Shown: positions 1 to 64,000 of the stretch, one piece after another
How positions within the stretch are numbered: position 1 is the stretch's first letter
How the letters are laid out: each line of letters begins with the position of its first letter
Assembly: GCF_036345915.1 (NCBI RefSeq)
Contig: NZ_CP107785.1
Location: forward strand, 1,612,001 to 1,676,000
Reading direction: 5' to 3'
From: Nocardia sp. NBC_00565
GTDB lineage: Bacteria; Actinomycetota; Actinomycetes; Mycobacteriales; Mycobacteriaceae
DNA: 64,000 nucleotides
The notes under the pieces: generated by a model
The model's database searches: none
Seen by the model: the letters and a program-made list of their open reading frames with translations, nothing else
What the model was told of the DNA's origin: nothing
Made by a program: the position numbers and the translations under genes

Positions 1-824
1 CTGCCGATATCCGCGCTGATCCCCAGCAGCCGCCGCGCCTCATCATTGACAAACGTTGTGTGCCAAGAGGAATCGACGGCGAGCACACCACGGCCGATGC
101 CGTGCAGCACTGCGGCCTGACCTTGGACGAGTTCGGCCAGTTCGGCGGGCTCGAGTCCGAGCGTCAACCCGCGCCAGCGGCGCGCCAGTAGCGCCGATCC
201 GGCGATGCCGACCAACAGTGCCGCGGCGATCAACAGCGCGGCGGTCTGCAGATCGGAGAGCAACTGCCCGCGAATCGCGGTCGTGGAGATGCCGACGCTC
301 ACCGCGCCCACAATCTGTTCCGAATAGGGTTGCACGACAGGAACTTTCGCACGTACCGAGGGGCCGAGTGTGCCGAGCTCCTCGACGATCACCTCCCGGC
401 CCGCCAGCGCCCCCGACGGATCCGTGCTCACATGCTCGGTCAGCCGCGCCGCATCCGGGTGCGCCAGCCGGATCCCCACATCGTCGGTGATCACCACGAA
501 CAACGCCCCGGTGCGCTGTGTCGTATCGATCGCGATCCGTTCCAGCGGCCCGGCGGCGAGCTGATCGTGCTGCTCGGGTGTCACCGTGCCCGGCGCGTAC
601 CGAGCGACCTCCTCGCGCACCACCGGATCGGCCGCGATGGTCCGCGCGATGGCCAGCGCACGCTGCCCGTACTGATCGTTGAGCCGTCGATCGCTGACAT
701 AGCCGAATACCGCGAACGCGACGCCGAGGGCCAGCGTGATGATCACGATCTGCAGCAACAGCACTTGGGTACGCAGCCGGAGGTGTCCGGTCGCGCCTCG
801 TCGTGCTGTGCCCACTCTGGCCAT
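1..824 (-). CDS. DcuS/CitA-type sensor histidine kinase, N-terminal part (runs off left edge)
   Basis: The frame is open from an ATG at 824 to the left edge, giving at least 274 residues. It begins MARVGTARRG, then a transmembrane segment at about residues 20-42 (VLLLQIVIITLALGVAFAVF), an extracytoplasmic domain of about 130 residues, a second membrane segment, and the start of a cytoplasmic PAS-like region. The stretch TLGPSVRAKVPVV followed by IVGAVSVGIS is typical of the sensor domain in the CitA/DcuS family, which detects small carboxylates or related solutes. The kinase domain and any partner response regulator lie outside the window. The gene is divergent from the ABC transporter at 971, so control of that operon is plausible but inferred. 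Confidence 0.8.
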   Translation of the reverse strand, partial: MARVGTARRGATGHLRLRTQVLLLQIVIITLALGVAFAVFGYVSDRRLNDQYGQRALAIARTIAADPVVREEVARYAPGTVTPEQHDQLAAGPLERIAIDTTQRTGALFVVITDDVGIRLAHPDAARLTEHVSTDPSGALAGREVIVEELGTLGPSVRAKVPVVQPYSEQIVGAVSVGISTTAIRGQLLSDLQTAALLIAAALLVGIAGSALLARRWRGLTLGLEPAELAELVQGQAAVLHGIGRGVLAVDSSWHTTFVNDEARRLLGISADIG

Positions 825-862
825 TTCCGCAGCATAAACCACTTGGATACCTGTGAGCAGAA

Positions 863-916
863 TGCGCACAACCTTCGAATCGGCGCTTTGCGCCTCTTGT
901 GCGCACAACCCTCGAA
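863..916. promoter_or_regulatory. Direct repeat in divergent promoter region, candidate response-regulator site
   Basis: TGCGCACAACCTTCGAA at 863-879 and TGCGCACAACCCTCGAA at 900-916 match at 16 of 17 positions and start 37 bp apart. They lie between the divergent sensor kinase and ABC transporter genes. Tandem sites are common for two-component response regulators. The binding protein is inferred. Confidence 0.4.
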
Positions 917-970
917 GTGTGACCCGGCCCACGTAGGTTCGCTCTACCTGATCCGCTAGGAGCAAGAAAA

Positions 971-1777
971 ATGACCGAACCACTCATCGAGCTGCGGAGC
1001 GCGACGAAGCGCTTCCCCGGCTCGGGCGGCGGCATTCACACCGCCGTCCGCAATCTCGACCTCGCGGTCCAGCCCGGCGAATTCGTCGCCGTGGTCGGCC
1101 CTACGGGCTGCGGAAAATCAACCACCCTGTCGTTGGTCTCCGGGCTGGAACCGGCCTCGGCCGGCCGGACGCTGGTGCGCGGCAAGGATGTCGACGGCAT
1201 CCCCGACGGCATCGGTTACATGTTCCAGCAGGACGCGGTGCTGCCGTGGAAGAGCGTGATCGATAACGTCGCCTTCGGCCCGCGCCTGCGCGGCGCGTCC
1301 AAGGCCGATGCCCGCGAGCAGGCCCACGGCTGGGTGCGCAAGGTCGGTCTGGGCGGCTTCGAAAGCTACTACCCGCATCAACTCTCCGGCGGTATGCGTA
1401 AGCGGGTCGCGCTGGCGCAGACGCTGGTGAACGATCCCGAGATCCTGCTGATGGACGAGCCGTTCAGCGCGCTCGACGTACAGACCAGGCAGCTGATGCA
1501 GGACGAACTGCTGCGCGTCTGGGCGGGCACCGGTGCGGCCGTCATCTTCGTCACCCACGATCTGGAAGAGGCCATCGTGCTCGCCGACCGGGTGATCGTG
1601 ATGACCGCGAGCCCGGCCACGGTCTGCGGCAACTTCCAGGTCTCGCTGGAACGTCCGCGCAATGTCGAGGAGGTCCGGCTCACCAACGAATTCCGCGACA
1701 TCTACAAGGAAATTTGGGAAACGCTGCGCGATCAGGTCGAGGCAGCCCGAGGCAAGGGAGCCTCCCGTGTCGCATAA
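971..1777 (+). CDS. ABC transporter ATP-binding protein, nitrate/sulfonate/taurine type
   Basis: This 268-residue protein is the ATPase of an SsuB/TauB-like importer. The Walker A motif is GPTGCGKST (about residues 43-51), the ABC signature is LSGGMRKRVALAQ, and Walker B is ILLMDEPFSALD followed by the switch histidine in FVTHD. An RBS-like AGGAGCAAG precedes the ATG. It overlaps the permease gene by 11 bp and is the first gene of a three-gene operon (ATPase, permease, binding protein). The substrate cannot be read from the sequence. Confidence 0.93.
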   Translation: MTEPLIELRSATKRFPGSGGGIHTAVRNLDLAVQPGEFVAVVGPTGCGKSTTLSLVSGLEPASAGRTLVRGKDVDGIPDGIGYMFQQDAVLPWKSVIDNVAFGPRLRGASKADAREQAHGWVRKVGLGGFESYYPHQLSGGMRKRVALAQTLVNDPEILLMDEPFSALDVQTRQLMQDELLRVWAGTGAAVIFVTHDLEEAIVLADRVIVMTASPATVCGNFQVSLERPRNVEEVRLTNEFRDIYKEIWETLRDQVEAARGKGASRVA

Positions 1778-2654
1778 CGTGCTCGAAGATGCGGCGAAGT
1801 CCGCGCCCGAGGTCGAAGTCGAAACCGAGGAGCAGATTCTCGCGCGCGTGCGGACCAACGCCTGGCGCAACCGGCTGCGCACCTGGGGTCTGCGGGCCGC
1901 GCTGGTCGCGGTGTGGCTGGGGGCCTGGGAGCTGACCGCCACGCTGTGGATCGACCCGTTCTTCTACTCCAAGCCCTCGCTGATCTGGGACCGCCTGGTC
2001 GAATGGTTCACCGAAGGAACGCAATTCGGCTCGATCTGGCTGCAGATGTACACCACCGTGCAGGAAGCGGTGCTGGGCTTCGCGATCGGCGCGGTGGCCG
2101 GTGTCGTGCTCGGCACGCTGCTCGGCCGCAGCAGGTACTGGGCCGAGGTGCTCGCGCCGTTCATCAAGGCGCTCAACGCCGTTCCGCGCATCGTGCTGGC
2201 GTCGCTGTTCATCATCTGGTTCGGTCTCGGGCTCAGCTCGAAGGTCGCGACGGTCGTCGTGCTGGTGTTCTTCGCGGTGTTCTTCAATGCCTTCACCGGC
2301 GCCCGTGAGGTCGACGGCAATGTCATCAACAATGCCCGCATCCTCGGTGCGAGCAAGCGTCAGGTGCTGAGCTCGATCGTGCTGCCCAGTGCGACCACCT
2401 GGATTCTGTCCAGCCTGCACACCGCCTTCGGCTTCGCCCTGATCGGCGCGGTGGTCGGTGAATACGCCGGTGCCAGCAAGGGTTTGGGCCTGCTGATCAG
2501 CAATGCCCAGGGCACCTTCGACTCCGCGGGCATCTATGCGGGCATGATCATCATCACCGTGATCGCGCTGCTGGCCGAATGGGCGATCGGCGTCGCCGAG
2601 GGGCGATTGCTGAAATGGCGTCCGTCGCAGGCGACCTCGAACGCCGGGATCTGA
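1767..2654 (+). CDS. ABC transporter permease, SsuC/TauC type
   Basis: This 295-residue membrane protein has about six hydrophobic segments and the BPD_transp_1 arrangement, including the EAA-like loop around GAREVDGNVINNARILGASK. I chose the GTG at 1767 because a GGCAAGGGAG ribosome site lies just upstream inside the preceding gene. An in-frame upstream ATG at 1662 would overlap the ATPase gene much further. It pairs with the ATPase before it and the lipoprotein after it. Confidence 0.92.
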   Translation: MSHNVLEDAAKSAPEVEVETEEQILARVRTNAWRNRLRTWGLRAALVAVWLGAWELTATLWIDPFFYSKPSLIWDRLVEWFTEGTQFGSIWLQMYTTVQEAVLGFAIGAVAGVVLGTLLGRSRYWAEVLAPFIKALNAVPRIVLASLFIIWFGLGLSSKVATVVVLVFFAVFFNAFTGAREVDGNVINNARILGASKRQVLSSIVLPSATTWILSSLHTAFGFALIGAVVGEYAGASKGLGLLISNAQGTFDSAGIYAGMIIITVIALLAEWAIGVAEGRLLKWRPSQATSNAGI

Positions 2655-2656
2655 TC

Positions 2657-3709
2657 ATGAGGTATGTCAAGCATCTCGTGGTCATCATCGGAGTCATCGC
2701 GGCGCTGCTACTGGCGACCGGATGCCGGGACTCCCGGACCATTCCGATGGCGAACGGGCGGCCGCAGATCACCATCATGGTCGGCGGTCTGGAGAAGGTG
2801 ATCTACCTGCCCGCCATGCTCACCCAGCGGCTCGGCTTCTTCGAGCAGAACGATATCGACGTGAAGCTGCTCGGCGAACAGTCCGGCGCCAGCGCCGAAA
2901 CCGCGCTGCTCACCGGTGATGTGCAGGCCGTGGTCGGGTTCTATGACCACGCCATCGACCTGCAGGCCAAGGAACAGTGCCTGACCTCGGTGGTCCAGTT
3001 CGCCGATGTGCCGGGCGAGGTGGAACTCGTCTCCAAGGCGGATTCGGACACCATCAAGTCGCTGGCGGATCTGCGCGGGAAGAACCTGGGCGTGACCTCG
3101 CTCGGTTCGTCGACCGACTTCCTCACCCAGGCGCTCACCGGACAGGAAGGTATGACCACCGCCGACTACACGCGCGTGAAAGTCGGTGCCGGCCAGACCT
3201 TTATCGCCGGCATGAACCACAACGGCATCGATGCCGGGATGACCACCGACCCGACGGTCGCCACCATGGTGAACTCCGGGGAGGCGAAGGTTCTGGTGGA
3301 TATGCGCACCGAGGAGGGCACCCGCGCCGCATTGGGCGGGCTGTACCCGGCGTCGTCGCTGTACATGCGCTGCGACACCGTCGACGCGCATCCGGATATC
3401 GTGCAGAAGATCGCGACCGCGTTCGTGCAGACCATGCGGTGGATCAAGACGCACTCGGCGCAGGAGATCGCCGACAAGATGCCGTCGCAGTACGCGAGCG
3501 GTGGCAAGGAGCTCTACGTCCAGTCCATTCGCGATTCGATCGGTATGTTCAACGGCACCGGTTTGATGAAACCCGAAGGCGCCCAGAATGTGCTGAACGT
3601 ACTCGGCAAGTACTCGAGCAATGTGCGGCCGGTCAAGGACCGTATCGATCTGTCGAAGACCTACACGACCAAGTTCGTGGAGGAGGCGCTGCGCGCGAAT
3701 CAGCAGTAG
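2657..3709 (+). CDS. NMT1/SsuA-like substrate-binding lipoprotein
   Basis: This 350-residue protein starts at ATG 2657, two bases after the permease stop. Residues 1-22 are a lipoprotein signal ending LLATGC, so Cys23 is the predicted lipidated residue. The body has the periplasmic-binding-protein II pattern of the NMT1 family, including KSLADLRGKNLGVTSLGS. It should deliver a sulfonate-, taurine-, nitrate- or pyrimidine-precursor-like solute to the permease at 1767. A strong hairpin follows the gene. Confidence 0.92.
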   Translation: MRYVKHLVVIIGVIAALLLATGCRDSRTIPMANGRPQITIMVGGLEKVIYLPAMLTQRLGFFEQNDIDVKLLGEQSGASAETALLTGDVQAVVGFYDHAIDLQAKEQCLTSVVQFADVPGEVELVSKADSDTIKSLADLRGKNLGVTSLGSSTDFLTQALTGQEGMTTADYTRVKVGAGQTFIAGMNHNGIDAGMTTDPTVATMVNSGEAKVLVDMRTEEGTRAALGGLYPASSLYMRCDTVDAHPDIVQKIATAFVQTMRWIKTHSAQEIADKMPSQYASGGKELYVQSIRDSIGMFNGTGLMKPEGAQNVLNVLGKYSSNVRPVKDRIDLSKTYTTKFVEEALRANQQ

Positions 3710-3718
3710 CGACACCAC

Positions 3719-3764
3719 GAAATCCCATGGCGACGGGCGAACATCCCGTCGGCCATGGGATTTC
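3719..3764. terminator. Bidirectional transcription terminator
   Basis: A long inverted repeat (outer arms GAAATCCCATGGC / GCCATGGGATTTC, inner arms GACGGG / CCCGTC, one bulged base, 7-base loop) fills the 60-bp gap between the convergent binding-protein gene and the ribokinase gene. Confidence 0.8.
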
Positions 3765-3769
3765 GGCCG

Positions 3770-4666
3770 TTATCGGAGTGCTTCGACCTCGGCCGCGGTG
3801 GGGTAGGACTCCTGCGCACCGGCCTTGGTGACCGCGGCGGCACCGACCCGACTCGCGTAACCGGCCGCGACAGCGAGTGATTCGCCGAGTCCGAGCCGCC
3901 AGGCCAATGCCGCGGTGAACGCGTCACCGGCCCCGGTTGTATCGACGGCCGCCACCCGCACCGAGGGCACACGGGTCATACCGTCGGCGTCGGCCACCAA
4001 CGAACCCGCCGCGCCCAGTGTGACGACAACCGACCGCGGGCCCAGCGCCAAGAGCGCCGCGGCCCATTCTTCGGGCTCGATCCCCGGGGCAGCACCGAGC
4101 AGTACGCGCGCCTCGTGCTCGTTCACGATCAACGGGTCACAGGCCGCCAATACTTCCTGCGGCAATGCCCTGGGCGGCGACGGATTCAAGACGAACCGGT
4201 TGTGCGGCAAGAGATTCCGCACGACTTCCACAACCGTCTCCAGCGGGATCTCCAGCTGTGTCGAGACCACCTGTGCGGCACGGAAGAGAGCCGCCGCGCC
4301 CCGCGCATCGCCGGGCGTGAGTCGACCGTTGGCTCCCGGTGACACCACGATGCTGTTGTCGCCGGACGGATCCACCGTGATCAGCGCCACCCCGGTGGGC
4401 GCGCCGCCCACCAGCACACCCGCCGTATCCACCCCGGCTTCGCGTTGCGAGTCGAGCAGTAGCCGCCCGTGCGCGTCATCGCCGACCCGCGCCAGCAACG
4501 CCGTGCGCGCCCCGAGGCGAGCGGCCGCGACCGCCTGATTGCCGCCCTTGCCGCCCGGATGCACCGCGAGATCGGATCCGAGCACCGTCTCCCCGGCCGC
4601 GGGTCGCCGCTCGACACCGATCACCAGATCGGCATTGGCCGATCCGACAACGAGTAGGTCATACAT
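3770..4666 (-). CDS. rbsK: Ribokinase
   Basis: This 298-residue PfkB-family kinase phosphorylates ribose at O5. Both family signatures are present: GGKGGNQAVAAA near residue 45 and DTTGAGDAFTAA near residue 245, the latter containing the catalytic Asp and anion hole. The ATG at 4666 is preceded by TTGGGAGG at good spacing; an in-frame upstream start at 4699 lacks such a site. It is the last gene of the LacI-rbsA-rbsCB-rbsK operon. Ribose is the likely substrate, but another pentose or a nucleoside-derived sugar is possible. Confidence 0.92.
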   Translation of the reverse strand: MYDLLVVGSANADLVIGVERRPAAGETVLGSDLAVHPGGKGGNQAVAAARLGARTALLARVGDDAHGRLLLDSQREAGVDTAGVLVGGAPTGVALITVDPSGDNSIVVSPGANGRLTPGDARGAAALFRAAQVVSTQLEIPLETVVEVVRNLLPHNRFVLNPSPPRALPQEVLAACDPLIVNEHEARVLLGAAPGIEPEEWAAALLALGPRSVVVTLGAAGSLVADADGMTRVPSVRVAAVDTTGAGDAFTAALAWRLGLGESLAVAAGYASRVGAAAVTKAGAQESYPTAAEVEALR

Positions 4667-4695
4667 CGGTTGCCTCCCAAGACATGTCGGAAAAC

Positions 4696-6636
4696 TCATC
4701 CACCGAAACCGGCCACATTCTCTATGGTGACCACCTTCACCGGCACCTTCACCGTCTGCTCGACCTGCTTGCCCTGGGCCGCGAGCAGCGCGTTGCGCAC
4801 CGCGATCCGGCCGAGTTCCTTCGGCTGCTGGGCCACTGACGCGAACATCGTGCCCGACTCGACCGCCTGCAAACCATCCGGTGTCCCATCGAACCCGACG
4901 ACCTGCACCGCGGTCCCCGCCTTCGCCCCGAGCGCTTTGATCGCGCCGAGCGCCATCTCGTCGTTCTCGGCGAAGACGCCATTGACATCGGGATGAGCTT
5001 GCAGCAGATTCGTCATCACGTCCAGGCCCTTGGTGCGATCGAAATCAGCGGGCTGCTCGGCGACCACCGTGATGCCCGGGTAGGCCGCCAGCCCCTCGGC
5101 GAAGCCCGCGCCGCGCTCGCGGCTGGCCGAGGTGCCCGCCTGCCCCTGCAGGATCACGATGGTGCCTCGGCCACCGAGCTTTTCGGCCAGCGCCCGTGCG
5201 CCGAGCCGGCCGCCCTCGACATTGTCGGAGGCGACGAGTGCGGTCGTATCGGCCTTGTTCACACCTCGGTCGATGGCCACGACGGGCACGCGGGCCTTGT
5301 TCGCGGCGCGCACCGCGGGCCCGGCCGCATCCGAATCCACCGGATTGACAATGATCGCACCGACATTCGAGCTGGTGAAGTTCTGCAGCTGATTGGCTTG
5401 CTGGGACGCGTCGTTCTGCGCGTCGGTCACCGTCAGGTCGACGCCGAGCTTGTTCGCCTCATCCTGTGCGCCTTCCTTGATCTGTACGAAGAAGGGGTTG
5501 TTCAGCGTGGACAGGGACAGTCCCAGCTTCGGCGTCGACGAGGACGAGCCGCTGTGCACGAACGACAGCGCACCGACTGCGGCCACCGCGACCACGGCGG
5601 CCAGCGCGTATGTCAGTGCCTGACGGCCCTTTCCGCCGGGAGCGCTCGCGCCGGCCGCCGCCGATACCGTTCCGGTCTTGCGCCGCAACGTATCCAGCAG
5701 CACCGCCAGCGCGATGACCACGCCGATCACCACCTGCTGCCAAAAGGCCGAGACGGAAAGGAGATTGAGGCCGTTGCGCAGCACCGCCAGAATCAGCGCG
5801 CCGACCAGCGTCCCGGATGCCTTACCCGTGCCGCCGGCCAGACTCGCGCCGCCGATGACGACCGCGGCGATCGCGTCGAGCTCATAGCCTTGCGCCGCCT
5901 GCGGTTGCGCCGAGGAGAGCCGAGCGGCGAGGACGATGCCGGCGACGGCGGCGAATAGCCCGGCCAGAGCGTAGATGACGACCTTTTGCCGCTGCACCCG
6001 CAGACCCGACAGCCGGGCCGCCTCCTCGTTGCCGCCGATCGCGTACATGGCGCGACCGATGTAGGTGCGCCCCAACACGAATGCCGTGATCAACCCCATC
6101 ACGATCATCACCAGGACCGGAACCGGCAGCCAACCGCCGAGGGTGTCGCCGAGGTGCGAGATCGAATCCGGGAAGGCGATCGGGCTGCCCTGCGAAATGA
6201 CCAGGGACAGACCGCGCCCCACCGAGAGCATGGCCAGCGTCGCGATGAACGGCGGCAGCTTCCCGTAGGAGATCAGCACACCATTGACGAAGCCGCAGGC
6301 GATGCCGGTCGCGATTGCGAGGAGCACTGCGAGCCAGACCGGGACGCCCGCCGAGGTGGCGCTCCAGGCCAGCACCGTGGCCGAGAGCGCGGCCACCGAA
6401 CCGACCGATAGATCGATGCCCGCCGAGACGATCACGAAGGTGACGCCGAACGCGAGAATCGCCGTAACCGCTGCCTGCACACCGATATTCAGCAGATTGT
6501 TCGTGGTCAGGAAGTCGCCGGACAGCGCCGACATGGCGATGACGAGGACGATGAGCGCGGTGAGCGCGCCGTTGTCGAGCAGGAGACGGCGCAGGCCACG
6601 CGCGCCGGTTGTGCTCTCGAGCGTGTCAGTGGCCAC
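4696..6636 (-). CDS. Fused ribose-type ABC permease and substrate-binding protein (RbsC-RbsB)
   Basis: This 646-residue protein joins two subunits that are usually separate. Residues 1 to about 330 are an RbsC permease with many membrane segments, including GIDLSVGSVAALSA and AVVIGGASLAGGTG. A linker carries one more hydrophobic helix (about 338-360, ALAAVVAVAAVGAL). Residues about 367-646 are a complete RbsB-type periplasmic domain (LGLSLSTLNNPFF, IIVNPVDSDA, VFAENDEMALGA, VVGFDGTPDG). The extra helix would place the sugar-binding domain outside the cell, tethered to its permease. The start overlaps the rbsA end by 11 bp. There is no separate rbsB in the operon. Confidence 0.92.
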   Translation of the reverse strand: MATDTLESTTGARGLRRLLLDNGALTALIVLVIAMSALSGDFLTTNNLLNIGVQAAVTAILAFGVTFVIVSAGIDLSVGSVAALSATVLAWSATSAGVPVWLAVLLAIATGIACGFVNGVLISYGKLPPFIATLAMLSVGRGLSLVISQGSPIAFPDSISHLGDTLGGWLPVPVLVMIVMGLITAFVLGRTYIGRAMYAIGGNEEAARLSGLRVQRQKVVIYALAGLFAAVAGIVLAARLSSAQPQAAQGYELDAIAAVVIGGASLAGGTGKASGTLVGALILAVLRNGLNLLSVSAFWQQVVIGVVIALAVLLDTLRRKTGTVSAAAGASAPGGKGRQALTYALAAVVAVAAVGALSFVHSGSSSSTPKLGLSLSTLNNPFFVQIKEGAQDEANKLGVDLTVTDAQNDASQQANQLQNFTSSNVGAIIVNPVDSDAAGPAVRAANKARVPVVAIDRGVNKADTTALVASDNVEGGRLGARALAEKLGGRGTIVILQGQAGTSASRERGAGFAEGLAAYPGITVVAEQPADFDRTKGLDVMTNLLQAHPDVNGVFAENDEMALGAIKALGAKAGTAVQVVGFDGTPDGLQAVESGTMFASVAQQPKELGRIAVRNALLAAQGKQVEQTVKVPVKVVTIENVAGFGG

Positions 6637-8155
6637 GGGTGGTCTCCAGTTCGGTCGATTCGGTGGACGGGGTGCTGACGGCCAGTGCCATCACGGCGTC
6701 TTGGGTCGCCTGGTCGGCCGTGAGTTCGCCGGCGATCCGGCCCTGAGCCATCACCAGGACCCGGTCGCTCATACCGAGCACCTCGGGCAGATCGCTGGAG
6801 ATCATCAGTACGGCGGCGCCTGCGGCCGTCAATTCGTTGATGAGCTGGTAGATCTCGACCTTCGCGCCGACATCGATGCCGCGCGTCGGCTCATCGAGGA
6901 TCAGTACCTTGGTGTCGGCCAGCAGCCACTTGCCGATCACGACCTTCTGCTGATTGCCGCCGGAGAGCGTGCGCACGTGCTGGCCGAGGCCCGCCATCCG
7001 GACACCGAGCTGTTCGGCGATGCGGGCCGCGGCCTGACGTTGGCCGGTGCGGTCGACGAGTCCGCCTCGGGTCGCCGAACGCAGTGTGACCAGGCCGAGG
7101 TTCTCGTCGACCGAGGCGTCCAGGACCAGCCCCTGGCCCTTGCGGTCCTCGGGGACGAGGCCGATTCCGGCGGTGACCGCGGCGTTCACGTCGTGGCGGC
7201 GCAAGTCGGAACCTGAAACCTGCACCGCGCCTTGGTCATACGGGTCGGCGCCGAAAACCGCGCGTGCGACCTCGGTTCTTCCGGCACCGACCAGTCCCGC
7301 GACGCCGACGACCTCACCCGCCCGCACCTGGAAGCTCACGTCGTGGAAGACGCCGTCGCGGGTGAGCCGGTCGACGGTCAGCAGCGCCGTCCCGACCTCG
7401 GCCCGTTCCCGCGGATACTGCTGCTCGATCGATCGCCCGACCATCAGGCGGACGAGTTCGTCCTGGGGCGTGCCGGCGGGCACCTGCCCGACGCTCCTGC
7501 CGTCCCGGATCACCGTGACCCGGTCGCCCAGCGCTGCGATCTCCTCCAAATGATGGGTGATGAAAATGATGCCGACGCCGTCCGCGCGCAGCGTGCGCAC
7601 GATCGCGAACAGCCGCTCCACCTCCTCGGAGGTGAGCACCGCGGTCGGTTCGTCCATGATCAGCACCCTGGCCCGCAGGCTCAGCGCCTTCGCGATCTCG
7701 ACCATCTGCAACCGCGCGATGCCGAGTTCACGCACTCGCGCTCGCGGGGATACGGGCACGCCCACTCGCTCGAGCAGTTCGGCGGCATCGGCCTCCATCC
7801 GCTTCCGGTCGATCATCCCGAACCGGCGGGGCTGGCGGCCGAGGAAGATGTTCTCGGCGACGGTCAGATCGGGAATGAGGTTGAACTCCTGGTAGATCGT
7901 GGCGATGCCGAGACGCTCGGAATCCTGTGCCACGTGGATGTGCGCCTCGGAGCCGTCGACCAGGATGCGTCCGCTGTCGGGCCGGTACGCGCCGGACAGC
8001 ATTTTGATGAGCGTGCTTTTGCCAGCGCCGTTTTCGCCGAGTAGGACGTGCACCTCACCGCGCCGCAGATCGAAGTCGACGCTGTCGAGCGCGACGACGC
8101 CGGGAAAGGCTTTGCGTATGCCTTCGATGCGCAGCAACTCGTCCGGATCGTTCAC
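6626..8155 (-). CDS. rbsA: Ribose-type ABC transporter ATP-binding protein, two ATPase domains
   Basis: This 509-residue protein has the duplicated ATPase architecture of sugar ABC importers. The first half holds Walker A GENGAGKST and Walker B VLIMDEPTAVL. The second half holds the degenerate repeat, with signature LSGGNQQKVVIGKWLL and ILDEPTRGIDVGAK. It overlaps the regulator gene upstream by 4 bp (ATGA) and the permease-binding fusion downstream by 11 bp, so the operon is probably translationally coupled. Confidence 0.94.
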   Translation of the reverse strand: MNDPDELLRIEGIRKAFPGVVALDSVDFDLRRGEVHVLLGENGAGKSTLIKMLSGAYRPDSGRILVDGSEAHIHVAQDSERLGIATIYQEFNLIPDLTVAENIFLGRQPRRFGMIDRKRMEADAAELLERVGVPVSPRARVRELGIARLQMVEIAKALSLRARVLIMDEPTAVLTSEEVERLFAIVRTLRADGVGIIFITHHLEEIAALGDRVTVIRDGRSVGQVPAGTPQDELVRLMVGRSIEQQYPRERAEVGTALLTVDRLTRDGVFHDVSFQVRAGEVVGVAGLVGAGRTEVARAVFGADPYDQGAVQVSGSDLRRHDVNAAVTAGIGLVPEDRKGQGLVLDASVDENLGLVTLRSATRGGLVDRTGQRQAAARIAEQLGVRMAGLGQHVRTLSGGNQQKVVIGKWLLADTKVLILDEPTRGIDVGAKVEIYQLINELTAAGAAVLMISSDLPEVLGMSDRVLVMAQGRIAGELTADQATQDAVMALAVSTPSTESTELETTRGH

Positions 8156-9168
8156 GAATCGCTCCTTTGTGCGGTGGCCGTCTCGCCGCAGGAGCGACGC
8201 ACGACGAGCCGGGCCGGAAGGGTGACCGACCGCGGTGGCCGGCCTTCGATACGGTCGATCAACGCGCGGACCGCCGCCCGGCCGAGGTCACCGGTCGGCT
8301 GGGCGATCGCGGTGATCGGCGGATCGGTGTGCACGAACCACGGGATGTCGTCGAATGCGGCGAGCGCGATGTGCTCGGGAATCCGCAGCCCGCGCGCGCG
8401 AATGGTGTCCAGCGCGCCGAGGGCCATCAGATTGTCCGCGGCGAAGATGACCTCGGGCGGATCGGGCAGGTCCAGGAATCGTTCGGTCGCGCGGTGTCCG
8501 CTCTCGGCTTGGAAATCGCCCTGGCCGATGTAGGCGTCGGGCAGGGCGATCCCGTGTTCGGCGAGTGCTGCGCGGAAAGCGTCGACCCGTTCGCTGCCGG
8601 TTGTGGTGGTCGCGGGACCGGCGATGATCGCGAGTTTGCGGTGGCCGAGTCCGTGTAGGTGGGCGACGAGATCGCGGACGGCGGCACGGCCGTCCGCGCG
8701 GACCACCGGCACCTCGACGCCGGGAATCCATCGGTCCACGAAGACCATCGGGGTGCCCGCACGGACCGCGTCCAGTATCAGCGGCGAACCGCCATCGGCG
8801 GGGGAGACCAGCAGGCCATCGATGCGTCGGTCGAGCAAGCTGCGGATGTGGTGATCCTGCAGGTCCGGACGCTCGTCGGCATTGCCGATGATGACGCTGT
8901 AGCCCAGTGCGCGGGCCTGTTCCTCGACCGAGCGGGCCAACTCGGTGAAGTACGGGTTGAGCAGATCGCTGATGACCAGGCCGAGGGTGCGGGTCTGGTC
9001 GGTGCGCAGTGAACGGGCGACGACGTTCGGGCGATAACCGAGCGATTCGACGGCGGCCAGGACGCGGGCGCGGGCGTCCGGGCTGACCGAGGGGTGGTGG
9101 TTGAGCGCGCGTGACACCGTGGCGACGGATACGCCCGCCTCGGCGGCGACATCCTTGATGCTCGCCAT
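8152..9168 (-). CDS. rbsR: LacI-family transcriptional regulator of the ribose operon
   Basis: This 338-residue protein has an N-terminal LacI helix-turn-helix (IKDVAAEAGVSVATVSRALN, residues 4-23), the hinge region, and a periplasmic-binding-protein-like effector domain (LGLVISDLLNPYF, VIFAADNLMALGAL, LAAFDDIPWF). It is the first gene of the operon, and two LacI-type palindromes lie 18-52 bp upstream of its ATG. Autoregulation with release by a sugar is therefore likely. The gene symbol is assigned from context. Confidence 0.92.
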   Translation of the reverse strand: MASIKDVAAEAGVSVATVSRALNHHPSVSPDARARVLAAVESLGYRPNVVARSLRTDQTRTLGLVISDLLNPYFTELARSVEEQARALGYSVIIGNADERPDLQDHHIRSLLDRRIDGLLVSPADGGSPLILDAVRAGTPMVFVDRWIPGVEVPVVRADGRAAVRDLVAHLHGLGHRKLAIIAGPATTTTGSERVDAFRAALAEHGIALPDAYIGQGDFQAESGHRATERFLDLPDPPEVIFAADNLMALGALDTIRARGLRIPEHIALAAFDDIPWFVHTDPPITAIAQPTGDLGRAAVRALIDRIEGRPPRSVTLPARLVVRRSCGETATAQRSDS

Positions 9169-9185
9169 CGCGACCCACCTCCTCG

Positions 9186-9220
9186 TGTAATCGTTTACAC
9201 AGAGATTGGAAACGATTACA
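9186..9220. promoter_or_regulatory. Tandem LacI-family operators
   Basis: TGTAATCGTTTACA (9186-9199) has perfect TGTAA/TTACA arms around a central CG. TGGAAACGATTACA (9207-9220) has the same layout with one arm mismatch. Their centres are 21 bp apart, two helical turns. They also sit within a larger inverted repeat (arms 9184-9196 and 9210-9222). The divergent hydrolase gene at 9246 may share the control. Confidence 0.75.
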
Positions 9221-9245
9221 CGGGGCTAGGTCAAGTCCTGGATCG

Positions 9246-10163
9246 ATGTTTGTGCAGCAGCGTGCGCCGGTCGGCTACGGTCTTCGTGTGCATGGGGTGT
9301 TCAGCGGTGACGTGAGGTCTGATGCGATTGCGACTCCGGTTCGGCTGCCGCCCTGGCGCAGACTCGAACTGGCCGACGGGACCAGGGTGCTCGCCCGGAC
9401 CGCACCCGGTGAAGTTCCGGTACTGCTACTGCACGGTTGGGCGCTGACCGCCGACGTCAACTTCCTGCATCTGATGCGGCCGGTCGCGGATCAGCACGGC
9501 GTGGTCGCCATGGATATGCGCGGGCACGGCCGTGGCCCCCAACTGCGGCGGCGGGAGCGATTCGATATCGCGCAGTGTGCCGACGATGCCGCCGCGGTGC
9601 TCGATGCGCTGGGCGTCGATCAGGTGGTCGTCTGCGGTTATTCGCTCGGCGGGCCGGTCGGGCTGGAATTCGCACGGCGACACCGGGATCGGGTGGCCGG
9701 ACTCGTATTCGAGGCCACCGCACTGTCATTCGACAATCTCGCCGATCGATTCGGCCGTATCGCGTTTCGTGTGCTGCGTCCGTTCGCGCAGTGGAGTCGC
9801 GGGCTCGGTCGATCGATTCCGTTGCAGTACTTCCGGAAAGCGCGCAGTGAGCGGATCGCGCAGATCTGGCCGTGGTTGCGCAGCGAATTGGTGCAGTGCC
9901 ATCCGCGGGTCATCGTGGATGTGATCCTGGCCGAATATGCCTTCGATTTCCGTCCGTACGTGTCATCGATCGCGGGATTGCCTGCCGCAGTGGTGGTTAC
10001 GGCGCGCGATGGTGCGGTGCCGCCGAAGGATCAGCGTGCCCTTGCGGCGGAGTTGAACGCGACCGTGATCGAACTCGACGCAGGGCACGAGGTGTTCCTG
10101 AGCGATCCGGAGATCTATGTGCGGGCGACACTCGACGCGATCGATATGGTCCTGCGGGGCTGA
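9246..10163 (+). CDS. Alpha/beta hydrolase
   Basis: This protein of about 305 residues has an alpha/beta-hydrolase fold. It shows the oxyanion motif LLLHGWALT, nucleophile elbow GYSLGG, a probable acidic residue in ARDGAVPP, and catalytic His in AGHEVF. Substrate is unknown; esterase, haloperoxidase-like and C-C hydrolase members share these motifs. The start is uncertain: ATG 9246 or GTG 9288, neither with a clear ribosome site. It is divergent from the ribose operon and close to its operators. Confidence 0.82.
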   Translation: MFVQQRAPVGYGLRVHGVFSGDVRSDAIATPVRLPPWRRLELADGTRVLARTAPGEVPVLLLHGWALTADVNFLHLMRPVADQHGVVAMDMRGHGRGPQLRRRERFDIAQCADDAAAVLDALGVDQVVVCGYSLGGPVGLEFARRHRDRVAGLVFEATALSFDNLADRFGRIAFRVLRPFAQWSRGLGRSIPLQYFRKARSERIAQIWPWLRSELVQCHPRVIVDVILAEYAFDFRPYVSSIAGLPAAVVVTARDGAVPPKDQRALAAELNATVIELDAGHEVFLSDPEIYVRATLDAIDMVLRG

Positions 10164-10166
10164 ATC

Positions 10167-10200
10167 CTCGCGTCCCGCCGCATATGTGACGGGACGCGAG
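10167..10200. terminator. Bidirectional terminator hairpin
   Basis: Perfect 11-bp arms CTCGCGTCCCG (10167-10177) and CGGGACGCGAG (10190-10200) enclose a 12-base loop. The hairpin lies between the convergent hydrolase and siderophore-interacting protein genes. Confidence 0.75.
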
Positions 10201-10205
10201 ACGAA

Positions 10206-10967
10206 TCAGTTTGCGACTTCCTCGGTTTCGCCGACCTTGAACTCCGCCTTCCACTCGCGGAAGCCTTCCTCGGTCCGGCCGCGCCGCCAGTAGCCGGAGA
10301 TCGAGGCCGCCCACTCGGCGCTCACGCCACGCTCGCGGCGGACGTAGCGCCGCAGATCCTGCATAACGGCTCGGGCCTCGCCGTGGATGAAGACCTGGAC
10401 CTGCCCGGCACGCCACGCGGCATCGCGGACCGCCTCGGCCAGCACCTCACCCGGCTCACGCGCGCCGCGATGCAGCCAGGTCAGCTCCACCCCGGTCGGC
10501 TTGTCCAGCTTGATCTCGTCATCGGGCCCGGCCACCTCGACGAAGGCGTACCCGACCGCATCGGCGTGCATACCCTCCAGCGCGGCCGCGATCGCGGGCA
10601 GCGCCGCCTCATCGCCCGCGAGCAGATGCCAGTCCGCATCGGCGCGCGGCGCATAGGCCCCGCCCGGTCCGAAGCAGTCGATGGTGTCGCCCGGTCGCGC
10701 CGAAACCGCCCACGGTCCGGCGATGCCCTCGTCGCCGTGATAGACGAAATCCACGGCCAACGCGCCGGCATCCGAGTCGACCGAGCGCACGGTATAGGTG
10801 CGCAGCACGTCGATCCCGTTCTGCGGAAAAATGAACTTCACATACGAATCGGTGAACTCACTCGGCCGGAACGCGGTGAAACCGGGTCCGCCGAAATGCA
10901 CCCGGATGAGGTGCGGGGTCAATTGCTCGGTGCGTAGCACTGTCAGGGTGGTACGGGGTCGTGCCAA
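10206..10967 (-). CDS. Siderophore-interacting protein (FAD/NAD(P)H ferric-siderophore reductase)
   Basis: This protein of about 253 residues belongs to the ViuB/SIP family, which reduces ferric siderophores in the cytoplasm to release iron. The FAD motif LRTYTVRS, a nucleotide-binding half starting LLAGDEAALPAIAAAL, and the C-terminal ASISGYWRRG signature are present. I chose the TTG at 10967 because GGAGG lies 5 nt upstream. An in-frame TTG at 10988 would sit inside the iron box. That box just upstream indicates iron repression. Confidence 0.88.
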   Translation of the reverse strand: MARPRTTLTVLRTEQLTPHLIRVHFGGPGFTAFRPSEFTDSYVKFIFPQNGIDVLRTYTVRSVDSDAGALAVDFVYHGDEGIAGPWAVSARPGDTIDCFGPGGAYAPRADADWHLLAGDEAALPAIAAALEGMHADAVGYAFVEVAGPDDEIKLDKPTGVELTWLHRGAREPGEVLAEAVRDAAWRAGQVQVFIHGEARAVMQDLRRYVRRERGVSAEWAASISGYWRRGRTEEGFREWKAEFKVGETEEVAN

Positions 10968-10984
10968 GGTGACCTCCACTAATC

Positions 10985-11003
10985 GCAAATTAGGCTTACC
11001 TTA
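10985..11003 (-). promoter_or_regulatory. IdeR/DtxR-type iron box
   Basis: On the minus strand TAAGGTAAGCCTAATTTGC matches the IdeR consensus (TTAGGTTAGSCTAACCTAA) at 13 of 19 positions. It ends 18 bp upstream of the chosen start of the siderophore-interacting protein, a normal place for an IdeR operator. Confidence 0.65.
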
Positions 11004-11069
11004 CCAACCGTACCTGTTTCGGTTCACGATGAGGGTTACCGCAGACGCGCGAGCCGTCGATATCGCAGG

Positions 11070-11906
11070 ATGACGGGCATGACACAGACCGTGCCGACCG
11101 CTGTCCACACTGTCCGGCAACGCTATCGCGAGCCGAATCCGATCGAGCCGACGCAGTGGAATCCAGTGCTCCAGGTGCTGCACGAGCACCGCTCGGTGCG
11201 TCGCTACCTCGCCGACCCGGTCTCGGAGGACACCCTGCGGGTACTGATCTCCGCCGCGCAGTCCGCACCGACGTCGTCGAACCTGCAGGTGTGGAGCGTC
11301 ATCGCGGTGCGTGATCCGGCCCGTAAGGCGCGGCTGGCCGCGCTGGCCGGTGGCCAGGCACATATCGAACAGGCCCCGGTCCTGCTGGTGTGGACCGCCG
11401 ACTTCGCGCGTCTGCGTCAGCTCGCCGAAGACCACGGCGCGCCGCTGGAAGGAGCCGACTACCTCGAGTCGAGCTACGTCGGGTTCATCGACGCCGCACT
11501 CGCGGCCCAGAACGCGGTCATCGCCGCGGAATCGCTCGGCCTCGGCACCGTGTACATCGGCGCGATCCGCAACAATCCGGAAGCCGTTGCGGCCGAACTG
11601 AATCTGCCCGAACGGGTCTTCGCCGTCTTCGGTCTCGTTGTCGGGCACCCGGATCCGACCGAGGACGCCCGCATCAAGCCGCGGCTACCGCAGGCGGCGG
11701 TGCTGCATCACGAGACGTATGACCTTGCCGCACAACGTGAACACGTCACCGCGTACGAACAGCGAATCGGTGAGTTCTATGCCGAACAGCAACTCGCCCA
11801 TTCCTGGACCGAACGCGTGCTCGCCCGCCTCGCCTCCGCCGCCAGCCTCAACGGCCGCCACCGCCTGCGAGCCGCGTTGAACGGCCACGGCTTTCGGCTG
11901 CACTGA
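11070..11906 (+). CDS. Nitroreductase-family NADPH-dependent FMN oxidoreductase (NfsA-like)
   Basis: This 278-residue protein has the NfsA/FRP-type nitroreductase pattern: N-terminal HRSVRRYL for FMN phosphate, SAPTSSNLQ, AESLGLGTVYIGAIRN, and VFGLVVGHP. Such enzymes reduce flavins, quinones or nitro compounds. The start could be ATG 11070 or ATG 11079. It is a single gene divergent from the siderophore-interacting protein, so the iron box region may also affect it. The physiological substrate is unknown. Confidence 0.87.
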   Translation: MTGMTQTVPTAVHTVRQRYREPNPIEPTQWNPVLQVLHEHRSVRRYLADPVSEDTLRVLISAAQSAPTSSNLQVWSVIAVRDPARKARLAALAGGQAHIEQAPVLLVWTADFARLRQLAEDHGAPLEGADYLESSYVGFIDAALAAQNAVIAAESLGLGTVYIGAIRNNPEAVAAELNLPERVFAVFGLVVGHPDPTEDARIKPRLPQAAVLHHETYDLAAQREHVTAYEQRIGEFYAEQQLAHSWTERVLARLASAASLNGRHRLRAALNGHGFRLH

Positions 11907-12003
11907 GCGCGACCGCTGTCCGTTCGGCGGTGGGGCTACCGGACTCCGGACCGCGAGCCGGTAGCGTGACGGGCTGATCGATCGGAGAAGGGGAAGGAAT
12001 CGT

Positions 12004-13452
12004 ATGACAGCCTCTGACCGTCAGCTACGAGCGGACGCGGCGCTATCCGACTCGCCGGAATCGGGTGAGGAGGGATACTCCCGGGGGCTGAGCCCGCGGA
12101 CCATCCAGATGATCGCGATCGGCGGGGCGATCGGCACCGGCCTGTTCTATGGTGCGGGCGGTGCGATCGAGCAGGCCGGGCCCGGGCTGATTCTGGCCTA
12201 TCTCGCGGCGGGGCTGGCGATCTTCGTGATCATGCGGGCGCTGGGGGAACTGCTGACCTACCGGCCGATCTCGGGCAGCTTCGCCGAGTACGCGCACGAA
12301 TTCCTCGGGCGTTTCGCGGGATTCGTCACCGGCTGGTCGTACTGGGCGGTGTGGGTCGCGACCTGCATGGCCGAGATCACCGTCGCCGGGAAGTACGTGC
12401 AGTACTGGTTCGATATCGAACCGTGGATCACCGCGCTGGTGGTGCTCGCGGTGATGTTCTGTGCGAACCTGATCTCGGTGCGGCTGTTCGGTGAGGGCGA
12501 ATTCTGGTTCTCCGCCATCAAGGTCACCGCGATCATCGCGATGATCCTCATCGGCATCGGCGTGCTGACCATCGGCTTCGGGCATGCCGCCAACCCGACG
12601 GTCACCAACCTGTGGGCCGACGGCGGGGTATTCCCGAACGGGTTCGGACAGTCGCTGCTGGTGCTGCAGATCGTGCTGTTCGCCTATGTCGGTGTCGAAC
12701 TGGTCGGTATGACCGCGGGTGAGGCGCGGGAACCGCGCAAGACGCTGCGCAAGGCGATCAATACGTTGCCGTTCCGCATCGGGCTGTTCTATGTCGGCGC
12801 GCTCGTAGTGATCATGTCCGTGGCGAGCTGGCGCAATTTCCATGCGGGCAAGAGCCCGTTCGTAGAGGTGTTCCAGCAGATCGGCATTCCGGGTGCCGCG
12901 GGCATCATCAATTTCGTGCTGCTCACCGCCGCGCTGTCGTCGTGCAACTCGGGCATCTACTCCACCGGCCGCATGCTGCGGACGCTGTCGCTGCACGGGG
13001 AGGCGCCGGCCAAGCTGAACAAGCTCAGTTCGCGCGCGGTGCCGTACGCCGGCATCGCCGCCTCGGCCGCCGCGATGGTCATCGGCGTGATCGTCAACCT
13101 GATCTCGCCCGATAAGGCGTTCAACTACATCACCTCGGTCTCGACCATCGGCATCATCTTCGTCTGGGGCATGATCCTGGTCTGCCACTTGATCTATCGC
13201 GCCAAGGTCGGCCGCGGCGAACTCCCCGCCAGCGACTACCGCCTGCCCGGCGCGCCGATCACCACGTGGCTGGCGCTGGCCTTCCTGGGTTTGGTTGTCG
13301 TACTACTGTTTTGGACCGAGACCGGTCGCACCGCGGTTATTGTCGGTGCGGTCTGGGGTGCGCTGGTCTGCGGCGGCTACGCGGTGATGACCAAGCTCGG
13401 CAAAGGACGCCACGTCACCGAACCCGTGGCCCAGCAGGCGAATTCCAGCTGA
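12004..13452 (+). CDS. APC-family amino-acid permease
   Basis: This 482-residue inner-membrane protein has 12 predicted membrane segments and the amino-acid transporter signature near the N-terminus: IAIGGAIGTGLFYGAG, then ISGSFAEYAHEFLG and GEAREPRKTLRKAIN. It resembles the CycA/AnsP/GabP group of proton symporters, so D-Ala, Gly, Asn or aromatic amino acids are candidates. A GGGGAAGG site lies upstream of ATG 12004. It is convergent with the amine oxidase. Confidence 0.9.
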   Translation: MTASDRQLRADAALSDSPESGEEGYSRGLSPRTIQMIAIGGAIGTGLFYGAGGAIEQAGPGLILAYLAAGLAIFVIMRALGELLTYRPISGSFAEYAHEFLGRFAGFVTGWSYWAVWVATCMAEITVAGKYVQYWFDIEPWITALVVLAVMFCANLISVRLFGEGEFWFSAIKVTAIIAMILIGIGVLTIGFGHAANPTVTNLWADGGVFPNGFGQSLLVLQIVLFAYVGVELVGMTAGEAREPRKTLRKAINTLPFRIGLFYVGALVVIMSVASWRNFHAGKSPFVEVFQQIGIPGAAGIINFVLLTAALSSCNSGIYSTGRMLRTLSLHGEAPAKLNKLSSRAVPYAGIAASAAAMVIGVIVNLISPDKAFNYITSVSTIGIIFVWGMILVCHLIYRAKVGRGELPASDYRLPGAPITTWLALAFLGLVVVLLFWTETGRTAVIVGAVWGALVCGGYAVMTKLGKGRHVTEPVAQQANSS

Positions 13453-13560
13453 GGAGGCGCATGGTCGCTCGCCCGTGCCCGGCTGGAACCCGACCGGCCC
13501 GCGGTCTACGCGGGGCAGGTCGTCATCTACGGCGTCACCACGTCCGACTGCCGGATAACC

Positions 13561-14946
13561 TCACACAGGTGCTGTCGTCTTACGCTCCGTGCCGGCCAGT
13601 GCGGTGATCTCGGCGGCGGCACGTTCGCCCGAGCGGATGGCCCCGTCCATGTATCCCATCCAGATCGTCGCGGTTTCGGCTCCGGCCCAATGGATTCGGC
13701 CGATCGGGGTCCGCAATGCCGGGCCGTACTCGGTCCAGGTGTTCGGCGGCATGAAAGCTCCGTAGCAGCCGCGGGTCCACTCGTCCGCGGACCAGTCTTG
13801 CTCGATGTAGTCCTTCGGGGTCGCCGCCGCGGGTCCGAAAAACCTTGTCAGACTGGACAGCACGATCTCGCGCCGCTCCGCCGAGGTGTAGCGGCCGAGC
13901 CGCCTGGCGTCGCCGCCTTCCAGGAAGGCGAGCAGCACACCGGGATTGCCGTCGGGTGGGGAGTTGTCGAAGGTCACCTTCACCGGTCCGGTCGCGGCCG
14001 TGACTTGACCGGATAATCCATCGGCACGCCAGAAGGGGCTGTCGTAGACGGCCATTGTCTTGATGACCGAACCGTTCGGCATCCGTTGGGTGAGCTGGTC
14101 GCGGTCGGCGGGCAGCGCGGGGGAGTACACCAGTCGACCGGCCAGCGCCGGGCTCATCGCCACGATCACGCGCCGCGCCGAGATTCGGGTGTCATCGCCG
14201 TGCACGACCACGGATCCATTGGACTGTTCGATCTTGCGCACCGGCGTATTCAGCAATACGTGCTCGCCCAACTCGGCGGCCAGCGCCAAGGCGATCCGCT
14301 GGGAACCACCCACGATGCGGGTCTGCTGTGCGCCGCCGTCGGTTTCGATCATCGGATCCACACCACCACCGGCATGGAGGTAGGCCAGCAGATGCAGCAG
14401 CGACACGTCGGCGGGGTCGGCGGCCCATACCGCCTTGCAGACCATCGTGATCGCCTGTCGTGCGACGCCGGAGTGCAGGTTGTGCCGCATCCAGGATTCG
14501 ACGGTCTCGGCATCCCACTGCCCGGCCCGCGCCGCCGACCACGGCGCGTCCGCCGGCACCGTGCGCGACATCCGATCCAGCCGCCGCAGGCCGATGAACG
14601 CTTCCAGCAATGCGGGCGACGCGATCAGCGGTACTCGGCCGCGGTAGCGGCGCAGCTTCCCGCGATGCTCGAACAGATGCCGACCGTCGGTAAAGGTGGG
14701 GAACGTCTCCAGCCCTAATTCCTCGATCAGCGCCAGCACCCGGTCCTGACCGGGACCGACCCACTGCCCGCCGACCTCGACGATCTTGTCGTCCCCGATC
14801 GGATGGTTCAGCGTCCGGCCGCCGACGCGGTCCCGCGCCTCGACGACCACCACCTCCAGCCCGTTGCCGCGCAACTCCCGCGCGGCCGCCAAACCGGCCA
14901 GACCAGCGCCGATCACCGCGACATCCACCGTGCGTTCCAGACCCAT
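13561..14946 (-). CDS. Flavin monoamine oxidase family protein
   Basis: This 461-residue FAD enzyme of the amine-oxidase superfamily oxidises amines to imines/aldehydes with O2. The N-terminal dinucleotide fold is VIGAGLAGLAAARELRG, followed by VEARDRVGGRT. The C-terminal FAD motif is IHWAGAETATIWMGYMDGAI. ATG 14946 is preferred; a GTG at 14955 is in frame. A convergent amino-acid permease next door fits an amine/amino-acid role, but that is inference. Confidence 0.9.
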   Translation of the reverse strand: MGLERTVDVAVIGAGLAGLAAARELRGNGLEVVVVEARDRVGGRTLNHPIGDDKIVEVGGQWVGPGQDRVLALIEELGLETFPTFTDGRHLFEHRGKLRRYRGRVPLIASPALLEAFIGLRRLDRMSRTVPADAPWSAARAGQWDAETVESWMRHNLHSGVARQAITMVCKAVWAADPADVSLLHLLAYLHAGGGVDPMIETDGGAQQTRIVGGSQRIALALAAELGEHVLLNTPVRKIEQSNGSVVVHGDDTRISARRVIVAMSPALAGRLVYSPALPADRDQLTQRMPNGSVIKTMAVYDSPFWRADGLSGQVTAATGPVKVTFDNSPPDGNPGVLLAFLEGGDARRLGRYTSAERREIVLSSLTRFFGPAAATPKDYIEQDWSADEWTRGCYGAFMPPNTWTEYGPALRTPIGRIHWAGAETATIWMGYMDGAIRSGERAAAEITALAGTERKTTAPV

Positions 14947-15139
14947 GGCGACCACCGATCCACCCGTGACCGATCGACTCGGTCGTGTGCTCCGACGCTA
15001 GGACCAGCGGCCGACGCCGTCAATTACCCGAATGTGCCGTCTTGTGTCGAGCCCGCGATCGTCCCACTGTGATCATGGGAGGGGATCATATGAGGGGACG
15101 ATCGACGCTCACCGACCCGATGCGCTCATGGAGGCAATC

Positions 15140-15349
15140 GTGACCGAGCAGACGCTGGCCGAGCTGATATCCGGCGACTTACCTCCGGGCATCGCCGCCC
15201 TCGCCCCGCAGGTGCAGGCCGAGCTCGCCACGGCGCTCATGGACGCCCGCTGGCGGCAGGCCGACGAACTCAAGGGCGGGGCCTTCGCGATGCTGGACTT
15301 CCTGCCACGCTTCCTGCGTGGCGCGGTGAAGAAGGCGGCCGGACTGTGA
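15140..15349 (+). CDS. Small conserved-looking protein of unknown function
   Basis: This 69-residue protein begins VTEQTLAELISGDLPPG and ends RGAVKKAAGL. I chose the GTG at 15140 because GGAGG sits 6 nt upstream; an ATG at 15128 is in frame but would include that site. It is rich in helix-forming residues, with no signal peptide or membrane segment. The stop overlaps the next gene by 4 bp (GTGA), indicating a two-gene unit. I do not recognise the family. Confidence 0.6.
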   Translation: MTEQTLAELISGDLPPGIAALAPQVQAELATALMDARWRQADELKGGAFAMLDFLPRFLRGAVKKAAGL

Positions 15350-15599
15350 CCGAACCGAAGCACTCGGTCCAACTGCTGAAACTCGCACGGACACTGGGAG
15401 TTCCGGTCGATCAGCTCGCCTACCTCACCGAGGTGCCCGATCAGGACCTACGCGAATTCCGCCATCGGAATACCGCAGCACGCTGGATGTCCTCCCCTAC
15501 TCCGCAGTCGAAGCAATCCGCGCCGCCGCCGAAAAACTCCCTACCGCACAGCGCGAGCGCGCACTGACCGAAATCGCTGATCGGCGTTCTGCTCTCTAG
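15346..15599 (+). pseudogene. Small gene with apparent frameshift, unknown function
   Basis: The first frame starts at GTG 15346 and reads MTEPKHSVQLLKLARTLG and onward to about residue 40 (DLREFRH), then loses protein character before a stop at 15565. In another frame the DNA from about 15470 reads EYRSTLDVLPYSAVEAIRAA and continues with normal composition to a TAG at 15597. A single indel near 15460-15475 would join the two into one protein of about 84 residues. It could be a true mutation or a sequencing error. The gene end overlaps the convergent MFS gene by 4 bp. Confidence 0.55.
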
Positions 15600-17008
15600 G
15601 CGGTATTCGTGCCCCGGCGCGGCATCATCGAGGATGCGATCACCATCACTGATGCCATCACCGCGACCGCCAGGAAAACCAGATGCACCGCCGAGGACAG
15701 TAGCGCGGGAGCCGGGTGGTCGCCGTCGCCGACGCGCGAGTTCACGATCGCGCCGAACACCGCGACACCGACCGCACTGCCCAGCGACCGGGAGAACATG
15801 TTCGCTGAGGTGACCACACCGCGCTCGGTCCACTCCGCACTGGTCTGCGCCGCGATCAGCGTGGGCGTAGCCACCAGGCCCATACCGGTGCCGATCATGA
15901 AACAGGAGGCGGCGACCTGGATCAACGTCGAGTTCTCATCGATCAACAACGTGGTCGCGGCGCCGAGCGTGGCCAGGGTGCTGCCGATCAGCGCGGTCGC
16001 GCGAAATCCCACGCGCAGGTACACCTTTCCGGCCTGCGAAGCTGCCAGCGGCCAGCCGAGCGTGAGCGCGCCGACCGTGAGTCCGGCGACCAGCGCCCCG
16101 GTGCCGAGCACACCCTGGGTGAAAGTCGGAACATAGGAGGTCAATCCGAGCAGGATGGCCCCGACGAGCACGGACACCAGACTGCTCGCGATGATCACCC
16201 GCCGAGTGAATACCCACAGTGGCAGAATCGGATTCGCGGCCCGCCGCTGCACCAGACCGAACAGTCCGAGCATCAGCGCCCCGCCGACGAAGATGGCGAT
16301 GCTGGTCGGTGACGACCATGCCCAGGCCTGCCCGCCTTCGAGCAAACCGAGAATCAACGCCCCCGCGCCGACCGTGAGCAGTGCCGCGCCCAGATAGTCG
16401 ACGCGCTGCTTGCGCCGCGGCGTGCTCTCCTCGAAGTTGCGCACCAGCATCCACCCGGCCAGCGCGGACAGCGGAATATTGACCAGGAAGATCCAGCGCC
16501 AGCTGACGTACTCGGCGAACACCCCGCCCAGCAGCGGCCCGACCACCGACGACATCGCCCACACGCTGGCCAGATAGCCCTGTACCTTGGCCCGTTCGGT
16601 GAGCGTGTACAGATCGCCGGCGATCGTCATGGTCATCGGCATGATGGCGCCCGCGCCGATACCCTGCACGGCCCGGAAGATGATCAGCCCCAGCATGCTG
16701 GTCGCCACACCGCACAGCAGTGAGCCGAGCGCGAATATCGCGATGCCGAACAGGATCACCGGTTTGCGCCCGACGGTATCGGCCAATTTGCCGTAAACCG
16801 GAACCGTAACCGCTTGCGTCAGTAGATAAATCGAGAAAAGCCACGGGAATTGGGAGAATCCGCCGAGGTTGTCGGTAATGGTCAGCACCGCGGTGGCGAT
16901 GATCGTCGAATCCAGCGCCACCAGCGACGTCGCGAGCATCAGTGAGGCGAGAATCGCACCCCGATCGGATCGCAGGCCGATCGACGACTGCACTGCCTCG
17001 GTTGCCAC
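15596..17008 (-). CDS. MFS drug-efflux transporter, DHA2 (EmrB/QacA) type
   Basis: This 470-residue membrane protein has about 14 predicted membrane segments. Motif LDSTIIATAVLTI near the N-terminus and the loop-2 motif GKLADTVGRKPVI are typical of proton-driven multidrug exporters. The helix-5 motif is SVVGPLLGGVFAEY. It lies next to the IclR regulator in the same orientation, separated by about 90 bp, so its expression may relate to the sulfur module, but this is not shown. Substrate unknown. Confidence 0.9.
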   Translation of the reverse strand: MATEAVQSSIGLRSDRGAILASLMLATSLVALDSTIIATAVLTITDNLGGFSQFPWLFSIYLLTQAVTVPVYGKLADTVGRKPVILFGIAIFALGSLLCGVATSMLGLIIFRAVQGIGAGAIMPMTMTIAGDLYTLTERAKVQGYLASVWAMSSVVGPLLGGVFAEYVSWRWIFLVNIPLSALAGWMLVRNFEESTPRRKQRVDYLGAALLTVGAGALILGLLEGGQAWAWSSPTSIAIFVGGALMLGLFGLVQRRAANPILPLWVFTRRVIIASSLVSVLVGAILLGLTSYVPTFTQGVLGTGALVAGLTVGALTLGWPLAASQAGKVYLRVGFRATALIGSTLATLGAATTLLIDENSTLIQVAASCFMIGTGMGLVATPTLIAAQTSAEWTERGVVTSANMFSRSLGSAVGVAVFGAIVNSRVGDGDHPAPALLSSAVHLVFLAVAVMASVMVIASSMMPRRGTNTA

Positions 17009-17098
17009 CGACGGCCCCTCTCGTTCGCTCGACTAACCACCTCGAAGCAACGTATCGCGGCCGCAGCTATTCCCGCACGGAAATATTTCCGCCCGCGC

Positions 17099-17851
17099 TC
17101 AGTCGGACGTGGCGGCGAACTTGGCCGCGATCTCCTGCGCGGTCACCTTCGCCAGTTCGACGAAGAAGGGGACCCGTTCGGGAATCATCAGCGTGGTCGG
17201 ACCGCGCAGGCCGAGGGCGAAGCGGCAGCGTCCCTGCCGATCCAGGATCGGCATGCCGATGGTTCGGAAGCCCGGATCGAGTTCCTCGTCGTTGTAGGCG
17301 TAGCCGCGTTCGCGGGTCGTGGTCAGTTCCCGCCGCAGTTCGTCGGGGCCGGAGACGGAGCGTTCAGTGCCCTCTTCATAAGGGAGCGTACGCAATTCGT
17401 CGTCGGAGGTCTGTGACCAGGCAAGTAGCGCCTTGCCGAGGGCGCTCGCGTGCAGCGGCAGTCGCACGCCCTGCAGTCGGTGGCCATCGGTCTCGCGCCA
17501 GCGGCTGGTGCCCAACAGCACCGCGTGGATATCGTGCCGGGTCGCCACCGACGCGCTGGCACCGGTGGTATTGGCGAGCTGCTCGAGATACGGCTCGGCC
17601 AGGTAGATCCGGTGCTGGCGGTAGGCGATCTGGCCGTATTCGGCGAGCGCGCCGCCCATGCGGTAGCGGCTGGATTCGGCGTTCTTCTCCAGGAAGCCCG
17701 CTTGTACCAGCGCCGAGAGCAGGCGATGGGTGGTGCTCACCGCGAGCCCCTGTTGCCGTGCCACCTCCGAGACGCCGCGCTCCTCGCCGCCGCGGAAACA
17801 GTCCAGGACCGACAGGGCGCGGGCGACGGTTTGTACGCCGGAAGGTTCCAC
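17099..17851 (-). CDS. IclR-family transcriptional regulator
   Basis: This 250-residue protein has an N-terminal winged helix-turn-helix (VSEVARQQGLAVSTTHRLLS, about residues 28-47) and a C-terminal IclR effector domain (LHASALGKALLAW, GYAYNDEELDPGFRTIGMPI). It is divergent from the organosulfur operon. Matching palindromes lie 42-62 bp upstream of its own start and about 80-100 bp upstream of the operon, so it probably controls both. The effector is unknown; a sulfur compound or oxidation product is a reasonable guess. Confidence 0.92.
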   Translation of the reverse strand: MEPSGVQTVARALSVLDCFRGGEERGVSEVARQQGLAVSTTHRLLSALVQAGFLEKNAESSRYRMGGALAEYGQIAYRQHRIYLAEPYLEQLANTTGASASVATRHDIHAVLLGTSRWRETDGHRLQGVRLPLHASALGKALLAWSQTSDDELRTLPYEEGTERSVSGPDELRRELTTTRERGYAYNDEELDPGFRTIGMPILDRQGRCRFALGLRGPTTLMIPERVPFFVELAKVTAQEIAAKFAATSD

Positions 17852-17892
17852 GCTGCGACGCTAACACAGGTTCGTGCGTGGATCCGCGCTGA

Positions 17893-17913
17893 GCTTTCCG
17901 ATATGTGGAAAGT
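17893..17913. promoter_or_regulatory. IclR-type operator, site A
   Basis: GCTTTCC-N7-GGAAAGT lies upstream of the IclR gene. Arm sequence and the 7-bp spacer match site B at 18022-18042, which suggests recognition by one protein, most simply the adjacent IclR regulator. Confidence 0.6.
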
Positions 17914-18021
17914 GCAGTTGGGATCAGAGTCTGGATGTGCCCAGTAGTCCGGTGTGCCGCCGGAAGGTTGGACGGTTTTGCCTGGAGAGCATCGACCTGT
18001 ACATCTACGCTGATCTGTCAA

Positions 18022-18042
18022 GCTTTCCAATCTTTGGAAAGC
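18022..18042. promoter_or_regulatory. IclR-type operator, site B
   Basis: GCTTTCC-N7-GGAAAGC is a perfect 7-bp inverted repeat upstream of the sulfonate-type ABC operon. It repeats the arms and spacing of site A, 129 bp away. Confidence 0.65.
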
Positions 18043-18119
18043 ATTCCCTCGTCGCCGCGCACCCTCATCCCTACTGTGCGAGAGGCAATGATCGACAATC
18101 CGGAACAGGAGTCTCCACG

Positions 18120-19154
18120 ATGTCCCGCAGGCGAGCCCTCATGCGTATCGCGTTCGCGATCGCTCCCGTCGTCGCACTCGTCGCCGGGTGTGGCTCCGGT
18201 GCCGACGGCGGTGGCGACAACCCGTCCATCGTGCTCAAGGTGGTCGATCCCGGAAACTCCGGGCCGATCGCCGTTGGCAAGCGCGACGGCACCTTCGACG
18301 CCGCGCTCGCCCCGCTCGGCGCCAAGATCGAATGGGTCAACACCACGCCGGGTTTCAGCTCCATGCTGAAGCTGTTCAATACCAAGGAACTCGACGTCTC
18401 GGGCGCGGCTTTCAGCCCCGTGGTCGGCGCGCTGTCCAAGGATGTCGGGGTGCGCATCGTCGCCGTACAGGACCCGGCAGGCAAGGACCAGAGTGGGATC
18501 ATCGCCGCACCCGGATCCGGCATCCGGTCGGTGACCGATCTGGTCGGCAAGCGGGTCGCGGTGAATCCGGCGGCCAAGGGTGAGTACATCCTGCTGAAAG
18601 CCCTGGCGCAGGCCGGGATTCCGGCCGATAAGGTGACCAGGGTCCCGCTGCAGCAGAAGGATGCCGCATCGGCCTTCGCCACCGGCAAGGTCGACGCCTG
18701 GGCGTCGTTCCTGATCCCGTACCAGGAGGCCAAGGCCAACGGCGGCATCGAGATCGCGACCGAGCAGAGCATCGGTTCCAAGGACAACTCGGTCGTGGTA
18801 TTCCGCACCGAGGTACTGGATCGGTATCCGGCCGTCGCGGCCAAATATCTCGAAGTGCTGCAAGGACTTACCGCGAAACAGCGGGCAAATCCCGCCGAAT
18901 TCGAGAACGTCTTCGAGAAGTCCGGCCCCAGGGCGCTGTCGGGTGCACGGCTGGCGGACGCGGTGCGGGTCGATGGCGAGGCCACCGTGCCGCGGCTGCC
19001 TTCGCCGACGGACGCAACGGATCTGAACGATGTGGTGAACCTCTTCGTCGACAACGGGGTGATCAGCCGCAAGATCACCGCCGACGACATCTTCTACGAT
19101 CTGCGGTCCAAGCTGACACCGGAGCAGCTGGCTGCGGTCAAGGTGGGCAGTTGA
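18120..19154 (+). CDS. SsuA-like sulfonate-type substrate-binding lipoprotein
   Basis: This 344-residue protein has a lipoprotein signal ending VALVAGC (Cys24) and a NMT1/SsuA-type binding domain, including SVTDLVGKRVAVNPAAKGEY. ATG 18120 has an AGGAG site about 7 nt upstream. It is the first gene of an operon of seven genes running to 25021. The DszB-like and SsuD-like enzymes downstream point to an organosulfur substrate such as an alkyl or aryl sulfonate or sulfinate. Confidence 0.9.
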   Translation: MSRRRALMRIAFAIAPVVALVAGCGSGADGGGDNPSIVLKVVDPGNSGPIAVGKRDGTFDAALAPLGAKIEWVNTTPGFSSMLKLFNTKELDVSGAAFSPVVGALSKDVGVRIVAVQDPAGKDQSGIIAAPGSGIRSVTDLVGKRVAVNPAAKGEYILLKALAQAGIPADKVTRVPLQQKDAASAFATGKVDAWASFLIPYQEAKANGGIEIATEQSIGSKDNSVVVFRTEVLDRYPAVAAKYLEVLQGLTAKQRANPAEFENVFEKSGPRALSGARLADAVRVDGEATVPRLPSPTDATDLNDVVNLFVDNGVISRKITADDIFYDLRSKLTPEQLAAVKVGS

Positions 19155-19155
19155 C

Positions 19156-19986
19156 ATGACGGTGCCCACCCTCGCGGATCCGGTGCTGGCCGCGCCGCGC
19201 AGCCGCGTCGAACGGCGCAGGCCCACCTGGCTTTCGGTACCGCTGCGATTTCTGCTGCCGGTGTTGATCTTCGCGGCCTGGTGGCTCGGTACGGCGACCG
19301 GCGCGGTCTCCGAACAGGTGATCGCCGGACCGCCGAAGGTGTGGACGGCCTTCACCGAACTGCTCGACAGCGGCCAACTCGTGGACTTCGCAGTCGCCTC
19401 GTTCATCCGGGCGGCCGCCGGCGTCGCGATCGGTGTGACCGTTGGGCTGGTGCTCGGTCTGCTGTCCGGATTGTCGAGTCTCGGTGAGGAACTCGTCGAT
19501 TCGACCATGCAGATCGTGCGGGCGGTGCCGTTCCTTGCCTTGGTGCCGCTGTTCATCGCCTGGTTCGGCATCGACGAGCTGTACAAGGTGCTGTTGATCG
19601 CGGTGGCGACGGTTGCGCCGATGTATGCCTACACCTATCTCGGGGTGCGCAATGTGGATCGCAGAATGGTCGAAGCGGCACGTGGTTTCGGGTTGCGCGG
19701 GGTGCGGCTGGTCGGCGAGGTGATCTTGCCCTCGGCACTGCCCGGCATCCTGATGGCGTTGCGCGTATGTCTGTCCATCAGCATTACCGGACTGATCGCG
19801 GCCGAACAGGTCGGCACGCGCGAGGGTGTCGGGTATCTGGTCACACTGGCGCAGGAGTACAACCGCACGGACTACATGGTGCTGTGTGTCGTGCTGTACG
19901 CGTTGCTCGGCTTGGTGTTCGACGGTGTGGTCCGGTTGATCGAGAAGTTCGCGATGCCATGGCGCAAGCAGGTGGCGATCCGATGA
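19156..19986 (+). CDS. SsuC-like ABC permease
   Basis: This 276-residue membrane protein has about six membrane segments and the permease EAA-type loop around VEAARGFGLRGVRLVGEVIL. It starts one base after the binding-protein stop and overlaps the ATPase gene by 4 bp (ATGA). It forms the channel of the organosulfur importer. Confidence 0.92.
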   Translation: MTVPTLADPVLAAPRSRVERRRPTWLSVPLRFLLPVLIFAAWWLGTATGAVSEQVIAGPPKVWTAFTELLDSGQLVDFAVASFIRAAAGVAIGVTVGLVLGLLSGLSSLGEELVDSTMQIVRAVPFLALVPLFIAWFGIDELYKVLLIAVATVAPMYAYTYLGVRNVDRRMVEAARGFGLRGVRLVGEVILPSALPGILMALRVCLSISITGLIAAEQVGTREGVGYLVTLAQEYNRTDYMVLCVVLYALLGLVFDGVVRLIEKFAMPWRKQVAIR

Positions 19987-20756
19987 CTGCAACGGTGGCA
20001 CCGACTGCCACACAGTTCCCTGCTTCGGGAAGCGCGGAGCCGACCGTAGTTTCGATCACCGGTCTCCGGAAGGCCTTCGGCACCAAGACCGTTCTCGACG
20101 GTGTCGACCTGACCATCCGCCGCGGCGAGTTCGTGGTGCTGCTCGGACCCAGCGGTACTGGCAAGACCACGCTGCTGCGCCTGCTCACCGGCCTGGAAGT
20201 ACCCGACGCGGGGGAGGTACTGGTACCTGGTAGGCGCACTACCGTCTACCAGGAGCCGCGCCTCATCCCCTCCAAACGGGTCCTGGCCAATGTCATTGTC
20301 GGCCAACCCCGTTCCCGCAAACACCGCGAAGCGGGTCTGCGAGCACTGGCCGAGGTCAATCTCGACGGCAAGGCCCGCCAATGGCCCGCGACCCTGTCCG
20401 GCGGCGAGGCGCAGCGGGCGGCCTTGGCGCGCGCCCTGGTCCGCGAACCCGAATTGCTGCTGCTGGACGAGCCGTTCGCCGCTCTGGACGCGCTCACCCG
20501 GTTGCAGATGCAGGATCTCGTCGGCGATCTGGTCGCGCGCCATCGTCCGGCGGTGCTCATGGTGACCCACGATGTCGACGAGGCCGTCCGGCTGGCCGAC
20601 CGCGTGCTGATCCTCGACCACGGCCGTTTCGCCGTCGACGAGCGCATCGATCTGACCCGTCCGCGCGACCGCACCAACCCCGAAACCATCCGCTATCAAG
20701 CCGAATTCCTCGCCGAGCTCGGCGTCGGACCGAGCCGGTCCGGCCGCGAGAGCTGA
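19983..20756 (+). CDS. SsuB-like ABC ATP-binding protein
   Basis: This 257-residue ATPase has Walker A GPSGTGKTT, ABC signature LSGGEAQRAALARAL, Walker B LLLLDEPFAALD and switch MVTHD. Starting at ATG 19983 gives the overlap expected in a tight operon; upstream in-frame starts lie deep in the permease gene. An N-terminal extension of about 23 residues precedes the domain. Confidence 0.92.
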   Translation: MTATVAPTATQFPASGSAEPTVVSITGLRKAFGTKTVLDGVDLTIRRGEFVVLLGPSGTGKTTLLRLLTGLEVPDAGEVLVPGRRTTVYQEPRLIPSKRVLANVIVGQPRSRKHREAGLRALAEVNLDGKARQWPATLSGGEAQRAALARALVREPELLLLDEPFAALDALTRLQMQDLVGDLVARHRPAVLMVTHDVDEAVRLADRVLILDHGRFAVDERIDLTRPRDRTNPETIRYQAEFLAELGVGPSRSGRES

Positions 20757-20772
20757 TCCATCAGGAGCCCCC

Positions 20773-21798
20773 ATGACCGAAACCCTTTGGTACACACGCT
20801 GCCCCGTGCCCACCGCGAGTGGACTCGCCCACAGCCTCGGCTGGCTGGGCGATACTGCGGCCGAGGCCGGATTGCAGTTCGGTGTCCTACAGGACGCTGG
20901 ACCCGAATTAGCCGCACACCACTTCCTGCACGACCTGTCCGGGCTGGTGCGCGAGGGCGGCAATGTGCCCGCCATCGCGGCCCGCGCCCAGGGTTCGCCG
21001 ACCCGGCTGATCGGGCTGACCTGGATCGATGAGGCCCAGGCCATCCTGGTCGGGCCGGAATCCGAGGTCGCCACCCCGGCCGAACTCGCCGGACTCCGCG
21101 TCGGAATCCCCGCTTGGGCGCAGGATCAGGCGCGCAGCTTTCCCCGTGCCATGGCTCTGCACGGTTTCGCCGGCGCGCTGCGCCTGGGCGGACTGACGCT
21201 CGCCGACGTGCGCGTCGTCGAGGTCGGCGTCGAACGAAACCCGCAGGTGCGCACCGAAACTCAATCAGTGCGCCGAACCACTACGTGGGGCGTCGAGGAA
21301 CTGCTGCGCGGCGCGGTCGACGCCATCTACGTCAAGGGCGCGCGCGCTCAGGAGATCGCCCGCGAGCACGGGCTGCGCGTCGCCGTGAATCTGGACGCCA
21401 CCGAGAACAAGCGGCTTCGGGTCAACAACGGCACCCCGCGCCCCATCACCGTACACGCGGACCTGCTGGAATCTCGGCCGGAGGTCGTCGTCGGCTTCCT
21501 CGCGCAGAGCCTGCGCGCCGCCAATTGGGCGGCGGGCGACCTCGACGGTGTCCGTGCGGTGCTGCAGCGCGAAACCCTCTCCGGCCCCGAAGGTGTCGCC
21601 GCCGCCTACGGCGCGGACTTCCACAAGGACTTACACCCGTCGCTGTCCGACGAGCGGGTGGAATTGATCGGCGTCCAGAAGCAGTTCCTGTACACCCACG
21701 GCTTTCTGGCCGCCGACTTCGATCTCGAATCCTGGGTCGCCCGTGAGCCTTTGGCGCGTGCCCGCGAACTGGTCGAATCCGGGCGGGTACCCGCATGA
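20773..21798 (+). CDS. DszB-like aryl-sulfinate desulfinase
   Basis: This 341-residue protein has the binding-protein-like fold but no signal peptide. It resembles 2'-hydroxybiphenyl-2-sulfinate desulfinase (DszB). The N-terminal CPVP motif places Cys10 at the position of catalytic Cys27 of DszB. His50 and Arg60, in HFLHDLSGLVREGG, match His60 and Arg70 with identical spacing and the following Gly-Gly. C-terminal GADFHKDLHP and KQFLYTHGFL also match DszB. It probably hydrolyses a C-S bond of a sulfinate to sulfite in the cytoplasm. A cytoplasmic binding protein is the alternative, but the conserved triad argues against it. It is followed with 4-bp overlap by a monooxygenase. Confidence 0.8.
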   Translation: MTETLWYTRCPVPTASGLAHSLGWLGDTAAEAGLQFGVLQDAGPELAAHHFLHDLSGLVREGGNVPAIAARAQGSPTRLIGLTWIDEAQAILVGPESEVATPAELAGLRVGIPAWAQDQARSFPRAMALHGFAGALRLGGLTLADVRVVEVGVERNPQVRTETQSVRRTTTWGVEELLRGAVDAIYVKGARAQEIAREHGLRVAVNLDATENKRLRVNNGTPRPITVHADLLESRPEVVVGFLAQSLRAANWAAGDLDGVRAVLQRETLSGPEGVAAAYGADFHKDLHPSLSDERVELIGVQKQFLYTHGFLAADFDLESWVAREPLARARELVESGRVPA

Positions 21799-22892
21799 CC
21801 GAATTCCTGTGGCGACTGCCCACCCGCGGTGACGGCAGGCGTGCCCGGTCCGAGCTGCGCAACCGTGGCGGCTTCGGCGGGCCGGCACCGGTCACCGGCG
21901 CGACCGACCCGCGTCCCGGCCGATTCGGCCCCTTCGACGACCTCCATCAGATCGTGGACGCCGCCGAACTGTCCGGCCTCGATGGGGTAGTGGCTCCCTA
22001 TGATCCGCTCGGCGAGGAATCCTGGATCGTGGCGGGCGGCGCGCTGCGCGCCACCCGGCATGCCCGGGTGACGGTCGAATTCCAGCCGGCCTTCGGCACT
22101 CCCGTGTACGCGGCCAAAATTTCGGCGACGCTGCAACGGATTTCGCAGGGCAGGCTGTCGTGGCGGCTCGCGGTGGAAACCGACGCGGCAGATGCCCGCA
22201 CTCGCGGCGATCGGGTGACCGGCGACGACCGCTATGCGCGGACTGCGGAGTTCCTTTCTGTCGCGCGGGGTGTATGGAACGAAACTCCTGTCCCCGGAGC
22301 AGGATTCGCTGGCACCGGGTTCGAATTCGACGGCGACCACTACGCGGTGATCGATGGCGGGTTCCGGGGCATCCTGTCCGGACTCCCGTTCCCCAGGGTG
22401 TACCTGTCCGGCACCTCGTCCGAGGCCGTGGAACTCTCGGCCCAGCACGCCGACGTGCATCTCTTCGTCGAAACGCGGGACGGCCTCACCGGACCGTTGC
22501 GACAGCTGCGCGAACGCGCGGGGGTCGCGGGCCGAACCGTCCGCGCAGGTCTCGAAATTCCGGTCATCGCCAGGGAGACCGAGCAGGAGGCATGGGCGCG
22601 GGTGCACCGTCAGTGGCACGAGGTGCATCCCGAAAGCTCCGCCGCCGCACTGGATCTCGGCGACGGCCGCTGGTCCGGCTTCGCGGAATTCGGCTACCCG
22701 CAGGCGATCGGCCTGGTCGGCAGCTACGAGCAAGTGGCCCACCGCCTTTCGGACTACATCGCGGCGGGCGTCGAGACGTTCGTGCTCAGCGGCCACCCGC
22801 ATATCGAGGAACTGCACCGGACCGGCGAACACCTGCTGCATCTCGTCGACCCGGCCGGGCGCACCCTGGCCGCCCAGGAGGCCACGGCATGA
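21795..22892 (+). CDS. SsuD-like FMNH2-dependent monooxygenase (bacterial luciferase family)
   Basis: This 365-residue luciferase-like enzyme (TIM barrel) shares SsuD features: VEFQPAFGTPVYAAKISATL, TGDDRYARTAEFLSVARGVW, RVYLSGTSSEAVELSAQHAD and IGLVGSYEQVAHRLSDY. Such enzymes use reduced FMN and O2 to cleave or oxidise the C-S bond of sulfonates or sulfones. Its usual NISGG-type motif is altered (RLSWRLAVETDAAD), so its substrate may differ from the next gene's. A reductase to supply FMNH2 is not encoded beside it. Confidence 0.85.
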   Translation: MTEFLWRLPTRGDGRRARSELRNRGGFGGPAPVTGATDPRPGRFGPFDDLHQIVDAAELSGLDGVVAPYDPLGEESWIVAGGALRATRHARVTVEFQPAFGTPVYAAKISATLQRISQGRLSWRLAVETDAADARTRGDRVTGDDRYARTAEFLSVARGVWNETPVPGAGFAGTGFEFDGDHYAVIDGGFRGILSGLPFPRVYLSGTSSEAVELSAQHADVHLFVETRDGLTGPLRQLRERAGVAGRTVRAGLEIPVIARETEQEAWARVHRQWHEVHPESSAAALDLGDGRWSGFAEFGYPQAIGLVGSYEQVAHRLSDYIAAGVETFVLSGHPHIEELHRTGEHLLHLVDPAGRTLAAQEATA

Positions 22893-24058
22893 CCATCGAC
22901 ATCTACTGGCGCATCGGCATGGAGGGCGACCACGCATCGCTGCGCACCCCGCGCCGCTACAACCGCGGGCACGCCAACGGCTACGGCCCCGGTAATATCG
23001 CCCCCGCGATCCGTGGCGGTGAACTCGACGGCTACGGCTATATCGACCATATGGCCGCCGTCGCCAAGGCCTCGGAATCGGCGGGCTTCCTCGGTGGGCT
23101 GCTGCCGTCCTTCCCGGTCACCGACGACCCGTGGGCGACCGCGGCGGCATTGGCCAGGGAAACCACCACCTACCGCTTCATGGTCGCGTTCCAGCCCGGC
23201 TTCCTGCATCCGGTGCAGGCGGCCAGAATGTCGGCGAGTCTGCAGCGCGCCACCGGCGGGCGATTGGTCTACAACATCATCAGTGGTGGCGGTGGACCGG
23301 CCCAATTGTGGTGGGGCGACAAGGTTTCCCACGACGACCGCTACGCCCGCACCAGCGAATTCCTCGGTGTCTTGCGCGGAGTGTGGGACGGCGAGCCCTA
23401 TGACCACGCCGGCCGGTTCTTCCACACCGAGGGTGCGGCGCTCCCGCCGGGCCTGGCCGGTCAGCCATTTCCGGAGGTGTACTTCTCCGGCTCGTCCGGC
23501 GCCGCGGTCGAGGCCGCGGGACACCATGCCGACTACTACCTGTCCTGGCTCGAGCCCTATGCGGACCTGCGCGCCAAGTTCGACGGTGTCCGCGCACATT
23601 CCGAAACCATCGGCCGGACACCGAAATTCGCGGTACGTATCGATATCGTCGCCCGGCACACCGAGGAGGCGGCCTGGGCCGAAATCGAAAAGGGCTGGGC
23701 CTTCGTCGACCGCGACGCCGCCAACCGTGCCGCACAGGGTGATTCGGTCGGCGCCGCCCGCATCAAGGGTTGGGTGCCCGAAACCATCACCGGCTACCGC
23801 GATCTCGAGGTCCAGCCGAATGTGTGGTGCGGCTTCAGCCTCATTCGCGGTGGCCCGGCCTTCGGTCTGGTCGGCAGCTACGAACAGGTCGCCCAGCGCC
23901 TGGACGAACTGATCGACCTCGGCGTCGACGCCTTCATCCTCGCGGGCAATCCGCACCTGGAGGAGGCCTATCGCGTCGGCGAGGAGGTGCTGCCGCTGCT
24001 CGGCCGCTCCCGGCTCACCGCGCCCACCGCCGAATCATCCCTGTCCTTCGCCCTCTAA
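22889..24058 (+). CDS. SsuD-like alkanesulfonate monooxygenase
   Basis: This 389-residue protein is closer to canonical SsuD than its neighbour: YNIISGGGGPAQLWWGD, SHDDRYARTSEFLGVLRGVW, PEVYFSGSSGAAVEAAGHHAD, and FGLVGSYEQVAQRL. ATG 22889 overlaps the previous stop by 4 bp. Function is FMNH2- and O2-dependent release of sulfite from an organosulfonate. The two adjacent paralogs plus a desulfinase suggest a multi-step route. Confidence 0.88.
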   Translation: MTIDIYWRIGMEGDHASLRTPRRYNRGHANGYGPGNIAPAIRGGELDGYGYIDHMAAVAKASESAGFLGGLLPSFPVTDDPWATAAALARETTTYRFMVAFQPGFLHPVQAARMSASLQRATGGRLVYNIISGGGGPAQLWWGDKVSHDDRYARTSEFLGVLRGVWDGEPYDHAGRFFHTEGAALPPGLAGQPFPEVYFSGSSGAAVEAAGHHADYYLSWLEPYADLRAKFDGVRAHSETIGRTPKFAVRIDIVARHTEEAAWAEIEKGWAFVDRDAANRAAQGDSVGAARIKGWVPETITGYRDLEVQPNVWCGFSLIRGGPAFGLVGSYEQVAQRLDELIDLGVDAFILAGNPHLEEAYRVGEEVLPLLGRSRLTAPTAESSLSFAL

Positions 24059-24073
24059 CTCAGGAGACCCATC

Positions 24074-25021
24074 ATGGCCCTTCGTGTCGGCTACTTCCCA
24101 CACAACAATTCGCTGTTCGTTCTGCGTCATCGCGGCATCCTGGAGACCAGGCTGCCCGATGTGGAATGGGTCGACCTGCGCACCCTGCCCCAGTCCGAGC
24201 GCGTCGATCCGAAGACGGGTTTACCGTCGCTGCACTCGGATTGGCTGTTCACCGAGGGCGGTTACGACTTCATCGGCACCGGTTTCACCCCACCGATCAC
24301 CGGTCTGGCCAACGGCCGCGACCTTGTCTACGTCGGTATTTCGGGCCCACGCGTCGAGAACGGGCGACTGGTCACCAAGGCCGACAGCGGAATTCGCACC
24401 GCCGCGGATCTGCAGGGCAAGCGCGTCGGCATCGCGCACGGCTCCTGGCAGACCACCCTGCTGCTGTTCGCCTTGGAGAAGGCCGGGCTCACCTGGTCCG
24501 ACGTCGAGCCCATCGACACCGATGTCCGCGACGGCGGTGACGCACTGCTGGCCGGTGATCTCGATGCCTGGGTCGGCGCGTACCCGGGCCTGACCGCTGT
24601 GGAAGCCGCCACCGAACTACACACCCTGGTCGACACCGAATCGGTTTTCAGCCACCCCTCGCTGTGGTTTACCCGCCGCGATATCGCCGAACAGCACCGC
24701 CCGGAACTCGAGGCGATCATCGCCTCGCTCCAGGAATCCGACGCCTGGATCACGGCCAATCCCCGTGCGGCCGCGCAGTATTTCGTCGACGACGTCACCG
24801 CCCGCGGCGGTAGGGCCGACCTCGACGCCTGGGAGGCGGCCTTGCGCGGCAGGCCATTCGGTGTGAATGCGGTGACCGAGGAATTCCTCGACGAACAGCA
24901 GCGCGCCGCCGACCTGCTGGCGGCCAACGGCCTGCTGTCGCGCACCATTCGGGTGCGTGACGCAGTCTTGTCCTGGATCGGCGAAGCGGTCGAGGCGACC
25001 AAGTCCGGCGCGACCGTCTGA
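24074..25021 (+). CDS. Signal-less NMT1/SsuA-like binding protein, possible cytoplasmic enzyme or carrier
   Basis: This 315-residue protein starts MALRVGYFPHNNSLFVLRHR with no signal peptide or lipobox, and it contains no cysteine at all. Its body fits the periplasmic-binding-protein II fold (IRTAADLQGKRVGIAHGSWQ). It follows the monooxygenase genes closely and ends the operon. It could bind substrate in the cytoplasm, or be an enzyme evolved from a binding protein as DszB was, but it lacks the DszB cysteine. An exported role would require a different start, and I see none. Confidence 0.75.
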   Translation: MALRVGYFPHNNSLFVLRHRGILETRLPDVEWVDLRTLPQSERVDPKTGLPSLHSDWLFTEGGYDFIGTGFTPPITGLANGRDLVYVGISGPRVENGRLVTKADSGIRTAADLQGKRVGIAHGSWQTTLLLFALEKAGLTWSDVEPIDTDVRDGGDALLAGDLDAWVGAYPGLTAVEAATELHTLVDTESVFSHPSLWFTRRDIAEQHRPELEAIIASLQESDAWITANPRAAAQYFVDDVTARGGRADLDAWEAALRGRPFGVNAVTEEFLDEQQRAADLLAANGLLSRTIRVRDAVLSWIGEAVEATKSGATV

Positions 25022-25320
25022 GTCCGCCCCGCCCCGCTTCCTTGGCAGCACGTTCGGCTACCACCACGCCCCGCAGAATTCGCTGCGGTGCAACGAACAC
25101 CAGAACAATCCGCGCGAGTACCGCAGTGACAATTCGGTCGAACCTTCGGACGCCACCGGCACTAGCGCGGGCCGCGCGACGACCTGGACCCGCGTACCGC
25201 GCCCCGATGGCGACGGCTGGACCGTGTACCGCACCCACGCGAGGACGTGCTGATGACCACGGCAACCTCGACAGCGCGTTGATCGGTTGGCGGCCGGGAT
25301 GCGGGATTAGTGTGGACCGC
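25022..25320. other. Intergenic stretch, no gene recognised
   Basis: This 299-bp gap follows the organosulfur operon. Short open frames exist on both strands, but none has a ribosome site or a recognisable family. It may hold the terminator of the operon and the promoter of the reductase at 25321. Confidence 0.5.
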
Positions 25321-26337
25321 ATGGTCGAGTCGACGAGGATTGTGCTGGCATCCCGGCCGGAGGGCGCACCGACCCCGGCGAATTTCCGCATCGAGACGGC
25401 GGCCGTTCCGGAGCCCGAGGCGGGCGAAGTGCTGCTGCGCACGTTGTATCTGTCGCTCGACCCGTATATGCGGGGACGGATGAGCGCCGCCGAGTCGTAT
25501 GCCGCGCCGGTCGAGGTCGGCGCTGTGATGGTCGGCGGCACGGTCGCCGAGGTACTCGAATCCCGGGCGCCGTCGCTGGCGAAAGGCGATGTGGTGCAGG
25601 CCTATTCGGGTTGGCAGACGCATCAGGTCGCGCCCGCGGCGGGTGTGCGCAAGCTGGATCCGGATCAGGCGCCGGTGTCGACGGCACTCGGTGTGCTCGG
25701 CATGCCGGGCTTCACGGCCTACTCCGGGCTGCTGAAGATCGGACAGCCCAAGGCGGGGGAGACCCTGGTGGTGGCCGCGGCCAGCGGTCCCGTCGGTTCC
25801 GCCGTCGGGCAGATCGCCCGCATCAAGGGTGTGCGGGCGGTCGGGGTCGCGGGCGGACCGGACAAATGCGCCTATGTGCGTGACGAATTGGGCTTCGACG
25901 TCGCGATCGACCATCGCGCACCGGATTTTGTCGACCAGCTGCGAGCCGCGGTGCCCGATGGCATCGATATCTACTTCGAGAATGTCGGCGGCGCGGTGGC
26001 GGACGCGGTGTACCCGCTACTGAATATCTATGCGCGCGTACCTGTTTGCGGTCTGATCGCGAACTACAACGCGCCCGGCGCGTCCGCCGGGCCCGATCGG
26101 CTGCCCGGCTTCTACGGTCGCATCCTGACCAAGAGCCTGACGGTGCGCGGGTTCATCCAAACCGAATTCGTCCGGGAGCTGTACCAGGATTTCCTGCGCG
26201 AGATGTCGGGCTGGATCGCCGAGGACCGGGTCCGCTACCGGGAGGACATTGTCGAAGGCCTCGAGCACGCTCCTGAGGCGTTCATCGGCATGCTCGAGGG
26301 CCGTAATTTCGGCAAGCTCGTCGTCCGGGTCGGGTAG
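25321..26337 (+). CDS. Zinc-independent NADP-dependent MDR reductase (CurA/leukotriene B4 dehydrogenase type)
   Basis: This 338-residue medium-chain reductase has SLDPYMRGRM at the N-terminus, LGMPGFTAYSGL, AAASGPVGSAVGQIARIKG as the nucleotide-binding loop, and YFENVGG. These are typical of prostaglandin/curcumin reductase-like enzymes, which reduce alpha,beta-unsaturated ketones with NADPH. No zinc ligands are present. It is convergent with another MDR gene on the minus strand. Confidence 0.88.
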   Translation: MVESTRIVLASRPEGAPTPANFRIETAAVPEPEAGEVLLRTLYLSLDPYMRGRMSAAESYAAPVEVGAVMVGGTVAEVLESRAPSLAKGDVVQAYSGWQTHQVAPAAGVRKLDPDQAPVSTALGVLGMPGFTAYSGLLKIGQPKAGETLVVAAASGPVGSAVGQIARIKGVRAVGVAGGPDKCAYVRDELGFDVAIDHRAPDFVDQLRAAVPDGIDIYFENVGGAVADAVYPLLNIYARVPVCGLIANYNAPGASAGPDRLPGFYGRILTKSLTVRGFIQTEFVRELYQDFLREMSGWIAEDRVRYREDIVEGLEHAPEAFIGMLEGRNFGKLVVRVG

Positions 26338-26352
26338 CGGACCCGGGCCGGA

Positions 26353-27339
26353 TCACACCGGCTGCGGCGACAGGACGATCTTCGCCGACCGCCCGGGCGT
26401 TTCGCTCGCGGCGGCGGCGTCGGCCGCGGACTCCAGCGGGTAGGTGGCTTCCACGTCGAGCTTCAGTGCTCCCGTTGCCGCCATCCCCACCAACTCGCCG
26501 ATCAGAGTTCGCAGCTCCTCGCCACTGGTCTGCTCGGCCCGCTTGGAACCCCAAAAGCCTTTGACGATGGCTTGTTTGAAGATCAGCGGACCGGGGTTGA
26601 TGCTCAGCGGCTGGCCGGAGAGCGCGCCGAAGGAGATCAGCTCACCATCCTGGCCGAGCAGTGACAGCAGCGCGTCGGCCGCGCGTCCGCCGACCTGGTC
26701 CACGGCGCGCACGATCGGCGCACCCGCCGTGGCTGCCACCGCCCGCTCGAGCCAGCCCTCGGATTCGGTATCGAAGACCGGTTCGAAGCCCAACTCCTGC
26801 AACGACCGCACCGAAGCCGGGCCGCGCACCAGGTTGAGCACATGGACACCGCGTTGCCGTGCAAGCGCATTCACCAGACGGCCGACCGCGCCATTGGCGG
26901 CGTTGATCGTGATCCAGTCGCCGGGCGAAACCCGCAGATCCTCGAGCAGCATCAGCGAACTGAGCGGCATCGCCAGCAGCTGTGCCGCGGTCTCGTCGGA
27001 GATGCTGTCGGGCAGCGGCACCACCTGTGTGGCCTTGGCCAGAAAGTATTCGGCCCAGACCTCATGGATGCCGGAAACGCTCACACGCTGACCGACTTCC
27101 AGTCCGGTCACCTCCGATCCCACTGCGTCGATCCGGCCCACGGCCTCCGTACCCGGAATCGCGGGCAGCGCGGGCTTATAGCCGTACACACCGCGGATGG
27201 TGGCCAGATCGTGGTTGTGAATGGGCGCGAGGATCAGTTCGATCCGCACCTGACCGGGCCCGGGTTCGGGCGTCGGCCGCTGCGTGGTGGTGAGCACATC
27301 CTTCGGCTCACCGAAACTTTCGATGACTACGGCACGCAT
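26353..27339 (-). CDS. Quinone-oxidoreductase-like MDR protein
   Basis: This 328-residue medium-chain oxidoreductase has N-terminal GroES-like ALPAIPGTEAVGRIDAVGSE, a nucleotide fold around INAANGAVGRLVNALARQRG, and C-terminal VEATYPLESAADAAAASE. It likely reduces quinones or enones with NADPH. ATG 27339 has GAAAGGAG 7 nt upstream, a strong site. It lies just downstream of the peroxide-resistance gene in the same orientation (23-bp gap), so co-transcription with ohr is likely. Confidence 0.88.
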   Translation of the reverse strand: MRAVVIESFGEPKDVLTTTQRPTPEPGPGQVRIELILAPIHNHDLATIRGVYGYKPALPAIPGTEAVGRIDAVGSEVTGLEVGQRVSVSGIHEVWAEYFLAKATQVVPLPDSISDETAAQLLAMPLSSLMLLEDLRVSPGDWITINAANGAVGRLVNALARQRGVHVLNLVRGPASVRSLQELGFEPVFDTESEGWLERAVAATAGAPIVRAVDQVGGRAADALLSLLGQDGELISFGALSGQPLSINPGPLIFKQAIVKGFWGSKRAEQTSGEELRTLIGELVGMAATGALKLDVEATYPLESAADAAAASETPGRSAKIVLSPQPV

Positions 27340-27362
27340 GGTGTAGCTCCTTTCGGTGCTGG

Positions 27363-27785
27363 TCAGTCGTCCGCGAGGGTGACCTGGACGTCGATATTGC
27401 CGCGGGTGGCGTTGGAGTACGGGCACACCTGGTGTGCCTTGTCGGCGATGGTCTGCGCCTCATCGGCGGACAGGTGCGGGAGCGAAATCTCGAGCGTGAC
27501 GGTCAGTTCGAAGCCGCCCGCCTCGTTCGGGCCGATGCCGACCTTGGCGCCGACGGCGGAGTCGTCGACATTCACGCCTTCGCGCTTGCCGACCAGACGC
27601 AGCGCGCTGTGGAAGCAGGCCGCGTAGCCCGCCGCGAAGAGCTGCTCCGGGTTGGTGCCCACGCCGCTACCACCCATTTCCTTGGGGGTGTTCAGCGCGA
27701 CGTCGACCTTGCCGTCGGAGGTGCGGGCGTGGCCGTTGCGTCCGTCGCCGGTCGCGAGGGCTTCAGCGGTGTACAGGACGGTCAT
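27363..27785 (-). CDS. ohr: Organic hydroperoxide resistance protein
   Basis: This 140-residue OsmC/Ohr-family peroxidase reduces organic and fatty-acid hydroperoxides using lipoyl or thiol reductants. The two catalytic cysteines are at 57 (AACFHSAL) and 121 (VCPYSNATRGN), at the usual Ohr spacing. It follows the OhrR-like regulator on the same strand, separated by 17 bp. Confidence 0.93.
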   Translation of the reverse strand: MTVLYTAEALATGDGRNGHARTSDGKVDVALNTPKEMGGSGVGTNPEQLFAAGYAACFHSALRLVGKREGVNVDDSAVGAKVGIGPNEAGGFELTVTLEISLPHLSADEAQTIADKAHQVCPYSNATRGNIDVQVTLADD

Positions 27786-27802
27786 ATCTGACTCTCTTTC
27801 GT

Positions 27803-28237
27803 TCAGGGGTGCGACATCAGTGAATCGGTAAGTCGCCGAAGGGTTTCGCGCAGCTGGGTGACTTCGTCGGTGGACAGGCCACTGGCCTCGCCCATTTCCG
27901 TCGGCAGGCACCGGGCCGCGGACCGCAACTCGCGGCCATGCTCGGTGAGCTGGATATCGACGCGACGTTCGTCCGCCGCTGCCCGGCGTCGCTCGACCAG
28001 GCCCGCTGCCTCGAGTCGCTTGAGTAGCGGCGACAACGTGCCGGAATCGAGCAGGAGTGCCTCGCACAGGTCGCCGACGCTGCGACCATCGCGTTCCCAC
28101 AGTGTCAGCATGACGAGGTACTGCGGGTAGGTCAGCCCAAGGCGTTCGAGCTTCGTGCGATAGACCGCCGTCATCGCCCGCGACGCGGCATACAGCCGGA
28201 AGCACAGCTGCTCGTCGAGAGTGAGGTGATCGGTCAT
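27803..28237 (-). CDS. ohrR: OhrR-type MarR-family peroxide-sensing repressor
   Basis: This 144-residue MarR protein carries the reactive cysteine of OhrR at position 12 (LDEQLCFRLYAASRAMT). The winged helix lies around GDLCEALLLDSGTLSPLLKR. ATG 28237 is preferred over an upstream in-frame GTG. Oxidation of Cys12 by organic peroxides would release the repressor from the ohrR-ohr operon. A palindrome lies 26-37 bp upstream of the start. Confidence 0.92.
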   Translation of the reverse strand: MTDHLTLDEQLCFRLYAASRAMTAVYRTKLERLGLTYPQYLVMLTLWERDGRSVGDLCEALLLDSGTLSPLLKRLEAAGLVERRRAAADERRVDIQLTEHGRELRSAARCLPTEMGEASGLSTDEVTQLRETLRRLTDSLMSHP

Positions 28238-28262
28238 GTCCACTAAGGTAGTGGGCAATTAA

Positions 28263-28274
28263 GTTGTGCACAAC
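28263..28274. promoter_or_regulatory. Candidate OhrR operator
   Basis: GTTGTGCACAAC is a perfect 12-bp palindrome. It is the core of a longer, one-base-bulged inverted repeat at about 28254-28283 (flanks GGCAATT and AATTGGCC). Its position 26 bp upstream of the OhrR start fits autoregulation. Confidence 0.6.
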
Positions 28275-28317
28275 CAATTGGCCTGTGGTTCATCTCATAG
28301 CCGGTCCGGACCAGCGG

Positions 28318-28683
28318 CTATCCGGCGACGCTGCCGCCGCCGATGCCCAGGTAGACCATCATCATGGTGAACAGGAACCAGCCCGCGCCCTGCCAGATCG
28401 GCCAGCTCTTGTTGCGCCGCCATTCCCGGTAGGTCTGGATGAACGCGCCGATGCCGCCGAGCATCAGCACCACGGTCGGGCCGACCAGGACGGCGGTTTT
28501 GGCGGGGGTGTCGCAGAGCATGGTCTCCGCATTGAGGCAGGCCGCGCGCTGGGCCGTCCAGATAGCGGTGATCACGAAGACGACAGCGCCCACCGCCAGC
28601 ACCGCCGCCACGTAGATCGCTACCCGGCGAAAGGTCTGGTCGTCCGCTGTCCAACGCTTCTCTAGGTCGTTGACGTTGATCAC
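28318..28683 (-). CDS. Small membrane protein, unknown function
   Basis: This 121-residue protein has about three hydrophobic segments: YVAAVLAVGAVVFVITAIW, TAVLVGPTVVLMLGGIGAFI and WFLFTMMMVYLGIGG. An N-terminal soluble stretch of about 20 residues precedes them. The start is a GTG at 28683. No family is recognised; general actinobacterial membrane protein. It lies between the OhrR locus and the methyltransferase. Confidence 0.65.
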   Translation of the reverse strand: MINVNDLEKRWTADDQTFRRVAIYVAAVLAVGAVVFVITAIWTAQRAACLNAETMLCDTPAKTAVLVGPTVVLMLGGIGAFIQTYREWRRNKSWPIWQGAGWFLFTMMMVYLGIGGGSVAG

Positions 28684-28726
28684 CTCATGGGTGGAGTTGC
28701 CGAGCGGCCGACGCCCAAACGTACCG

Positions 28727-29572
28727 TCAGGGTTTGCGGCCGACGCCCGCCCAGTACCACGCGGATTCGGGGTCGGCCTGCACCGCCCGCGGGCCCGAAA
28801 GGTCCCCGACCAGTTCCGGATGCCAGGTGACGACCGGGACGACGCCCGGTTCGACGAGTTCGGTTCCGGCGAACAGACTTTCGGTCTCCGCGCGGCTGCG
28901 CGGATTGAAGGTGATGCCGGCCGATTCGGCGGAGGCCACCACCCTGGCCATCGCGCGCTCGTCGAAATCGGCGGTGGGATGGGTGATCACGAGGTAGCTG
29001 CCGGTGGGCACCACGTCGAGCAGATTCGCGATGATCGTGTGCGGATCGTCGCTGTCGCGGAAATACATCATGATCGAGACCAGCATGATCGCGACGGGGC
29101 GGTCGAGGTCCAGGGTCGCGGTGAGGGCCGGATCGCGCAGTATCGAGGCCGGATCGTGCAGATCCGCGTGGATGAACGCGGTCTTGCCCGTGCGCGTACT
29201 CGACATGAGCGCCCTGGCGTGGGCGAGCACGATCGGATCGTTGTCCACATAGACCACGCGCGCCGTGGGATCGATGCCCTGGGCGATCTCGTGGGTATTG
29301 CCCGCGGTCGGGATGCCGGTGCCGATATCGAGGAACTGGGTGATACCCGCGTCGACGGCGTAACGCACCGCGCGGCCGAGGAAGGCCCGGTTGGCGCGGG
29401 CCATGCTGCGGATGGCCGGAACATGGTTGGCTATCGCATCACCGAGCGCCCGGTCGGCCGGGTAATTATCCTTTCCACCGAGCCAATAATCGTAAACACG
29501 CGCTTCATGAGCCACAGTCGTGTCGATTTTGGTCGGTAATGCTGCGGTGGTTTCGGTCCAGCTATCCGGCAT
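28727..29572 (-). CDS. SAM-dependent methyltransferase, DUF574 family
   Basis: This 281-residue protein matches the actinobacterial S-adenosylmethionine methyltransferase family (Methyltransf_19). Diagnostic stretches are ARVYDYWLGGKDNYPADR, FLDIGTGIPTAGNTHE (SAM loop), VVYVDNDPIVLAHARALM and DRPVAIMLVSIMMY. ATG 29572 has AGGAGGG about 7 nt upstream. The family is widely expanded in Nocardia and Streptomyces; physiological targets are mostly unknown. Confidence 0.9.
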   Translation of the reverse strand: MPDSWTETTAALPTKIDTTVAHEARVYDYWLGGKDNYPADRALGDAIANHVPAIRSMARANRAFLGRAVRYAVDAGITQFLDIGTGIPTAGNTHEIAQGIDPTARVVYVDNDPIVLAHARALMSSTRTGKTAFIHADLHDPASILRDPALTATLDLDRPVAIMLVSIMMYFRDSDDPHTIIANLLDVVPTGSYLVITHPTADFDERAMARVVASAESAGITFNPRSRAETESLFAGTELVEPGVVPVVTWHPELVGDLSGPRAVQADPESAWYWAGVGRKP

Positions 29573-29943
29573 GACGATTCCCTCCTGAGGCGGCGCGGAC
29601 CGTCGGGTGCCCGCAACCGCCGAGTCGCCCACGGTTGGCGACCCACTCCTGCGAATTTGCCCGCTCAGCATAGGCCCGGCGAACGCCGCATCGGCCGGGA
29701 TTCGAACAGCATTAGGGGATCGATTCGGTATGGCGACTCCGGTGCGGTTTCGGCCCCGGCGCACCGCGGAACCATCCGGTGGATGGTGTCGGGCACTGTG
29801 AGTTGGGTCATGTCGCCACCGGTGTGTCGTCCCGTGTACTTGATCTTGATGAGGTTGAATCAATGCTGGTCAACGCGTGCTGACGATCGATGGCGACAAC
29901 TCTCCCGAACTTCTTCTGCAGCAACGACAATGCGACAAGGAGC
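29573..29943. other. Intergenic stretch, nothing recognised
   Basis: About 370 bp separate the divergent methyltransferase and small membrane protein genes. I see no convincing gene, RNA or repeat; both promoters should lie here. Confidence 0.5.
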
Positions 29944-30231
29944 ATGAAATTGAGCATGATTCTCGCCGCCCTACACGACATCGTGCTGGCCGAGATCAGT
30001 AATCCGGAACCCGAAGCACCGCCGATGGCGGACAAATTGCTGCAAATGGGCCGGTACTTCACCTGGGGGGTTCAGCTCTCGGGCGTCACCGCCATTACCT
30101 ATGGCGGCGGTCGGTTCGCCTGGGAGAAATGGAATGGTGGCAGTCTGCAGTCGCCGAAGATGATCGCTAGCGCAATGGCCGGTGGTGCGGTCGCGACCAG
30201 CGCGGGCACGATCATGAATGCCGTGATCTAG
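29944..30231 (+). CDS. Small two-helix membrane protein resembling conjugation-associated actinobacterial proteins
   Basis: This protein of about 95 residues starts MKLSMILAALHD, followed by EISNPEPEAPPMADKLLQMG and two hydrophobic segments (YFTWGVQLSGVTAITYGGG and MIASAMAGGAVATSAGTIM). The PEAPP-x-ADKLL lead before a paired-helix membrane region recalls small VirB2/TrbC-like proteins of actinobacterial conjugative elements. No other transfer genes are near. The start is ambiguous: AAGGAG is too close to ATG 29944 and would suit the in-frame TTG 29950 better. Confidence 0.6.
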   Translation: MKLSMILAALHDIVLAEISNPEPEAPPMADKLLQMGRYFTWGVQLSGVTAITYGGGRFAWEKWNGGSLQSPKMIASAMAGGAVATSAGTIMNAVI

Positions 30232-30287
30232 CAACCCCGCTGCAATCTTCGTGCCGCCAGGGCTCGTCGCGCACTAGGGTCGGCGGT

Positions 30288-30866
30288 GTGCTGCATCCGG
30301 ACTATCCACTGGCCACCGAGCGACTGTTGCTTCGGCCCGCGACCGCCGCGGATATCGATGACATGCATGCCTACAAGTCTCGGCCGGACGTGTGCCGTTA
30401 TCTGCCGTACGACCCGATGTCACGCGCTGAGGTAGCCGAGCGGATCTCGGGTGTGTGGTCGCGAACCGAACTGACCGAGGCGGGGCAGGCGCTGAATTTG
30501 TGTGTCGAGGAGGCGGCGTCCGGGCGGCTGCTCGGCGACGTCGTCCTGTTCTGGCGGGACGCCGAAAATCGAACCGGCGAAATCGGTTACGTGTTCGCGC
30601 CCGAGGCGGCCGGGCGCGGTTACGCGACCGAGGCGGCCGGTGCGCTGTTGGCGTTGGGATTCGAAGGACTGGCACTGCACCGCGTCACCGCGCGGTTGGA
30701 CGCACGCAATGACGCGTCCTGCAGGGTTCTGGAGCGGATCGGTATGCGTCGTGAAGCGCTGCACCTGCAGGACATGTGGTTCAAGAACGAGTGGAGTGAT
30801 ACCGCGATCTACGCGATGTTGGAATACGAATGGCGGGAATCGGTCGAAGCCGGGGTACGGAGGTGA
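30288..30866 (+). CDS. GNAT acetyltransferase, RimJ/RimL type
   Basis: This 192-residue protein begins at GTG 30288 with TERLLLRPATAADID and has the acetyl-CoA motif PEAAGRGYATEAAGALL, then HRVTARLDARNDASCRVLER, diagnostic of the RimJ/RimL branch that acetylates protein N-termini or small molecules. Its stop overlaps the next gene by 4 bp (GTGA). Confidence 0.88.
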   Translation: MLHPDYPLATERLLLRPATAADIDDMHAYKSRPDVCRYLPYDPMSRAEVAERISGVWSRTELTEAGQALNLCVEEAASGRLLGDVVLFWRDAENRTGEIGYVFAPEAAGRGYATEAAGALLALGFEGLALHRVTARLDARNDASCRVLERIGMRREALHLQDMWFKNEWSDTAIYAMLEYEWRESVEAGVRR

Positions 30867-31459
30867 GCCGCGCGGTGCGCTGGGCAGGCACGCTGGCCGG
30901 GGTGACGATTCTCTGGGGTGAGGCGGTCCATTGGTGGGCCGCGCGCCGCCTGGTGTCGACTGGTCGGGGTGGGTCGGAAGCGGTTGTCGTGCTGGGGTAT
31001 CGGAATCGTGACACCGGTCGCGCGAATGTGCTGAATCGGTGGCGGGTGCGAGCTGGATTGCGTTCCATCGACTTCGCGGCGACGGCTTCGCGCCTGGTGT
31101 TCTGTGGCGGGACCCGCAAGCCGGGCTCGCCGACGGAGGCTGCTTTGATGGCCGAGTACGCCGTCGAGAAATGCGGATATCGAGGTGAGATGGTGCTGGA
31201 TGAGCTGTCCCGCACGACGTGGGAGAATATCCAGAATGCCATTCCGCTGATCGAGGACGCGGACCGAATCAAGATTGTCTCGAATCCACTGCACGGGCTG
31301 CGCGGCCGAATCTTTCTGCGGCAGCAACGCCCCGATCTCGCGCGCCGGTTGGTTCGGGCGCAAGACTACCGATTCGGCGAATGGACTTTGTTCAAGCCAC
31401 TACTCGCCGTTTACGGATTATTGGACCTCGCCCGAGCCAGAAAGCGCCTTGCTGACTGA
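30863..31459 (+). CDS. YdcF/DUF218-family protein
   Basis: This 198-residue protein starts at GTG 30863. An N-terminal hydrophobic stretch is followed by EAVVVLGYRNRDTGRANVLN, LVFCGGTRKPGSPTEAALMA, and DELSRTTWENIQNAIPLIE, the order of conserved motifs in DUF218 (SanA/ElyC/YdcF) proteins. These are linked to envelope or vancomycin-related phenotypes in other bacteria; biochemical function is unclear. It is translationally coupled to the acetyltransferase. Confidence 0.85.
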   Translation: MSRAVRWAGTLAGVTILWGEAVHWWAARRLVSTGRGGSEAVVVLGYRNRDTGRANVLNRWRVRAGLRSIDFAATASRLVFCGGTRKPGSPTEAALMAEYAVEKCGYRGEMVLDELSRTTWENIQNAIPLIEDADRIKIVSNPLHGLRGRIFLRQQRPDLARRLVRAQDYRFGEWTLFKPLLAVYGLLDLARARKRLAD

Positions 31460-31471
31460 ACTACTCGGCCC

Positions 31472-32161
31472 TCAGACTTTCAGTCCGTTCTTGGTGACGT
31501 AGACGGTGTGAAAGGTCAAGAGGGCGCCGAGGACGACCAGCCACTGCAGGGTGCTCACCAGCGGTACCGAATCGACCGGGAGGGTGTAGGCGAGCAGTAC
31601 CCGCACCAGCGCGTCCAGGGTGAAGACGGTGCCCCAGACGGTGGTCAGCACCCTGAGCTGGCCGCGGAACCGGGAGTCGTTGTCCCAGCGGGCATCCCAC
31701 TGCCGGTAGCCTGCCTCGCCGATCTTCACGGTGACGATGGTGCGCGCGGCAGTGCGCATGAAGGGGTGCTGGGTGAACAGGGTGGCCAGTATCCAGAGGC
31801 CGAGCACGCCGAAGATCCAGCTGTCGCGCACCAGCAGTGTGCGGGGATCGCCGGTCACCAGCGACATCACCGTCCCCACCACGATCATGGTGAGCGTGAA
31901 CAGTGCCACCGTATCGATGCGGTGCTGCCGTATCGCGCGGTAGGCGAGGAACGGCACGATGAGCAGTGCGGGCGCGATCAGTGCCAGCCACGGATTCACT
32001 CCGGCGGCGCGCAAACCGTAGTAGCCGCCGAGTGGGATCACCAGTTCCACGATCAGCTGGCGCACGAGGTGGCGGCGTACCGCGGTGCGTTTCTGCTGTG
32101 CGGTGGGAGGGGCCGCAATCGCCTGCTGTTGGTTCATGCTGTCGGCGCCGGTCGTGCTCAC
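31472..32161 (-). CDS. VC0807-like integral membrane protein
   Basis: This 229-residue protein has about six hydrophobic segments; GWxx-type charged residues are few. Characteristic stretches are VTGDPRTLLVRDSWIFG and LFTQHPFMRTAAR, seen in the VC0807/DUF3159-like group of unknown function. GTG 32161 has GGAGG 5 nt upstream and overlaps the end of the TetR remnant by 4 bp, which suggests the two were once a regulator-target pair. Confidence 0.75.
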   Translation of the reverse strand: MSTTGADSMNQQQAIAAPPTAQQKRTAVRRHLVRQLIVELVIPLGGYYGLRAAGVNPWLALIAPALLIVPFLAYRAIRQHRIDTVALFTLTMIVVGTVMSLVTGDPRTLLVRDSWIFGVLGLWILATLFTQHPFMRTAARTIVTVKIGEAGYRQWDARWDNDSRFRGQLRVLTTVWGTVFTLDALVRVLLAYTLPVDSVPLVSTLQWLVVLGALLTFHTVYVTKNGLKV

Positions 32162-32490
32162 GATTGCCTCCGGGTGGCGTGGTCGAAGATGTCGGCCAGT
32201 TCGCGGGCGCAGGCCGCGGTATCGAAGTCGGGGTCGACGCGGGCGCGGGTGATGGCCGCCTCCCGTGCGCCCTGGATCGCCAGCACCATGACCGAGGGGT
32301 CGAAATCGCGAAATGCGCCGGCCCGCTGCGCTTCTCGTACCCACTGCTCCTGGCTGCGGGTGATTTCGAGGTGCTGCTGGACCAGGCCGAACATCTGCGG
32401 GTCGTCGGGACGAGCATTGGCGATGATGCTGGCCAGTGCCTGCTGATGCTTGGGGTACTCGTGGCCGAGAACTCGGCCGGTCAGAGATGG
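32158..32490 (-). pseudogene. TetR-family regulator remnant (ligand domain only)
   Basis: Only the C-terminal half of a TetR regulator can be read: about 110 residues from LTGRVLGHEYPKHQQALASI through DFDPSVMVLAIQGAREAAIT to the stop at 32158. The N-terminal helix-turn-helix expected upstream is absent in all frames, and the DNA there gives low-complexity sequence. The gene probably lost its 5' end by deletion, perhaps when the region next to the divergent MarR gene was rearranged. Confidence 0.7.
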
Positions 32491-32702
32491 ACTCTGTTCG
32501 TATCGGTTGATCCATGGTGACCCTTCCTCAGGAGGCTGGGTCCCACTGTGCGGCAACGTATCCGGGAGGGGTCCGTGTCGGTTGTGCTTGCACGATCGGT
32601 GGCGGCTACCGCGAAGCGACGGCAACCGGGGGAGGTAGTCGGCGCGTGCCGATGCGAATGCCACGATACGAATTGGGCGGGAACTGTGCGTACAGTCGGA
32701 GC

Positions 32703-33242
32703 ATGCCCGAAGAAGCGCATCCCACGCCAGTGGTGCGTGTCGAAGCGGCCGCTACGTCCGACGGTGCCACCGTAACCGCCGGGGGAACCGACACCGACCT
32801 GCTCTCGCTCGCATCACAGCTGTGCTTTGCCCTGTACTCCACATCCCGATCGATGACCGCCGCTTATCGTCCGTTTCTCGATGCCATGGGGGTGACCTAT
32901 CCGCAGTATCTAGCGCTTTTGGCGTTGTGGGAGCGACCAGCGATGACCATGAAGGAACTCGGCGAACAGCTGCGCCTGGACTACGGCACGGTTTCCCCGC
33001 TCATCCAGCGACTACAGGCCCACGGTCTGGTCGAAAGCGTGCGCAGCAGCCACGATCGCCGTGCCGTCGAACTACGCGCCACCGACGCCGGACATGCGTT
33101 GCGCCCGCAGGCCGAGCAGATGATCGAAGCGGTCATGGCGGGGGTCGGCTATCCGGTCGAGCATCTGATCGAAATGCGTGACCAGGTCAACCAGCTCGGC
33201 GCGCGTCTCGACGCGCTGGCCGCCGCGCGCACCGGCCACTAG
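32703..33242 (+). CDS. Second OhrR-like MarR-family regulator
   Basis: This 179-residue protein has a 30-residue N-terminal extension, then the OhrR core with Cys41 in LASQLCFALYSTSRSMTAAY and a winged helix around LGEQLRLDYGTVSPLIQRLQ. It is a paralog of the regulator at 27803 but has no ohr gene beside it. The IS element inserts exactly at its TAG stop. The flanking base after the target duplication preserves the stop, so the protein is not altered. Confidence 0.88.
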   Translation: MPEEAHPTPVVRVEAAATSDGATVTAGGTDTDLLSLASQLCFALYSTSRSMTAAYRPFLDAMGVTYPQYLALLALWERPAMTMKELGEQLRLDYGTVSPLIQRLQAHGLVESVRSSHDRRAVELRATDAGHALRPQAEQMIEAVMAGVGYPVEHLIEMRDQVNQLGARLDALAAARTGH

Positions 33243-33347
33243 GGCGTGTTTTGAAAGTGGGTGTAGCTGAGGGCGCCGTTTCGCGGCGGTCTCAGTGGGG
33301 GATGTGAAAGATGTTGTCTTCATTGGTGTGTCGGTGACTTCACGAAG

Positions 33348-33404
33348 CGAGGTCTCCGGTATGTGGTTCAGCGACCAAGCAAGAACTGCATACCGGAGAC
33401 CTCG
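33348..33404. promoter_or_regulatory. Hairpin covering the transposase ribosome site
   Basis: A perfect 16-bp inverted repeat (CGAGGTCTCCGGTATG at 33348-33363 and its complement at 33389-33404) encloses 25 nt. The right arm contains the GGAG ribosome site and ends on the first base of the transposase GTG. A transcript entering from outside would fold and hide the start, limiting transposition after insertion into an active gene. Role inferred from IS10/IS50 precedents. Confidence 0.6.
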
Positions 33405-34306
33405 TGGCCAGCGTAGTGGCAGCGAGGCGCGCGGACCTGACCGATGCCCAGTGGGCACGGCTGGAGCCGCTGCTGCCCCGCGGCAAGAAGGCAGGACGTC
33501 CACCGAAATGGACGAAACGGCAGCTCATCGACGGTATCCGGTGGCGCACCCGCACCGGAACACCATGGCGGGATGTGCCACCGCAGTATGGTGCGTGGCA
33601 GACGGTGTACGGGCTGTTCCGCCGATGGCAGCGGGCCGGGAACTGGGCCTTGCTGCTGAAGATGCTGCAGGCCTTCGCTGAGGCCACGGGCCGCATCGTG
33701 TGGCAGGTGAGCGTGGACTCCACCATCATGCGTGCCCATCAGCACGCCGCCGGTGCACGCCGCGACGGCAGCGCGCAGGTCGAACCACCGGGCGGATACG
33801 CCGACGAACCCGCTGATCACGCCCTGGGCCGGTCGCGGGGTGGGTGGACGACCAAACTGCATCTGGCCTGTGAGCAAGGCTGCCGGGTGCTGTCGATGCT
33901 GCTGACCGGTGGTCAGGCCGGTGACAGCCCGCAGTTCGGGGCGGTGCTCGCCGAGATCCGGATTCCACGCCTCGGGCTCGGCCGACCTCGTGTCCGGCCG
34001 GATCGGGTGTTGGCCGACAAGGCGTATTCCTCGCGCGCGAACCGGGACTACCTGCGCCGCCGTGGAATCAAGGCCACTATCCCGGTCCCGGCCGACCAAG
34101 CCGGGCATCGCCGCAACCGTGGCTCAGGGGGCGGGCGACCGCCCGCGTTCGACGTCGGCATCTACCGCGACCGCAACGCAGTCGAGCGAGGGATCAACCA
34201 GCTCAAGCAAAACCGCGCCGTGGCAACCAGATTCGACAAACTCGCAGTCCGCTACTTCGCCACCATTCACATCGCAGCCATCAACCAATGGCTACGACAC
34301 GGGTGA
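33404..34306 (+). CDS. IS5-family transposase
   Basis: This 300-residue DDE transposase has the N-terminal DUF4096-like region (LTDAQWARLEPLLP, then WRTRTGTPWRDVPPQYG). Catalytic residues appear in VDSTIMRAHQHAAGARR (first Asp), VLADKAYSSRANRDY (second Asp) and RNAVERGINQLKQNRAVATR (Glu). It starts at GTG 33404 and lacks the frameshift seen in many related elements. Confidence 0.93.
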   Translation: MASVVAARRADLTDAQWARLEPLLPRGKKAGRPPKWTKRQLIDGIRWRTRTGTPWRDVPPQYGAWQTVYGLFRRWQRAGNWALLLKMLQAFAEATGRIVWQVSVDSTIMRAHQHAAGARRDGSAQVEPPGGYADEPADHALGRSRGGWTTKLHLACEQGCRVLSMLLTGGQAGDSPQFGAVLAEIRIPRLGLGRPRVRPDRVLADKAYSSRANRDYLRRRGIKATIPVPADQAGHRRNRGSGGGRPPAFDVGIYRDRNAVERGINQLKQNRAVATRFDKLAVRYFATIHIAAINQWLRHG

Positions 34307-34387
34307 GTCGCGGGCAGCCGTCACTCACCCACTTTCAAAACACGCCCTAGTCGGTCACCGGCGCACACCCACACGCCCGATGGCGCG

Positions 34388-34463
34388 GGCTACATCATCG
34401 GCGACCAGGACTGTGGCACCGGCGATCGACTGCCTGCGGGACCGGCGGCAGCATGATGGGTAG
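34388..34463 (+). repeat. Left copy of direct repeat: phosphoribosyltransferase gene remnant
   Basis: These 76 bp match 57904-57981, inside the intact phosphoribosyltransferase gene, in the same orientation. There are about three substitutions and one 2-bp gap, which would shift the reading frame. No homology continues on the right side. It is a decayed gene fragment lying between the IS element and an integrase fragment. Confidence 0.8.
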
Positions 34464-34464
34464 G

Positions 34465-34647
34465 GTGCTTTCGGATCCGCGCAGTCAGATAGTCGTAGCG
34501 TCGGGTGGTGATGGGGCGGCCATCGCGGTATCGGAGTACCTGGCTGGTGGTCTCCTCGCCTCCACGTCTGTTGACGTGCTCGAGTAACTTACCAATCGGA
34601 AACGGGGAAATCGGTTGCCAGCGAATGGTTTCCCCTTTCTCGCGCGC
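34465..34647 (-). pseudogene. Tyrosine-recombinase (phage-type integrase) fragment
   Basis: About 60 stop-free codons on the minus strand read KGETIRWQPISPFPIGKLLE and then VLRYRDGRPITTRRYDYLTA. This matches the region just before the catalytic His-x-x-Arg box of actinobacterial site-specific integrases (GRPIT-x-RRYDYL). Both ends are missing: the 3' side stops where the repeat at 34463 begins, so the catalytic HxxR and Tyr are gone. It marks former mobile DNA at this edge of the block. Confidence 0.7.
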
Positions 34648-34750
34648 TGACGAACAGCGCCGAAATGTCCGGTAACTTTCGCGATATCGCCGAGCCTGCC
34701 CAACTGTTCCGCCGATCCCCTGTGCGGCGAACAGTTGCTCGACTCGGGGG

Positions 34751-35407
34751 TCATGGCCTGGTGAGGAGTTCGATTACGGCTTTGGCCTCTGCGGGTGTCG
34801 GGGTGGGCAGGTTTTCGCGACCGTGGATCAGGCCGATGCCGAGGTAGACCATCGCACCGGCGCGAATACGCGCCTGTGTCTTGTCGAAGCCGAGGTCGAT
34901 CATGGTTTTGTTCACGATTTCGAAGATCCGCTGCTCGAGGGCGGAGACCGCGGCCGCCACTTGGGGATCGCTGCGTGCCCATTCGCGCACGGTTGTTTCG
35001 ACGACCCAGGTACTGGCGTCGACCAGGATGGCGGTCATATTTTCGATTCGTTGTTCGACGGGAATCGAATCAATGGCGCCGAGGGCGCGAATGGTTTCGC
35101 TCTGTACGGTGGTCCAGCGGTCGGCCATCGCTTCGCGAAGTTGTTCGATGTCGTTGAAATGCCAGTAGAAACTACCTTTGGTGACGCCGAGTTCCTCGCA
35201 CAGCCGCGGGATCCGCACGGCGTTGACGCCTTCGCGGGCAAGTAAGGCCAAGGCGCCATCGACCCAGTCGTCGTATGAGAGACGCGGTGTGCGCCCGCTG
35301 GCGCGGCGTTGGCTTTGTGCCTTCTTCGACCGCTGCTGGAGGTGACCATGGTGTTGATCACCGCCGACGGGCTGGGGGGCGCCGCTGGGTGGTAGGTCGG
35401 TTGTCAT
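34751..35407 (-). CDS. TetR-family regulator, candidate controller of the mce island
   Basis: This 218-residue protein has an N-terminal helix-turn-helix (IPRLCEELGVTKGSFYWHFN, about residues 66-85) after a 45-residue extension, and an all-helical ligand domain ending VIELLTRP. ATG 35407 overlaps the lipase stop by 4 bp, so it is the second gene of a minus-strand pair. The upstream promoter carries the AGTAC-N8-GTACT palindrome that recurs at 49332. This makes autoregulation and control of the mce block likely, though not proven. Confidence 0.9.
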   Translation of the reverse strand: MTTDLPPSGAPQPVGGDQHHGHLQQRSKKAQSQRRASGRTPRLSYDDWVDGALALLAREGVNAVRIPRLCEELGVTKGSFYWHFNDIEQLREAMADRWTTVQSETIRALGAIDSIPVEQRIENMTAILVDASTWVVETTVREWARSDPQVAAAVSALEQRIFEIVNKTMIDLGFDKTQARIRAGAMVYLGIGLIHGRENLPTPTPAEAKAVIELLTRP

Positions 35408-36348
35408 CGGCCCGAAGGTGTGGTGTCGGCGGTACTCACCTCCTGATGGTAGGTCAGCGGGTCGGGTGCGCCGAGTGCGCCGCGGGTGAGCTGTTGTACG
35501 GCGGGGTCGTCGGGTAGGTGAAAGTGATCGGTTTTGTTGCTCGGTTCGAAGTCCTGCAGGATTACCGAACGCATTCCCGGGACCTCTGCTGAGAGCGGCG
35601 GTGATACCAGCGCGTCGGACATCGAAATGATGTTGATGTAGGAGACCCCAGGTGTCGGTACCCCGTCGCGATGCAGCGTCCTCAGGAACGTGGAACCGGC
35701 GATGAGCTGTCGGCATCCTGCGCAGAAGGGGTCCAGCACCGGCGATTCGAGCGCGAGTACGGCATCGTAGGTCCCCGCGTTGCGACTGAGCTGTTCGAGG
35801 GTACCGAGTTCGGCGATGTTGGTCCCGTTCCACATCGGTCCGATCGTCACGAGCTGGTGCACAGCTCGGCCTCGCGGGAAATGCTGCGTGAAGTACTGCG
35901 TCACAAGGGAACCGGAGCCATGAGCGACGAATGCCGGTGGCGTGCTCGCGGAGTCGGGCAGCGAGGCCACGAATCGGTCGAGTTCTGCCGCTGCCTCTTC
36001 GAGGGCGACCAGGCCCGCCGCGGTGCTGAGCAGCGCTGTCGTCGCCGTGGCGCCATAGCTGAATGTGAAGGGGCACCAGCCGCTTTCGTGTAGTGCCGCC
36101 GAGAGATTGTCGAACTCGCGCTGATCGCGTCCGATGTCGTGCACCAGAACGACAGGGCGCTGGCACGGCGTTGTCGCGGGGGCTTGGGCGCTCGCGCTGG
36201 GTTGCGGGGGTGCCAGACAAACCAGCGCGATCATCGCCACCGCTGCTGGGGCCTTGATTCGCGATTGAGGTGTCACCGGTTTCCTTCCTGGTGGGGCGGC
36301 CGGCCGACGCGACATGCACTCCCGGACCACGAACCGCGGATCTGCCAT
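35404..36348 (-). CDS. Secreted lipase-like protein with altered nucleophile motif
   Basis: This protein of up to 314 residues (ATG 36348 or 36315) has an export signal (APAAVAMIALVCLAPPQPSA) and an alpha/beta-hydrolase fold of the actinobacterial lipase type. VVLVHDIGRDQREFDNLSA is the oxyanion region, SMSDALVSPP contains the expected Asp, and DHFHLPDDP the expected His. The nucleophile elbow, normally GHSxGG, reads VAHGSGS: Gly stands where Ser is expected, with Ser one place later. It may be a non-catalytic relative or a shifted-nucleophile enzyme. It is co-transcribed with the TetR gene. Confidence 0.8.
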   Translation of the reverse strand: MADPRFVVRECMSRRPAAPPGRKPVTPQSRIKAPAAVAMIALVCLAPPQPSASAQAPATTPCQRPVVLVHDIGRDQREFDNLSAALHESGWCPFTFSYGATATTALLSTAAGLVALEEAAAELDRFVASLPDSASTPPAFVAHGSGSLVTQYFTQHFPRGRAVHQLVTIGPMWNGTNIAELGTLEQLSRNAGTYDAVLALESPVLDPFCAGCRQLIAGSTFLRTLHRDGVPTPGVSYINIISMSDALVSPPLSAEVPGMRSVILQDFEPSNKTDHFHLPDDPAVQQLTRGALGAPDPLTYHQEVSTADTTPSGR

Positions 36349-36356
36349 TACTTTTC

Positions 36357-36374
36357 AGTACCGTTCACTGTACT
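36357..36374. promoter_or_regulatory. Island operator, copy 1
   Basis: AGTACCGTTCACTGTACT is a 5-bp inverted repeat with an 8-bp spacer between the divergent lipase-TetR and multicopper oxidase-mce operons. The same arms and spacing, and further matching bases to the right (GTATGGT), recur at 49332. Confidence 0.7.
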
Positions 36375-36424
36375 AGATGGTATGGTCCCGCAATGGGTGC
36401 GCAATGAGGCCACCGGAGAAGGGC

Positions 36425-38257
36425 ATGAGGATGGACCGACCGATTCGACGACGGCACCTCCTACGCGGAGCCACCGCTGGTGTGCTGGGCGCGACGTTGT
36501 CGCAGACTCCGCTCGTGGCCGCCGATCCGCTGCCGCCGGGGGTGGACAGTCCGCTGTTGTTCCACTCTCCGAAGGTCGAACGGTTCGTCGACGAATTGCC
36601 CCGGCTGCCGATCCTGCGTGGCAGTGAAATCGAACTGATCGCCTCGACTACCGTTCACCGTTTCCATCGCGACTTACCCGAATCGCCCGCGTTCGGATAC
36701 AACGGCATGTCCTACCTCGGGCCGGTGATCGAGCATCGGGCCGGTCAGCCGTTGACCGCGACCTTCATCAATCGCCTCGGCACACATCCGTTCGCCGCCG
36801 ACATCGACACGACGTTGCACGGTGTCGAGGCGAAATACCGGAGCACGCCCCCGAGCTCATTGCATCTGCACGGCGGTGTGACTCCACCCGAGAGCGACGG
36901 TCATCCCGAGCAATTGGTGTTTCCTGGACAGGACATCGTTCATCGGTTCCCACTGCGGCAGGATGCCGGCCACCTGTGGTATCACGATCACGCGATGGGC
37001 ATCACCCGCGCGAACGTCTATGCGGGCTTGGCCGGGATGCTGTTGCTGCGCGACGCCTTCGACACCGGTGAACCCGATAATCCCGCCGGGCTGCCCGCCG
37101 CTGAGTTCGAGATTCCACTGGTGTTGCAGGAGAAGTTGTTCACCTCCGACGGGCACCAGAGCATCCGGTCCACGCTGATCGTGCCGCAAGGCGGCTGGGA
37201 GGGTGGGGCGGTCGGCGACATCGGTGTGGTCAACGGCAAGATCTGGCCGCAGATGCCGGTCAAACGTGGGCTCTACCGGTTCCGGACACTGAACGCCGCC
37301 TCGTTCAGTACCTGGAATCTGTACTTCAGCAACGGGATGCGGTTCTGGGTGATCGGAACCGAGCACGGACTGTTGAATGCGCCGGTCGCGGTACAGAATC
37401 TGCGGTTGGCGCCGGGGGAACGGGTCGATCTGCTGGTCGATTTCGCCGTCCTCGCCCCGGATGAGTCCGTCGAGCTGTGCAACGACGAGCAGCCGGTTTT
37501 CCAGGCGGCCATCCTCGGTGAGGTAGCGATGCCGGTGTTCTGCCGATTTCGTGTGCTCGACGCCGATGGCTTCGCCGGACCGATTCCCGAACGATTGCGT
37601 GGAGCGCCGCGCCAGCCCGCGGCGCTGCCGCCGCTGGAGACACCGACCGTGATTCGTAACGTGACGGTCAGTCAACCGTATGAGTTGCGTGATCCTCCGG
37701 CGATCATGTCGCTGAACAACATCACCTACGCCAGTCCGGAAATCGAGATGCCGCGCCAGGGCACCGTCGAGCAGTGGAACATCATCAACATCACCCCCGA
37801 TCCACACCCGATTCACCTGCACCTGGTGACCTTCCGGATCCTGGACCGCACCCCGTTGCGCACGGTGGACTTCCAACTGGCCCACCCGCAGCCACCGGTC
37901 GGTGTGAAATGGACGCCGTCGGCCGAGGACTTTCTCGCCGGCCCTGAGCAGCCACCGGCACCGTGGGAGTCCGGCTGGAAGGACATCGTGCGCGTCGATG
38001 GCGGCACCGTGACCCGCATCATCGTCCGCTTCCCGACCGCCGAGGAGCTCGGGTTCGATCCGGACGCGCCATTCCCCCGCCTTGCACCACATACCCACGC
38101 TCCCCTGTCCCACCAATCTGTGAACCCGGACCCGGTGGTGCATCCCGCGCATGGTTCGACGCCGGGGTCCGACCTGCAGGGCTATGTATGGCACTGCCAC
38201 CTGCTCGATCACGAAGACCACGACATGATGCTGCGATATCGGATGGTGCGAGGATGA
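36425..38257 (+). CDS. Tat-exported multicopper oxidase (CotA/bilirubin-oxidase-like)
   Basis: This 610-residue protein has a twin-arginine signal (RRRHLLRG, residues 8-15). All copper-binding motifs are visible: HLHGG (His147/149), WYHDH (His187/189), HPIHLHL, and C-terminal HCHLLDHEDHDMM with the type-1 Cys and Met. It should oxidise phenols, quinols or metal ions outside the cytoplasm with O2 reduced to water. ATG 36425 follows GGAGAAGG. It is the first gene of the operon leading into the mce genes, just after the shared operator. Its substrate may be the compound imported by the Mce system. Confidence 0.92.
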   Translation: MRMDRPIRRRHLLRGATAGVLGATLSQTPLVAADPLPPGVDSPLLFHSPKVERFVDELPRLPILRGSEIELIASTTVHRFHRDLPESPAFGYNGMSYLGPVIEHRAGQPLTATFINRLGTHPFAADIDTTLHGVEAKYRSTPPSSLHLHGGVTPPESDGHPEQLVFPGQDIVHRFPLRQDAGHLWYHDHAMGITRANVYAGLAGMLLLRDAFDTGEPDNPAGLPAAEFEIPLVLQEKLFTSDGHQSIRSTLIVPQGGWEGGAVGDIGVVNGKIWPQMPVKRGLYRFRTLNAASFSTWNLYFSNGMRFWVIGTEHGLLNAPVAVQNLRLAPGERVDLLVDFAVLAPDESVELCNDEQPVFQAAILGEVAMPVFCRFRVLDADGFAGPIPERLRGAPRQPAALPPLETPTVIRNVTVSQPYELRDPPAIMSLNNITYASPEIEMPRQGTVEQWNIINITPDPHPIHLHLVTFRILDRTPLRTVDFQLAHPQPPVGVKWTPSAEDFLAGPEQPPAPWESGWKDIVRVDGGTVTRIIVRFPTAEELGFDPDAPFPRLAPHTHAPLSHQSVNPDPVVHPAHGSTPGSDLQGYVWHCHLLDHEDHDMMLRYRMVRG

Positions 38258-39189
38258 GAATGCCGGTGCCCCAGCGGGTGGAGATCAGGGAAGTCGCGAT
38301 GCGCGACGGACTGCAGAACGAATGGCCGATCCCACTGGAAGCCAAACTGCGGTTGCTGCAAGCCATCTCGATGACCGGTGTACGTGAGGTTGAGGTGACC
38401 GCGTTCGTATCGGCATCTCGGGTGCCCGCGCACGCCGACGCCGAACAACTGGCCGCCCAACTGTATCGCTGGCCGAAGCTCACCTTCTCGGCCTTGGTCG
38501 CCAGTCTCACCGGCGCTCGCCGTGCGGTGGCCGCAGGCCTGGAAACGATCGAGTACGTGGTCTCGGCCGCCGATGGGCACAGCCACGCCAATGTCGGTCG
38601 GTCGAGCGCCGAAGCCGCCGCCCGCATCAGCGATATCGCCCAAGTGGTGCACAGCGCCGGAGGTCAGCTGGAAGTCATCGTCGCCACCGCATGGGATTGC
38701 CCGTTCGACGGACCGGTCGCACCGCAGCGGGTGATCGAGCTCGCCGACCGCGCGGTCGATACCGGCGCCGACGCTATTTCCCTGGCCGACACCATCGGAA
38801 CCACCACTCCGGCACGGGTGCTCGATCTCGTCGACCAGGTCCGGGCGGTGATCGGTCCCACCGCGCTCGGCGCCCACTTCCACAACACCTCGGGCACCGG
38901 ACTGGCCAGCGCGTACGCGGCATTGCTCGCCGGTGTCACTCGGCTGGACGCATCGGTGGGTGGACTGGGCGGGTGCCCGTTCGCGCCGGGAGCCAGCGGC
39001 AACATCGCCACCGAGGAACTGCTCTACCTGCTCGACGGATGCGGCGTCGCCTCCGGGCTGAATCTGCCCGCGGTGCTGACCGCGGCCGAGTTGGCTCAGC
39101 ACGCCGTCGACCGAACCGGTACCAGCAACCTGCTCGACGCCGAACGTGGCCGCCGCGACCGCGCACGGCAACAGGCGGAAAGCCGATGA
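38254..39189 (+). CDS. Hydroxymethylglutaryl-CoA-lyase-like protein
   Basis: This 311-residue HMGL-like TIM barrel has VEIREVAMRDGLQNE (metal-binding Asp, catalytic Arg), GAHFHNTSGTGLAS (metal-binding His pair), and GLGGCPFAPGASGN (active-site Cys loop). These fit HMG-CoA lyase, which splits 3-hydroxy-3-methyl acyl-CoAs to acetyl-CoA and a keto acid. Such lyases act in leucine and acyclic isoprenoid breakdown. It overlaps its neighbours by 4 bp on both sides, embedded between the oxidase and the Mce permease genes, an unusual place. Confidence 0.9.
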   Translation: MRMPVPQRVEIREVAMRDGLQNEWPIPLEAKLRLLQAISMTGVREVEVTAFVSASRVPAHADAEQLAAQLYRWPKLTFSALVASLTGARRAVAAGLETIEYVVSAADGHSHANVGRSSAEAAARISDIAQVVHSAGGQLEVIVATAWDCPFDGPVAPQRVIELADRAVDTGADAISLADTIGTTTPARVLDLVDQVRAVIGPTALGAHFHNTSGTGLASAYAALLAGVTRLDASVGGLGGCPFAPGASGNIATEELLYLLDGCGVASGLNLPAVLTAAELAQHAVDRTGTSNLLDAERGRRDRARQQAESR

Positions 39190-40013
39190 CCACCGCTCGT
39201 GGTGCTCTGCGCGCCGTGCCGGACACCGTGCACACCGGGGTCGCAAAGCTCACTGCCGCGGCCAGTACCGCGATCAGTTCGGTCGGGCAGTTCTATCTGC
39301 TGGCCGTGGATACCGCGCGTGCGTTGGCTCGCAGACGATTTCCCTGGTCGGAGTTCATCGAACAACTATGGTTCCTGGCGCGCGTGTCGCTGCTACCGAC
39401 GGTGATGATGTCGATCCCGTTCACGGTGCTGGTCGTGTTCACCCTCAATTCGCTGTTGGGCGAGATCGGTGCCCGCGATCTGGCCGGTGCGGGTGCTGGG
39501 CTGGGAGCGGTCACCCAGATCGGGCCGTTGGTGACGGTGTTGGTGGTGGCCGGAGCCGGGGCCACGGCCATTGCCGCCGATATCGGGTCGCGCGTGATCA
39601 GGGAGGAAGTCGCGGCGATCGAGGTGCTCGGCATCGACCCGATACACCGGCTGGTGCTGCCGCGGGTTCTGGCCTCGACGGTGGTCGCGATCCTGCTCAA
39701 CGGTGCCGTGTGCACTATTGGATTGATCGGAGGTTTTTTCTTCTCGGTCTATCTGCAAGATGTCTCGCCCGGCTCGTATGCCTCCAGTGTCACGCTGCTG
39801 GTCGGGTTGGGGGAGCTGGCACTCTCAGAGATCAAGGCCGCCGTATCGGGCATGATCGCCGGATTGGTGGCGTGCCATCGTGGGTTGTCGGTCACCGGGG
39901 GCGCCAAAAGTGTCGGCAATGCGGTGAACGAGACAGTGGTGTTCACTGCGGTGGCGCTGTTCGTCGCCAATACGGTGTTGACCTCGATCGGGCTCGCCCT
40001 TGGGGGGCACTGA
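39186..40013 (+). CDS. yrbEA: YrbE-family (MlaE) Mce permease subunit A
   Basis: This 275-residue integral membrane protein has the MlaE/YrbE pattern: five or six membrane segments and ARDLAGAGAGLGAVTQIGPLV, then EEVAAIEVLGIDPIHRLVLP, the conserved cytoplasmic loop. With YrbEB it forms the permease of a lipid-importing Mce complex in the inner membrane. ATG 39186 overlaps the lyase stop. No Mkl ATPase is encoded here; a shared one elsewhere is usual. Confidence 0.92.
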   Translation: MTTARGALRAVPDTVHTGVAKLTAAASTAISSVGQFYLLAVDTARALARRRFPWSEFIEQLWFLARVSLLPTVMMSIPFTVLVVFTLNSLLGEIGARDLAGAGAGLGAVTQIGPLVTVLVVAGAGATAIAADIGSRVIREEVAAIEVLGIDPIHRLVLPRVLASTVVAILLNGAVCTIGLIGGFFFSVYLQDVSPGSYASSVTLLVGLGELALSEIKAAVSGMIAGLVACHRGLSVTGGAKSVGNAVNETVVFTAVALFVANTVLTSIGLALGGH

Positions 40014-40861
40014 TGATATCGGGAACCGATCGGAGGCGGGCGGTCCGCAGGCGACTGGCCGCGTTGAGCAGGGGAGTCGATGCGGTCGGCGCCCAGGTGG
40101 TCTTCTATCTGCGGGCGCTGGGATCGGTGGGCAAAGCCGCGCGCTCGTACCACGAGGAAACGCTGCGCCTGATCTCGGAGATCAGTCTGGGTTCCGGTGT
40201 TCTCGCGCTGGTCGGCGGCAGCGTGGTGATCATGGGATTTCTGACCTTTTTCGCCGGTGCGACGGTGGCCATTCAGGGCTACGACGCACTCGGCGGAATC
40301 GGGGTAGAAGCCTTCACCGGATTTCTGTCCGCCTACGTCAATGTCCGTGTGGTAGCCCCTGTGACCGCAGGGGTCGGTTTGGCGGCCACCATCGGAGCGG
40401 GCACGACCGCCGAGCTGGGGGCCATGCGGATCAGCGAAGAGATCGATGCGCTCGACGCGATGGCCATCCCAGCGGTGCCCTACTTGGTCGGCACCCGTCT
40501 GCTGGCCGGGGCGATCGTGGTGGTGCCACTGTATGCCCTCGGTGTCGTGGCCGCGTTCTTCGCCAGCCGCATCACCACGGTGGTGATCCTCGGCCAATCC
40601 GCCGGCGTCTATGACCACTACTTCACCACCTTCCTCAACCCCGACGACGTGCTGTGGTCGTTCGCCCAAGCCATCGTGATGGCGGTGGCGGTGATGCTGA
40701 TCCACACCTACTACGGATTCCACACCAGCGGCGGCCCCGCCGGAGTCGGCGTCGCCACCGGACGCGCGGTACGACTGTCGCTGATCAGCGTGGTCACGGT
40801 GACCTTGATGATTTCGCTGGCACTGTACGGAAGTGCCCGCCAACTGCACTTGGCGGGCTGA
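40013..40861 (+). CDS. yrbEB: YrbE-family (MlaE) Mce permease subunit B
   Basis: This 282-residue protein starts at ATG 40013, overlapping the previous stop by one base. MlaE motifs include VTAGVGLAATIGAGTTAELG and EEIDALDAMAIPAVPYLVGT. It pairs with YrbEA. It ends 6 bp before mceA. Confidence 0.93.
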   Translation: MISGTDRRRAVRRRLAALSRGVDAVGAQVVFYLRALGSVGKAARSYHEETLRLISEISLGSGVLALVGGSVVIMGFLTFFAGATVAIQGYDALGGIGVEAFTGFLSAYVNVRVVAPVTAGVGLAATIGAGTTAELGAMRISEEIDALDAMAIPAVPYLVGTRLLAGAIVVVPLYALGVVAAFFASRITTVVILGQSAGVYDHYFTTFLNPDDVLWSFAQAIVMAVAVMLIHTYYGFHTSGGPAGVGVATGRAVRLSLISVVTVTLMISLALYGSARQLHLAG

Positions 40862-40867
40862 TACGAG

Positions 40868-42043
40868 ATGACCAATATGAAAAACAAGCTCGCAGCCCTA
40901 GCGCTGGTCGCGGCTCTGGCGGCGGCGATCGCCGTGACGTACTACTCGTATCGGGGCGCGTTCCGGCCCGCCGATCTGATCACCATCGAATCCGGTCGCG
41001 CTGGTCTGGCGTTGCGTATCGGTGCGTTGGTCAAACATCACGGCGTGGAGGTCGGTCGTGTCAGCGCCATCCATCAGGACCCAGATCGTGGCGCGGTTGT
41101 CACCGTGCGCTTGGATCGGGACAAGGCCGGCTCCATTCCGGCCGCGACGGGCGCCGACATCAGATCGACCACTATTTTCGGCGAGAAGTACATCACCCTG
41201 ACCGATCCGGCGGTCACGACCAGCGGGGCCATCTCCGCCGGAACCGTGATTCGGGCGTCGTCGGTGACGACGGAAATCAACTCGGTATTCGAATCGCTGA
41301 CTGCGGTACTGGCCGCAGTCACGCCGGAGAAACTCGACACCACCTTGTCCGCGATTGCCGCAGCTCTGCGCGGAAATGGTGCCGACTTGGGGCGAGCGAT
41401 CGATGACGCCAATATCGTGCTGGCACAGATCAATCCGCGTCTGCCCCAGATCAATCACGACCTGCGTGCGACCGCGGACGCCACCACCATCTATGCCGAC
41501 GCCGCCGATGACCTGGTGGCCACACTCACCAACGCCGCCACCCCGGCTGCCACTCTGGTCGCCGAAGGTGACCGACTCGACCACACCTTGCTTTCGATCA
41601 TCGGGATGGCCGATACCGGCAACGATGTACTCGCCACCAGTAGTGAGCCGTTGATCTCGGAGCTGACGTTGCTACGGCCGACGACCGACCTGCTCGGCGA
41701 GTACTCCCCGATGCTCACCTGCTTCCTGCAAGGGGCCGACGAGGCCCGCAAACTCGCCGAACCGGTCGCCGGTGGCGACGGCGCGACTATGAAGTTGCGC
41801 TCGAGCCTGCTTTTCGGAGTGGATCCCTACGATTATCCCGCCAGCCTGCCGGTAGTCGCTGCCGCCGGCGGCCCGCGCTGCGGATCGTTGCCGAAAGTCA
41901 CCATGTCCGAGGTTCCCACCCCTTATGTGGTGGCCGACATCGGAGCCAATCCCTTCAGCAATGACACCGGCGCGCCACGCCTGGTGCCGGGCTCGCTGCT
42001 GGACCTGTTGCTGTCCACCTCGTCACCGAGGGCACCGCGATGA
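40868..42043 (+). CDS. mceA: Mce family protein A
   Basis: This 391-residue protein has one N-terminal membrane anchor (LAALALVAALAAAIAVTYYS), a MlaD/Mce domain with GALVKHHGVEVGRVSAI and TTIFGEKYITL, and a helical C-terminal region. Six such proteins A-F are thought to form the periplasm-spanning lipid channel. It is shorter than many MceA proteins and lacks long low-complexity tails. It overlaps mceB by 4 bp. Confidence 0.92.
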   Translation: MTNMKNKLAALALVAALAAAIAVTYYSYRGAFRPADLITIESGRAGLALRIGALVKHHGVEVGRVSAIHQDPDRGAVVTVRLDRDKAGSIPAATGADIRSTTIFGEKYITLTDPAVTTSGAISAGTVIRASSVTTEINSVFESLTAVLAAVTPEKLDTTLSAIAAALRGNGADLGRAIDDANIVLAQINPRLPQINHDLRATADATTIYADAADDLVATLTNAATPAATLVAEGDRLDHTLLSIIGMADTGNDVLATSSEPLISELTLLRPTTDLLGEYSPMLTCFLQGADEARKLAEPVAGGDGATMKLRSSLLFGVDPYDYPASLPVVAAAGGPRCGSLPKVTMSEVPTPYVVADIGANPFSNDTGAPRLVPGSLLDLLLSTSSPRAPR

Positions 42044-43062
42044 AATCCAGGGCAGTGGCCGTCAAAACCGGCGTATTCACCGTGTGCATGCTGCTGGTGC
42101 TGGCCGGATTGGTGGTGGTGTTCGGTCAGTTCCGCTTCGATGACCGGACCAGCTATCACGCGGTGTTCACCGACGCCTCCGGACTCGAAGCCGGTGACTT
42201 CGTGCGGGTCGCCGGCGTCGAGGTTGGCCGGGTCGGCGCGGTGAAGATCGGGCAGGCCTACCACGCGCAGGTGGAACTGAACCTCGACGACAATTACCGC
42301 CCGACCCGCGCCACACGGGCGGTCATCCGATACCAGAATCTGGTCGGCGATCGCTATCTGGAACTGCGCGAAGGCGATGGGGATCCGGCACCGGTACCGG
42401 CGGGCTACACCATCGGTCTCGACCACACCGCTCCGGCACTGGACATGGATCTGCTCATCGGCAGCTTCCAGCCACTGTTCCGCGGGCTCGAGCCCGACCA
42501 GATCAACCATCTTTCGGCCGAGTTGATCGCGGTCCTGCAAGGTCAAGGAAGTACTGTGCAGTCACTGCTCGCACACGCCGCGTCGCTGACGAGCACCCTC
42601 GCCGATCGCGACCAGCTCATCGGCACGGTCATCACCAACCTCAACACCGTGCTGGGCGGCATCGACAAACACAACGGCGAATTCTCCTCCGCTCTGGACA
42701 CGATCCAACAGATCGCCACCGGACTGGCCCAGGACAGCACCACATGGGGACAGGCACTCGAACAGATCGACACCTCCGCCGCGACCGTGGCTGCGCTGCT
42801 GGGACAAGACCGTGCGGCGTTGGCCGGCACGATCGGTGAACTCGACCGCACCGCCACCCAACTCAACGCCGGTAGCGGCACTCTCGACAGCGTGCTGGGC
42901 CGGTTGCCCGACACCTATGCGGCGCTGAGCCGCCTCGGCGCGTACGGCAACTTCTTCAACTACTACCTATGCGGTCTCCGGATCAAACTCAACGGTCCCG
43001 ACGGCGCCGCGGTCACTACCCCCCTCTTCGGGCAAACCACGGGAAGGTGCGCTCCGAAATGA
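42040..43062 (+). CDS. mceB: Mce family protein B
   Basis: This 340-residue protein has an N-terminal membrane helix (VCMLLVLAGLVVVFGQF), a Mce domain with GLEAGDFVRVAGVEVGRVGA and IRYQNLVGDRYLEL, and a coiled C-terminal half. It overlaps mceA and mceC by 4 bp each. Confidence 0.92.
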   Translation: MKSRAVAVKTGVFTVCMLLVLAGLVVVFGQFRFDDRTSYHAVFTDASGLEAGDFVRVAGVEVGRVGAVKIGQAYHAQVELNLDDNYRPTRATRAVIRYQNLVGDRYLELREGDGDPAPVPAGYTIGLDHTAPALDMDLLIGSFQPLFRGLEPDQINHLSAELIAVLQGQGSTVQSLLAHAASLTSTLADRDQLIGTVITNLNTVLGGIDKHNGEFSSALDTIQQIATGLAQDSTTWGQALEQIDTSAATVAALLGQDRAALAGTIGELDRTATQLNAGSGTLDSVLGRLPDTYAALSRLGAYGNFFNYYLCGLRIKLNGPDGAAVTTPLFGQTTGRCAPK

Positions 43063-44087
43063 CCATCCATCACCACGATCGCAATTATGTGCGCGCAGGC
43101 GTACTCGGCACCGTGCTGATCGCACTCATAGTGCTGACCAGCCTCAACATCGACAACCTGCCGATCGTGGCCAGCCGCAGCACCTACCGTGCACTGTTCA
43201 CCGACAGCGGCGGACTCGAACCCGGTGACGTCGTCGAGGTCTCCGGCATCGACTGCGGCCGGGTACGCAGCATCGACATCGACGGCGCCGCGGTCGTGGT
43301 CGAATTCAGCGTCGATGCCGGACTGCGACTGGGCAGCGAAACAACCGCCCAGATCGCGACCGCAACAGTGCTGGGCGCCAAGCATCTGCGGCTGCGGCCG
43401 GCCGGTGCACGCGCGCTGTCCCCCGGGGACACCATCGGATTGGACCGCACGCATTCGCCTTACAACCTCACCGACGCTCTCACCGACCTCACCGACACCA
43501 CCGGGGCTATCGACACCGCGCAGCTGAGCCGATCGATGCAGGTTCTGGCACAGACCCTGCAGCAGACTCCCGATGATCTACGCGCCGCCGTCGACGGGGT
43601 CGGACGGCTCTCGGCCACCATCGCCGAACGCGACCAATCATTGCGTGAGCTGCTGGAACACGCCGCGAGCGTCACCACCGTGCTGTCACAACGCAGCGGC
43701 CAACTCAACACCTTGATCAACGACGCCAACATTGTTCTGGGTGAGCTCGAAGCTCGCCGGGCCGCGGTGAACACGTTGTTCTCCAATGTCACCGAGTTGG
43801 CCACCCAGTTGAGCGGGCTCGTCCACGACAACAGAGCCCAAATTGGCCCGACGCTGGATCAGGTCAACGACGTGTTGTCGTTGTTGCAGCGCAACAACGA
43901 CAACATCGCCGCCGCGATCCAACGCCTCGGGCCCTATATCACCGAACTCGGCGAAGCCGTCGCCAGCGGGCCGTTCTTCAACTCCTACATCCAAAACTTG
44001 ATCCCCGGACAGCTCATCGAGCCGTTTGTGCGAGCCGCACTTGGTCAACTCGTGAACCCCACGGCAGCTCCCCAGGAAGGCCGATGA
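43059..44087 (+). CDS. mceC: Mce family protein C
   Basis: This 342-residue protein begins MTIHHHDRNYVRAGVLG, has a membrane helix (TVLIALIVLTSLNI), the Mce domain GLEPGDVVEVSGIDCGRVRS, ATVLGAKHLRL, and a long helical tail. ATG 43059 gives a 4-bp overlap with mceB; the earlier in-frame start would run deep into it. Confidence 0.92.
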   Translation: MTIHHHDRNYVRAGVLGTVLIALIVLTSLNIDNLPIVASRSTYRALFTDSGGLEPGDVVEVSGIDCGRVRSIDIDGAAVVVEFSVDAGLRLGSETTAQIATATVLGAKHLRLRPAGARALSPGDTIGLDRTHSPYNLTDALTDLTDTTGAIDTAQLSRSMQVLAQTLQQTPDDLRAAVDGVGRLSATIAERDQSLRELLEHAASVTTVLSQRSGQLNTLINDANIVLGELEARRAAVNTLFSNVTELATQLSGLVHDNRAQIGPTLDQVNDVLSLLQRNNDNIAAAIQRLGPYITELGEAVASGPFFNSYIQNLIPGQLIEPFVRAALGQLVNPTAAPQEGR

Positions 44088-45355
44088 ACACCGATCCGAT
44101 CCAGCAAACGGTCACCGCCGGGACCGAAAACAGTCCGCGATCGCGCAGGCGCACTCGGTGGCTGGCCCTATTGGTCGCCCTTGGCGTGCTCGCCGTCGTT
44201 TCCTACACCGTGGCTCCGCGCGTCACGGGTTACACCGTGACCGCCGAATTCGCCGCTGCCACCGGGATCTATCGCGGTGACGACGTGCGCGTGATGGGCG
44301 TGACCGTCGGCAGGATCGAGGCGATCGAACCGGTCGGTGACAAGGTGCGGGTGCGGATGCACCTGGACTCGGGCCGATCGATACCCGCCGACGCCAAGGC
44401 GGTCATCATGTCGCCGAACCTGGTGTCGTCGCGGTTCGTTCAGTTCGCTCCCGCCTACACCGGGGGTGACCGCTTGGCGCGCGGAGCGACGATTCCGATT
44501 TCGCGCACGGCGATACCGGTGGAATGGGATCAGATCAAGGCCCAACTTCAGCGGCTGGCAACCGCATTGGGCCCGACCGACACCGACCCCCAGGGTCCCC
44601 TCGGGCAGGTTGTCGACGCGGCCGCGGCCAACCTGCGCGGGCAGGGCGCGAGTCTGCATGACACGCTGGCAAGCCTGTCGACGGCGATGAAAACCCTCTC
44701 CGAGGGGCGCGCTGACCTGGTCTCGATCGTGTCCAATTTGCAGGTATTCGTGACCGCGTTGTCCCAGAGCGGGCAGCAGATAGTGGCGATCAACAACCGG
44801 CTCGCCTCGGTCGGTTCACTGCTGGCCGACAACCGCAAGGATCTCGATACCGCGCTCACCCGACTCGACGACGCGCTCGGACAAGTCACCGACTTCGTTG
44901 CCGCCAACCGCGACAAACTGTCGGCCACCGCAACCACGCTGTCGCAGGTCGTTGCCAACCTTGCCCAGCAACGCGATGGGATCGCCCAGATCCTGCACGT
45001 GGCACCCACCGCGTTGGCGAACCTGCAGAACATCTATCAACCCGCCCACAACACCGTGGTCTCGGCGCTGGCATTGAGCAACTTCGCCAACCCCGTGAAC
45101 TTCATTTGCTCGGCGATCGCCGCAGCCGAGCAAACTGACGCTCACACCGGTGCGCAGCACTGCGTCCAATACCTCGGGCCACTGCTGAATCTGCTGACCA
45201 CGAATACCGTACCGGTGCAACTGAACCCATCCCGAGGAGTCGGAGCGCTACCGGGGCAGCTGGTCTACAGCGAACCGGGCCTGACCCCGGCCAGCACACC
45301 CCAGCCCGCGGCTCCGACGTTCCAACAGCTGCTGGTCCCGGGGGTACCCCGGTGA
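44084..45355 (+). CDS. mceD: Mce family protein D
   Basis: This 423-residue protein has an N-terminal helix (LALLVALGVLAVVSYTV), Mce domain GIYRGDDVRVMGVTVGRIEA, VSSRFVQFAP, a helical region and a proline-rich end (TPQPAAPTFQQLL). The longer tail is typical of the MceD position. Overlaps of 4 bp on both sides. Confidence 0.92.
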   Translation: MNTDPIQQTVTAGTENSPRSRRRTRWLALLVALGVLAVVSYTVAPRVTGYTVTAEFAAATGIYRGDDVRVMGVTVGRIEAIEPVGDKVRVRMHLDSGRSIPADAKAVIMSPNLVSSRFVQFAPAYTGGDRLARGATIPISRTAIPVEWDQIKAQLQRLATALGPTDTDPQGPLGQVVDAAAANLRGQGASLHDTLASLSTAMKTLSEGRADLVSIVSNLQVFVTALSQSGQQIVAINNRLASVGSLLADNRKDLDTALTRLDDALGQVTDFVAANRDKLSATATTLSQVVANLAQQRDGIAQILHVAPTALANLQNIYQPAHNTVVSALALSNFANPVNFICSAIAAAEQTDAHTGAQHCVQYLGPLLNLLTTNTVPVQLNPSRGVGALPGQLVYSEPGLTPASTPQPAAPTFQQLLVPGVPR

Positions 45356-46512
45356 GCCCGCGCCGGTTGACCGGCAGACGATCGGCACGCACGACGCTGG
45401 TCGGTCTCGCCGTCGTCGCCACCATCAGTGGCTGTCAATGGCGTGGCCTCAACTCGCTGCCCTTGCCGGGCACAGTCGGGCATGGGCCCGGGTCGTATTC
45501 GGTGCGCATCGAAATGCCCGATGTCGCCACCATCGACCGCAACTCTCCGGTGGTGGTCGACGACGTGACCGTCGGCTCGGTCACCGCGATCAGCCTGCAC
45601 AACCAGCACGCTCTGGTGACCGTCACGCTCGACGGCGGTGTCCGGTTGCCGGAGAACGCCACTGCCAAAGTGGGCCAGACCAGTTTGCTCGGCAGCACCC
45701 ATATCGAATTGGCTGCACCGATTACCGAACCCGCGCAGGGCACCCTGCACGATGGGTCCCAGATACCGCTGGCTCGCGCAGGTGCTTTCCCCACCACCGA
45801 ACAGACACTGTCGTCGGTGTCATTGGTGCTCAGCGGGGGAGGGCTGGCCCAGATCCGCGACATCAGCGGTGAACTCAACGCAGCACTGTCCGGCCGCGAA
45901 GACGCGACACGCCAGCTGCTGACTCAATTGCACACTGTGCTCGGCGGTCTCGATGAACAGCGAAACGACATCGTGGCCGCCATCGCCGGGCTGGACGTGC
46001 TCACCGCACGCTTGTCCGCCCACCATGACGAGATCGGTGACGCGTTGGCTCGCCTGGAACCCGCGTTGACCCTGCTCCGCGATCGCCGTGCCGACCTGAC
46101 CCATGCCTTGACCAGCCTCGGCGCCTTGGGCGCTACCGCCACCACGATCGTCACCAGCACCAGCTCCGATATCAGCGCTGAGCTGCGCAGTCTGCAACCG
46201 GTGCTGGCCGGGCTGGCCGACGCCGGATCGGCGCTCACCGAATCCACCCGCTACCTGCTGACCTACCCGTTCCCCATCGACACCTATGCCAACGCGGTCC
46301 GCGGCGACTACGCCAACGGCGAGGTCACCCTCGATCTGACCTTGTCGACCCTGGACAACGCGCTGCTGCTGGGAACCCCACTGCAGGGGATGCTCAGCGG
46401 ATTGGAAGCCATCATCGGCCATACCGCTCCCGGCGCCCACCAGAACGCACCCCTGCCGCTGCCGGAGTTGCTGAACCCGCCCGCCACTTCCACACCGGGG
46501 AGCCCACGATGA
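45352..46512 (+). CDS. mceE: Mce family lipoprotein E (LprK-like)
   Basis: This 386-residue protein starts at GTG 45352 and has a lipobox, VVATISGC, with lipidated Cys28. In Mce operons the E protein is regularly the lipoprotein. The Mce domain includes NSPVVVDDVTVGSVTAI and KVGQTSLLGSTHIEL. The C-terminal half is helical. Confidence 0.93.
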   Translation: MSPRRLTGRRSARTTLVGLAVVATISGCQWRGLNSLPLPGTVGHGPGSYSVRIEMPDVATIDRNSPVVVDDVTVGSVTAISLHNQHALVTVTLDGGVRLPENATAKVGQTSLLGSTHIELAAPITEPAQGTLHDGSQIPLARAGAFPTTEQTLSSVSLVLSGGGLAQIRDISGELNAALSGREDATRQLLTQLHTVLGGLDEQRNDIVAAIAGLDVLTARLSAHHDEIGDALARLEPALTLLRDRRADLTHALTSLGALGATATTIVTSTSSDISAELRSLQPVLAGLADAGSALTESTRYLLTYPFPIDTYANAVRGDYANGEVTLDLTLSTLDNALLLGTPLQGMLSGLEAIIGHTAPGAHQNAPLPLPELLNPPATSTPGSPR

Positions 46513-47915
46513 GGTGGAAACCCACACGCCCTTTCCCCCGCAGACTATGGATCTTCGCGGTCATCGCCGTGGTCGCTCTGACGATTGCCGGGGTCGAGTT
46601 CGCTCAGATTCCGCAACGCGCCGGACTCGGCCGATACACGGTGTACCTGGATCTTCATGAGGGCGGCGGTCTCTATACCAACGCTGATGTCAGCTATCGC
46701 GGCGTCACGATAGGGCGAGTGAGCACGTTGACCGATACCGTGACGGGTGCCAGAGCCGGCCTCACCTTGGACTCCTCGACGAAGATTCCCGCCGACCTCG
46801 ACGCCGCAGTGCGCAGCATGTCCGCGGTCGGTGAGCAGTACGTCGATCTGGCACCGCGCAGTTCGGGCGGACCATATCTGTCGGAGGGATCGGTCATCGT
46901 GGCCGCGCGAAGCTCCACACCGATCGAAGTGGGCCCGATACTCGACCAGATTCAGGCAGCACTGGCCGCGATCGGTCCGGACAATCTGCGCACCGTTCTC
47001 GATGAGGCATTCATCGCCGTCAACGGAGTCGCTCCCCAGCTACGCCGACTGCTCGACGCACTGCACCAGCTCGCCCGCGCGGCCTCCGAGGTCAGCGGCC
47101 CTACCGCTACTTTGATCGATCAACTCGGCCCGTTGCTGGACACCCAGACCGTCACCGGTGACGCGATCCGCTCATGGGCGGAGTCGATGGCCGCGCTGAC
47201 CGGGCAACTGCGTGACAGCGACCCTCATCTGCGCGGAGTGCTCGACAAAGCGGCGCCGACCGCGCAGGAGATCTCGGCGCTGTTCCAGGATCTGCGCCCG
47301 ACCATTCCGCTGCTGCTGTCGAACATGATCACCGTGGAGCAGGTCGCCGCGGTCTACAATCCGTCGCTCGAACAGATCCTGGTGCTGTATCCGCCGCTGA
47401 TGGCTGCTACCCAGTCCGCGGGGCTGCCCAACGCCGATGATCCCGCCCAGAACACCTTCTTCGCCAACCAGCTCAACGATCCACCTCCGTGCATCGAAGG
47501 GTTCCTGGCGCCCGAGCAGCGACGCTCCCCGACCGATCTCGACGTCCCCGCGACGCCGGACAATCTGTATTGCAAGGTGGCACCGGATGATCCGCGCGCT
47601 GTCCGCGGCGCCCGTAACCTGCCGTGCATCGAATTTCCGGGCCGACGCGCGGCCACGGTGCAACTGTGCCGCGACCCTTCCGGTGACACGACACCATCGA
47701 CCGCCACGGCTCCCGCCGCTGCGCCGCCAGCCGCAGGAGTACCACTCACACCGGGAGCGCTCACTCACCCCGCTGCCAGCGTCACCACCTACGACACCCT
47801 CGACGGCAGCTATCTCGGCGGCGACGGGCGGCTGTATACCGAGCCCGGATTAGCCGGGTCGCGGCGGGGCAAACCCGTCGATCTGTCGGTGCTGCTGGCA
47901 CCGCCACCGTCATGA
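46509..47915 (+). CDS. mceF: Mce family protein F
   Basis: This 468-residue protein has an N-terminal helix (LWIFAVIAVVALTIAGV), Mce domain GGGLYTNADVSYRGVTIGRV and VGEQYVDLAP, helical core, a cysteine-containing segment (DPPPCIEGFL, LYCKVAPDDP, LPCIEFPG) and a disordered Ala/Pro tail. It is the last Mce gene of the operon, which runs from 36425 to here. Confidence 0.92.
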   Translation: MRWKPTRPFPRRLWIFAVIAVVALTIAGVEFAQIPQRAGLGRYTVYLDLHEGGGLYTNADVSYRGVTIGRVSTLTDTVTGARAGLTLDSSTKIPADLDAAVRSMSAVGEQYVDLAPRSSGGPYLSEGSVIVAARSSTPIEVGPILDQIQAALAAIGPDNLRTVLDEAFIAVNGVAPQLRRLLDALHQLARAASEVSGPTATLIDQLGPLLDTQTVTGDAIRSWAESMAALTGQLRDSDPHLRGVLDKAAPTAQEISALFQDLRPTIPLLLSNMITVEQVAAVYNPSLEQILVLYPPLMAATQSAGLPNADDPAQNTFFANQLNDPPPCIEGFLAPEQRRSPTDLDVPATPDNLYCKVAPDDPRAVRGARNLPCIEFPGRRAATVQLCRDPSGDTTPSTATAPAAAPPAAGVPLTPGALTHPAASVTTYDTLDGSYLGGDGRLYTEPGLAGSRRGKPVDLSVLLAPPPS

Positions 47916-47967
47916 CAAGGTTCGTTGGCCGAACCATCGTCACAACGCGGGATGATCCCTCGTCGGC

Positions 47968-48008
47968 GTGCCGGTCCGGCTCGGAAACGAACGGTCCGAA
48001 CTCGGCAC
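47968..48008. terminator. Candidate terminator between convergent mce and Mce-associated operons
   Basis: Inverted repeat with outer arms GTGCCG/CGGCAC and inner arms TCGGA/TCCGA, interrupted by short mismatches. It lies in the 161-bp gap between mceF and the minus-strand Mce-associated genes. There is no clear T run. Confidence 0.4.
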
Positions 48009-48076
48009 GGCTTTCCTCGGACAGACAAATCGCCGGGGCGGGGGAGCAAGGGGGCGGCCGGTTGAATACGGCGCGG

Positions 48077-48715
48077 TCAGACGGTGTCCAATTTGGTGAC
48101 CAGCCATCGGCCGTCGATCCAGTCCAGTTGCAGGCGCAGACTGCTCGATGTGGTCGTCGGCTGTTGCTGATCGGTAGCAGTGGTGACCTGATTGACGAAC
48201 ACCAGAGCCACCGCATGAGCAGTATCGGCAGAGACCACCGATGTCGCGGTGACCGTCGCGGTTGAGGACATTTGCCGCTGCCGAGCGGCCGGGACCACCA
48301 CATCGGTGCCGAGCTTGCCGAAGTAGGTGGCGAAGTCACCGGACAGATGCGTCCGTGCGCGGGCGAGATCGTCGGTGACAGTGTCGGGGTGGTAGGTCAG
48401 CACCGCAGTAGCGGCGTCTGCAGCGGCTGGGGCTACCCCGGCGCGAGCATCGGCTTGGGCACGATCGTTACGACAGACCACCCCCAGCCAGCTTGTCGAT
48501 ACAGCCAGCCCGACCAGCAACGTGCCCACCGCAACCTGCCAGCGCCGGGCGGGGATACGCCAGGGCGGCGGCAAGGGGATGTCAGTAGTGGGCTCGCTTG
48601 CGCGATCGATGGCTGCGACTGTCTCAACAGCGCCGATGTCGGTGGGCGTGCCGGTATGCGGAGCGGAAGATTCGACGTCCGGGTCGGCGGTGGTGTCGTT
48701 GATATCGGGCCTCAT
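48077..48715 (-). CDS. Mce-associated membrane protein, second gene
   Basis: This 212-residue protein has a disordered N-terminus (about 70 residues), one membrane helix (WQVAVGTLLVGLAVSTSWLG) and a periplasmic domain with DDLARARTHLSGDFATYFGK and ending LDWIDGRWLVTKLDTV, the usual Mas-protein pattern (NTF2-like fold). ATG 48715 overlaps the preceding gene stop by 4 bp. Mas proteins stabilise Mce complexes. It runs towards the mce operon instead of following it on the same strand. Confidence 0.85.
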   Translation of the reverse strand: MRPDINDTTADPDVESSAPHTGTPTDIGAVETVAAIDRASEPTTDIPLPPPWRIPARRWQVAVGTLLVGLAVSTSWLGVVCRNDRAQADARAGVAPAAADAATAVLTYHPDTVTDDLARARTHLSGDFATYFGKLGTDVVVPAARQRQMSSTATVTATSVVSADTAHAVALVFVNQVTTATDQQQPTTTSSSLRLQLDWIDGRWLVTKLDTV

Positions 48716-49305
48716 GGGACGAAATCCACGTTCGAGACGAGGATACGTCCTTCGGTGCGCTGCATCACGAGTCGTAGCCGCCATATGCGCGGTTCCTCCT
48801 GTGCGCCTGCGGAATTGCTCACCTTGGACGATGCCGCGACCAGAATTTTGGCTCGATCGCCGTCGAGAGACTCCACTCCGGCTTCGGTGATGGTGCCAAC
48901 GGTCGAGACATGAGCCTGTTTGACAACCGAGGTGAACCCCGCCGAGCGCGCGGCGAAGTCGTCGCGGAACCCGCCGGTGGCACCGTCGAGGATTCGTGCG
49001 ATATCGGCATCGGCGCTGTCGGCGGAGATCGTGGTCAAGTCGAGCACCGTCTGGCGAGCGGCCTGTAAGAAAGCAGCTCGGTCGGCGCGTATCCGGTTGT
49101 CGTCTCGATGCTGGACGGCCAGCACGACCGTGCTTGCCGCCAGTGCTGCGATCAACACCGCCGCGGCCAGGCGATATCCCGAGCGTGCCGTCAGCTGCCC
49201 ACCCCTGCGTAGACGGCTGAGACTGATTCGGGCAGCACTCGGGCGCTGCCCCGGTGGCTTCGCTTGATCCGGCGGCGATATCGACTCGGCGTCGTTGTCG
49301 GCCAT
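48712..49305 (-). CDS. Mce-associated membrane protein, first gene
   Basis: This 197-residue protein has a basic disordered start, one membrane helix (AAAVLIAALAASTVVLAVQH) and a periplasmic Mas-like domain with ILDGATGGFRDDFAARSAGF and ending RILVSNVDFVP. It starts 27 bp from the second island operator and is divergent from the hydrolase at 49416, so both directions are probably controlled together. Confidence 0.85.
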   Translation of the reverse strand: MADNDAESISPPDQAKPPGQRPSAARISLSRLRRGGQLTARSGYRLAAAVLIAALAASTVVLAVQHRDDNRIRADRAAFLQAARQTVLDLTTISADSADADIARILDGATGGFRDDFAARSAGFTSVVKQAHVSTVGTITEAGVESLDGDRAKILVAASSKVSNSAGAQEEPRIWRLRLVMQRTEGRILVSNVDFVP

Positions 49306-49331
49306 ACGCTTCGCCTACTTCCATACGATTG

Positions 49332-49349
49332 AGTACCGTCTTATGTACT
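49332..49349. promoter_or_regulatory. Island operator, copy 2
   Basis: AGTACCGTCTTATGTACT has the same arms, the same 8-bp spacer and the same CCGT after the left arm as copy 1 at 36357. A GTATGGT follows both at equal distance. It lies between the divergent Mce-associated genes and the catabolic operon starting at 49416. Confidence 0.72.
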
Positions 49350-49415
49350 GTATAGTATGGTTCGGCAGTGTGATGCGGATCGCATCCATGCCGAGCGAGA
49401 AGATCAGGAGGGCCG

Positions 49416-50567
49416 ATGTCGGCTGGCACCGTCGAAGAGCATTTCCAGCGCATTCCCTATAGCCCAGCGGCTGACGGGAAAGTGGAAATCCACTCCGGAC
49501 TCAGCCGCCACTACCCGACGTTGCACGCCAATCTGGTGACGCCGCCACGGTTTTCGCGCGACCTGGCGGTGGTGATGGCGCATCCCTCGTCCAATTTCCT
49601 GTCCCATTTCTTGCTGAACGGGTTCGCCGAGGCCGGCATCCCGATCATGGGGCTGAACACCCGCTACGCCTGCAATGAGGCCGCGCTGCTGATGGAGCGT
49701 GCGGCCCAGGATCTGGGCGCGGGCGTCCGGTGGCTGCGCGAAGAACTCGGCTTCCAACGGGTGGTGCTACTGGGCTTCAGCGGCGGCGGCTCATTGGCGT
49801 CGTTCTATCAGGGCCAGGCCGAGAACCCAACGGTCACCGCAACTCCCAGTGGCGACGCAGTGTCGTTCGAGGACCTGGTGCCAGCCGATGGCATCATGCT
49901 TGTCGGCGCGCACCCTGGTCGCGCGCGGGTCTTGGCGAATTGGATCGATCCCTCGGTCGTACGAGAGGACGACCCCTATCGCAGCGACCCCGAATTGGGC
50001 CTGTACGCGCCCGAGCGTGAGCTTCCACTGTCAGCGGCATGGGTCACCCGCTATCGCGCTGCGCAGCGTCGGCGTATCGACCGCATCGATGCCTGGGTGC
50101 TCGAGCAACTCGAGCGGACCGACGTCCATGCGGGCTCGGATCGGGCGTTTGTGGTGCACCGCACCGTCGCTGATCCCCGCTTCGTCGATGTGAGCTTGGA
50201 TCCCAGCGACCGCAAACCCGGCAGCATGTACGGCGATCCGGCCGCAGCCAACTGGAGTGCGGGTGGGTTGGCGCGGTTCGTTACCGCCCGTAGCTGGCTG
50301 AGTACCTGGAGTATCAACCATTCCCGCGCCGACGCGCTGAGCGATTTGACCAGTGTCAAGGTGCCCACGGTGGTGATGGCTCTACGCGGGGACCAGGCCG
50401 CGTTCGTCAGTGAATCACGGCAGATGCACGCGGCCAGCGCTGACCCGTCTGCCGAAATCATCGAGATCGCTGAACTCGATCACTATCTCGTCGATAAACC
50501 CGAAGGCCTCGGCCAGATCATCGCCGAGTTGCTGACCTGGCTGCGTGCGCGCGGCCTCACCGACTGA
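49416..50567 (+). CDS. Alpha/beta hydrolase of the island
   Basis: This 383-residue protein has the nucleophile elbow LLGFSGGGSLASF (Ser122), AVVMAHPSSNF as the oxyanion region, a probable Asp in ALRGDQAAFV and His in ELDHYLVDKP. It has a larger insert (residues about 180-270) than simple esterases. No signal peptide, so cytoplasmic. It is the first gene after the second operator; ester or C-C bond cleavage of the imported compound is a plausible role. Confidence 0.82.
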   Translation: MSAGTVEEHFQRIPYSPAADGKVEIHSGLSRHYPTLHANLVTPPRFSRDLAVVMAHPSSNFLSHFLLNGFAEAGIPIMGLNTRYACNEAALLMERAAQDLGAGVRWLREELGFQRVVLLGFSGGGSLASFYQGQAENPTVTATPSGDAVSFEDLVPADGIMLVGAHPGRARVLANWIDPSVVREDDPYRSDPELGLYAPERELPLSAAWVTRYRAAQRRRIDRIDAWVLEQLERTDVHAGSDRAFVVHRTVADPRFVDVSLDPSDRKPGSMYGDPAAANWSAGGLARFVTARSWLSTWSINHSRADALSDLTSVKVPTVVMALRGDQAAFVSESRQMHAASADPSAEIIEIAELDHYLVDKPEGLGQIIAELLTWLRARGLTD

Positions 50568-50620
50568 ATGCCGATGCCGGACAGCCGGTCTCGGCATATC
50601 GTGGACAAGGAGAAGCCACC

Positions 50621-51916
50621 ATGTCAGTGCAAGCATCGTCGACGGCCCGCGGCCAGGTCGGCGGCGGCGAACCTCCGGTGAAATGTCCGAGCGCATTCCG
50701 CTATTGGGAATCGCTGCGCTCGCCGAAAGTTCAACGCCTGCAACGACTGGTCAAAACCATCACCGGTGGTGCGCTTTTTCCCACCGAGAGCCAGGCCGCG
50801 GCGTTGTGTGAAGACCTCTTCGCCGGTGACCCGGTCGCGGAGAGGTTCGTCGCGGAGGTGATGCACGGCGAGATCGGGCCGCAGCGCGGACGGCAGATGC
50901 TCGATGCCGCATTATCGGGTGGCATCGACTCGGTGCCGGAGGCTCCGGAGTCGATGAAAGCGCTGTTCGCGGAGTTCGAGACCGTACCCGACTGGGTCCA
51001 GCCCGAGCTCGTCGAACAGGGGGCCGCGATTTGGCGGCGGTGGGGAACCATGCTGTTCAGTTTCGCCGGTGCCGAAACCTTGGAAATGTACACCGAATCA
51101 GCGGTGGCGACCCCGTTGTCGCTGGCCGGGGGCTATGCGGGCGACAGTGCACTGCGCCGATTCCTCGAGACCAGCCGCTTCTGGATGGACGTCTCGCAAC
51201 CCGGCGCTCTGCTCACACCGGGTTCGAACGGGCGAGCGACCGCATTGAAGGTCCGGGTCATGCATGTTTCGGTCCGCGCCAGGGTCGCCGGTCACCCGGA
51301 GTGGGATATCGACAAATGGGGGCTGCCCATCAGCCAGACTTATCAACTGCTCACCCTGCTCGCTGGCAGCGTCACACCGGGGCTGGGGCTGTGGCTGCTG
51401 GGATACCAAACCACTGCATCCGAGATCCGCGCCCTGCTGCATTTCCAGAAGTACATGGGCTACGTGCTGGGGGTTCGGCTGCGGTGGTATCCGGAATCAG
51501 TGGTCGACTCCTTGCGGGTTTTGGCGATGACGATCGCGTCGCGTTCCTACGATGCCGGGCACCACGGTGCCGAACTCATCGAGTCCTACCCGATGGCGTT
51601 CGCGCCGCGCGACGGCCACCGCGGATTGACCCGTTTACGCGAGGTCTACAACTTCCGTATCAATTCCGTCTATTCGGCGATGTATATGGCCCCGCGGACC
51701 CGGCGCCGCTACCGTATGCCGCCAGCTTTTCCGTGGATCATGATTCCGATCGCACGATTCCCGCTGATCACCGTGATGGAGCTGGCACGTCGGCTGTTTC
51801 CGCCGTTCGCGCGGATCCACGAAAAACTCATGCTCTGGCACCGCGAGAACTGGTACCGCGCCCAAATGCAAGGCAGGCAAGCCCAATTCGACGCCAGCGG
51901 GGCGCTGCGGCGCTGA
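50621..51916 (+). CDS. MpaB/Lcp-family (DUF2236) oxygenase
   Basis: This 431-residue protein belongs to the DUF2236 family, with the hallmark helix ALKVRVMHVSVRARVAGHPE containing the haem-ligand-type His, and WGLPISQTYQLLTLLAGS. Family members include latex-clearing protein, which cuts polyisoprene double bonds to aldehyde and ketone ends, and MpaB, which cleaves a farnesyl side chain in mycophenolic acid synthesis. No Tat signal is seen, unlike Lcp, so it should act inside the cell. A C-terminal stretch FPWIMIPIARFPLITVMELA may associate with the membrane. An oxidative cut of an isoprenoid chain is inferred. Confidence 0.82.
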   Translation: MSVQASSTARGQVGGGEPPVKCPSAFRYWESLRSPKVQRLQRLVKTITGGALFPTESQAAALCEDLFAGDPVAERFVAEVMHGEIGPQRGRQMLDAALSGGIDSVPEAPESMKALFAEFETVPDWVQPELVEQGAAIWRRWGTMLFSFAGAETLEMYTESAVATPLSLAGGYAGDSALRRFLETSRFWMDVSQPGALLTPGSNGRATALKVRVMHVSVRARVAGHPEWDIDKWGLPISQTYQLLTLLAGSVTPGLGLWLLGYQTTASEIRALLHFQKYMGYVLGVRLRWYPESVVDSLRVLAMTIASRSYDAGHHGAELIESYPMAFAPRDGHRGLTRLREVYNFRINSVYSAMYMAPRTRRRYRMPPAFPWIMIPIARFPLITVMELARRLFPPFARIHEKLMLWHRENWYRAQMQGRQAQFDASGALRR

Positions 51917-52027
51917 TCGGTGCCGCGTCACTGCCGCGTGCAGTTGCGCGGCGGGGATGGCAGCCTCCCCACCTACTCTCCTGGCCGTGATCGATAGGGA
52001 TGACGTGGCCGACGACTGGAAAGACAC

Positions 52028-53092
52028 ATGACCCCCACCGAAATCATCGAAGCATGGAACGGTCCCGGCCGTCTGGACGGAACATTGACCACTGTGCAGG
52101 CGCGCCACAACGGCTTGCATCCCTCGTCGAATAAACTCGCCTTCGAGCATTGGTACTTCGATGCTCATCTCGACAGTGGGCACACCGTGATCGGGTTTCT
52201 CACGAAACGTCGACCCGAGGATCTGCCCAACGCCCGTCCCTGGGTAGAAATGATCGTCTATAACCCGGACGGTTCACGACGCCAGGTGGCCAAGCGATAT
52301 CCGCGGGCAGCGGCGTCGTTCTCCACATCGGGTTGTGATGTCCGCATCGGATCCAACACCGCTCGCACCGAGTTCCCCGCGACCGGTCTGCCGATCCACC
52401 ATGTTCACTTCGTGGAAGGCGACCTGGTATTCGACTTGCAGTTCCACAACGAGACGCCCAGTTGGATGCCAGGACAAGGTGAGACCCGTTTCGGTGCGAC
52501 CGACAGCTTCGGTTGGGTCGTCGGTGCACCGCGCGCCCGAGTGACCGGGACCGTCCAAATCGACGGGAAAGTCCTCACGGTCACCGGGCGGGGGTATGCC
52601 GACCACAACTGGGGTGTCGGTGACATGAAGAAAGTCATCGACCGTTGGCACTGGGGACGGCTGTATGTCCAGGAATACTCGCTGCTGTATGCGAACGTTC
52701 GCACCCAGAAACAGCACGGTTCGCACGACATCGCCCCACTGATGTTGGCAAAAGGCGCCGACATCATCTTGTCGACCGGCGAAATGGCCCTGACCGAAGG
52801 CCCGGGTCGATACAACCCGATCGCCGACCGGGAATATCCGGAATGGATCGAGCTCCAGGTTCCTGGTCGGCTCGAGCTGCGGCTGACCGTTCAGTCGGTC
52901 ATTCACGCCCACGACCTCATCGACGATTTCCCCATCGTGCGGTCCCGGCTGATCAAGCCTTTGATGCATTTCGCGATCGGACACCCGGCGTATTTCCGCT
53001 TCGAGTCCGCCGTCGAATTGACTGTTCACACCGATAGCGGTTCCCAACAATATACCGGCACCACCCTGCACGAACTCGTCGCTCTGACATGA
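52028..53092 (+). CDS. CrtC/AttH-like lipocalin-fold protein
   Basis: This 354-residue protein fits the AttH/CrtC family: [19 protein letters not shown] near the N-terminus, [14 protein letters not shown] in the middle, and a beta-rich C-terminal half. CrtC adds water to terminal isoprenoid double bonds in carotenoids; other members act on terpenes or bind lipids. No signal peptide. Its place directly after the MpaB/Lcp-like oxygenase supports an isoprenoid or lipid substrate. Confidence 0.8.
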
Positions 53093-53150
53093 GTATCACA
53101 ACGCCCGCGGTCGGGGCCCATTCTCGTCGCGATCCGGAGAGTCACCCACG

Positions 53151-54500
53151 ATGACGATCACCAGAGTTGCTGCGCCTCCCGAGCCGAACCCCGCCCGGGA
53201 TACGGTCGCGGGTCTGAAGTATTTGAGCGGCTTCGGCAACGAACATTGCAGCGAAGCAGTACCTGGCGCGTTGCCGGTGCATCAGAACTCACCACAGAAA
53301 GCCCCGTTCGGTTTGTACACCGAGCAGCTCTCGGCGACAGCGTTCACCGAGCCACGGGTGGTCAATCGACGCAGCTGGGTTTACCGCATCACCCCCTCGG
53401 CCAAGCATCCGCCGTTTACCCGTGCCGATGACCGCACGTTTCGCAGTGCACCGGTTCTCGACGGGGTCGCCGACCCGAACCGGCTGCGATGGAACCCCTT
53501 GCCCGAAACGTGGCCGGAGGCCGACTTCCTCGACAGCATCTACACCCTCGCCGCCAACGGAAATGTACTGCAACGGCAAGGAATCGCGATCCATCTCTAC
53601 CGGGCGACACGATCGATGCAGTCGCGCTACTTCGGCAACAATGACGGCGAGTTGCTGGTCGTGCCTCAGCAGGGCCAGCTGCTGGTACATACCGAGTTCG
53701 GCAAGCTGGCGGTAGCGCCTACCCAATTCGCGGTCATCGGACGCGGCATCCGGTTCCGGGTCGAACTGCTCGACCCCCTCGCCGTGGGCTACGTGTGCGA
53801 GAACTACGGGGCGCCGTTCACCTTGCCCGAACTGGGACCGATCGGGGCCAACGGGCTGGCCCATGCCCGCCATTTCCGCTATCCCGTCGCCGCCTACGAA
53901 GACAACACCGGACCGGTGCAAGTCGTCCAAAAGTTCGGAGGGCACTTGTGGGCCGCCGACTACGACCATTCACCACTGGATGTGGTGGCCTGGCACGGAT
54001 CACATGCCGCCTACGTCTTCGACCTGGACGATTTCAACGCCGTCGGCATGATCGGCTTCGATCACCCGGACCCCTCGATTTTCGCGGTGCTGACCTCGCT
54101 GTCGGACACACCCGGCCAAGCCAACGTCGATTTCTTGGCATTTCCTCCGCGCTGGAATGTCGCCGAGCACACTTTCCGGCCTCCGCATTTCCACCGCAAT
54201 GTGATGACCGAGTTCATGGGATTGGTGCAGGGCGTTCACGATTCCAAGGCCGAGGGTTTTCTGCCCGGCGGAGCCAGCTTGCACAACATGTGGTCCGCCC
54301 ACGGTCCCGATCACGAGACGTTCGACAAAGCCAGTACCGCGGAACTGACACCGCAGAAGATCGAGGGATCACTGGCGTTCATGTTCGAGACCCGCTGGCC
54401 GTTGGTGGTCACCGACTTCGCCCACGCCGCACCCCACCGCCAACCGCACTACGACACGTCGTGGGCAGATTTGCAGCGGCTGTTCACCCCACCGAACTGA
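53151..54500 (+). CDS. hmgA: Homogentisate 1,2-dioxygenase
   Basis: This 449-residue cupin cleaves the ring of homogentisate to maleylacetoacetate. The N-terminal signature [19 protein letters not shown] is clear. Iron ligands and active-site residues are in place: [10 protein letters not shown] (His and Glu), [18 protein letters not shown] (His pair), and VVAWHG. The usual partners (isomerase and fumarylacetoacetase) are not in the block, so this may be a second copy, or the later steps are encoded elsewhere. The substrate head group homogentisate also occurs in prenylquinone and tocochromanol chemistry. Confidence 0.95.
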
Positions 54501-54556
54501 CCTGCCTCGCGCACCGCCCGACCCCCGTAAATCCCCTGCTGTACTGGGAGACCCCC

Positions 54557-56032
54557 ATGACCTCCGAAACAATCACCCCCGCCTTCGATCTGCCCGAGCC
54601 GACGTTACGCATCAACGGCCAACATATCGGCGCGCATGCTGGGCAGACCTACGAGTCGTTCAACCCGTCCACCGAAGAACTGGTCACCACCGTCGCCGCG
54701 GCACAACCCGAGGATGTCGACACCGCGGTCGCGGCGGCCCGCGCGCAACTGGAGGGCGGACCATGGTCGCGGATGAGCGGCTCCGAACGCGGACGAATTC
54801 TGACACGCGCCGCCCAGCTGATCGAGGAGGACGCACACAACCTGGCCGCATTGGAAGCGGTGGAGATGGGCAAGCTGTTCCACGACTCGGTCCGCGGTGA
54901 CATCCCGGCGGCCGCCGAAGCGTTTCGGCACTTCGCCGGTTGGGCGGACAAAGTAACCGGCACCACAGTCCAGCTGCCCGACTTCGGGCCCCAGCGACGA
55001 TTCGGCTACACCATCCGACAACCGCTGGGAGTGCTGGGAGCGATCACCCCCTGGAACAACCCGGTACTGATCGCCGCCTGGAAGTTGGCGCCAGCATTGG
55101 CGGCTGGATGCACGGCCGTGATCAAACCCGCCGAGGACGCGTCGTTGTCCACCCTGCGCCTTGGCGAGCTGCTCGCCGACGCCGGACTGCCCGACGGCGT
55201 GCTCAACATCGTGCCGGGCCTGGGAGCGGTGGCCGGAGCCGCGCTGGCCGGTCACAGCGGCATCGACAAGATCTCCTTCACCGGAAGCCTCCGCGTCGGC
55301 AAACAGATTCAAAGCTTGGCCGGAGATACCTTCCGCAAAGTAACCCTGGAACTCGGCGGAAAATCACCGCAGCTGGTCTTCGCCGACGCCGACCTCGACC
55401 AAGCGATGCCGTGGATCGCGATGGGCAACTTTTATCACCAAGGCCAGGTCTGTGCCGCCGGAACCAGGGTGCTGGCGCACGAATCAATCGTCGACAAGGT
55501 CATCGAAGGCCTTATCGACGCCGCTGAAAACGCACAAATCGGAGACCCGTTCGCATCCGCCAGCACGATGGGCGCCATCGTCAACGGCCGCCAGCTGGAC
55601 CAGATCCTGCGCTATATCGACATCGGACGTGCGGAGGGCGCCGAACTACTCGCCGGAGGCGGACGTGTCGCTCGCAGTGGTTACTTCGTCGAACCTACTG
55701 TGTTCCGCGGCAGCAACGATCTGACCATCGCGCGCGAGGAAATCTTCGGACCGGTGGCCACCGTGATCAGTTTCAAAGACACCGACGAAGCGATCCACTT
55801 GGCCAATGCCACCAAATACGGGCTCAACGCCATGGTCTACACCAGCGACCTGTCGCGAGCGCTCGCCGTCACCGAGCAATTACGGGTCGGGACGGTGTGG
55901 GTCAACGGGTGGGGAGTGCCGGATCCAGCACTGCCATGGGGTGGTCGCGCGGGCTCAGGCATCGGCCGAGAACTCGGACGCAGCGGCATCGAAGCCGACA
56001 CCGAGGAAAAGACAGTTCACATCGGGATATAG
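54557..56032 (+). CDS. NAD(P)-dependent aldehyde dehydrogenase
   Basis: This 491-residue ALDH has the cofactor loop SFTGSLRVGKQI, catalytic Glu in TLELGGKSPQ, and catalytic Cys in YHQGQVCAAGTRV. ITPWNNPVLIAAWKLAPALA is the Rossmann entry. ATG 54557 follows GGGAGACCCCC at good spacing. Oxidation of an aldehyde from the MpaB/Lcp-like reaction would place it next in the pathway. Confidence 0.94.
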   Translation: MTSETITPAFDLPEPTLRINGQHIGAHAGQTYESFNPSTEELVTTVAAAQPEDVDTAVAAARAQLEGGPWSRMSGSERGRILTRAAQLIEEDAHNLAALEAVEMGKLFHDSVRGDIPAAAEAFRHFAGWADKVTGTTVQLPDFGPQRRFGYTIRQPLGVLGAITPWNNPVLIAAWKLAPALAAGCTAVIKPAEDASLSTLRLGELLADAGLPDGVLNIVPGLGAVAGAALAGHSGIDKISFTGSLRVGKQIQSLAGDTFRKVTLELGGKSPQLVFADADLDQAMPWIAMGNFYHQGQVCAAGTRVLAHESIVDKVIEGLIDAAENAQIGDPFASASTMGAIVNGRQLDQILRYIDIGRAEGAELLAGGGRVARSGYFVEPTVFRGSNDLTIAREEIFGPVATVISFKDTDEAIHLANATKYGLNAMVYTSDLSRALAVTEQLRVGTVWVNGWGVPDPALPWGGRAGSGIGRELGRSGIEADTEEKTVHIGI

Positions 56033-56113
56033 ACCCGACAGCCTTCGACGCCGCGACCCGAGCTGGGGACTGCGTGCAGGCAGACACCGACGCAATTGCA
56101 ATACAGGAGTTCG

Positions 56114-57331
56114 ATGGACGCACAACAACAGATCACCGGACCCTTGGACGGCATCCGAGTACTCGAACTCGGCTCGCTGATCGCCGGGCCTTTCGCGGCT
56201 CGGCTGCTCGGCGACCTGGGTGCACAGATCATCAAGATCGAACCCCCGACTGCCGGTGACCCGCTGCGCACCTGGGGCCAAGCCGAGCACGACGGGCACC
56301 ACTTCCATTGGACGACCCTGGCCCGCAACAAACAATCCATCACCTTGAACCTGCGTGCGGCCCGTGGACGGGAGTTGCTGCTGGAGCTGGTCGCACACAG
56401 CGACGTCGTCGTAGAGAACTTCCGGCCGGGCACCCTGGAAGGCTGGGGCCTGGGCTACGACGTTCTCCACGAACGCAATCCAGGACTCGTACTGGCCCGA
56501 GTATCCGGCTACGGGCAGACCGGACCATCAGCGCAGCTGCCCGGCTACGCCTCGGTCGCCGAAGCGGTGAGCGGGCTGCGTCACCTCAATGGCTACCCCG
56601 GCCAAGCTCCGCCCCGGCTGGCGCTGTCGCTGGGCGACAGCCTGGCGGGCATGTTCGCCGCCCACGGTGTGCTGGCGGCTCTGTATCACCGCAGCCAGAC
56701 CGGGCAGGGACAGGTGGTGGATGTCGCGCTCACCGAAGCGTGCCTGGCAATCCAGGAATCGGCGATCGCCGACTACGACATCGGCGGCATCATCCGCGGA
56801 CCCTCTGGCACCCGCCTCGAGGGGATCGCGCCATCGAACCTCTACCGCACCCACGACGGCGTGTGGTTGGTGATCGCCGCCAACCAAGACAGCGTGTTCG
56901 GGCGCCTGTGCCGGGCTATGGGCCAACCGGACCTGGCGACGGACCCTCGCTTCAGCGACCACCGCGCCCGCGGCCGCAACCAGGACGAACTCGACGACAT
57001 CATCGCCACCTGGGCCAGCGCGCGGACCGCCGACAAACTCACGACAATCTTGGCCGCGGCCGGGGTGGCCGCGGGACGCGTCAACACCATCGCCGAGGTC
57101 GTCGCCGACCCGCAGATGCAGGCACGACAGATGATCGTCGACCACTATGACCAACGCGTCGGACGGACCGTTCGAGGCCCCGGCATCGTTCCGAAACTCA
57201 GTGCCACACCCGGCAGCGTCCGCAACGCAGGACCCCCCGAACCCGGATCCGACAACGATTACGTCTACCGCACCCTGCTCGGACTCGGCGACGTCGAACG
57301 CCGCGAGCTGCGTGAGGCCGGTGTCATCTGA
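56114..57331 (+). CDS. CaiB/BaiF (class III) CoA transferase
   Basis: This 405-residue protein has the family III signatures: GIRVLELGSLIAGPFAARLL, VVENFRPGTLEGWGLGYDVL, SGYGQTGP, and catalytic Asp in LALSLGDSLAGMF. It transfers CoA to a carboxylic acid, which could activate the acid produced by the aldehyde dehydrogenase for beta-oxidation. ATG 56114 has AGGAG 6 nt upstream. Confidence 0.94.
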   Translation: MDAQQQITGPLDGIRVLELGSLIAGPFAARLLGDLGAQIIKIEPPTAGDPLRTWGQAEHDGHHFHWTTLARNKQSITLNLRAARGRELLLELVAHSDVVVENFRPGTLEGWGLGYDVLHERNPGLVLARVSGYGQTGPSAQLPGYASVAEAVSGLRHLNGYPGQAPPRLALSLGDSLAGMFAAHGVLAALYHRSQTGQGQVVDVALTEACLAIQESAIADYDIGGIIRGPSGTRLEGIAPSNLYRTHDGVWLVIAANQDSVFGRLCRAMGQPDLATDPRFSDHRARGRNQDELDDIIATWASARTADKLTTILAAAGVAAGRVNTIAEVVADPQMQARQMIVDHYDQRVGRTVRGPGIVPKLSATPGSVRNAGPPEPGSDNDYVYRTLLGLGDVERRELREAGVI

Positions 57332-57383
57332 GCGAGGTGCGAGTCCATTTGATCATCCGCCCGGCAAAGGAGCTGAATCCGCC

Positions 57384-57767
57384 GTGTTCCTCGCCTACGT
57401 CGTCTCAACAGCTGTGCTCGCCACCGCGATGACGCTCGCCGCGGTCGCCTCAGCGATGCGCCACCGAACTATCGTGGACACCCTCGATGCTGTGGGCGTC
57501 CCCGCACCGATGCAGAACCTGTTGACGGCCGCGCTGCAGACCGGAGCTGTCGGCCTGGTAATTGGAATCTTCATTCCCGCAGTCGGATTCGCGGCGGCAG
57601 TGTGCACGAGTGTGTACTTCATCGGCGCGGCGTGTGCTCACCTGCGCATCGGTCGGCATGACATCGGCGCCGCAACGATACTCCTTCTGCGGAGTGTTTC
57701 GGTCAGGCGTCCCGGACGCGGGCTTGTCGATCGACGACGGGGGGTTCGGTGGACCATGGGAAGTTGA
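57384..57767 (+). CDS. DoxX-like membrane protein, 3' end probably replaced at a junction
   Basis: The frame starts at GTG 57384 (AAAGGAG 11 nt upstream). It has four hydrophobic segments typical of DoxX-like proteins (YVVSTAVLATAMTLAAVAS, ALQTGAVGLVIGIFIPAVGF, CTSVYFIGAACAHLRIG, AATILLL). Family homology stops at about 57690. The last 25 residues (SVSVRRPGRGLVDRRRG and on) are basic and read antisense to the phosphoribosyltransferase end. The gene appears cut at the block boundary. Confidence 0.6.
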   Translation: MFLAYVVSTAVLATAMTLAAVASAMRHRTIVDTLDAVGVPAPMQNLLTAALQTGAVGLVIGIFIPAVGFAAAVCTSVYFIGAACAHLRIGRHDIGAATILLLRSVSVRRPGRGLVDRRRGVRWTMGS

Positions 57768-58197
57768 TCCAGCGGTCCGTGCGGCGCCACACGTATTCGC
57801 AGTCGACCTCGGAGTGTGGCTTCTGATAGATGACCGCGCAGCGGACCTCGGCGACGTGGTCGACGCAGAAGTCGCGCACGAGTTTCAGGGTGGCCCCGGT
57901 ATCGGCTACATCATCGGCGACCAGGACCGTGGCACCGGCCAGATCGACCGCCTGCGGGACCGGCGGCAGCATGACGGGTAGGTCGAGGCGCTGGTCGATG
58001 CCGGTGTAGAACTCGACGTTCATCACGTGCAGGTTCTTCACGTCCAGCGCGTAGCCGAGCGCACCCGCGACGAACAGGCCGCCGCGCGCGATCGACAGGA
58101 TCAGATCCGGTTCGAAGCCGTCCTTGGCGATCTCGGTCGCGAGTTCCCGGCTCGCCGTCCCGAACAATTCCCAGGTCAACACTTCCCGATCCGCCAT
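57703..58197 (-). CDS. Purine-type phosphoribosyltransferase (Gpt-like)
   Basis: This 164-residue type I phosphoribosyltransferase has the PRPP loop VLVADDVADTGATL (about residues 92-105) and DLILSIARGGLFVAGALGY. It probably salvages xanthine, guanine or hypoxanthine. ATG 58197 has GGAGG 4 nt upstream. A fragment of this gene's middle occurs again at 34388-34463, marking the other side of the mce block. Its 3' end overlaps the DoxX-like frame by 65 bp. Confidence 0.88.
   Translation of the reverse strand: MADREVLTWELFGTASRELATEIAKDGFEPDLILSIARGGLFVAGALGYALDVKNLHVMNVEFYTGIDQRLDLPVMLPPVPQAVDLAGATVLVADDVADTGATLKLVRDFCVDHVAEVRCAVIYQKPHSEVDCEYVWRRTDRWINFPWSTEPPVVDRQARVRDA
57904..57981 (+). repeat. 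Right copy of direct repeat, inside the phosphoribosyltransferase gene
   Basis: These 78 bp encode the PRPP-loop region on the minus strand and match 34388-34463 at about 73 positions in direct orientation. The two copies enclose about 23.4 kb. Confidence 0.8.
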
Positions 58198-58296
58198 GGA
58201 TCCTCCATCTGCCGCTATACCGCCGGGCATAGAGCATACGACCAGCTACGCCGGTGTCCGAATCCTGTCCGGGCGTTCCGGAATTAGAGTGAAAGG

Positions 58297-58884
58297 ATGC
58301 GGATCTTCCTGGCTGGTGCGACCGGCGTCATCGGAACACGGTTGTTGCCCTTGTTGGTCGGGGCCGGGCACGAGGTGGCGGGGATGACCCGGTCGGCGGC
58401 CAAGGCCGATCAGGTGCGCGCCGCCGGTGCCGAGCCGTTCGTCTGCGATGTGTACGACCTCGACGCGCTCACCGCGGCAGTCGTCGCCTTCCGGCCCGAT
58501 CTGGTGATGCACCAGCTCACTGATCTCCCCGACGATGCCGCGTTGCTCCCGGGGCGCGCCGGTGCGAACGCGCGCATCCGTTCCGAAGGCACCCGCAACC
58601 TGATCGCCGCCGCGCGGGCCGCGGGTGCGAAACACTTTCTCGCCCAGAGCATCGCGTGGGAGCCGCCCGCCGGTCGCGATGCGGTGATCCGGGAGCACGA
58701 GGGCGCCGTACTCGATATCGACGGCGTGGTCGTGAGGTACGGCCAATTCTACGGTCCGGGAACGTATTACGAAGGCGAGCTACCCGGTGATCCGCGAGTG
58801 CACATCGATGATGCCGCGGCGCGGACGGTTTCGCTGGTGGACGCGCCCAGCGGCGTGGTGATCATCGCGGATCCGGTCGATTGA
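58297..58884 (+). CDS. Short NAD-dependent epimerase/dehydratase-like protein
   Basis: This 195-residue Rossmann protein starts MRIFLAGATGVIGTRLLPLL (nucleotide-binding Gly motif). It then shows CDVYDLDALTAAV, MHQLTDLPDD, GTRNLIAAARAAGAKHFLAQ and VRYGQFYGPGTYY. It is shorter than typical members (about 290-330 residues), with the central and C-terminal parts compressed. It may be a compact variant or a gene with an internal deletion. Function unknown. Confidence 0.8.
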   Translation: MRIFLAGATGVIGTRLLPLLVGAGHEVAGMTRSAAKADQVRAAGAEPFVCDVYDLDALTAAVVAFRPDLVMHQLTDLPDDAALLPGRAGANARIRSEGTRNLIAAARAAGAKHFLAQSIAWEPPAGRDAVIREHEGAVLDIDGVVVRYGQFYGPGTYYEGELPGDPRVHIDDAAARTVSLVDAPSGVVIIADPVD

Positions 58885-58997
58885 TTCTCGGGCGGTTCCG
58901 GACGACTGGCGGTCGCGGGTCGTGGCCGTGCCGGTCGGTTTGGAATACGGTGGCAGGGGTTGATCATCCGGATTCGCACCCACCGAAGGAGACCCGC

Positions 58998-59363
58998 TTG
59001 CGCAGCACGCTGCTCGTCACATCCGTTCTCGGGGCCGCATTGCTGGCTGTTTTCCCCAGCTCCGGAGCTGCCGGGGCGGCGCCCGGCGACGGCACGCTGA
59101 AGGTGCAGGCGACCACCGGCACGGATCAACTGGCGGTGACCGGCGTGAGTGTCGAGATCACCACCTGCTCTGCCGGACCGGTCCTGGCCACGTTGACGAC
59201 CGGCCCCGACGGAACCGTGACGCAAACCTTCCCGAGCGGCTGCTACCAAGCGGAGGTGACGTCCGTACCGTCCGGCTGTGAGTTGGCGAGCATCGCCTAC
59301 ATTCAGATCAACGTGGCCCCCGACGCGTCACCGGTCGCCGGCTTCCAATTCCGCTGCGCGTGA
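58998..59363 (+). CDS. Small secreted protein, unknown function
   Basis: This 121-residue protein starts at TTG 58998 (GAAGGAG 7-8 nt upstream). Residues 1 to about 30 are a signal peptide (STLLVTSVLGAALLAV, then GAAGAA). The mature part is beta-rich with four cysteines (TTCSAGP, PSGCYQ, PSGCEL, final FRCA), which could form two disulfides. GTLKVQATTGTDQLAVTGVS resembles a carboxypeptidase-regulatory/Cna-B-like sandwich. No family assigned with certainty. Confidence 0.72.
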   Translation: MRSTLLVTSVLGAALLAVFPSSGAAGAAPGDGTLKVQATTGTDQLAVTGVSVEITTCSAGPVLATLTTGPDGTVTQTFPSGCYQAEVTSVPSGCELASIAYIQINVAPDASPVAGFQFRCA

Positions 59364-59530
59364 ACCGGACTCGGGTTTCCGCAGACGGCGGTGTGGAACA
59401 GCCTTTCCGCTTCGGTGATCGCCTGCTCCAGGGCTGCGGGTTCCGGGCGTAGTCCGGCCACGATCGCGTCGATGTCACGCAGACCCGCCCGCTGCAACAG
59501 CCGTTTCTCGTTGGTGGTCCATTCGGTCGA
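59303..59530 (-). pseudogene. Fragment of an unknown protein, C-terminal part
   Basis: On the minus strand a stop-free stretch reads STEWTTNEKRLLQRAGLRDI and continues AIVAGLRPEPAALEQAITEA to a stop at 59303. The composition looks coding, but there is no plausible start with ribosome site. Upstream the DNA switches at about 59530 to a fragment coded on the other strand. Its 3' end overlaps the secreted-protein gene. Confidence 0.35.
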
Positions 59531-59532
59531 AT

Positions 59533-59700
59533 ATGGTGGCGATCTTCGGTGCGGAGGCCGCGGATGCGGTGCTGGATGTAACCGGCGGGGACGTCAACGA
59601 CGAACTGCTGGCGGCGCGCGACACGGTCACGCGGATCACCGGTGCGCCCGGCAGGCCATTCCGCCGGTGGGTCGAGGAGAACGCCGCGGCCTTCCGTTGA
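59533..59700 (+). pseudogene. C-terminal remnant of an NmrA/NAD(P)H-binding oxidoreductase
   Basis: These 55 codons read MVAIFGAEAADAVLDVTGGD, then VTRITGAPGRPFRRWVEENA and AAFR-stop. The ending matches the C-terminus of NmrA-like NAD(P)H-binding proteins (VTG-x-P-x-R-x-F-x-x-W). The nucleotide-binding N-terminal domain is absent upstream, so the gene is truncated. Confidence 0.55.
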
Positions 59701-59728
59701 GCACACAGTGGTTCCGCCGACCCAGGTA

Positions 59729-62398
59729 TCAGCCGATGGCGCGGCGGGCGTAGGCGCGTACGTCCGCGTCGGTGTCGTCGATCGCCTGTTTCAGGGCGTC
59801 GTGGGCCGCGCCGCTGTCCGGCCAGGTGGTCAGGGATAGCACGGCGGCCTTGCGTACGTCGAGGTGGGGGTCGTGCAGGGCGTCGGTGAGGGCGGTGATG
59901 GCGAGGGCGGGGTCGGCGCCCGCCAGACCGCGCGCCGCACCGACCCGGACCTGCCAGGCGGAATGTATGAGCGCGCCGGAGAGCAGGGCCGTGTCCTGTT
60001 GTGCGGCACCGAGACTCGCGAAGGCGGCCAGTGCCGCCGCGCGGACGAGCGGGTCGGGATCGTCGGCGAGGGACCGTGCGGTGTCGGCGCCCGAGCGTCC
60101 CACCGCGGCCAAACCGTACGCGACCGCGATGCGGACCTCCCGGTTGTCATCGGTCGCGGCTGCGGAGATGGCCTGCCAATCGTCCAGGGACACCAATGCG
60201 CGCACCGCTTCGATTCGCACGCGATGATCCGAATCCGACAGTGCGGCAACGAATTGCGCCGCCGAACCGGCGCGCAGGGCGCGCAGCAGATCGACCACGG
60301 TCGCGCGGACGACCGGATCGGGAGAGCCGATCCGGTCGGCCAGTCCGGTCGAATCCGGCAGCACCTCCACCAGTTCGCGCAGGCTCGCCGCCGCTGCCGC
60401 GCGCACGGATGCCGCGTCGTCATCGAGTGCGCCGATGAGGATCGGTGCGAAACCTTCGGGGGTGTTCTCGGTCAGCACCGAGAGCGCCGCCACGCGAACA
60501 CCCGCGTCGGCGTCGGTCAGATAGCTCGAAAGATCCTGCACGGTAGGCGAGTCCAATGTGAGCAGCGTGACCAGCCGGGGCGAGGGCGGTGGCACCGATT
60601 CGCGAACCGTGCGCGGCGCCTCCGCGGGCGCGCGACCGCCGATGAGCTCCGGCTGCTCGACCGCGACGACGGTGGGATCGGTGGAGGGCAGATCGTCCAG
60701 GCCCGGCACCGGAACCAGATACGGTGCGACCGGCCGCTTCAGGAATTCCATTGCGCCGTCGGTGTTCTTGCGCAGATTCAGGTGATAGCGCCATTCGATG
60801 TCGTCGCGCTGCGGCAGGTCCGCGCGCTCGTGGTAGAGCCCCCACCGCGATTCGGTGCGGGTCAGCGAGCTGCGCGCCGCCATTTCGGCGCAGTCGCGGA
60901 TGAAGGACACCTCCACCGCGCGCATCAGCTCGTGCGGTGTGCGCGCGCCGATATCGGCGATCTCGCCGCGCATCCGCTCGAACGTCTCAACCGCGATCGA
61001 GAGCTTCGCGGCCGTTTTCGGCGGTGCCACATAGTCGTTCACGAATCGGCGCAACTTGTACTCGACCTGCGGCTGGGGCGGGCCGTCGGGTTGGCGCAGC
61101 GGCCGGTAGATCAGCTCGTGCGCCTCGGCCAGTTGCGCCTGCGGCAGATCGGTCGGCGCATCGGTTGCGGGCAGTGTCGATGCCGCGTGCGCGCCCGCGA
61201 GATCACCGAAGACGAATGCGCCGATCATGTAGTTGTGTGGCACGCAGGCCAGATCCCCCGCAGCGTATAGCCCGGGCACTGTGGTGCGCGCGTGTTCGTC
61301 GACCCAGACGCCGGAGGCGGAATGTCCACCACACAAACCGATTTCGGAGATGTGCATCTCGATATCGTGGGTGCGGTAGTCGTGGCCGCGGTTGGCGTGG
61401 AAGGTGCCACGCGTCGGGCGTTCGGTGGTGTGCAGAATCCCCTCGAGCGTGGACAGCGTCTCATCGGGCAGGTGCGAGACCTTGAGATAGATCGGCCCGC
61501 GCGCGGATTCGATCTCCCGCTTGACCTCCGACATCATCTGCCCGGACCAGTAGTCGGAGTCGACGAATCGCTCGCCGTGCGCGTTCACCTGATATCCGCC
61601 GAACGGATTGGCGACGTAGGCGCAGGCCGGACCGTTGTAATCCTTGATGAGCGGGTTGATCTGGAAGCATTCGATGCCGCTGAGTTCGGCTCCCGCGTGA
61701 TAGGCCATGGAATAGCCGTCGCCCGCGTTGGTCGGATTCTCGTAGGTGCCGTACAGGTAACCCGATGCGGGCAGACCCAATCGGCCCGACGGCCCGGTCG
61801 CCAGGATCACCGCCTTCGCGCCCACCGCCACGAATTCGCCGGTGCGCGTATTCAACGCGGCGGCGCCGACCGCGCGGCCGTCGACGGTGAGGACCCGCAC
61901 CGGCATGAGCCGATTCTCGATGCGGATCTTCTCGCGCATCTTGCGCTGGCGCAGTACGCGATACAGCGCCTTCTTCACATCCTTGCCCTCGGGCATCGGC
62001 AGCACATAGGACCCGGACCGGTGCACCCGGCGCACCGCGTACTCGCCGTACTCGTCCTTCTCGAACTTCACGCCGTAGCGTTCCAGCCGCTGCACCATGG
62101 CGAATCCGCGCGTCGCGGTCTGATAGATGGTGCGCTGGTTGACGATTCCGTCGTTGGCCCTGGTGATCTCGGCGACGTAGTCCTCCGGTTCGGCCTTGCC
62201 CGGGATCACCGCATTGTTCACCCCGTCCATGCCCATGGCCAGCGCACCGGAGTGCCGCACATGTGCCTTCTCCAGCAGCAGCACATTCGCGCCCGCCTCG
62301 GCGGCGGTGAGTGCGGCCATGGTGCCCGCGGTGCCGCCGCCGATGACGAGCACGTCACAGTCGAGCCGGACCCGATCGGATAGCTCCGGGATATTCAC
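59729..62398 (-). CDS. Fumarate-reductase/AprA-like flavoprotein fused to HEAT repeats
   Basis: This 889-residue protein starts at GTG 62398, overlapping the ATPase stop by 4 bp. Residues 1 to about 560 are an FAD-dependent flavoprotein of the succinate dehydrogenase/fumarate reductase/adenylylsulfate reductase superfamily: CDVLVIGGGTAGTMAALTAA, VRHSGALAMGMDGVNNAVIP, ASGYLYGTYENPTNAGDGY, PGLYAAGDLACVPHNYM. Residues about 617-889 are tandem HEAT-type helical repeats of about 30 residues (DPDPLVRAAALAAFASLGAA, DPHLDVRKAAVLSLTTWPDS). It follows an Ssu/Nrt-type ABC transporter. A redox role in sulfur or related metabolism, with the repeats as a partner-binding scaffold, is inferred. Confidence 0.87.
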   Translation of the reverse strand: MNIPELSDRVRLDCDVLVIGGGTAGTMAALTAAEAGANVLLLEKAHVRHSGALAMGMDGVNNAVIPGKAEPEDYVAEITRANDGIVNQRTIYQTATRGFAMVQRLERYGVKFEKDEYGEYAVRRVHRSGSYVLPMPEGKDVKKALYRVLRQRKMREKIRIENRLMPVRVLTVDGRAVGAAALNTRTGEFVAVGAKAVILATGPSGRLGLPASGYLYGTYENPTNAGDGYSMAYHAGAELSGIECFQINPLIKDYNGPACAYVANPFGGYQVNAHGERFVDSDYWSGQMMSEVKREIESARGPIYLKVSHLPDETLSTLEGILHTTERPTRGTFHANRGHDYRTHDIEMHISEIGLCGGHSASGVWVDEHARTTVPGLYAAGDLACVPHNYMIGAFVFGDLAGAHAASTLPATDAPTDLPQAQLAEAHELIYRPLRQPDGPPQPQVEYKLRRFVNDYVAPPKTAAKLSIAVETFERMRGEIADIGARTPHELMRAVEVSFIRDCAEMAARSSLTRTESRWGLYHERADLPQRDDIEWRYHLNLRKNTDGAMEFLKRPVAPYLVPVPGLDDLPSTDPTVVAVEQPELIGGRAPAEAPRTVRESVPPPSPRLVTLLTLDSPTVQDLSSYLTDADAGVRVAALSVLTENTPEGFAPILIGALDDDAASVRAAAAASLRELVEVLPDSTGLADRIGSPDPVVRATVVDLLRALRAGSAAQFVAALSDSDHRVRIEAVRALVSLDDWQAISAAATDDNREVRIAVAYGLAAVGRSGADTARSLADDPDPLVRAAALAAFASLGAAQQDTALLSGALIHSAWQVRVGAARGLAGADPALAITALTDALHDPHLDVRKAAVLSLTTWPDSGAAHDALKQAIDDTDADVRAYARRAIG

Positions 62399-63153
62399 AA
62401 CTTCTCCAAGATTTCGGCCTTCACGGAGCTGCGATCCGCAGGCGTGCGTGGGTCCGGCACGTCGACCAGGGCGCGCAGTGCACCGCCACCCGAATTCCCG
62501 TTGCTCAGCACTGCGATACGGTCGCCGATCAGCAGCGCCTCGTCCAGATCGTGGGTGACGAACACAACGGTGGTCGGGTGGGCGCGCCAGGTGTCGATCA
62601 GCAAGCGCTGCATGGTCGCCCGGGTCTGGGTGTCCAGCGCGCCGAACGGTTCGTCCATCAGCACCGCGCGAGGTGATCCAGCAAGGCTGCGCGCCAACTG
62701 GACTCGCTGCCGCATGCCGCCGGACAGATCGCGGGGGAGGTAGTCGGCGAAGGCGGTGAGACCGACCTCGTCCACCCAATGCTGGGCCGTCGCCTTGCGT
62801 TCGGCGCGCGGCACCTTGCGCAGTTGCAGCGCGAGTTCGATGTTCTGCCGGGCGGTGCGCCACGGCAGCAGCGCGTCGTCCTGGAAGACCAGCGCGCGGT
62901 CGGCGGTGGGGCCGGTCACCGGGGTCCCGTCGGCGCGGATGACACCGGCATCTGGGGTGCGCAGTCCGGCGATGGCGCGCAGCAGCGTCGACTTGCCACA
63001 GCCGGATTTGCCGACCACGACCAGGATTTCGCCGGGCGCGATGGCCAGCTCGAGCTGGTCGAGTACGGTCTTGGTGCCGTACGCGATCCGAATTCCGTCC
63101 AGGGTCAACCGCATGCCGGTCGCCGTGGTGATGGGAGCCGTGGTGGTAGTCAT
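62395..63153 (-). CDS. ABC transporter ATP-binding protein, nitrate/sulfonate/taurine type
   Basis: This 252-residue ATPase has Walker A GKSGCGKST, Q-loop LVFQDDALLPWRT, signature LSGGMRQRVQLARSL, Walker B AVLMDEPFGALD and FVTHD. ATG 63153 overlaps the permease stop by 4 bp, and its own stop overlaps the flavoprotein start. Confidence 0.93.
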   Translation of the reverse strand: MTTTTAPITTATGMRLTLDGIRIAYGTKTVLDQLELAIAPGEILVVVGKSGCGKSTLLRAIAGLRTPDAGVIRADGTPVTGPTADRALVFQDDALLPWRTARQNIELALQLRKVPRAERKATAQHWVDEVGLTAFADYLPRDLSGGMRQRVQLARSLAGSPRAVLMDEPFGALDTQTRATMQRLLIDTWRAHPTTVVFVTHDLDEALLIGDRIAVLSNGNSGGGALRALVDVPDPRTPADRSSVKAEILEKL

Positions 63154-63992
63154 TCGGCGACCTCTCGCGGCAGCCAGCGGGTGATGCGGCGTCCGGCCAA
63201 TTCGACGATGCCGGAGGTGCCGAAGCCGAGGACGCCGATGGTGATCATCCCGACGAAGACCCCCGGGTAGTCGACAATGGTGTAGGCCTGCCAGGTCCGG
63301 TAGCCGATGCCGAGGCGTCCGGAGATCATCTCGGCCGAGATGAGGCAGATCCACGCCACTCCCATGCCGACCGACAAACCACTGAAAACGCCCGGCAGGA
63401 TGCCCGGAAAGACCACCCGCACAAGCACATCGGTGCGCGATGCGCCCAATGTGCGCAACGCGTCCTCCCAGATGGTGGGCAGTGCGCGCACCGCGTGCCT
63501 GGTGCTCACCAGCACCGGGAACAGCGAGGCCGTGAAGGTGATGAAGACGATGCCGGACTCGTCGCTCGGGAACAGCAGAATCGCCACCGGCACCAGCGCG
63601 ATCGCCGGGATCGGCCGGGCCAGCTCAGTGAGCGGGCCGAATACCGCGGCCAGCAGCCCGGAACGACCGAGCCCGATACCGGCGAGCACGCCGACCACCG
63701 CCGCGAGACCGAATCCGGTGAGGATCCGGATCAGCGACTGCGCGACATCCACGTAGTACTGGTTCTTGTGGAACTGCCGACCGAATTCGGCGACGATCTC
63801 GGTCACCGTGGGCAGCGTGTCGAAGCGCAACCAGAATCGGACATTGTTGGCGGTGAGCAGCTGCCACAGCCCGATGGCGGTCGCGACCGAAGCCACTTGG
63901 AGCAGGCGGGTGCGCCACGCGGAGCGTCCGCGCGCCGTGGTGGTCTCGCCGCCGTCGGCCACCACCGGGCCGACCAGCGCCGCTGTACTCAT
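63150..63992 (-). CDS. ABC transporter permease, SsuC/TauC type
   Basis: This 280-residue membrane protein has about six membrane segments and the loop EDALRTLGASRTDVLVRVVF. TELARPIPAIALVPVAILLF is typical of the sulfonate/taurine permeases. It is the third such transporter in the window. An ATGA at its start indicates an upstream overlapping gene. Confidence 0.92.
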   Translation of the reverse strand: MSTAALVGPVVADGGETTTARGRSAWRTRLLQVASVATAIGLWQLLTANNVRFWLRFDTLPTVTEIVAEFGRQFHKNQYYVDVAQSLIRILTGFGLAAVVGVLAGIGLGRSGLLAAVFGPLTELARPIPAIALVPVAILLFPSDESGIVFITFTASLFPVLVSTRHAVRALPTIWEDALRTLGASRTDVLVRVVFPGILPGVFSGLSVGMGVAWICLISAEMISGRLGIGYRTWQAYTIVDYPGVFVGMITIGVLGFGTSGIVELAGRRITRWLPREVAE

Positions 63993-64000
63993 CCGCGCAC
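63989..64000 (-). CDS. End of an upstream gene cut by the right edge
   Basis: Four codons reading V-R-G-stop on the minus strand form an ATGA overlap with the permease start. By analogy with the other operons it is probably the binding-protein gene, but the sequence is too short to tell. Confidence 0.35.
   Translation of the reverse strand: MRG

Follow-up and report, generated by a model that had tools for sequence, protein, structure and literature searches.

The mce4/cholesterol catabolic region of actinobacteria combines an Mce importer with neighbouring catabolic genes and is under a TetR-type regulator. Lcp oxygenases are secreted, and enzymes of the homogentisate dioxygenase (HGD) type require a 2,5-dihydroxyphenylacetate-like ring. 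Plants make vitamin E and plastoquinone in very large amounts; our text searches of open-licence PMC papers turned up no set of bacterial genes for their catabolism. In the portion of PMC12724181 drawn on here, MpaB is described as cleaving a prenyl C=C bond of a prenylated aromatic, namely the terminal dimethylallyl bond, which is remote from the ring, and MpaB-family oxygenases as also cleaving non-isoprenoid alkenes, such as nitrile rubber. Kievitone hydratase acts on the prenyl group of isoflavonoids and xanthohumol, according to the part of PMC5805349 used.

The window analyzed here is a stretch of 64,000 nucleotides from the 9.71-Mb genome of Nocardia sp. NBC_00565. Open reading frames and family matches recovered every gene class that the initial annotation had named in its block (Table 1). 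Within the cluster there is no gene for FAH, an isomerase, a CoA ligase or HPPD.

Table 1. Features of the cluster, in window coordinates
Feature	Position	Strand	Basis or remark
TetR-family regulator	34751-35338	-	PF00440, 45.3 bits
Secreted alpha/beta-hydrolase-like protein	35404-36348	-	absent from the initial annotation's list
Predicted TetR operator 1, AGTACCGTTCACTGTACT	36357..36374	.	predicted from sequence
Tat-exported multicopper oxidase, CotA/bilirubin-oxidase type	36377-38257 (listed ORF)	+	PF07731, PF07732
HMG-CoA-lyase-like (HMGL) enzyme	38254-39189	+	NF004283
YrbEA permease	39186-40013	+	PF02405
YrbEB permease	40010-40861	+	PF02405
MceA to MceF	40868-47915	+	each of the six matches PF02470 and PF11887
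Two Mas-like proteins	48077-48700 and 48712-49305	-	adjacent to mce; each has a hydrophobic segment
Predicted TetR operator 2, AGTACCGTCTTATGTACT	49332..49349	.	basis as for operator 1
Alpha/beta-hydrolase	49416-50567	+	triad S122, D326, H356; absent from the initial annotation's list
MpaB/Lcp-family haem oxygenase (DUF2236), cytoplasmic form	50621-51916	+	PF09995 (MPAB_Lcp_cat)
CrtC/AttH-like protein, kievitone hydratase relative	52028-53092	+	PF07143
HGD-type dioxygenase, His363 clade	53151-54500	+	TIGR01015
Aldehyde dehydrogenase (ALDH)	about 54557-56032	+	PF00171
CaiB-type CoA-transferase (family III)	about 56114-57331	+	PF02515
DoxX-like ORF	57147-57767		contains 57690, given earlier as the end of the block

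Do these genes belong together? A search with a CrtC-like profile had 514 confirmed matches, of which the best 80 were kept and gave 79 named loci. Of these, 70 have a CrtC-like identity of at least 44% and were tallied, with identity cut-offs chosen gene by gene; the other nine fell below 44% or had no match at the cut-offs. Among the 70 loci (from the best 80 of 514), the MpaB-type gene is present in 66, directly upstream of the CrtC-like gene in 55, and there are TetR relatives in 50, the oxidase in 30, ALDH in 26, HGD in 24, the alpha/beta-hydrolase in 23, Mce D/E/F at 45% identity or more in 16 (15 of them with HGD), CaiB in 12 and HMGL in 2. Flank or contig ends cut many loci, so the counts are too low for distant partners such as the oxidase, YrbE and HMGL. 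The clustering of these genes exceeds chance. Whole or partial sets, with the gene order rearranged, occur together in Nocardia, Rhodococcus, Gordonia, Williamsia and Dietzia.

The gene set is a composite of a core, a ring-and-acid module and the Mce importer. The core, which often stands alone, consists of the TetR regulator, the secreted laccase-like oxidase, the MpaB/Lcp-type haem oxygenase and the CrtC/kievitone-hydratase-like protein; the module comprises the HGD-type dioxygenase, alpha/beta-hydrolase, ALDH, CaiB and HMGL. Among full-length loci from the best 80 of 514, HGD is present in 16/55, and 39/55 have the core without it. Similarly, the MpaB-type gene reaches 72% or more in 29 of the sampled Nocardia genomes, and 25 of these have no HGD at 70% or more. 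Because the HGD-less core is the commoner form, ring cleavage looks like an add-on that is dispensable for the core.

Where HGD does occur, it and the oxygenase gene are locked together. Across a sample of 251 genomes of the family, the two genes lie at most 1,405 bases apart in 28 of 29 HGD-bearing genomes; in the 29th, the cluster is reduced to a deletion remnant. The association of HGD with the MpaB-type gene has a Fisher p of 1.5e-18, with related genomes counted as independent. Elsewhere in the Nocardia sp. NBC_00565 genome, HPPD is encoded at 6.67 Mb; a divergent HGD gene lies at 2.86 Mb, about 1 kb from one for an FAA hydrolase. Given this separate equipment and the tie of the cluster HGD to the MpaB-type gene, we rejected tyrosine catabolism as its role.

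The dioxygenase itself scores 618.7 bits against the hmgA profile TIGR01015 (cut-off 510.75), and its Fe ligands H348, E354 and H384 are kept in 24, 24 and 23 of 24 loci at covered positions. All 24 named cluster loci, like the window, carry His363, as do all 28 further loci in the family sample; locus L100 has no residue at this position. The Pseudomonas and human enzymes have Tyr there, as do 87 other database relatives, genomic context aside, in a protein set made up of the nearest 120 of 8000 scored. In the P. putida enzyme the Tyr in question, at position 346, touches homogentisate, according to the part of PMC6337169 used. With positions 346 and 362-366 removed, and 34 of the 87 Tyr-type rows and locus L034 omitted, the tree places Tyr-to-His as one change (SH-aLRT 99). 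The cluster dioxygenase is a derived clade, a result new in this analysis. Because a substrate-contact position is altered in this clade, plain homogentisate may not be the substrate.

The oxygenase matches PF09995 with 47.1 bits (cut-off 23). By alignment to 5o1m, the haem ligand H215 and R180 are present in 66/66 loci from the best 80 of 514, position 184 is Thr in 64 and Ser in 2, and Glu183 replaces the distal Lys of LcpK30 in all 66. No N-terminal hydrophobic export segment was found in the window's oxygenase sequence. For the CrtC-like protein, kievitone hydratase is the sole solved protein matched by the profile at E <= 0.1 (7a0q, E 8.1e-7). Foldseek finds a double-barrel fold with AttH and kievitone hydratase as best matches, and also pericyclases and 25-phosphosteroid lyase. 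D192, W207 and W209 are invariant in the 70 loci from the best 80 of 514, and W42 is kept in all 69 of them that cover it. The spacing of the first three equals that of D268, W283 and W285 in RgCrtC (PMC12402844, in the part used). The protein reaches only 24.5 bits with the carotenoid 1,2-hydratase equivalog model NF045922, whose cut-off is 400.

The importer has two YrbE and six Mce proteins in order, and all five Mce proteins scanned with TIGR00996 (MceA, C, D, E and F) match it. The genome has about 12 further YrbEB-like genes, the nearest of them to the cluster's own copy at 65% identity. The two Mas-like proteins are so classed by position only; family-profile scans of both gave no match, and their relatives adjoin mce genes in other genomes.

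The oxidase, whose best PDB match (E 8.7e-75) is the spore coat protein A laccase, is of CotA type, with the copper ligands HxH, HxH, HPxHxH, HCH, H612 and M617 and the Tat motif RRRHL. At the tallied positions, which exclude H165, these residues are unchanged in 29 to 31 aligned matches. The oxidase probably begins at 36404 or 36434, not at the listed 36377. The usual alpha/beta-hydrolase motif is GxSxG; the secreted hydrolase-like protein has AHGSG (AxGxG in the window and the seven relatives read), and Pfam and NCBIfam scans of it gave no match. Because it lacks the nucleophile Ser, we rejected the role of a working lipase, which it probably is not.

For the alpha/beta-hydrolase at 49416-50567, we propose hydrolysis of the ring-fission product. 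This role rests on gene company because the solved relatives are generic esterases and lipases. A similar hydrolase adjoins divergent HGD-like dioxygenases at five loci (L129-L133), which were hand-picked and non-random, two of them because a hydrolase had already been seen beside the HGD-like gene; none was found beside HGD at the short locus L110 or at the window genome's own divergent HGD. The curated model nearest to the ALDH is the StyD phenylacetaldehyde dehydrogenase (NF045736, 636.7 bits, under the cut-off of 800). The best NCBIfam score of CaiB is 258.4 bits against a cut-off of 750, and it stays under the cut-offs of the succinate-glutarate CoA-transferase and other named CaiB families. 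The HMGL-like enzyme scores 271.9 bits with NF004283 (cut-off 246), a broad subfamily model.

Both divergent promoters carry one TetR-type palindrome, AGTACCGTnnnnTGTACT, of which no further exact copy was found genome-wide, and we predict that both copies are TetR operators. With three mismatches allowed the window holds 4 matches; shuffles average 1.0, and 3 of 100 reach 4. The loose pattern AGTAC-N8-GTACT showed no genome-wide enrichment (11 sites versus 13 in a reversed control). At two or fewer mismatches the palindrome occurs in 13/31 Nocardia loci and 0/39 others; only the window has it beside the alpha/beta-hydrolase.

Our best reading, put forward tentatively, is that the TetR regulator may control a set of catabolic genes for a hydrophobic prenylated hydroquinone, with a plastoquinone- or tocochromanol-like molecule as the likeliest. 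The secreted oxidase would attack the extracellular phenol or hydroquinone, perhaps by opening a chromanol to its quinone, and the Mce system, judging by its family, would take up the molecule. The CrtC-like protein, with its conserved catalytic-type residues, could then add or remove water at a prenyl C=C bond, for example by dehydrating the tertiary alcohol of tocopherylquinone. The MpaB-type oxygenase, in keeping with its haem pocket, might cut the ring-adjacent double bond to give an isoprenoid ketone and dihydroxyphenylacetaldehyde, which the StyD-like ALDH would convert to a ring-substituted homogentisate. The His-type HGD would open this ring, the alpha/beta-hydrolase would split the fission product, and CaiB and the HMGL-like lyase would process methyl-branched diacids.

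The broad idea of the initial annotation, import and catabolism of a hydrophobic prenylated aromatic, survives. It is supported by the kievitone hydratase match, the kept haem-pocket residues (bar the distal Lys), the HGD-MpaB-type lock and the palindrome at both promoters; its details on the ring substrate, the loss of the chain and the place of ring cleavage are revised. Stepwise loss of an isoprenoid chain is not required, since a single ring-proximal cut would yield an arylacetaldehyde, a product that would fit the StyD-like ALDH. The prenylated-hydroquinone reading draws further on what was computed here, namely the recurring set, residue conservation and the HGD clade, and on the separate tyrosine route, the nearest model of the ALDH and the MpaB precedent (PMC12724181, in the part used). 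Against it, that precedent cuts at the far end of the chain rather than beside the ring, most core loci have no HGD, and the CrtC, ALDH and CaiB scores lie under curated cut-offs. The fold also fits pericyclases and 25-phosphosteroid lyase, the cluster has no FAH, isomerase or CoA ligase, and the palindrome is limited to some of the Nocardia loci.

Other substrates must be weighed. Sterols or terpenoids, with side chain and ring degraded after mce4-like import and with the CrtC-like protein in a role like that of 25-phosphosteroid lyase at a tertiary carbon, seem distinctly unlikely. That lyase is among the fold matches, and Mce4_CUP1 domains match, but PF11887 is general to the Mce proteins here; the best folds are AttH and kievitone hydratase, known sterol routes have no step for HGD-type ring cleavage or for a StyD-like ALDH, and the further YrbEB-like genes leave other Mce loci free for sterols. 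It is very improbable that the unit serves polyisoprene or carotenoids with HGD as an unrelated passenger: MpaB/Lcp and CrtC are isoprenoid-related families, but HGD is locked to the oxygenase gene in 28 of the 29 HGD-bearing genomes sampled, and the oxygenase has no N-terminal hydrophobic export segment where Lcp is secreted. Plant prenylated phenolics (prenyl-flavonoids or prenyl-phenols) are an unlikely but more serious candidate; the CrtC-like protein would hydrate the prenyl group, the oxidase attack the phenol and the MpaB-type enzyme shorten the side chain. The prevalence of the HGD-less core among full-length loci from the best 80 of 514 suits such substrates, but HGD needs its 2,5-dihydroxyphenylacetate-like ring and the cluster has no hydroxylase to make one. 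They also suit the only solved profile match, kievitone hydratase, which uses prenylated isoflavonoids and xanthohumol (PMC5805349, in the part used). We give little credence to import and cleavage of non-isoprenoid alkenyl- or alkyl-phenols (cardanol-like lipids): the nitrile rubber activity of the MpaB family (PMC12724181, in the part used) would allow it, but the Asp and Trp set of the CrtC-like protein is that of prenyl-double-bond enzymes.

The prenylated-hydroquinone reading can be sharpened into a possible but rather doubtful one, in which the unit mineralises both plastoquinone and vitamin-E-type tocochromanols: the laccase would open the chromanol, Mce import the quinone, the kievitone-hydratase-type enzyme work in reverse to restore the double bond, the MpaB-type enzyme cut beside the ring, the re-tooled HGD cleave methylated homogentisate, and CaiB and the HMGL-like enzyme handle methyl-branched diacids. 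If true, one orphan Mce system would gain a substrate, and homogentisate dioxygenase would prove to have been adapted to another ring. The question lends itself to direct testing, because the unit recurs and combines an entry enzyme and an importer with a ring-cleaving enzyme marked by the diagnostic change from Tyr to His.

The locus resembles the mce4 region in its two YrbE and six Mce genes, catabolic neighbours and TetR-type regulator, and differs in having HGD, an MpaB-type oxygenase, a CrtC-like protein and a laccase-like oxidase, with no sterol genes among them. Its oxygenase shares PF09995 and the Arg, Thr and haem His with MpaB and LcpK30, but has Glu183 for the distal Lys and is without an export segment. 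As in mycophenolic acid side-chain cleavage, a prenyl chain on an aromatic would be cut oxidatively with an acid product; that MpaB, however, is biosynthetic, fungal and acts at the terminal bond (PMC12724181, in the part used), whereas the cluster is proposed to be catabolic and to include ring cleavage. The CrtC-like protein shares the fold and the equally spaced Asp/Trp/Trp of kievitone hydratase and carotenoid 1,2-hydratase, at only about 13% identity in the fold alignment. Finally, the dioxygenase is homologous to HmgA (3zds) over its full length and keeps the Fe ligands and the active-site Lys. Its setting differs, genes for HPPD, an isomerase and FAH all being absent from the cluster, and so does the enzyme: His363 replaces Tyr346 of P. 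putida, Trp329 or Tyr is His in most copies, and further changes are fixed.

We read the window, positions 1612001-1676000 of contig C1 in the 9.71-Mb single-contig genome of Nocardia sp. NBC_00565 (G000; its closest named relatives at protein level are Nocardia), as a prenyl-acting core (TetR, a Tat-exported laccase-like multicopper oxidase, an MpaB-type haem oxygenase of DUF2236 and a CrtC-like protein), a ring-and-acid module (a homogentisate-dioxygenase-type enzyme, HGD, with an alpha/beta-hydrolase, ALDH, CaiB and HMGL) and an importer of YrbE and Mce genes. The gene list of the initial annotation, which had proposed a Mce-linked catabolic island for a prenylated aromatic, was borne out gene by gene by open reading frames and family matches; two genes of the block, for a secreted alpha/beta-hydrolase-like protein and for the alpha/beta-hydrolase, were absent from it. 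Roles of the Mas, ALDH, CaiB and alpha/beta-hydrolase proteins are putative, drawn from position or distant matches. The secreted protein and its relatives at loci L054, L055, L063, L067, L068, L071 and L075 carry Gly at the nucleophile position (8 of 8 sequences read), and it may perhaps be a binding protein. The neighboring transposase is a possible trace of mobility, and the DoxX-like frame was not found as a partner gene in the table of compared loci. Because G000 has 26 YrbE-type matches, of which about 13 resemble YrbEB, it holds many Mce loci.

Features of the window and their positions
Feature	Position	Remark
IS4/5-type transposase (DUF4096, DDE)	33404-34306	directly upstream of block
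Secreted alpha/beta-hydrolase-like protein	35404-36348	lacks nucleophile Ser in window and 7 relatives read
AGTACCGTTCACTGTACT	36357-36374	between minus-strand TetR side and oxidase unit
AGTACCGTCTTATGTACT	49332-49349	between mas genes and catabolic operon
Alpha/beta-hydrolase	49416-50567	Ser-Asp-His set conserved
DoxX-like ORF	57147-57767	overlaps CoA-transferase gene end

A profile of the CrtC-like protein led to 79 named loci, drawn from the top 80 among 514 confirmed matches, and the 70 with at least 44% CrtC-like identity were kept for counts. The MpaB-type gene is present in 66 of these and immediately upstream in 55. With flanks of 10 kb, and many loci cut by that limit or by contig ends, the other partners were TetR (50), oxidase (30), ALDH (26), HGD (24), alpha/beta-hydrolase (23) and CaiB (12); Mce D/E/F genes at 45% identity or more occur in 16 of the 70, 15 of those with HGD. 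Where both flanks are available, HGD is found at 16 of 55 loci and missing from 39, and the core is commoner without HGD than with it. The initial annotation had proposed looking for the same gene order elsewhere: the set recurs, and its order varies between loci. In Rhodococcus spelaei (L067) everything from oxidase through HMGL and mce runs in one direction; mce is convergent in L056, L068 and L172; a Gordonia locus (L047) has mce, oxygenase, ALDH, CaiB and CrtC-like genes and no HGD; and in Aeromicrobium, Nocardioides and related MAGs (L040, L048, L050, L059) the core adjoins a different Mce operon, 31-49% identical. Separately, the core of L065 resembles that of a Solirubrobacteraceae MAG (L066), and the L065 title, Bifidobacterium breve MAG, is probably mistaken.

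The pairing of HGD with the oxygenase was followed in a family sample of 251 genomes, with HGD called at E <= 1e-100 and the MpaB-type gene at E <= 1e-140. HGD was found in 29 genomes and the MpaB-type gene in 63; 28 of the 29 have both, no more than 1,405 bases apart (Fisher p 1.5e-18, counting related genomes as independent). The 29th, G275 (locus L170), has a piece of a secreted-hydrolase-like gene abutting a shortened HGD, and ALDH, CaiB and mce lie close by; because searches for the oxidase, alpha/beta-hydrolase, MpaB-type and CrtC-like genes gave no match there, it lacks the middle of the cluster. Among 59 sampled Nocardia genomes, 29 carry the MpaB-type gene at 72% or more, and four carry HGD at 70% or more, each adjoining the MpaB-type gene. 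In one of the four, G040 (L100), a single open frame holds pieces of HGD and ALDH. L100 and L170 are deletion remnants of the cluster.

Tyrosine catabolism in G000 is served by separate genes. HPPD lies at 6.67 Mb; a divergent HGD (28% over part) lies at 2.86 Mb, followed after about 1 kb by an FAA hydrolase. Five further Nocardia loci, chosen by hand (L129-L133), each have a divergent HGD-like dioxygenase with a relative of the window alpha/beta-hydrolase (37-44%) after it; four of them also have CaiB (63-70%), and ALDH (57%) and HMGL (59%) occur at one locus each. This neighbor is absent at locus L110 and at the divergent HGD of G000 itself. The dioxygenase and hydrolase of L129-L133, with CaiB in four of the five, would form a second orphan ring-cleavage module.

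The two palindromes in the table are predicted operators, both presumably bound by TetR. The genome contains 11 exact AGTAC-N8-GTACT palindromes, and these two alone take the form AGTACCGTnnnnTGTACT; the looser palindrome is not enriched genome-wide (11 sites; 13 for the reversed control). Allowing at most two mismatches, 14 sites occur across the 70 loci (1.37 Mb). Thirteen lie near the start of a TetR, oxidase or MpaB-type gene, in 13 of 31 Nocardia loci, and one lies elsewhere. The 39 loci from other genera gave no such site, and across the 70 loci scanned none stands beside the alpha/beta-hydrolase outside the window.

The window HGD scores above the hmgA profile cut-off and keeps the Fe ligands and the Lys. 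Alignment through 3zds sets its His363 against P. putida position 346, where the P. putida and human enzymes have Tyr; a passage of PMC6337169, citing a crystal study, describes Tyr346 as interacting with homogentisate before a loop closes over the site. His occupies this position in all 28 family-sample loci besides the window. Across 145 sequences, His is found in 58 (the window, all 24 cluster loci and 33 of 120 database proteins, the nearest of 8000 scored) and Tyr in 87. With positions 346 and 362-366 left out of the alignment, a tree of 110 of these shows a single origin of the change (SH-aLRT 99). Two residues ahead of an Fe ligand, His also replaces Trp or Tyr in 55 of the 58 His-type sequences. 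Alignment and the PMC6337169 passage would place these residues in the pocket; with two of its aromatic positions changed, the pocket could accommodate methyl groups.

What, then, is the substrate? Cleavage of the ring-nearest double bond of a prenylhydroquinone would yield a dihydroxyphenylacetaldehyde, which ALDH would convert to the acid, a homogentisate carrying the ring's other substituents. The best curated match of ALDH is phenylacetaldehyde dehydrogenase, at 636.7 bits, below the cut-off of 800. We propose a plastoquinone- or tocochromanol-like substrate, which would give every core gene a role. A serious rival is that prenyl-flavonoids are the substrates. At E <= 0.1 the CrtC-like profile retrieves a single solved protein, 7a0q (8.1e-7), identified by the fold search as kievitone hydratase; that enzyme, according to passages of PMC5805349, hydrates an isoflavonoid at its prenyl group. 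The predicted CrtC-like structure (pLDDT 87.5) best matches AttH (2ich), with kievitone hydratase next; pericyclases and, lower, 25-phosphosteroid lyase also match, so fold alone leaves the reaction unfixed. MpaB, according to passages of PMC12724181, cuts a prenyl C=C of a prenylated aromatic, but does so at the terminal unit. Searches of open-licence full text turned up no paper combining three of the six terms that define the gene set, none joining DUF2236 with homogentisate, and nothing on genes of bacterial tocopherol catabolism.

The MpaB-type and CrtC-like proteins can both be compared with characterized enzymes. Aligned to the rubber oxygenase LcpK30 (5o1m), whose pocket residues have roles described in passages of PMC12724181, H215, R180 and T184 of the MpaB-type protein correspond to H198, R164 and T168, whereas E183 stands where LcpK30 has K167; all four are kept in 66 loci, save for Ser at 184 in two. 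RgCrtC requires D268, W283 and W285, according to passages of PMC12402844, and D192, W207 and W209 of the CrtC-like protein, invariant in 70 of 70 loci, have the same spacing.
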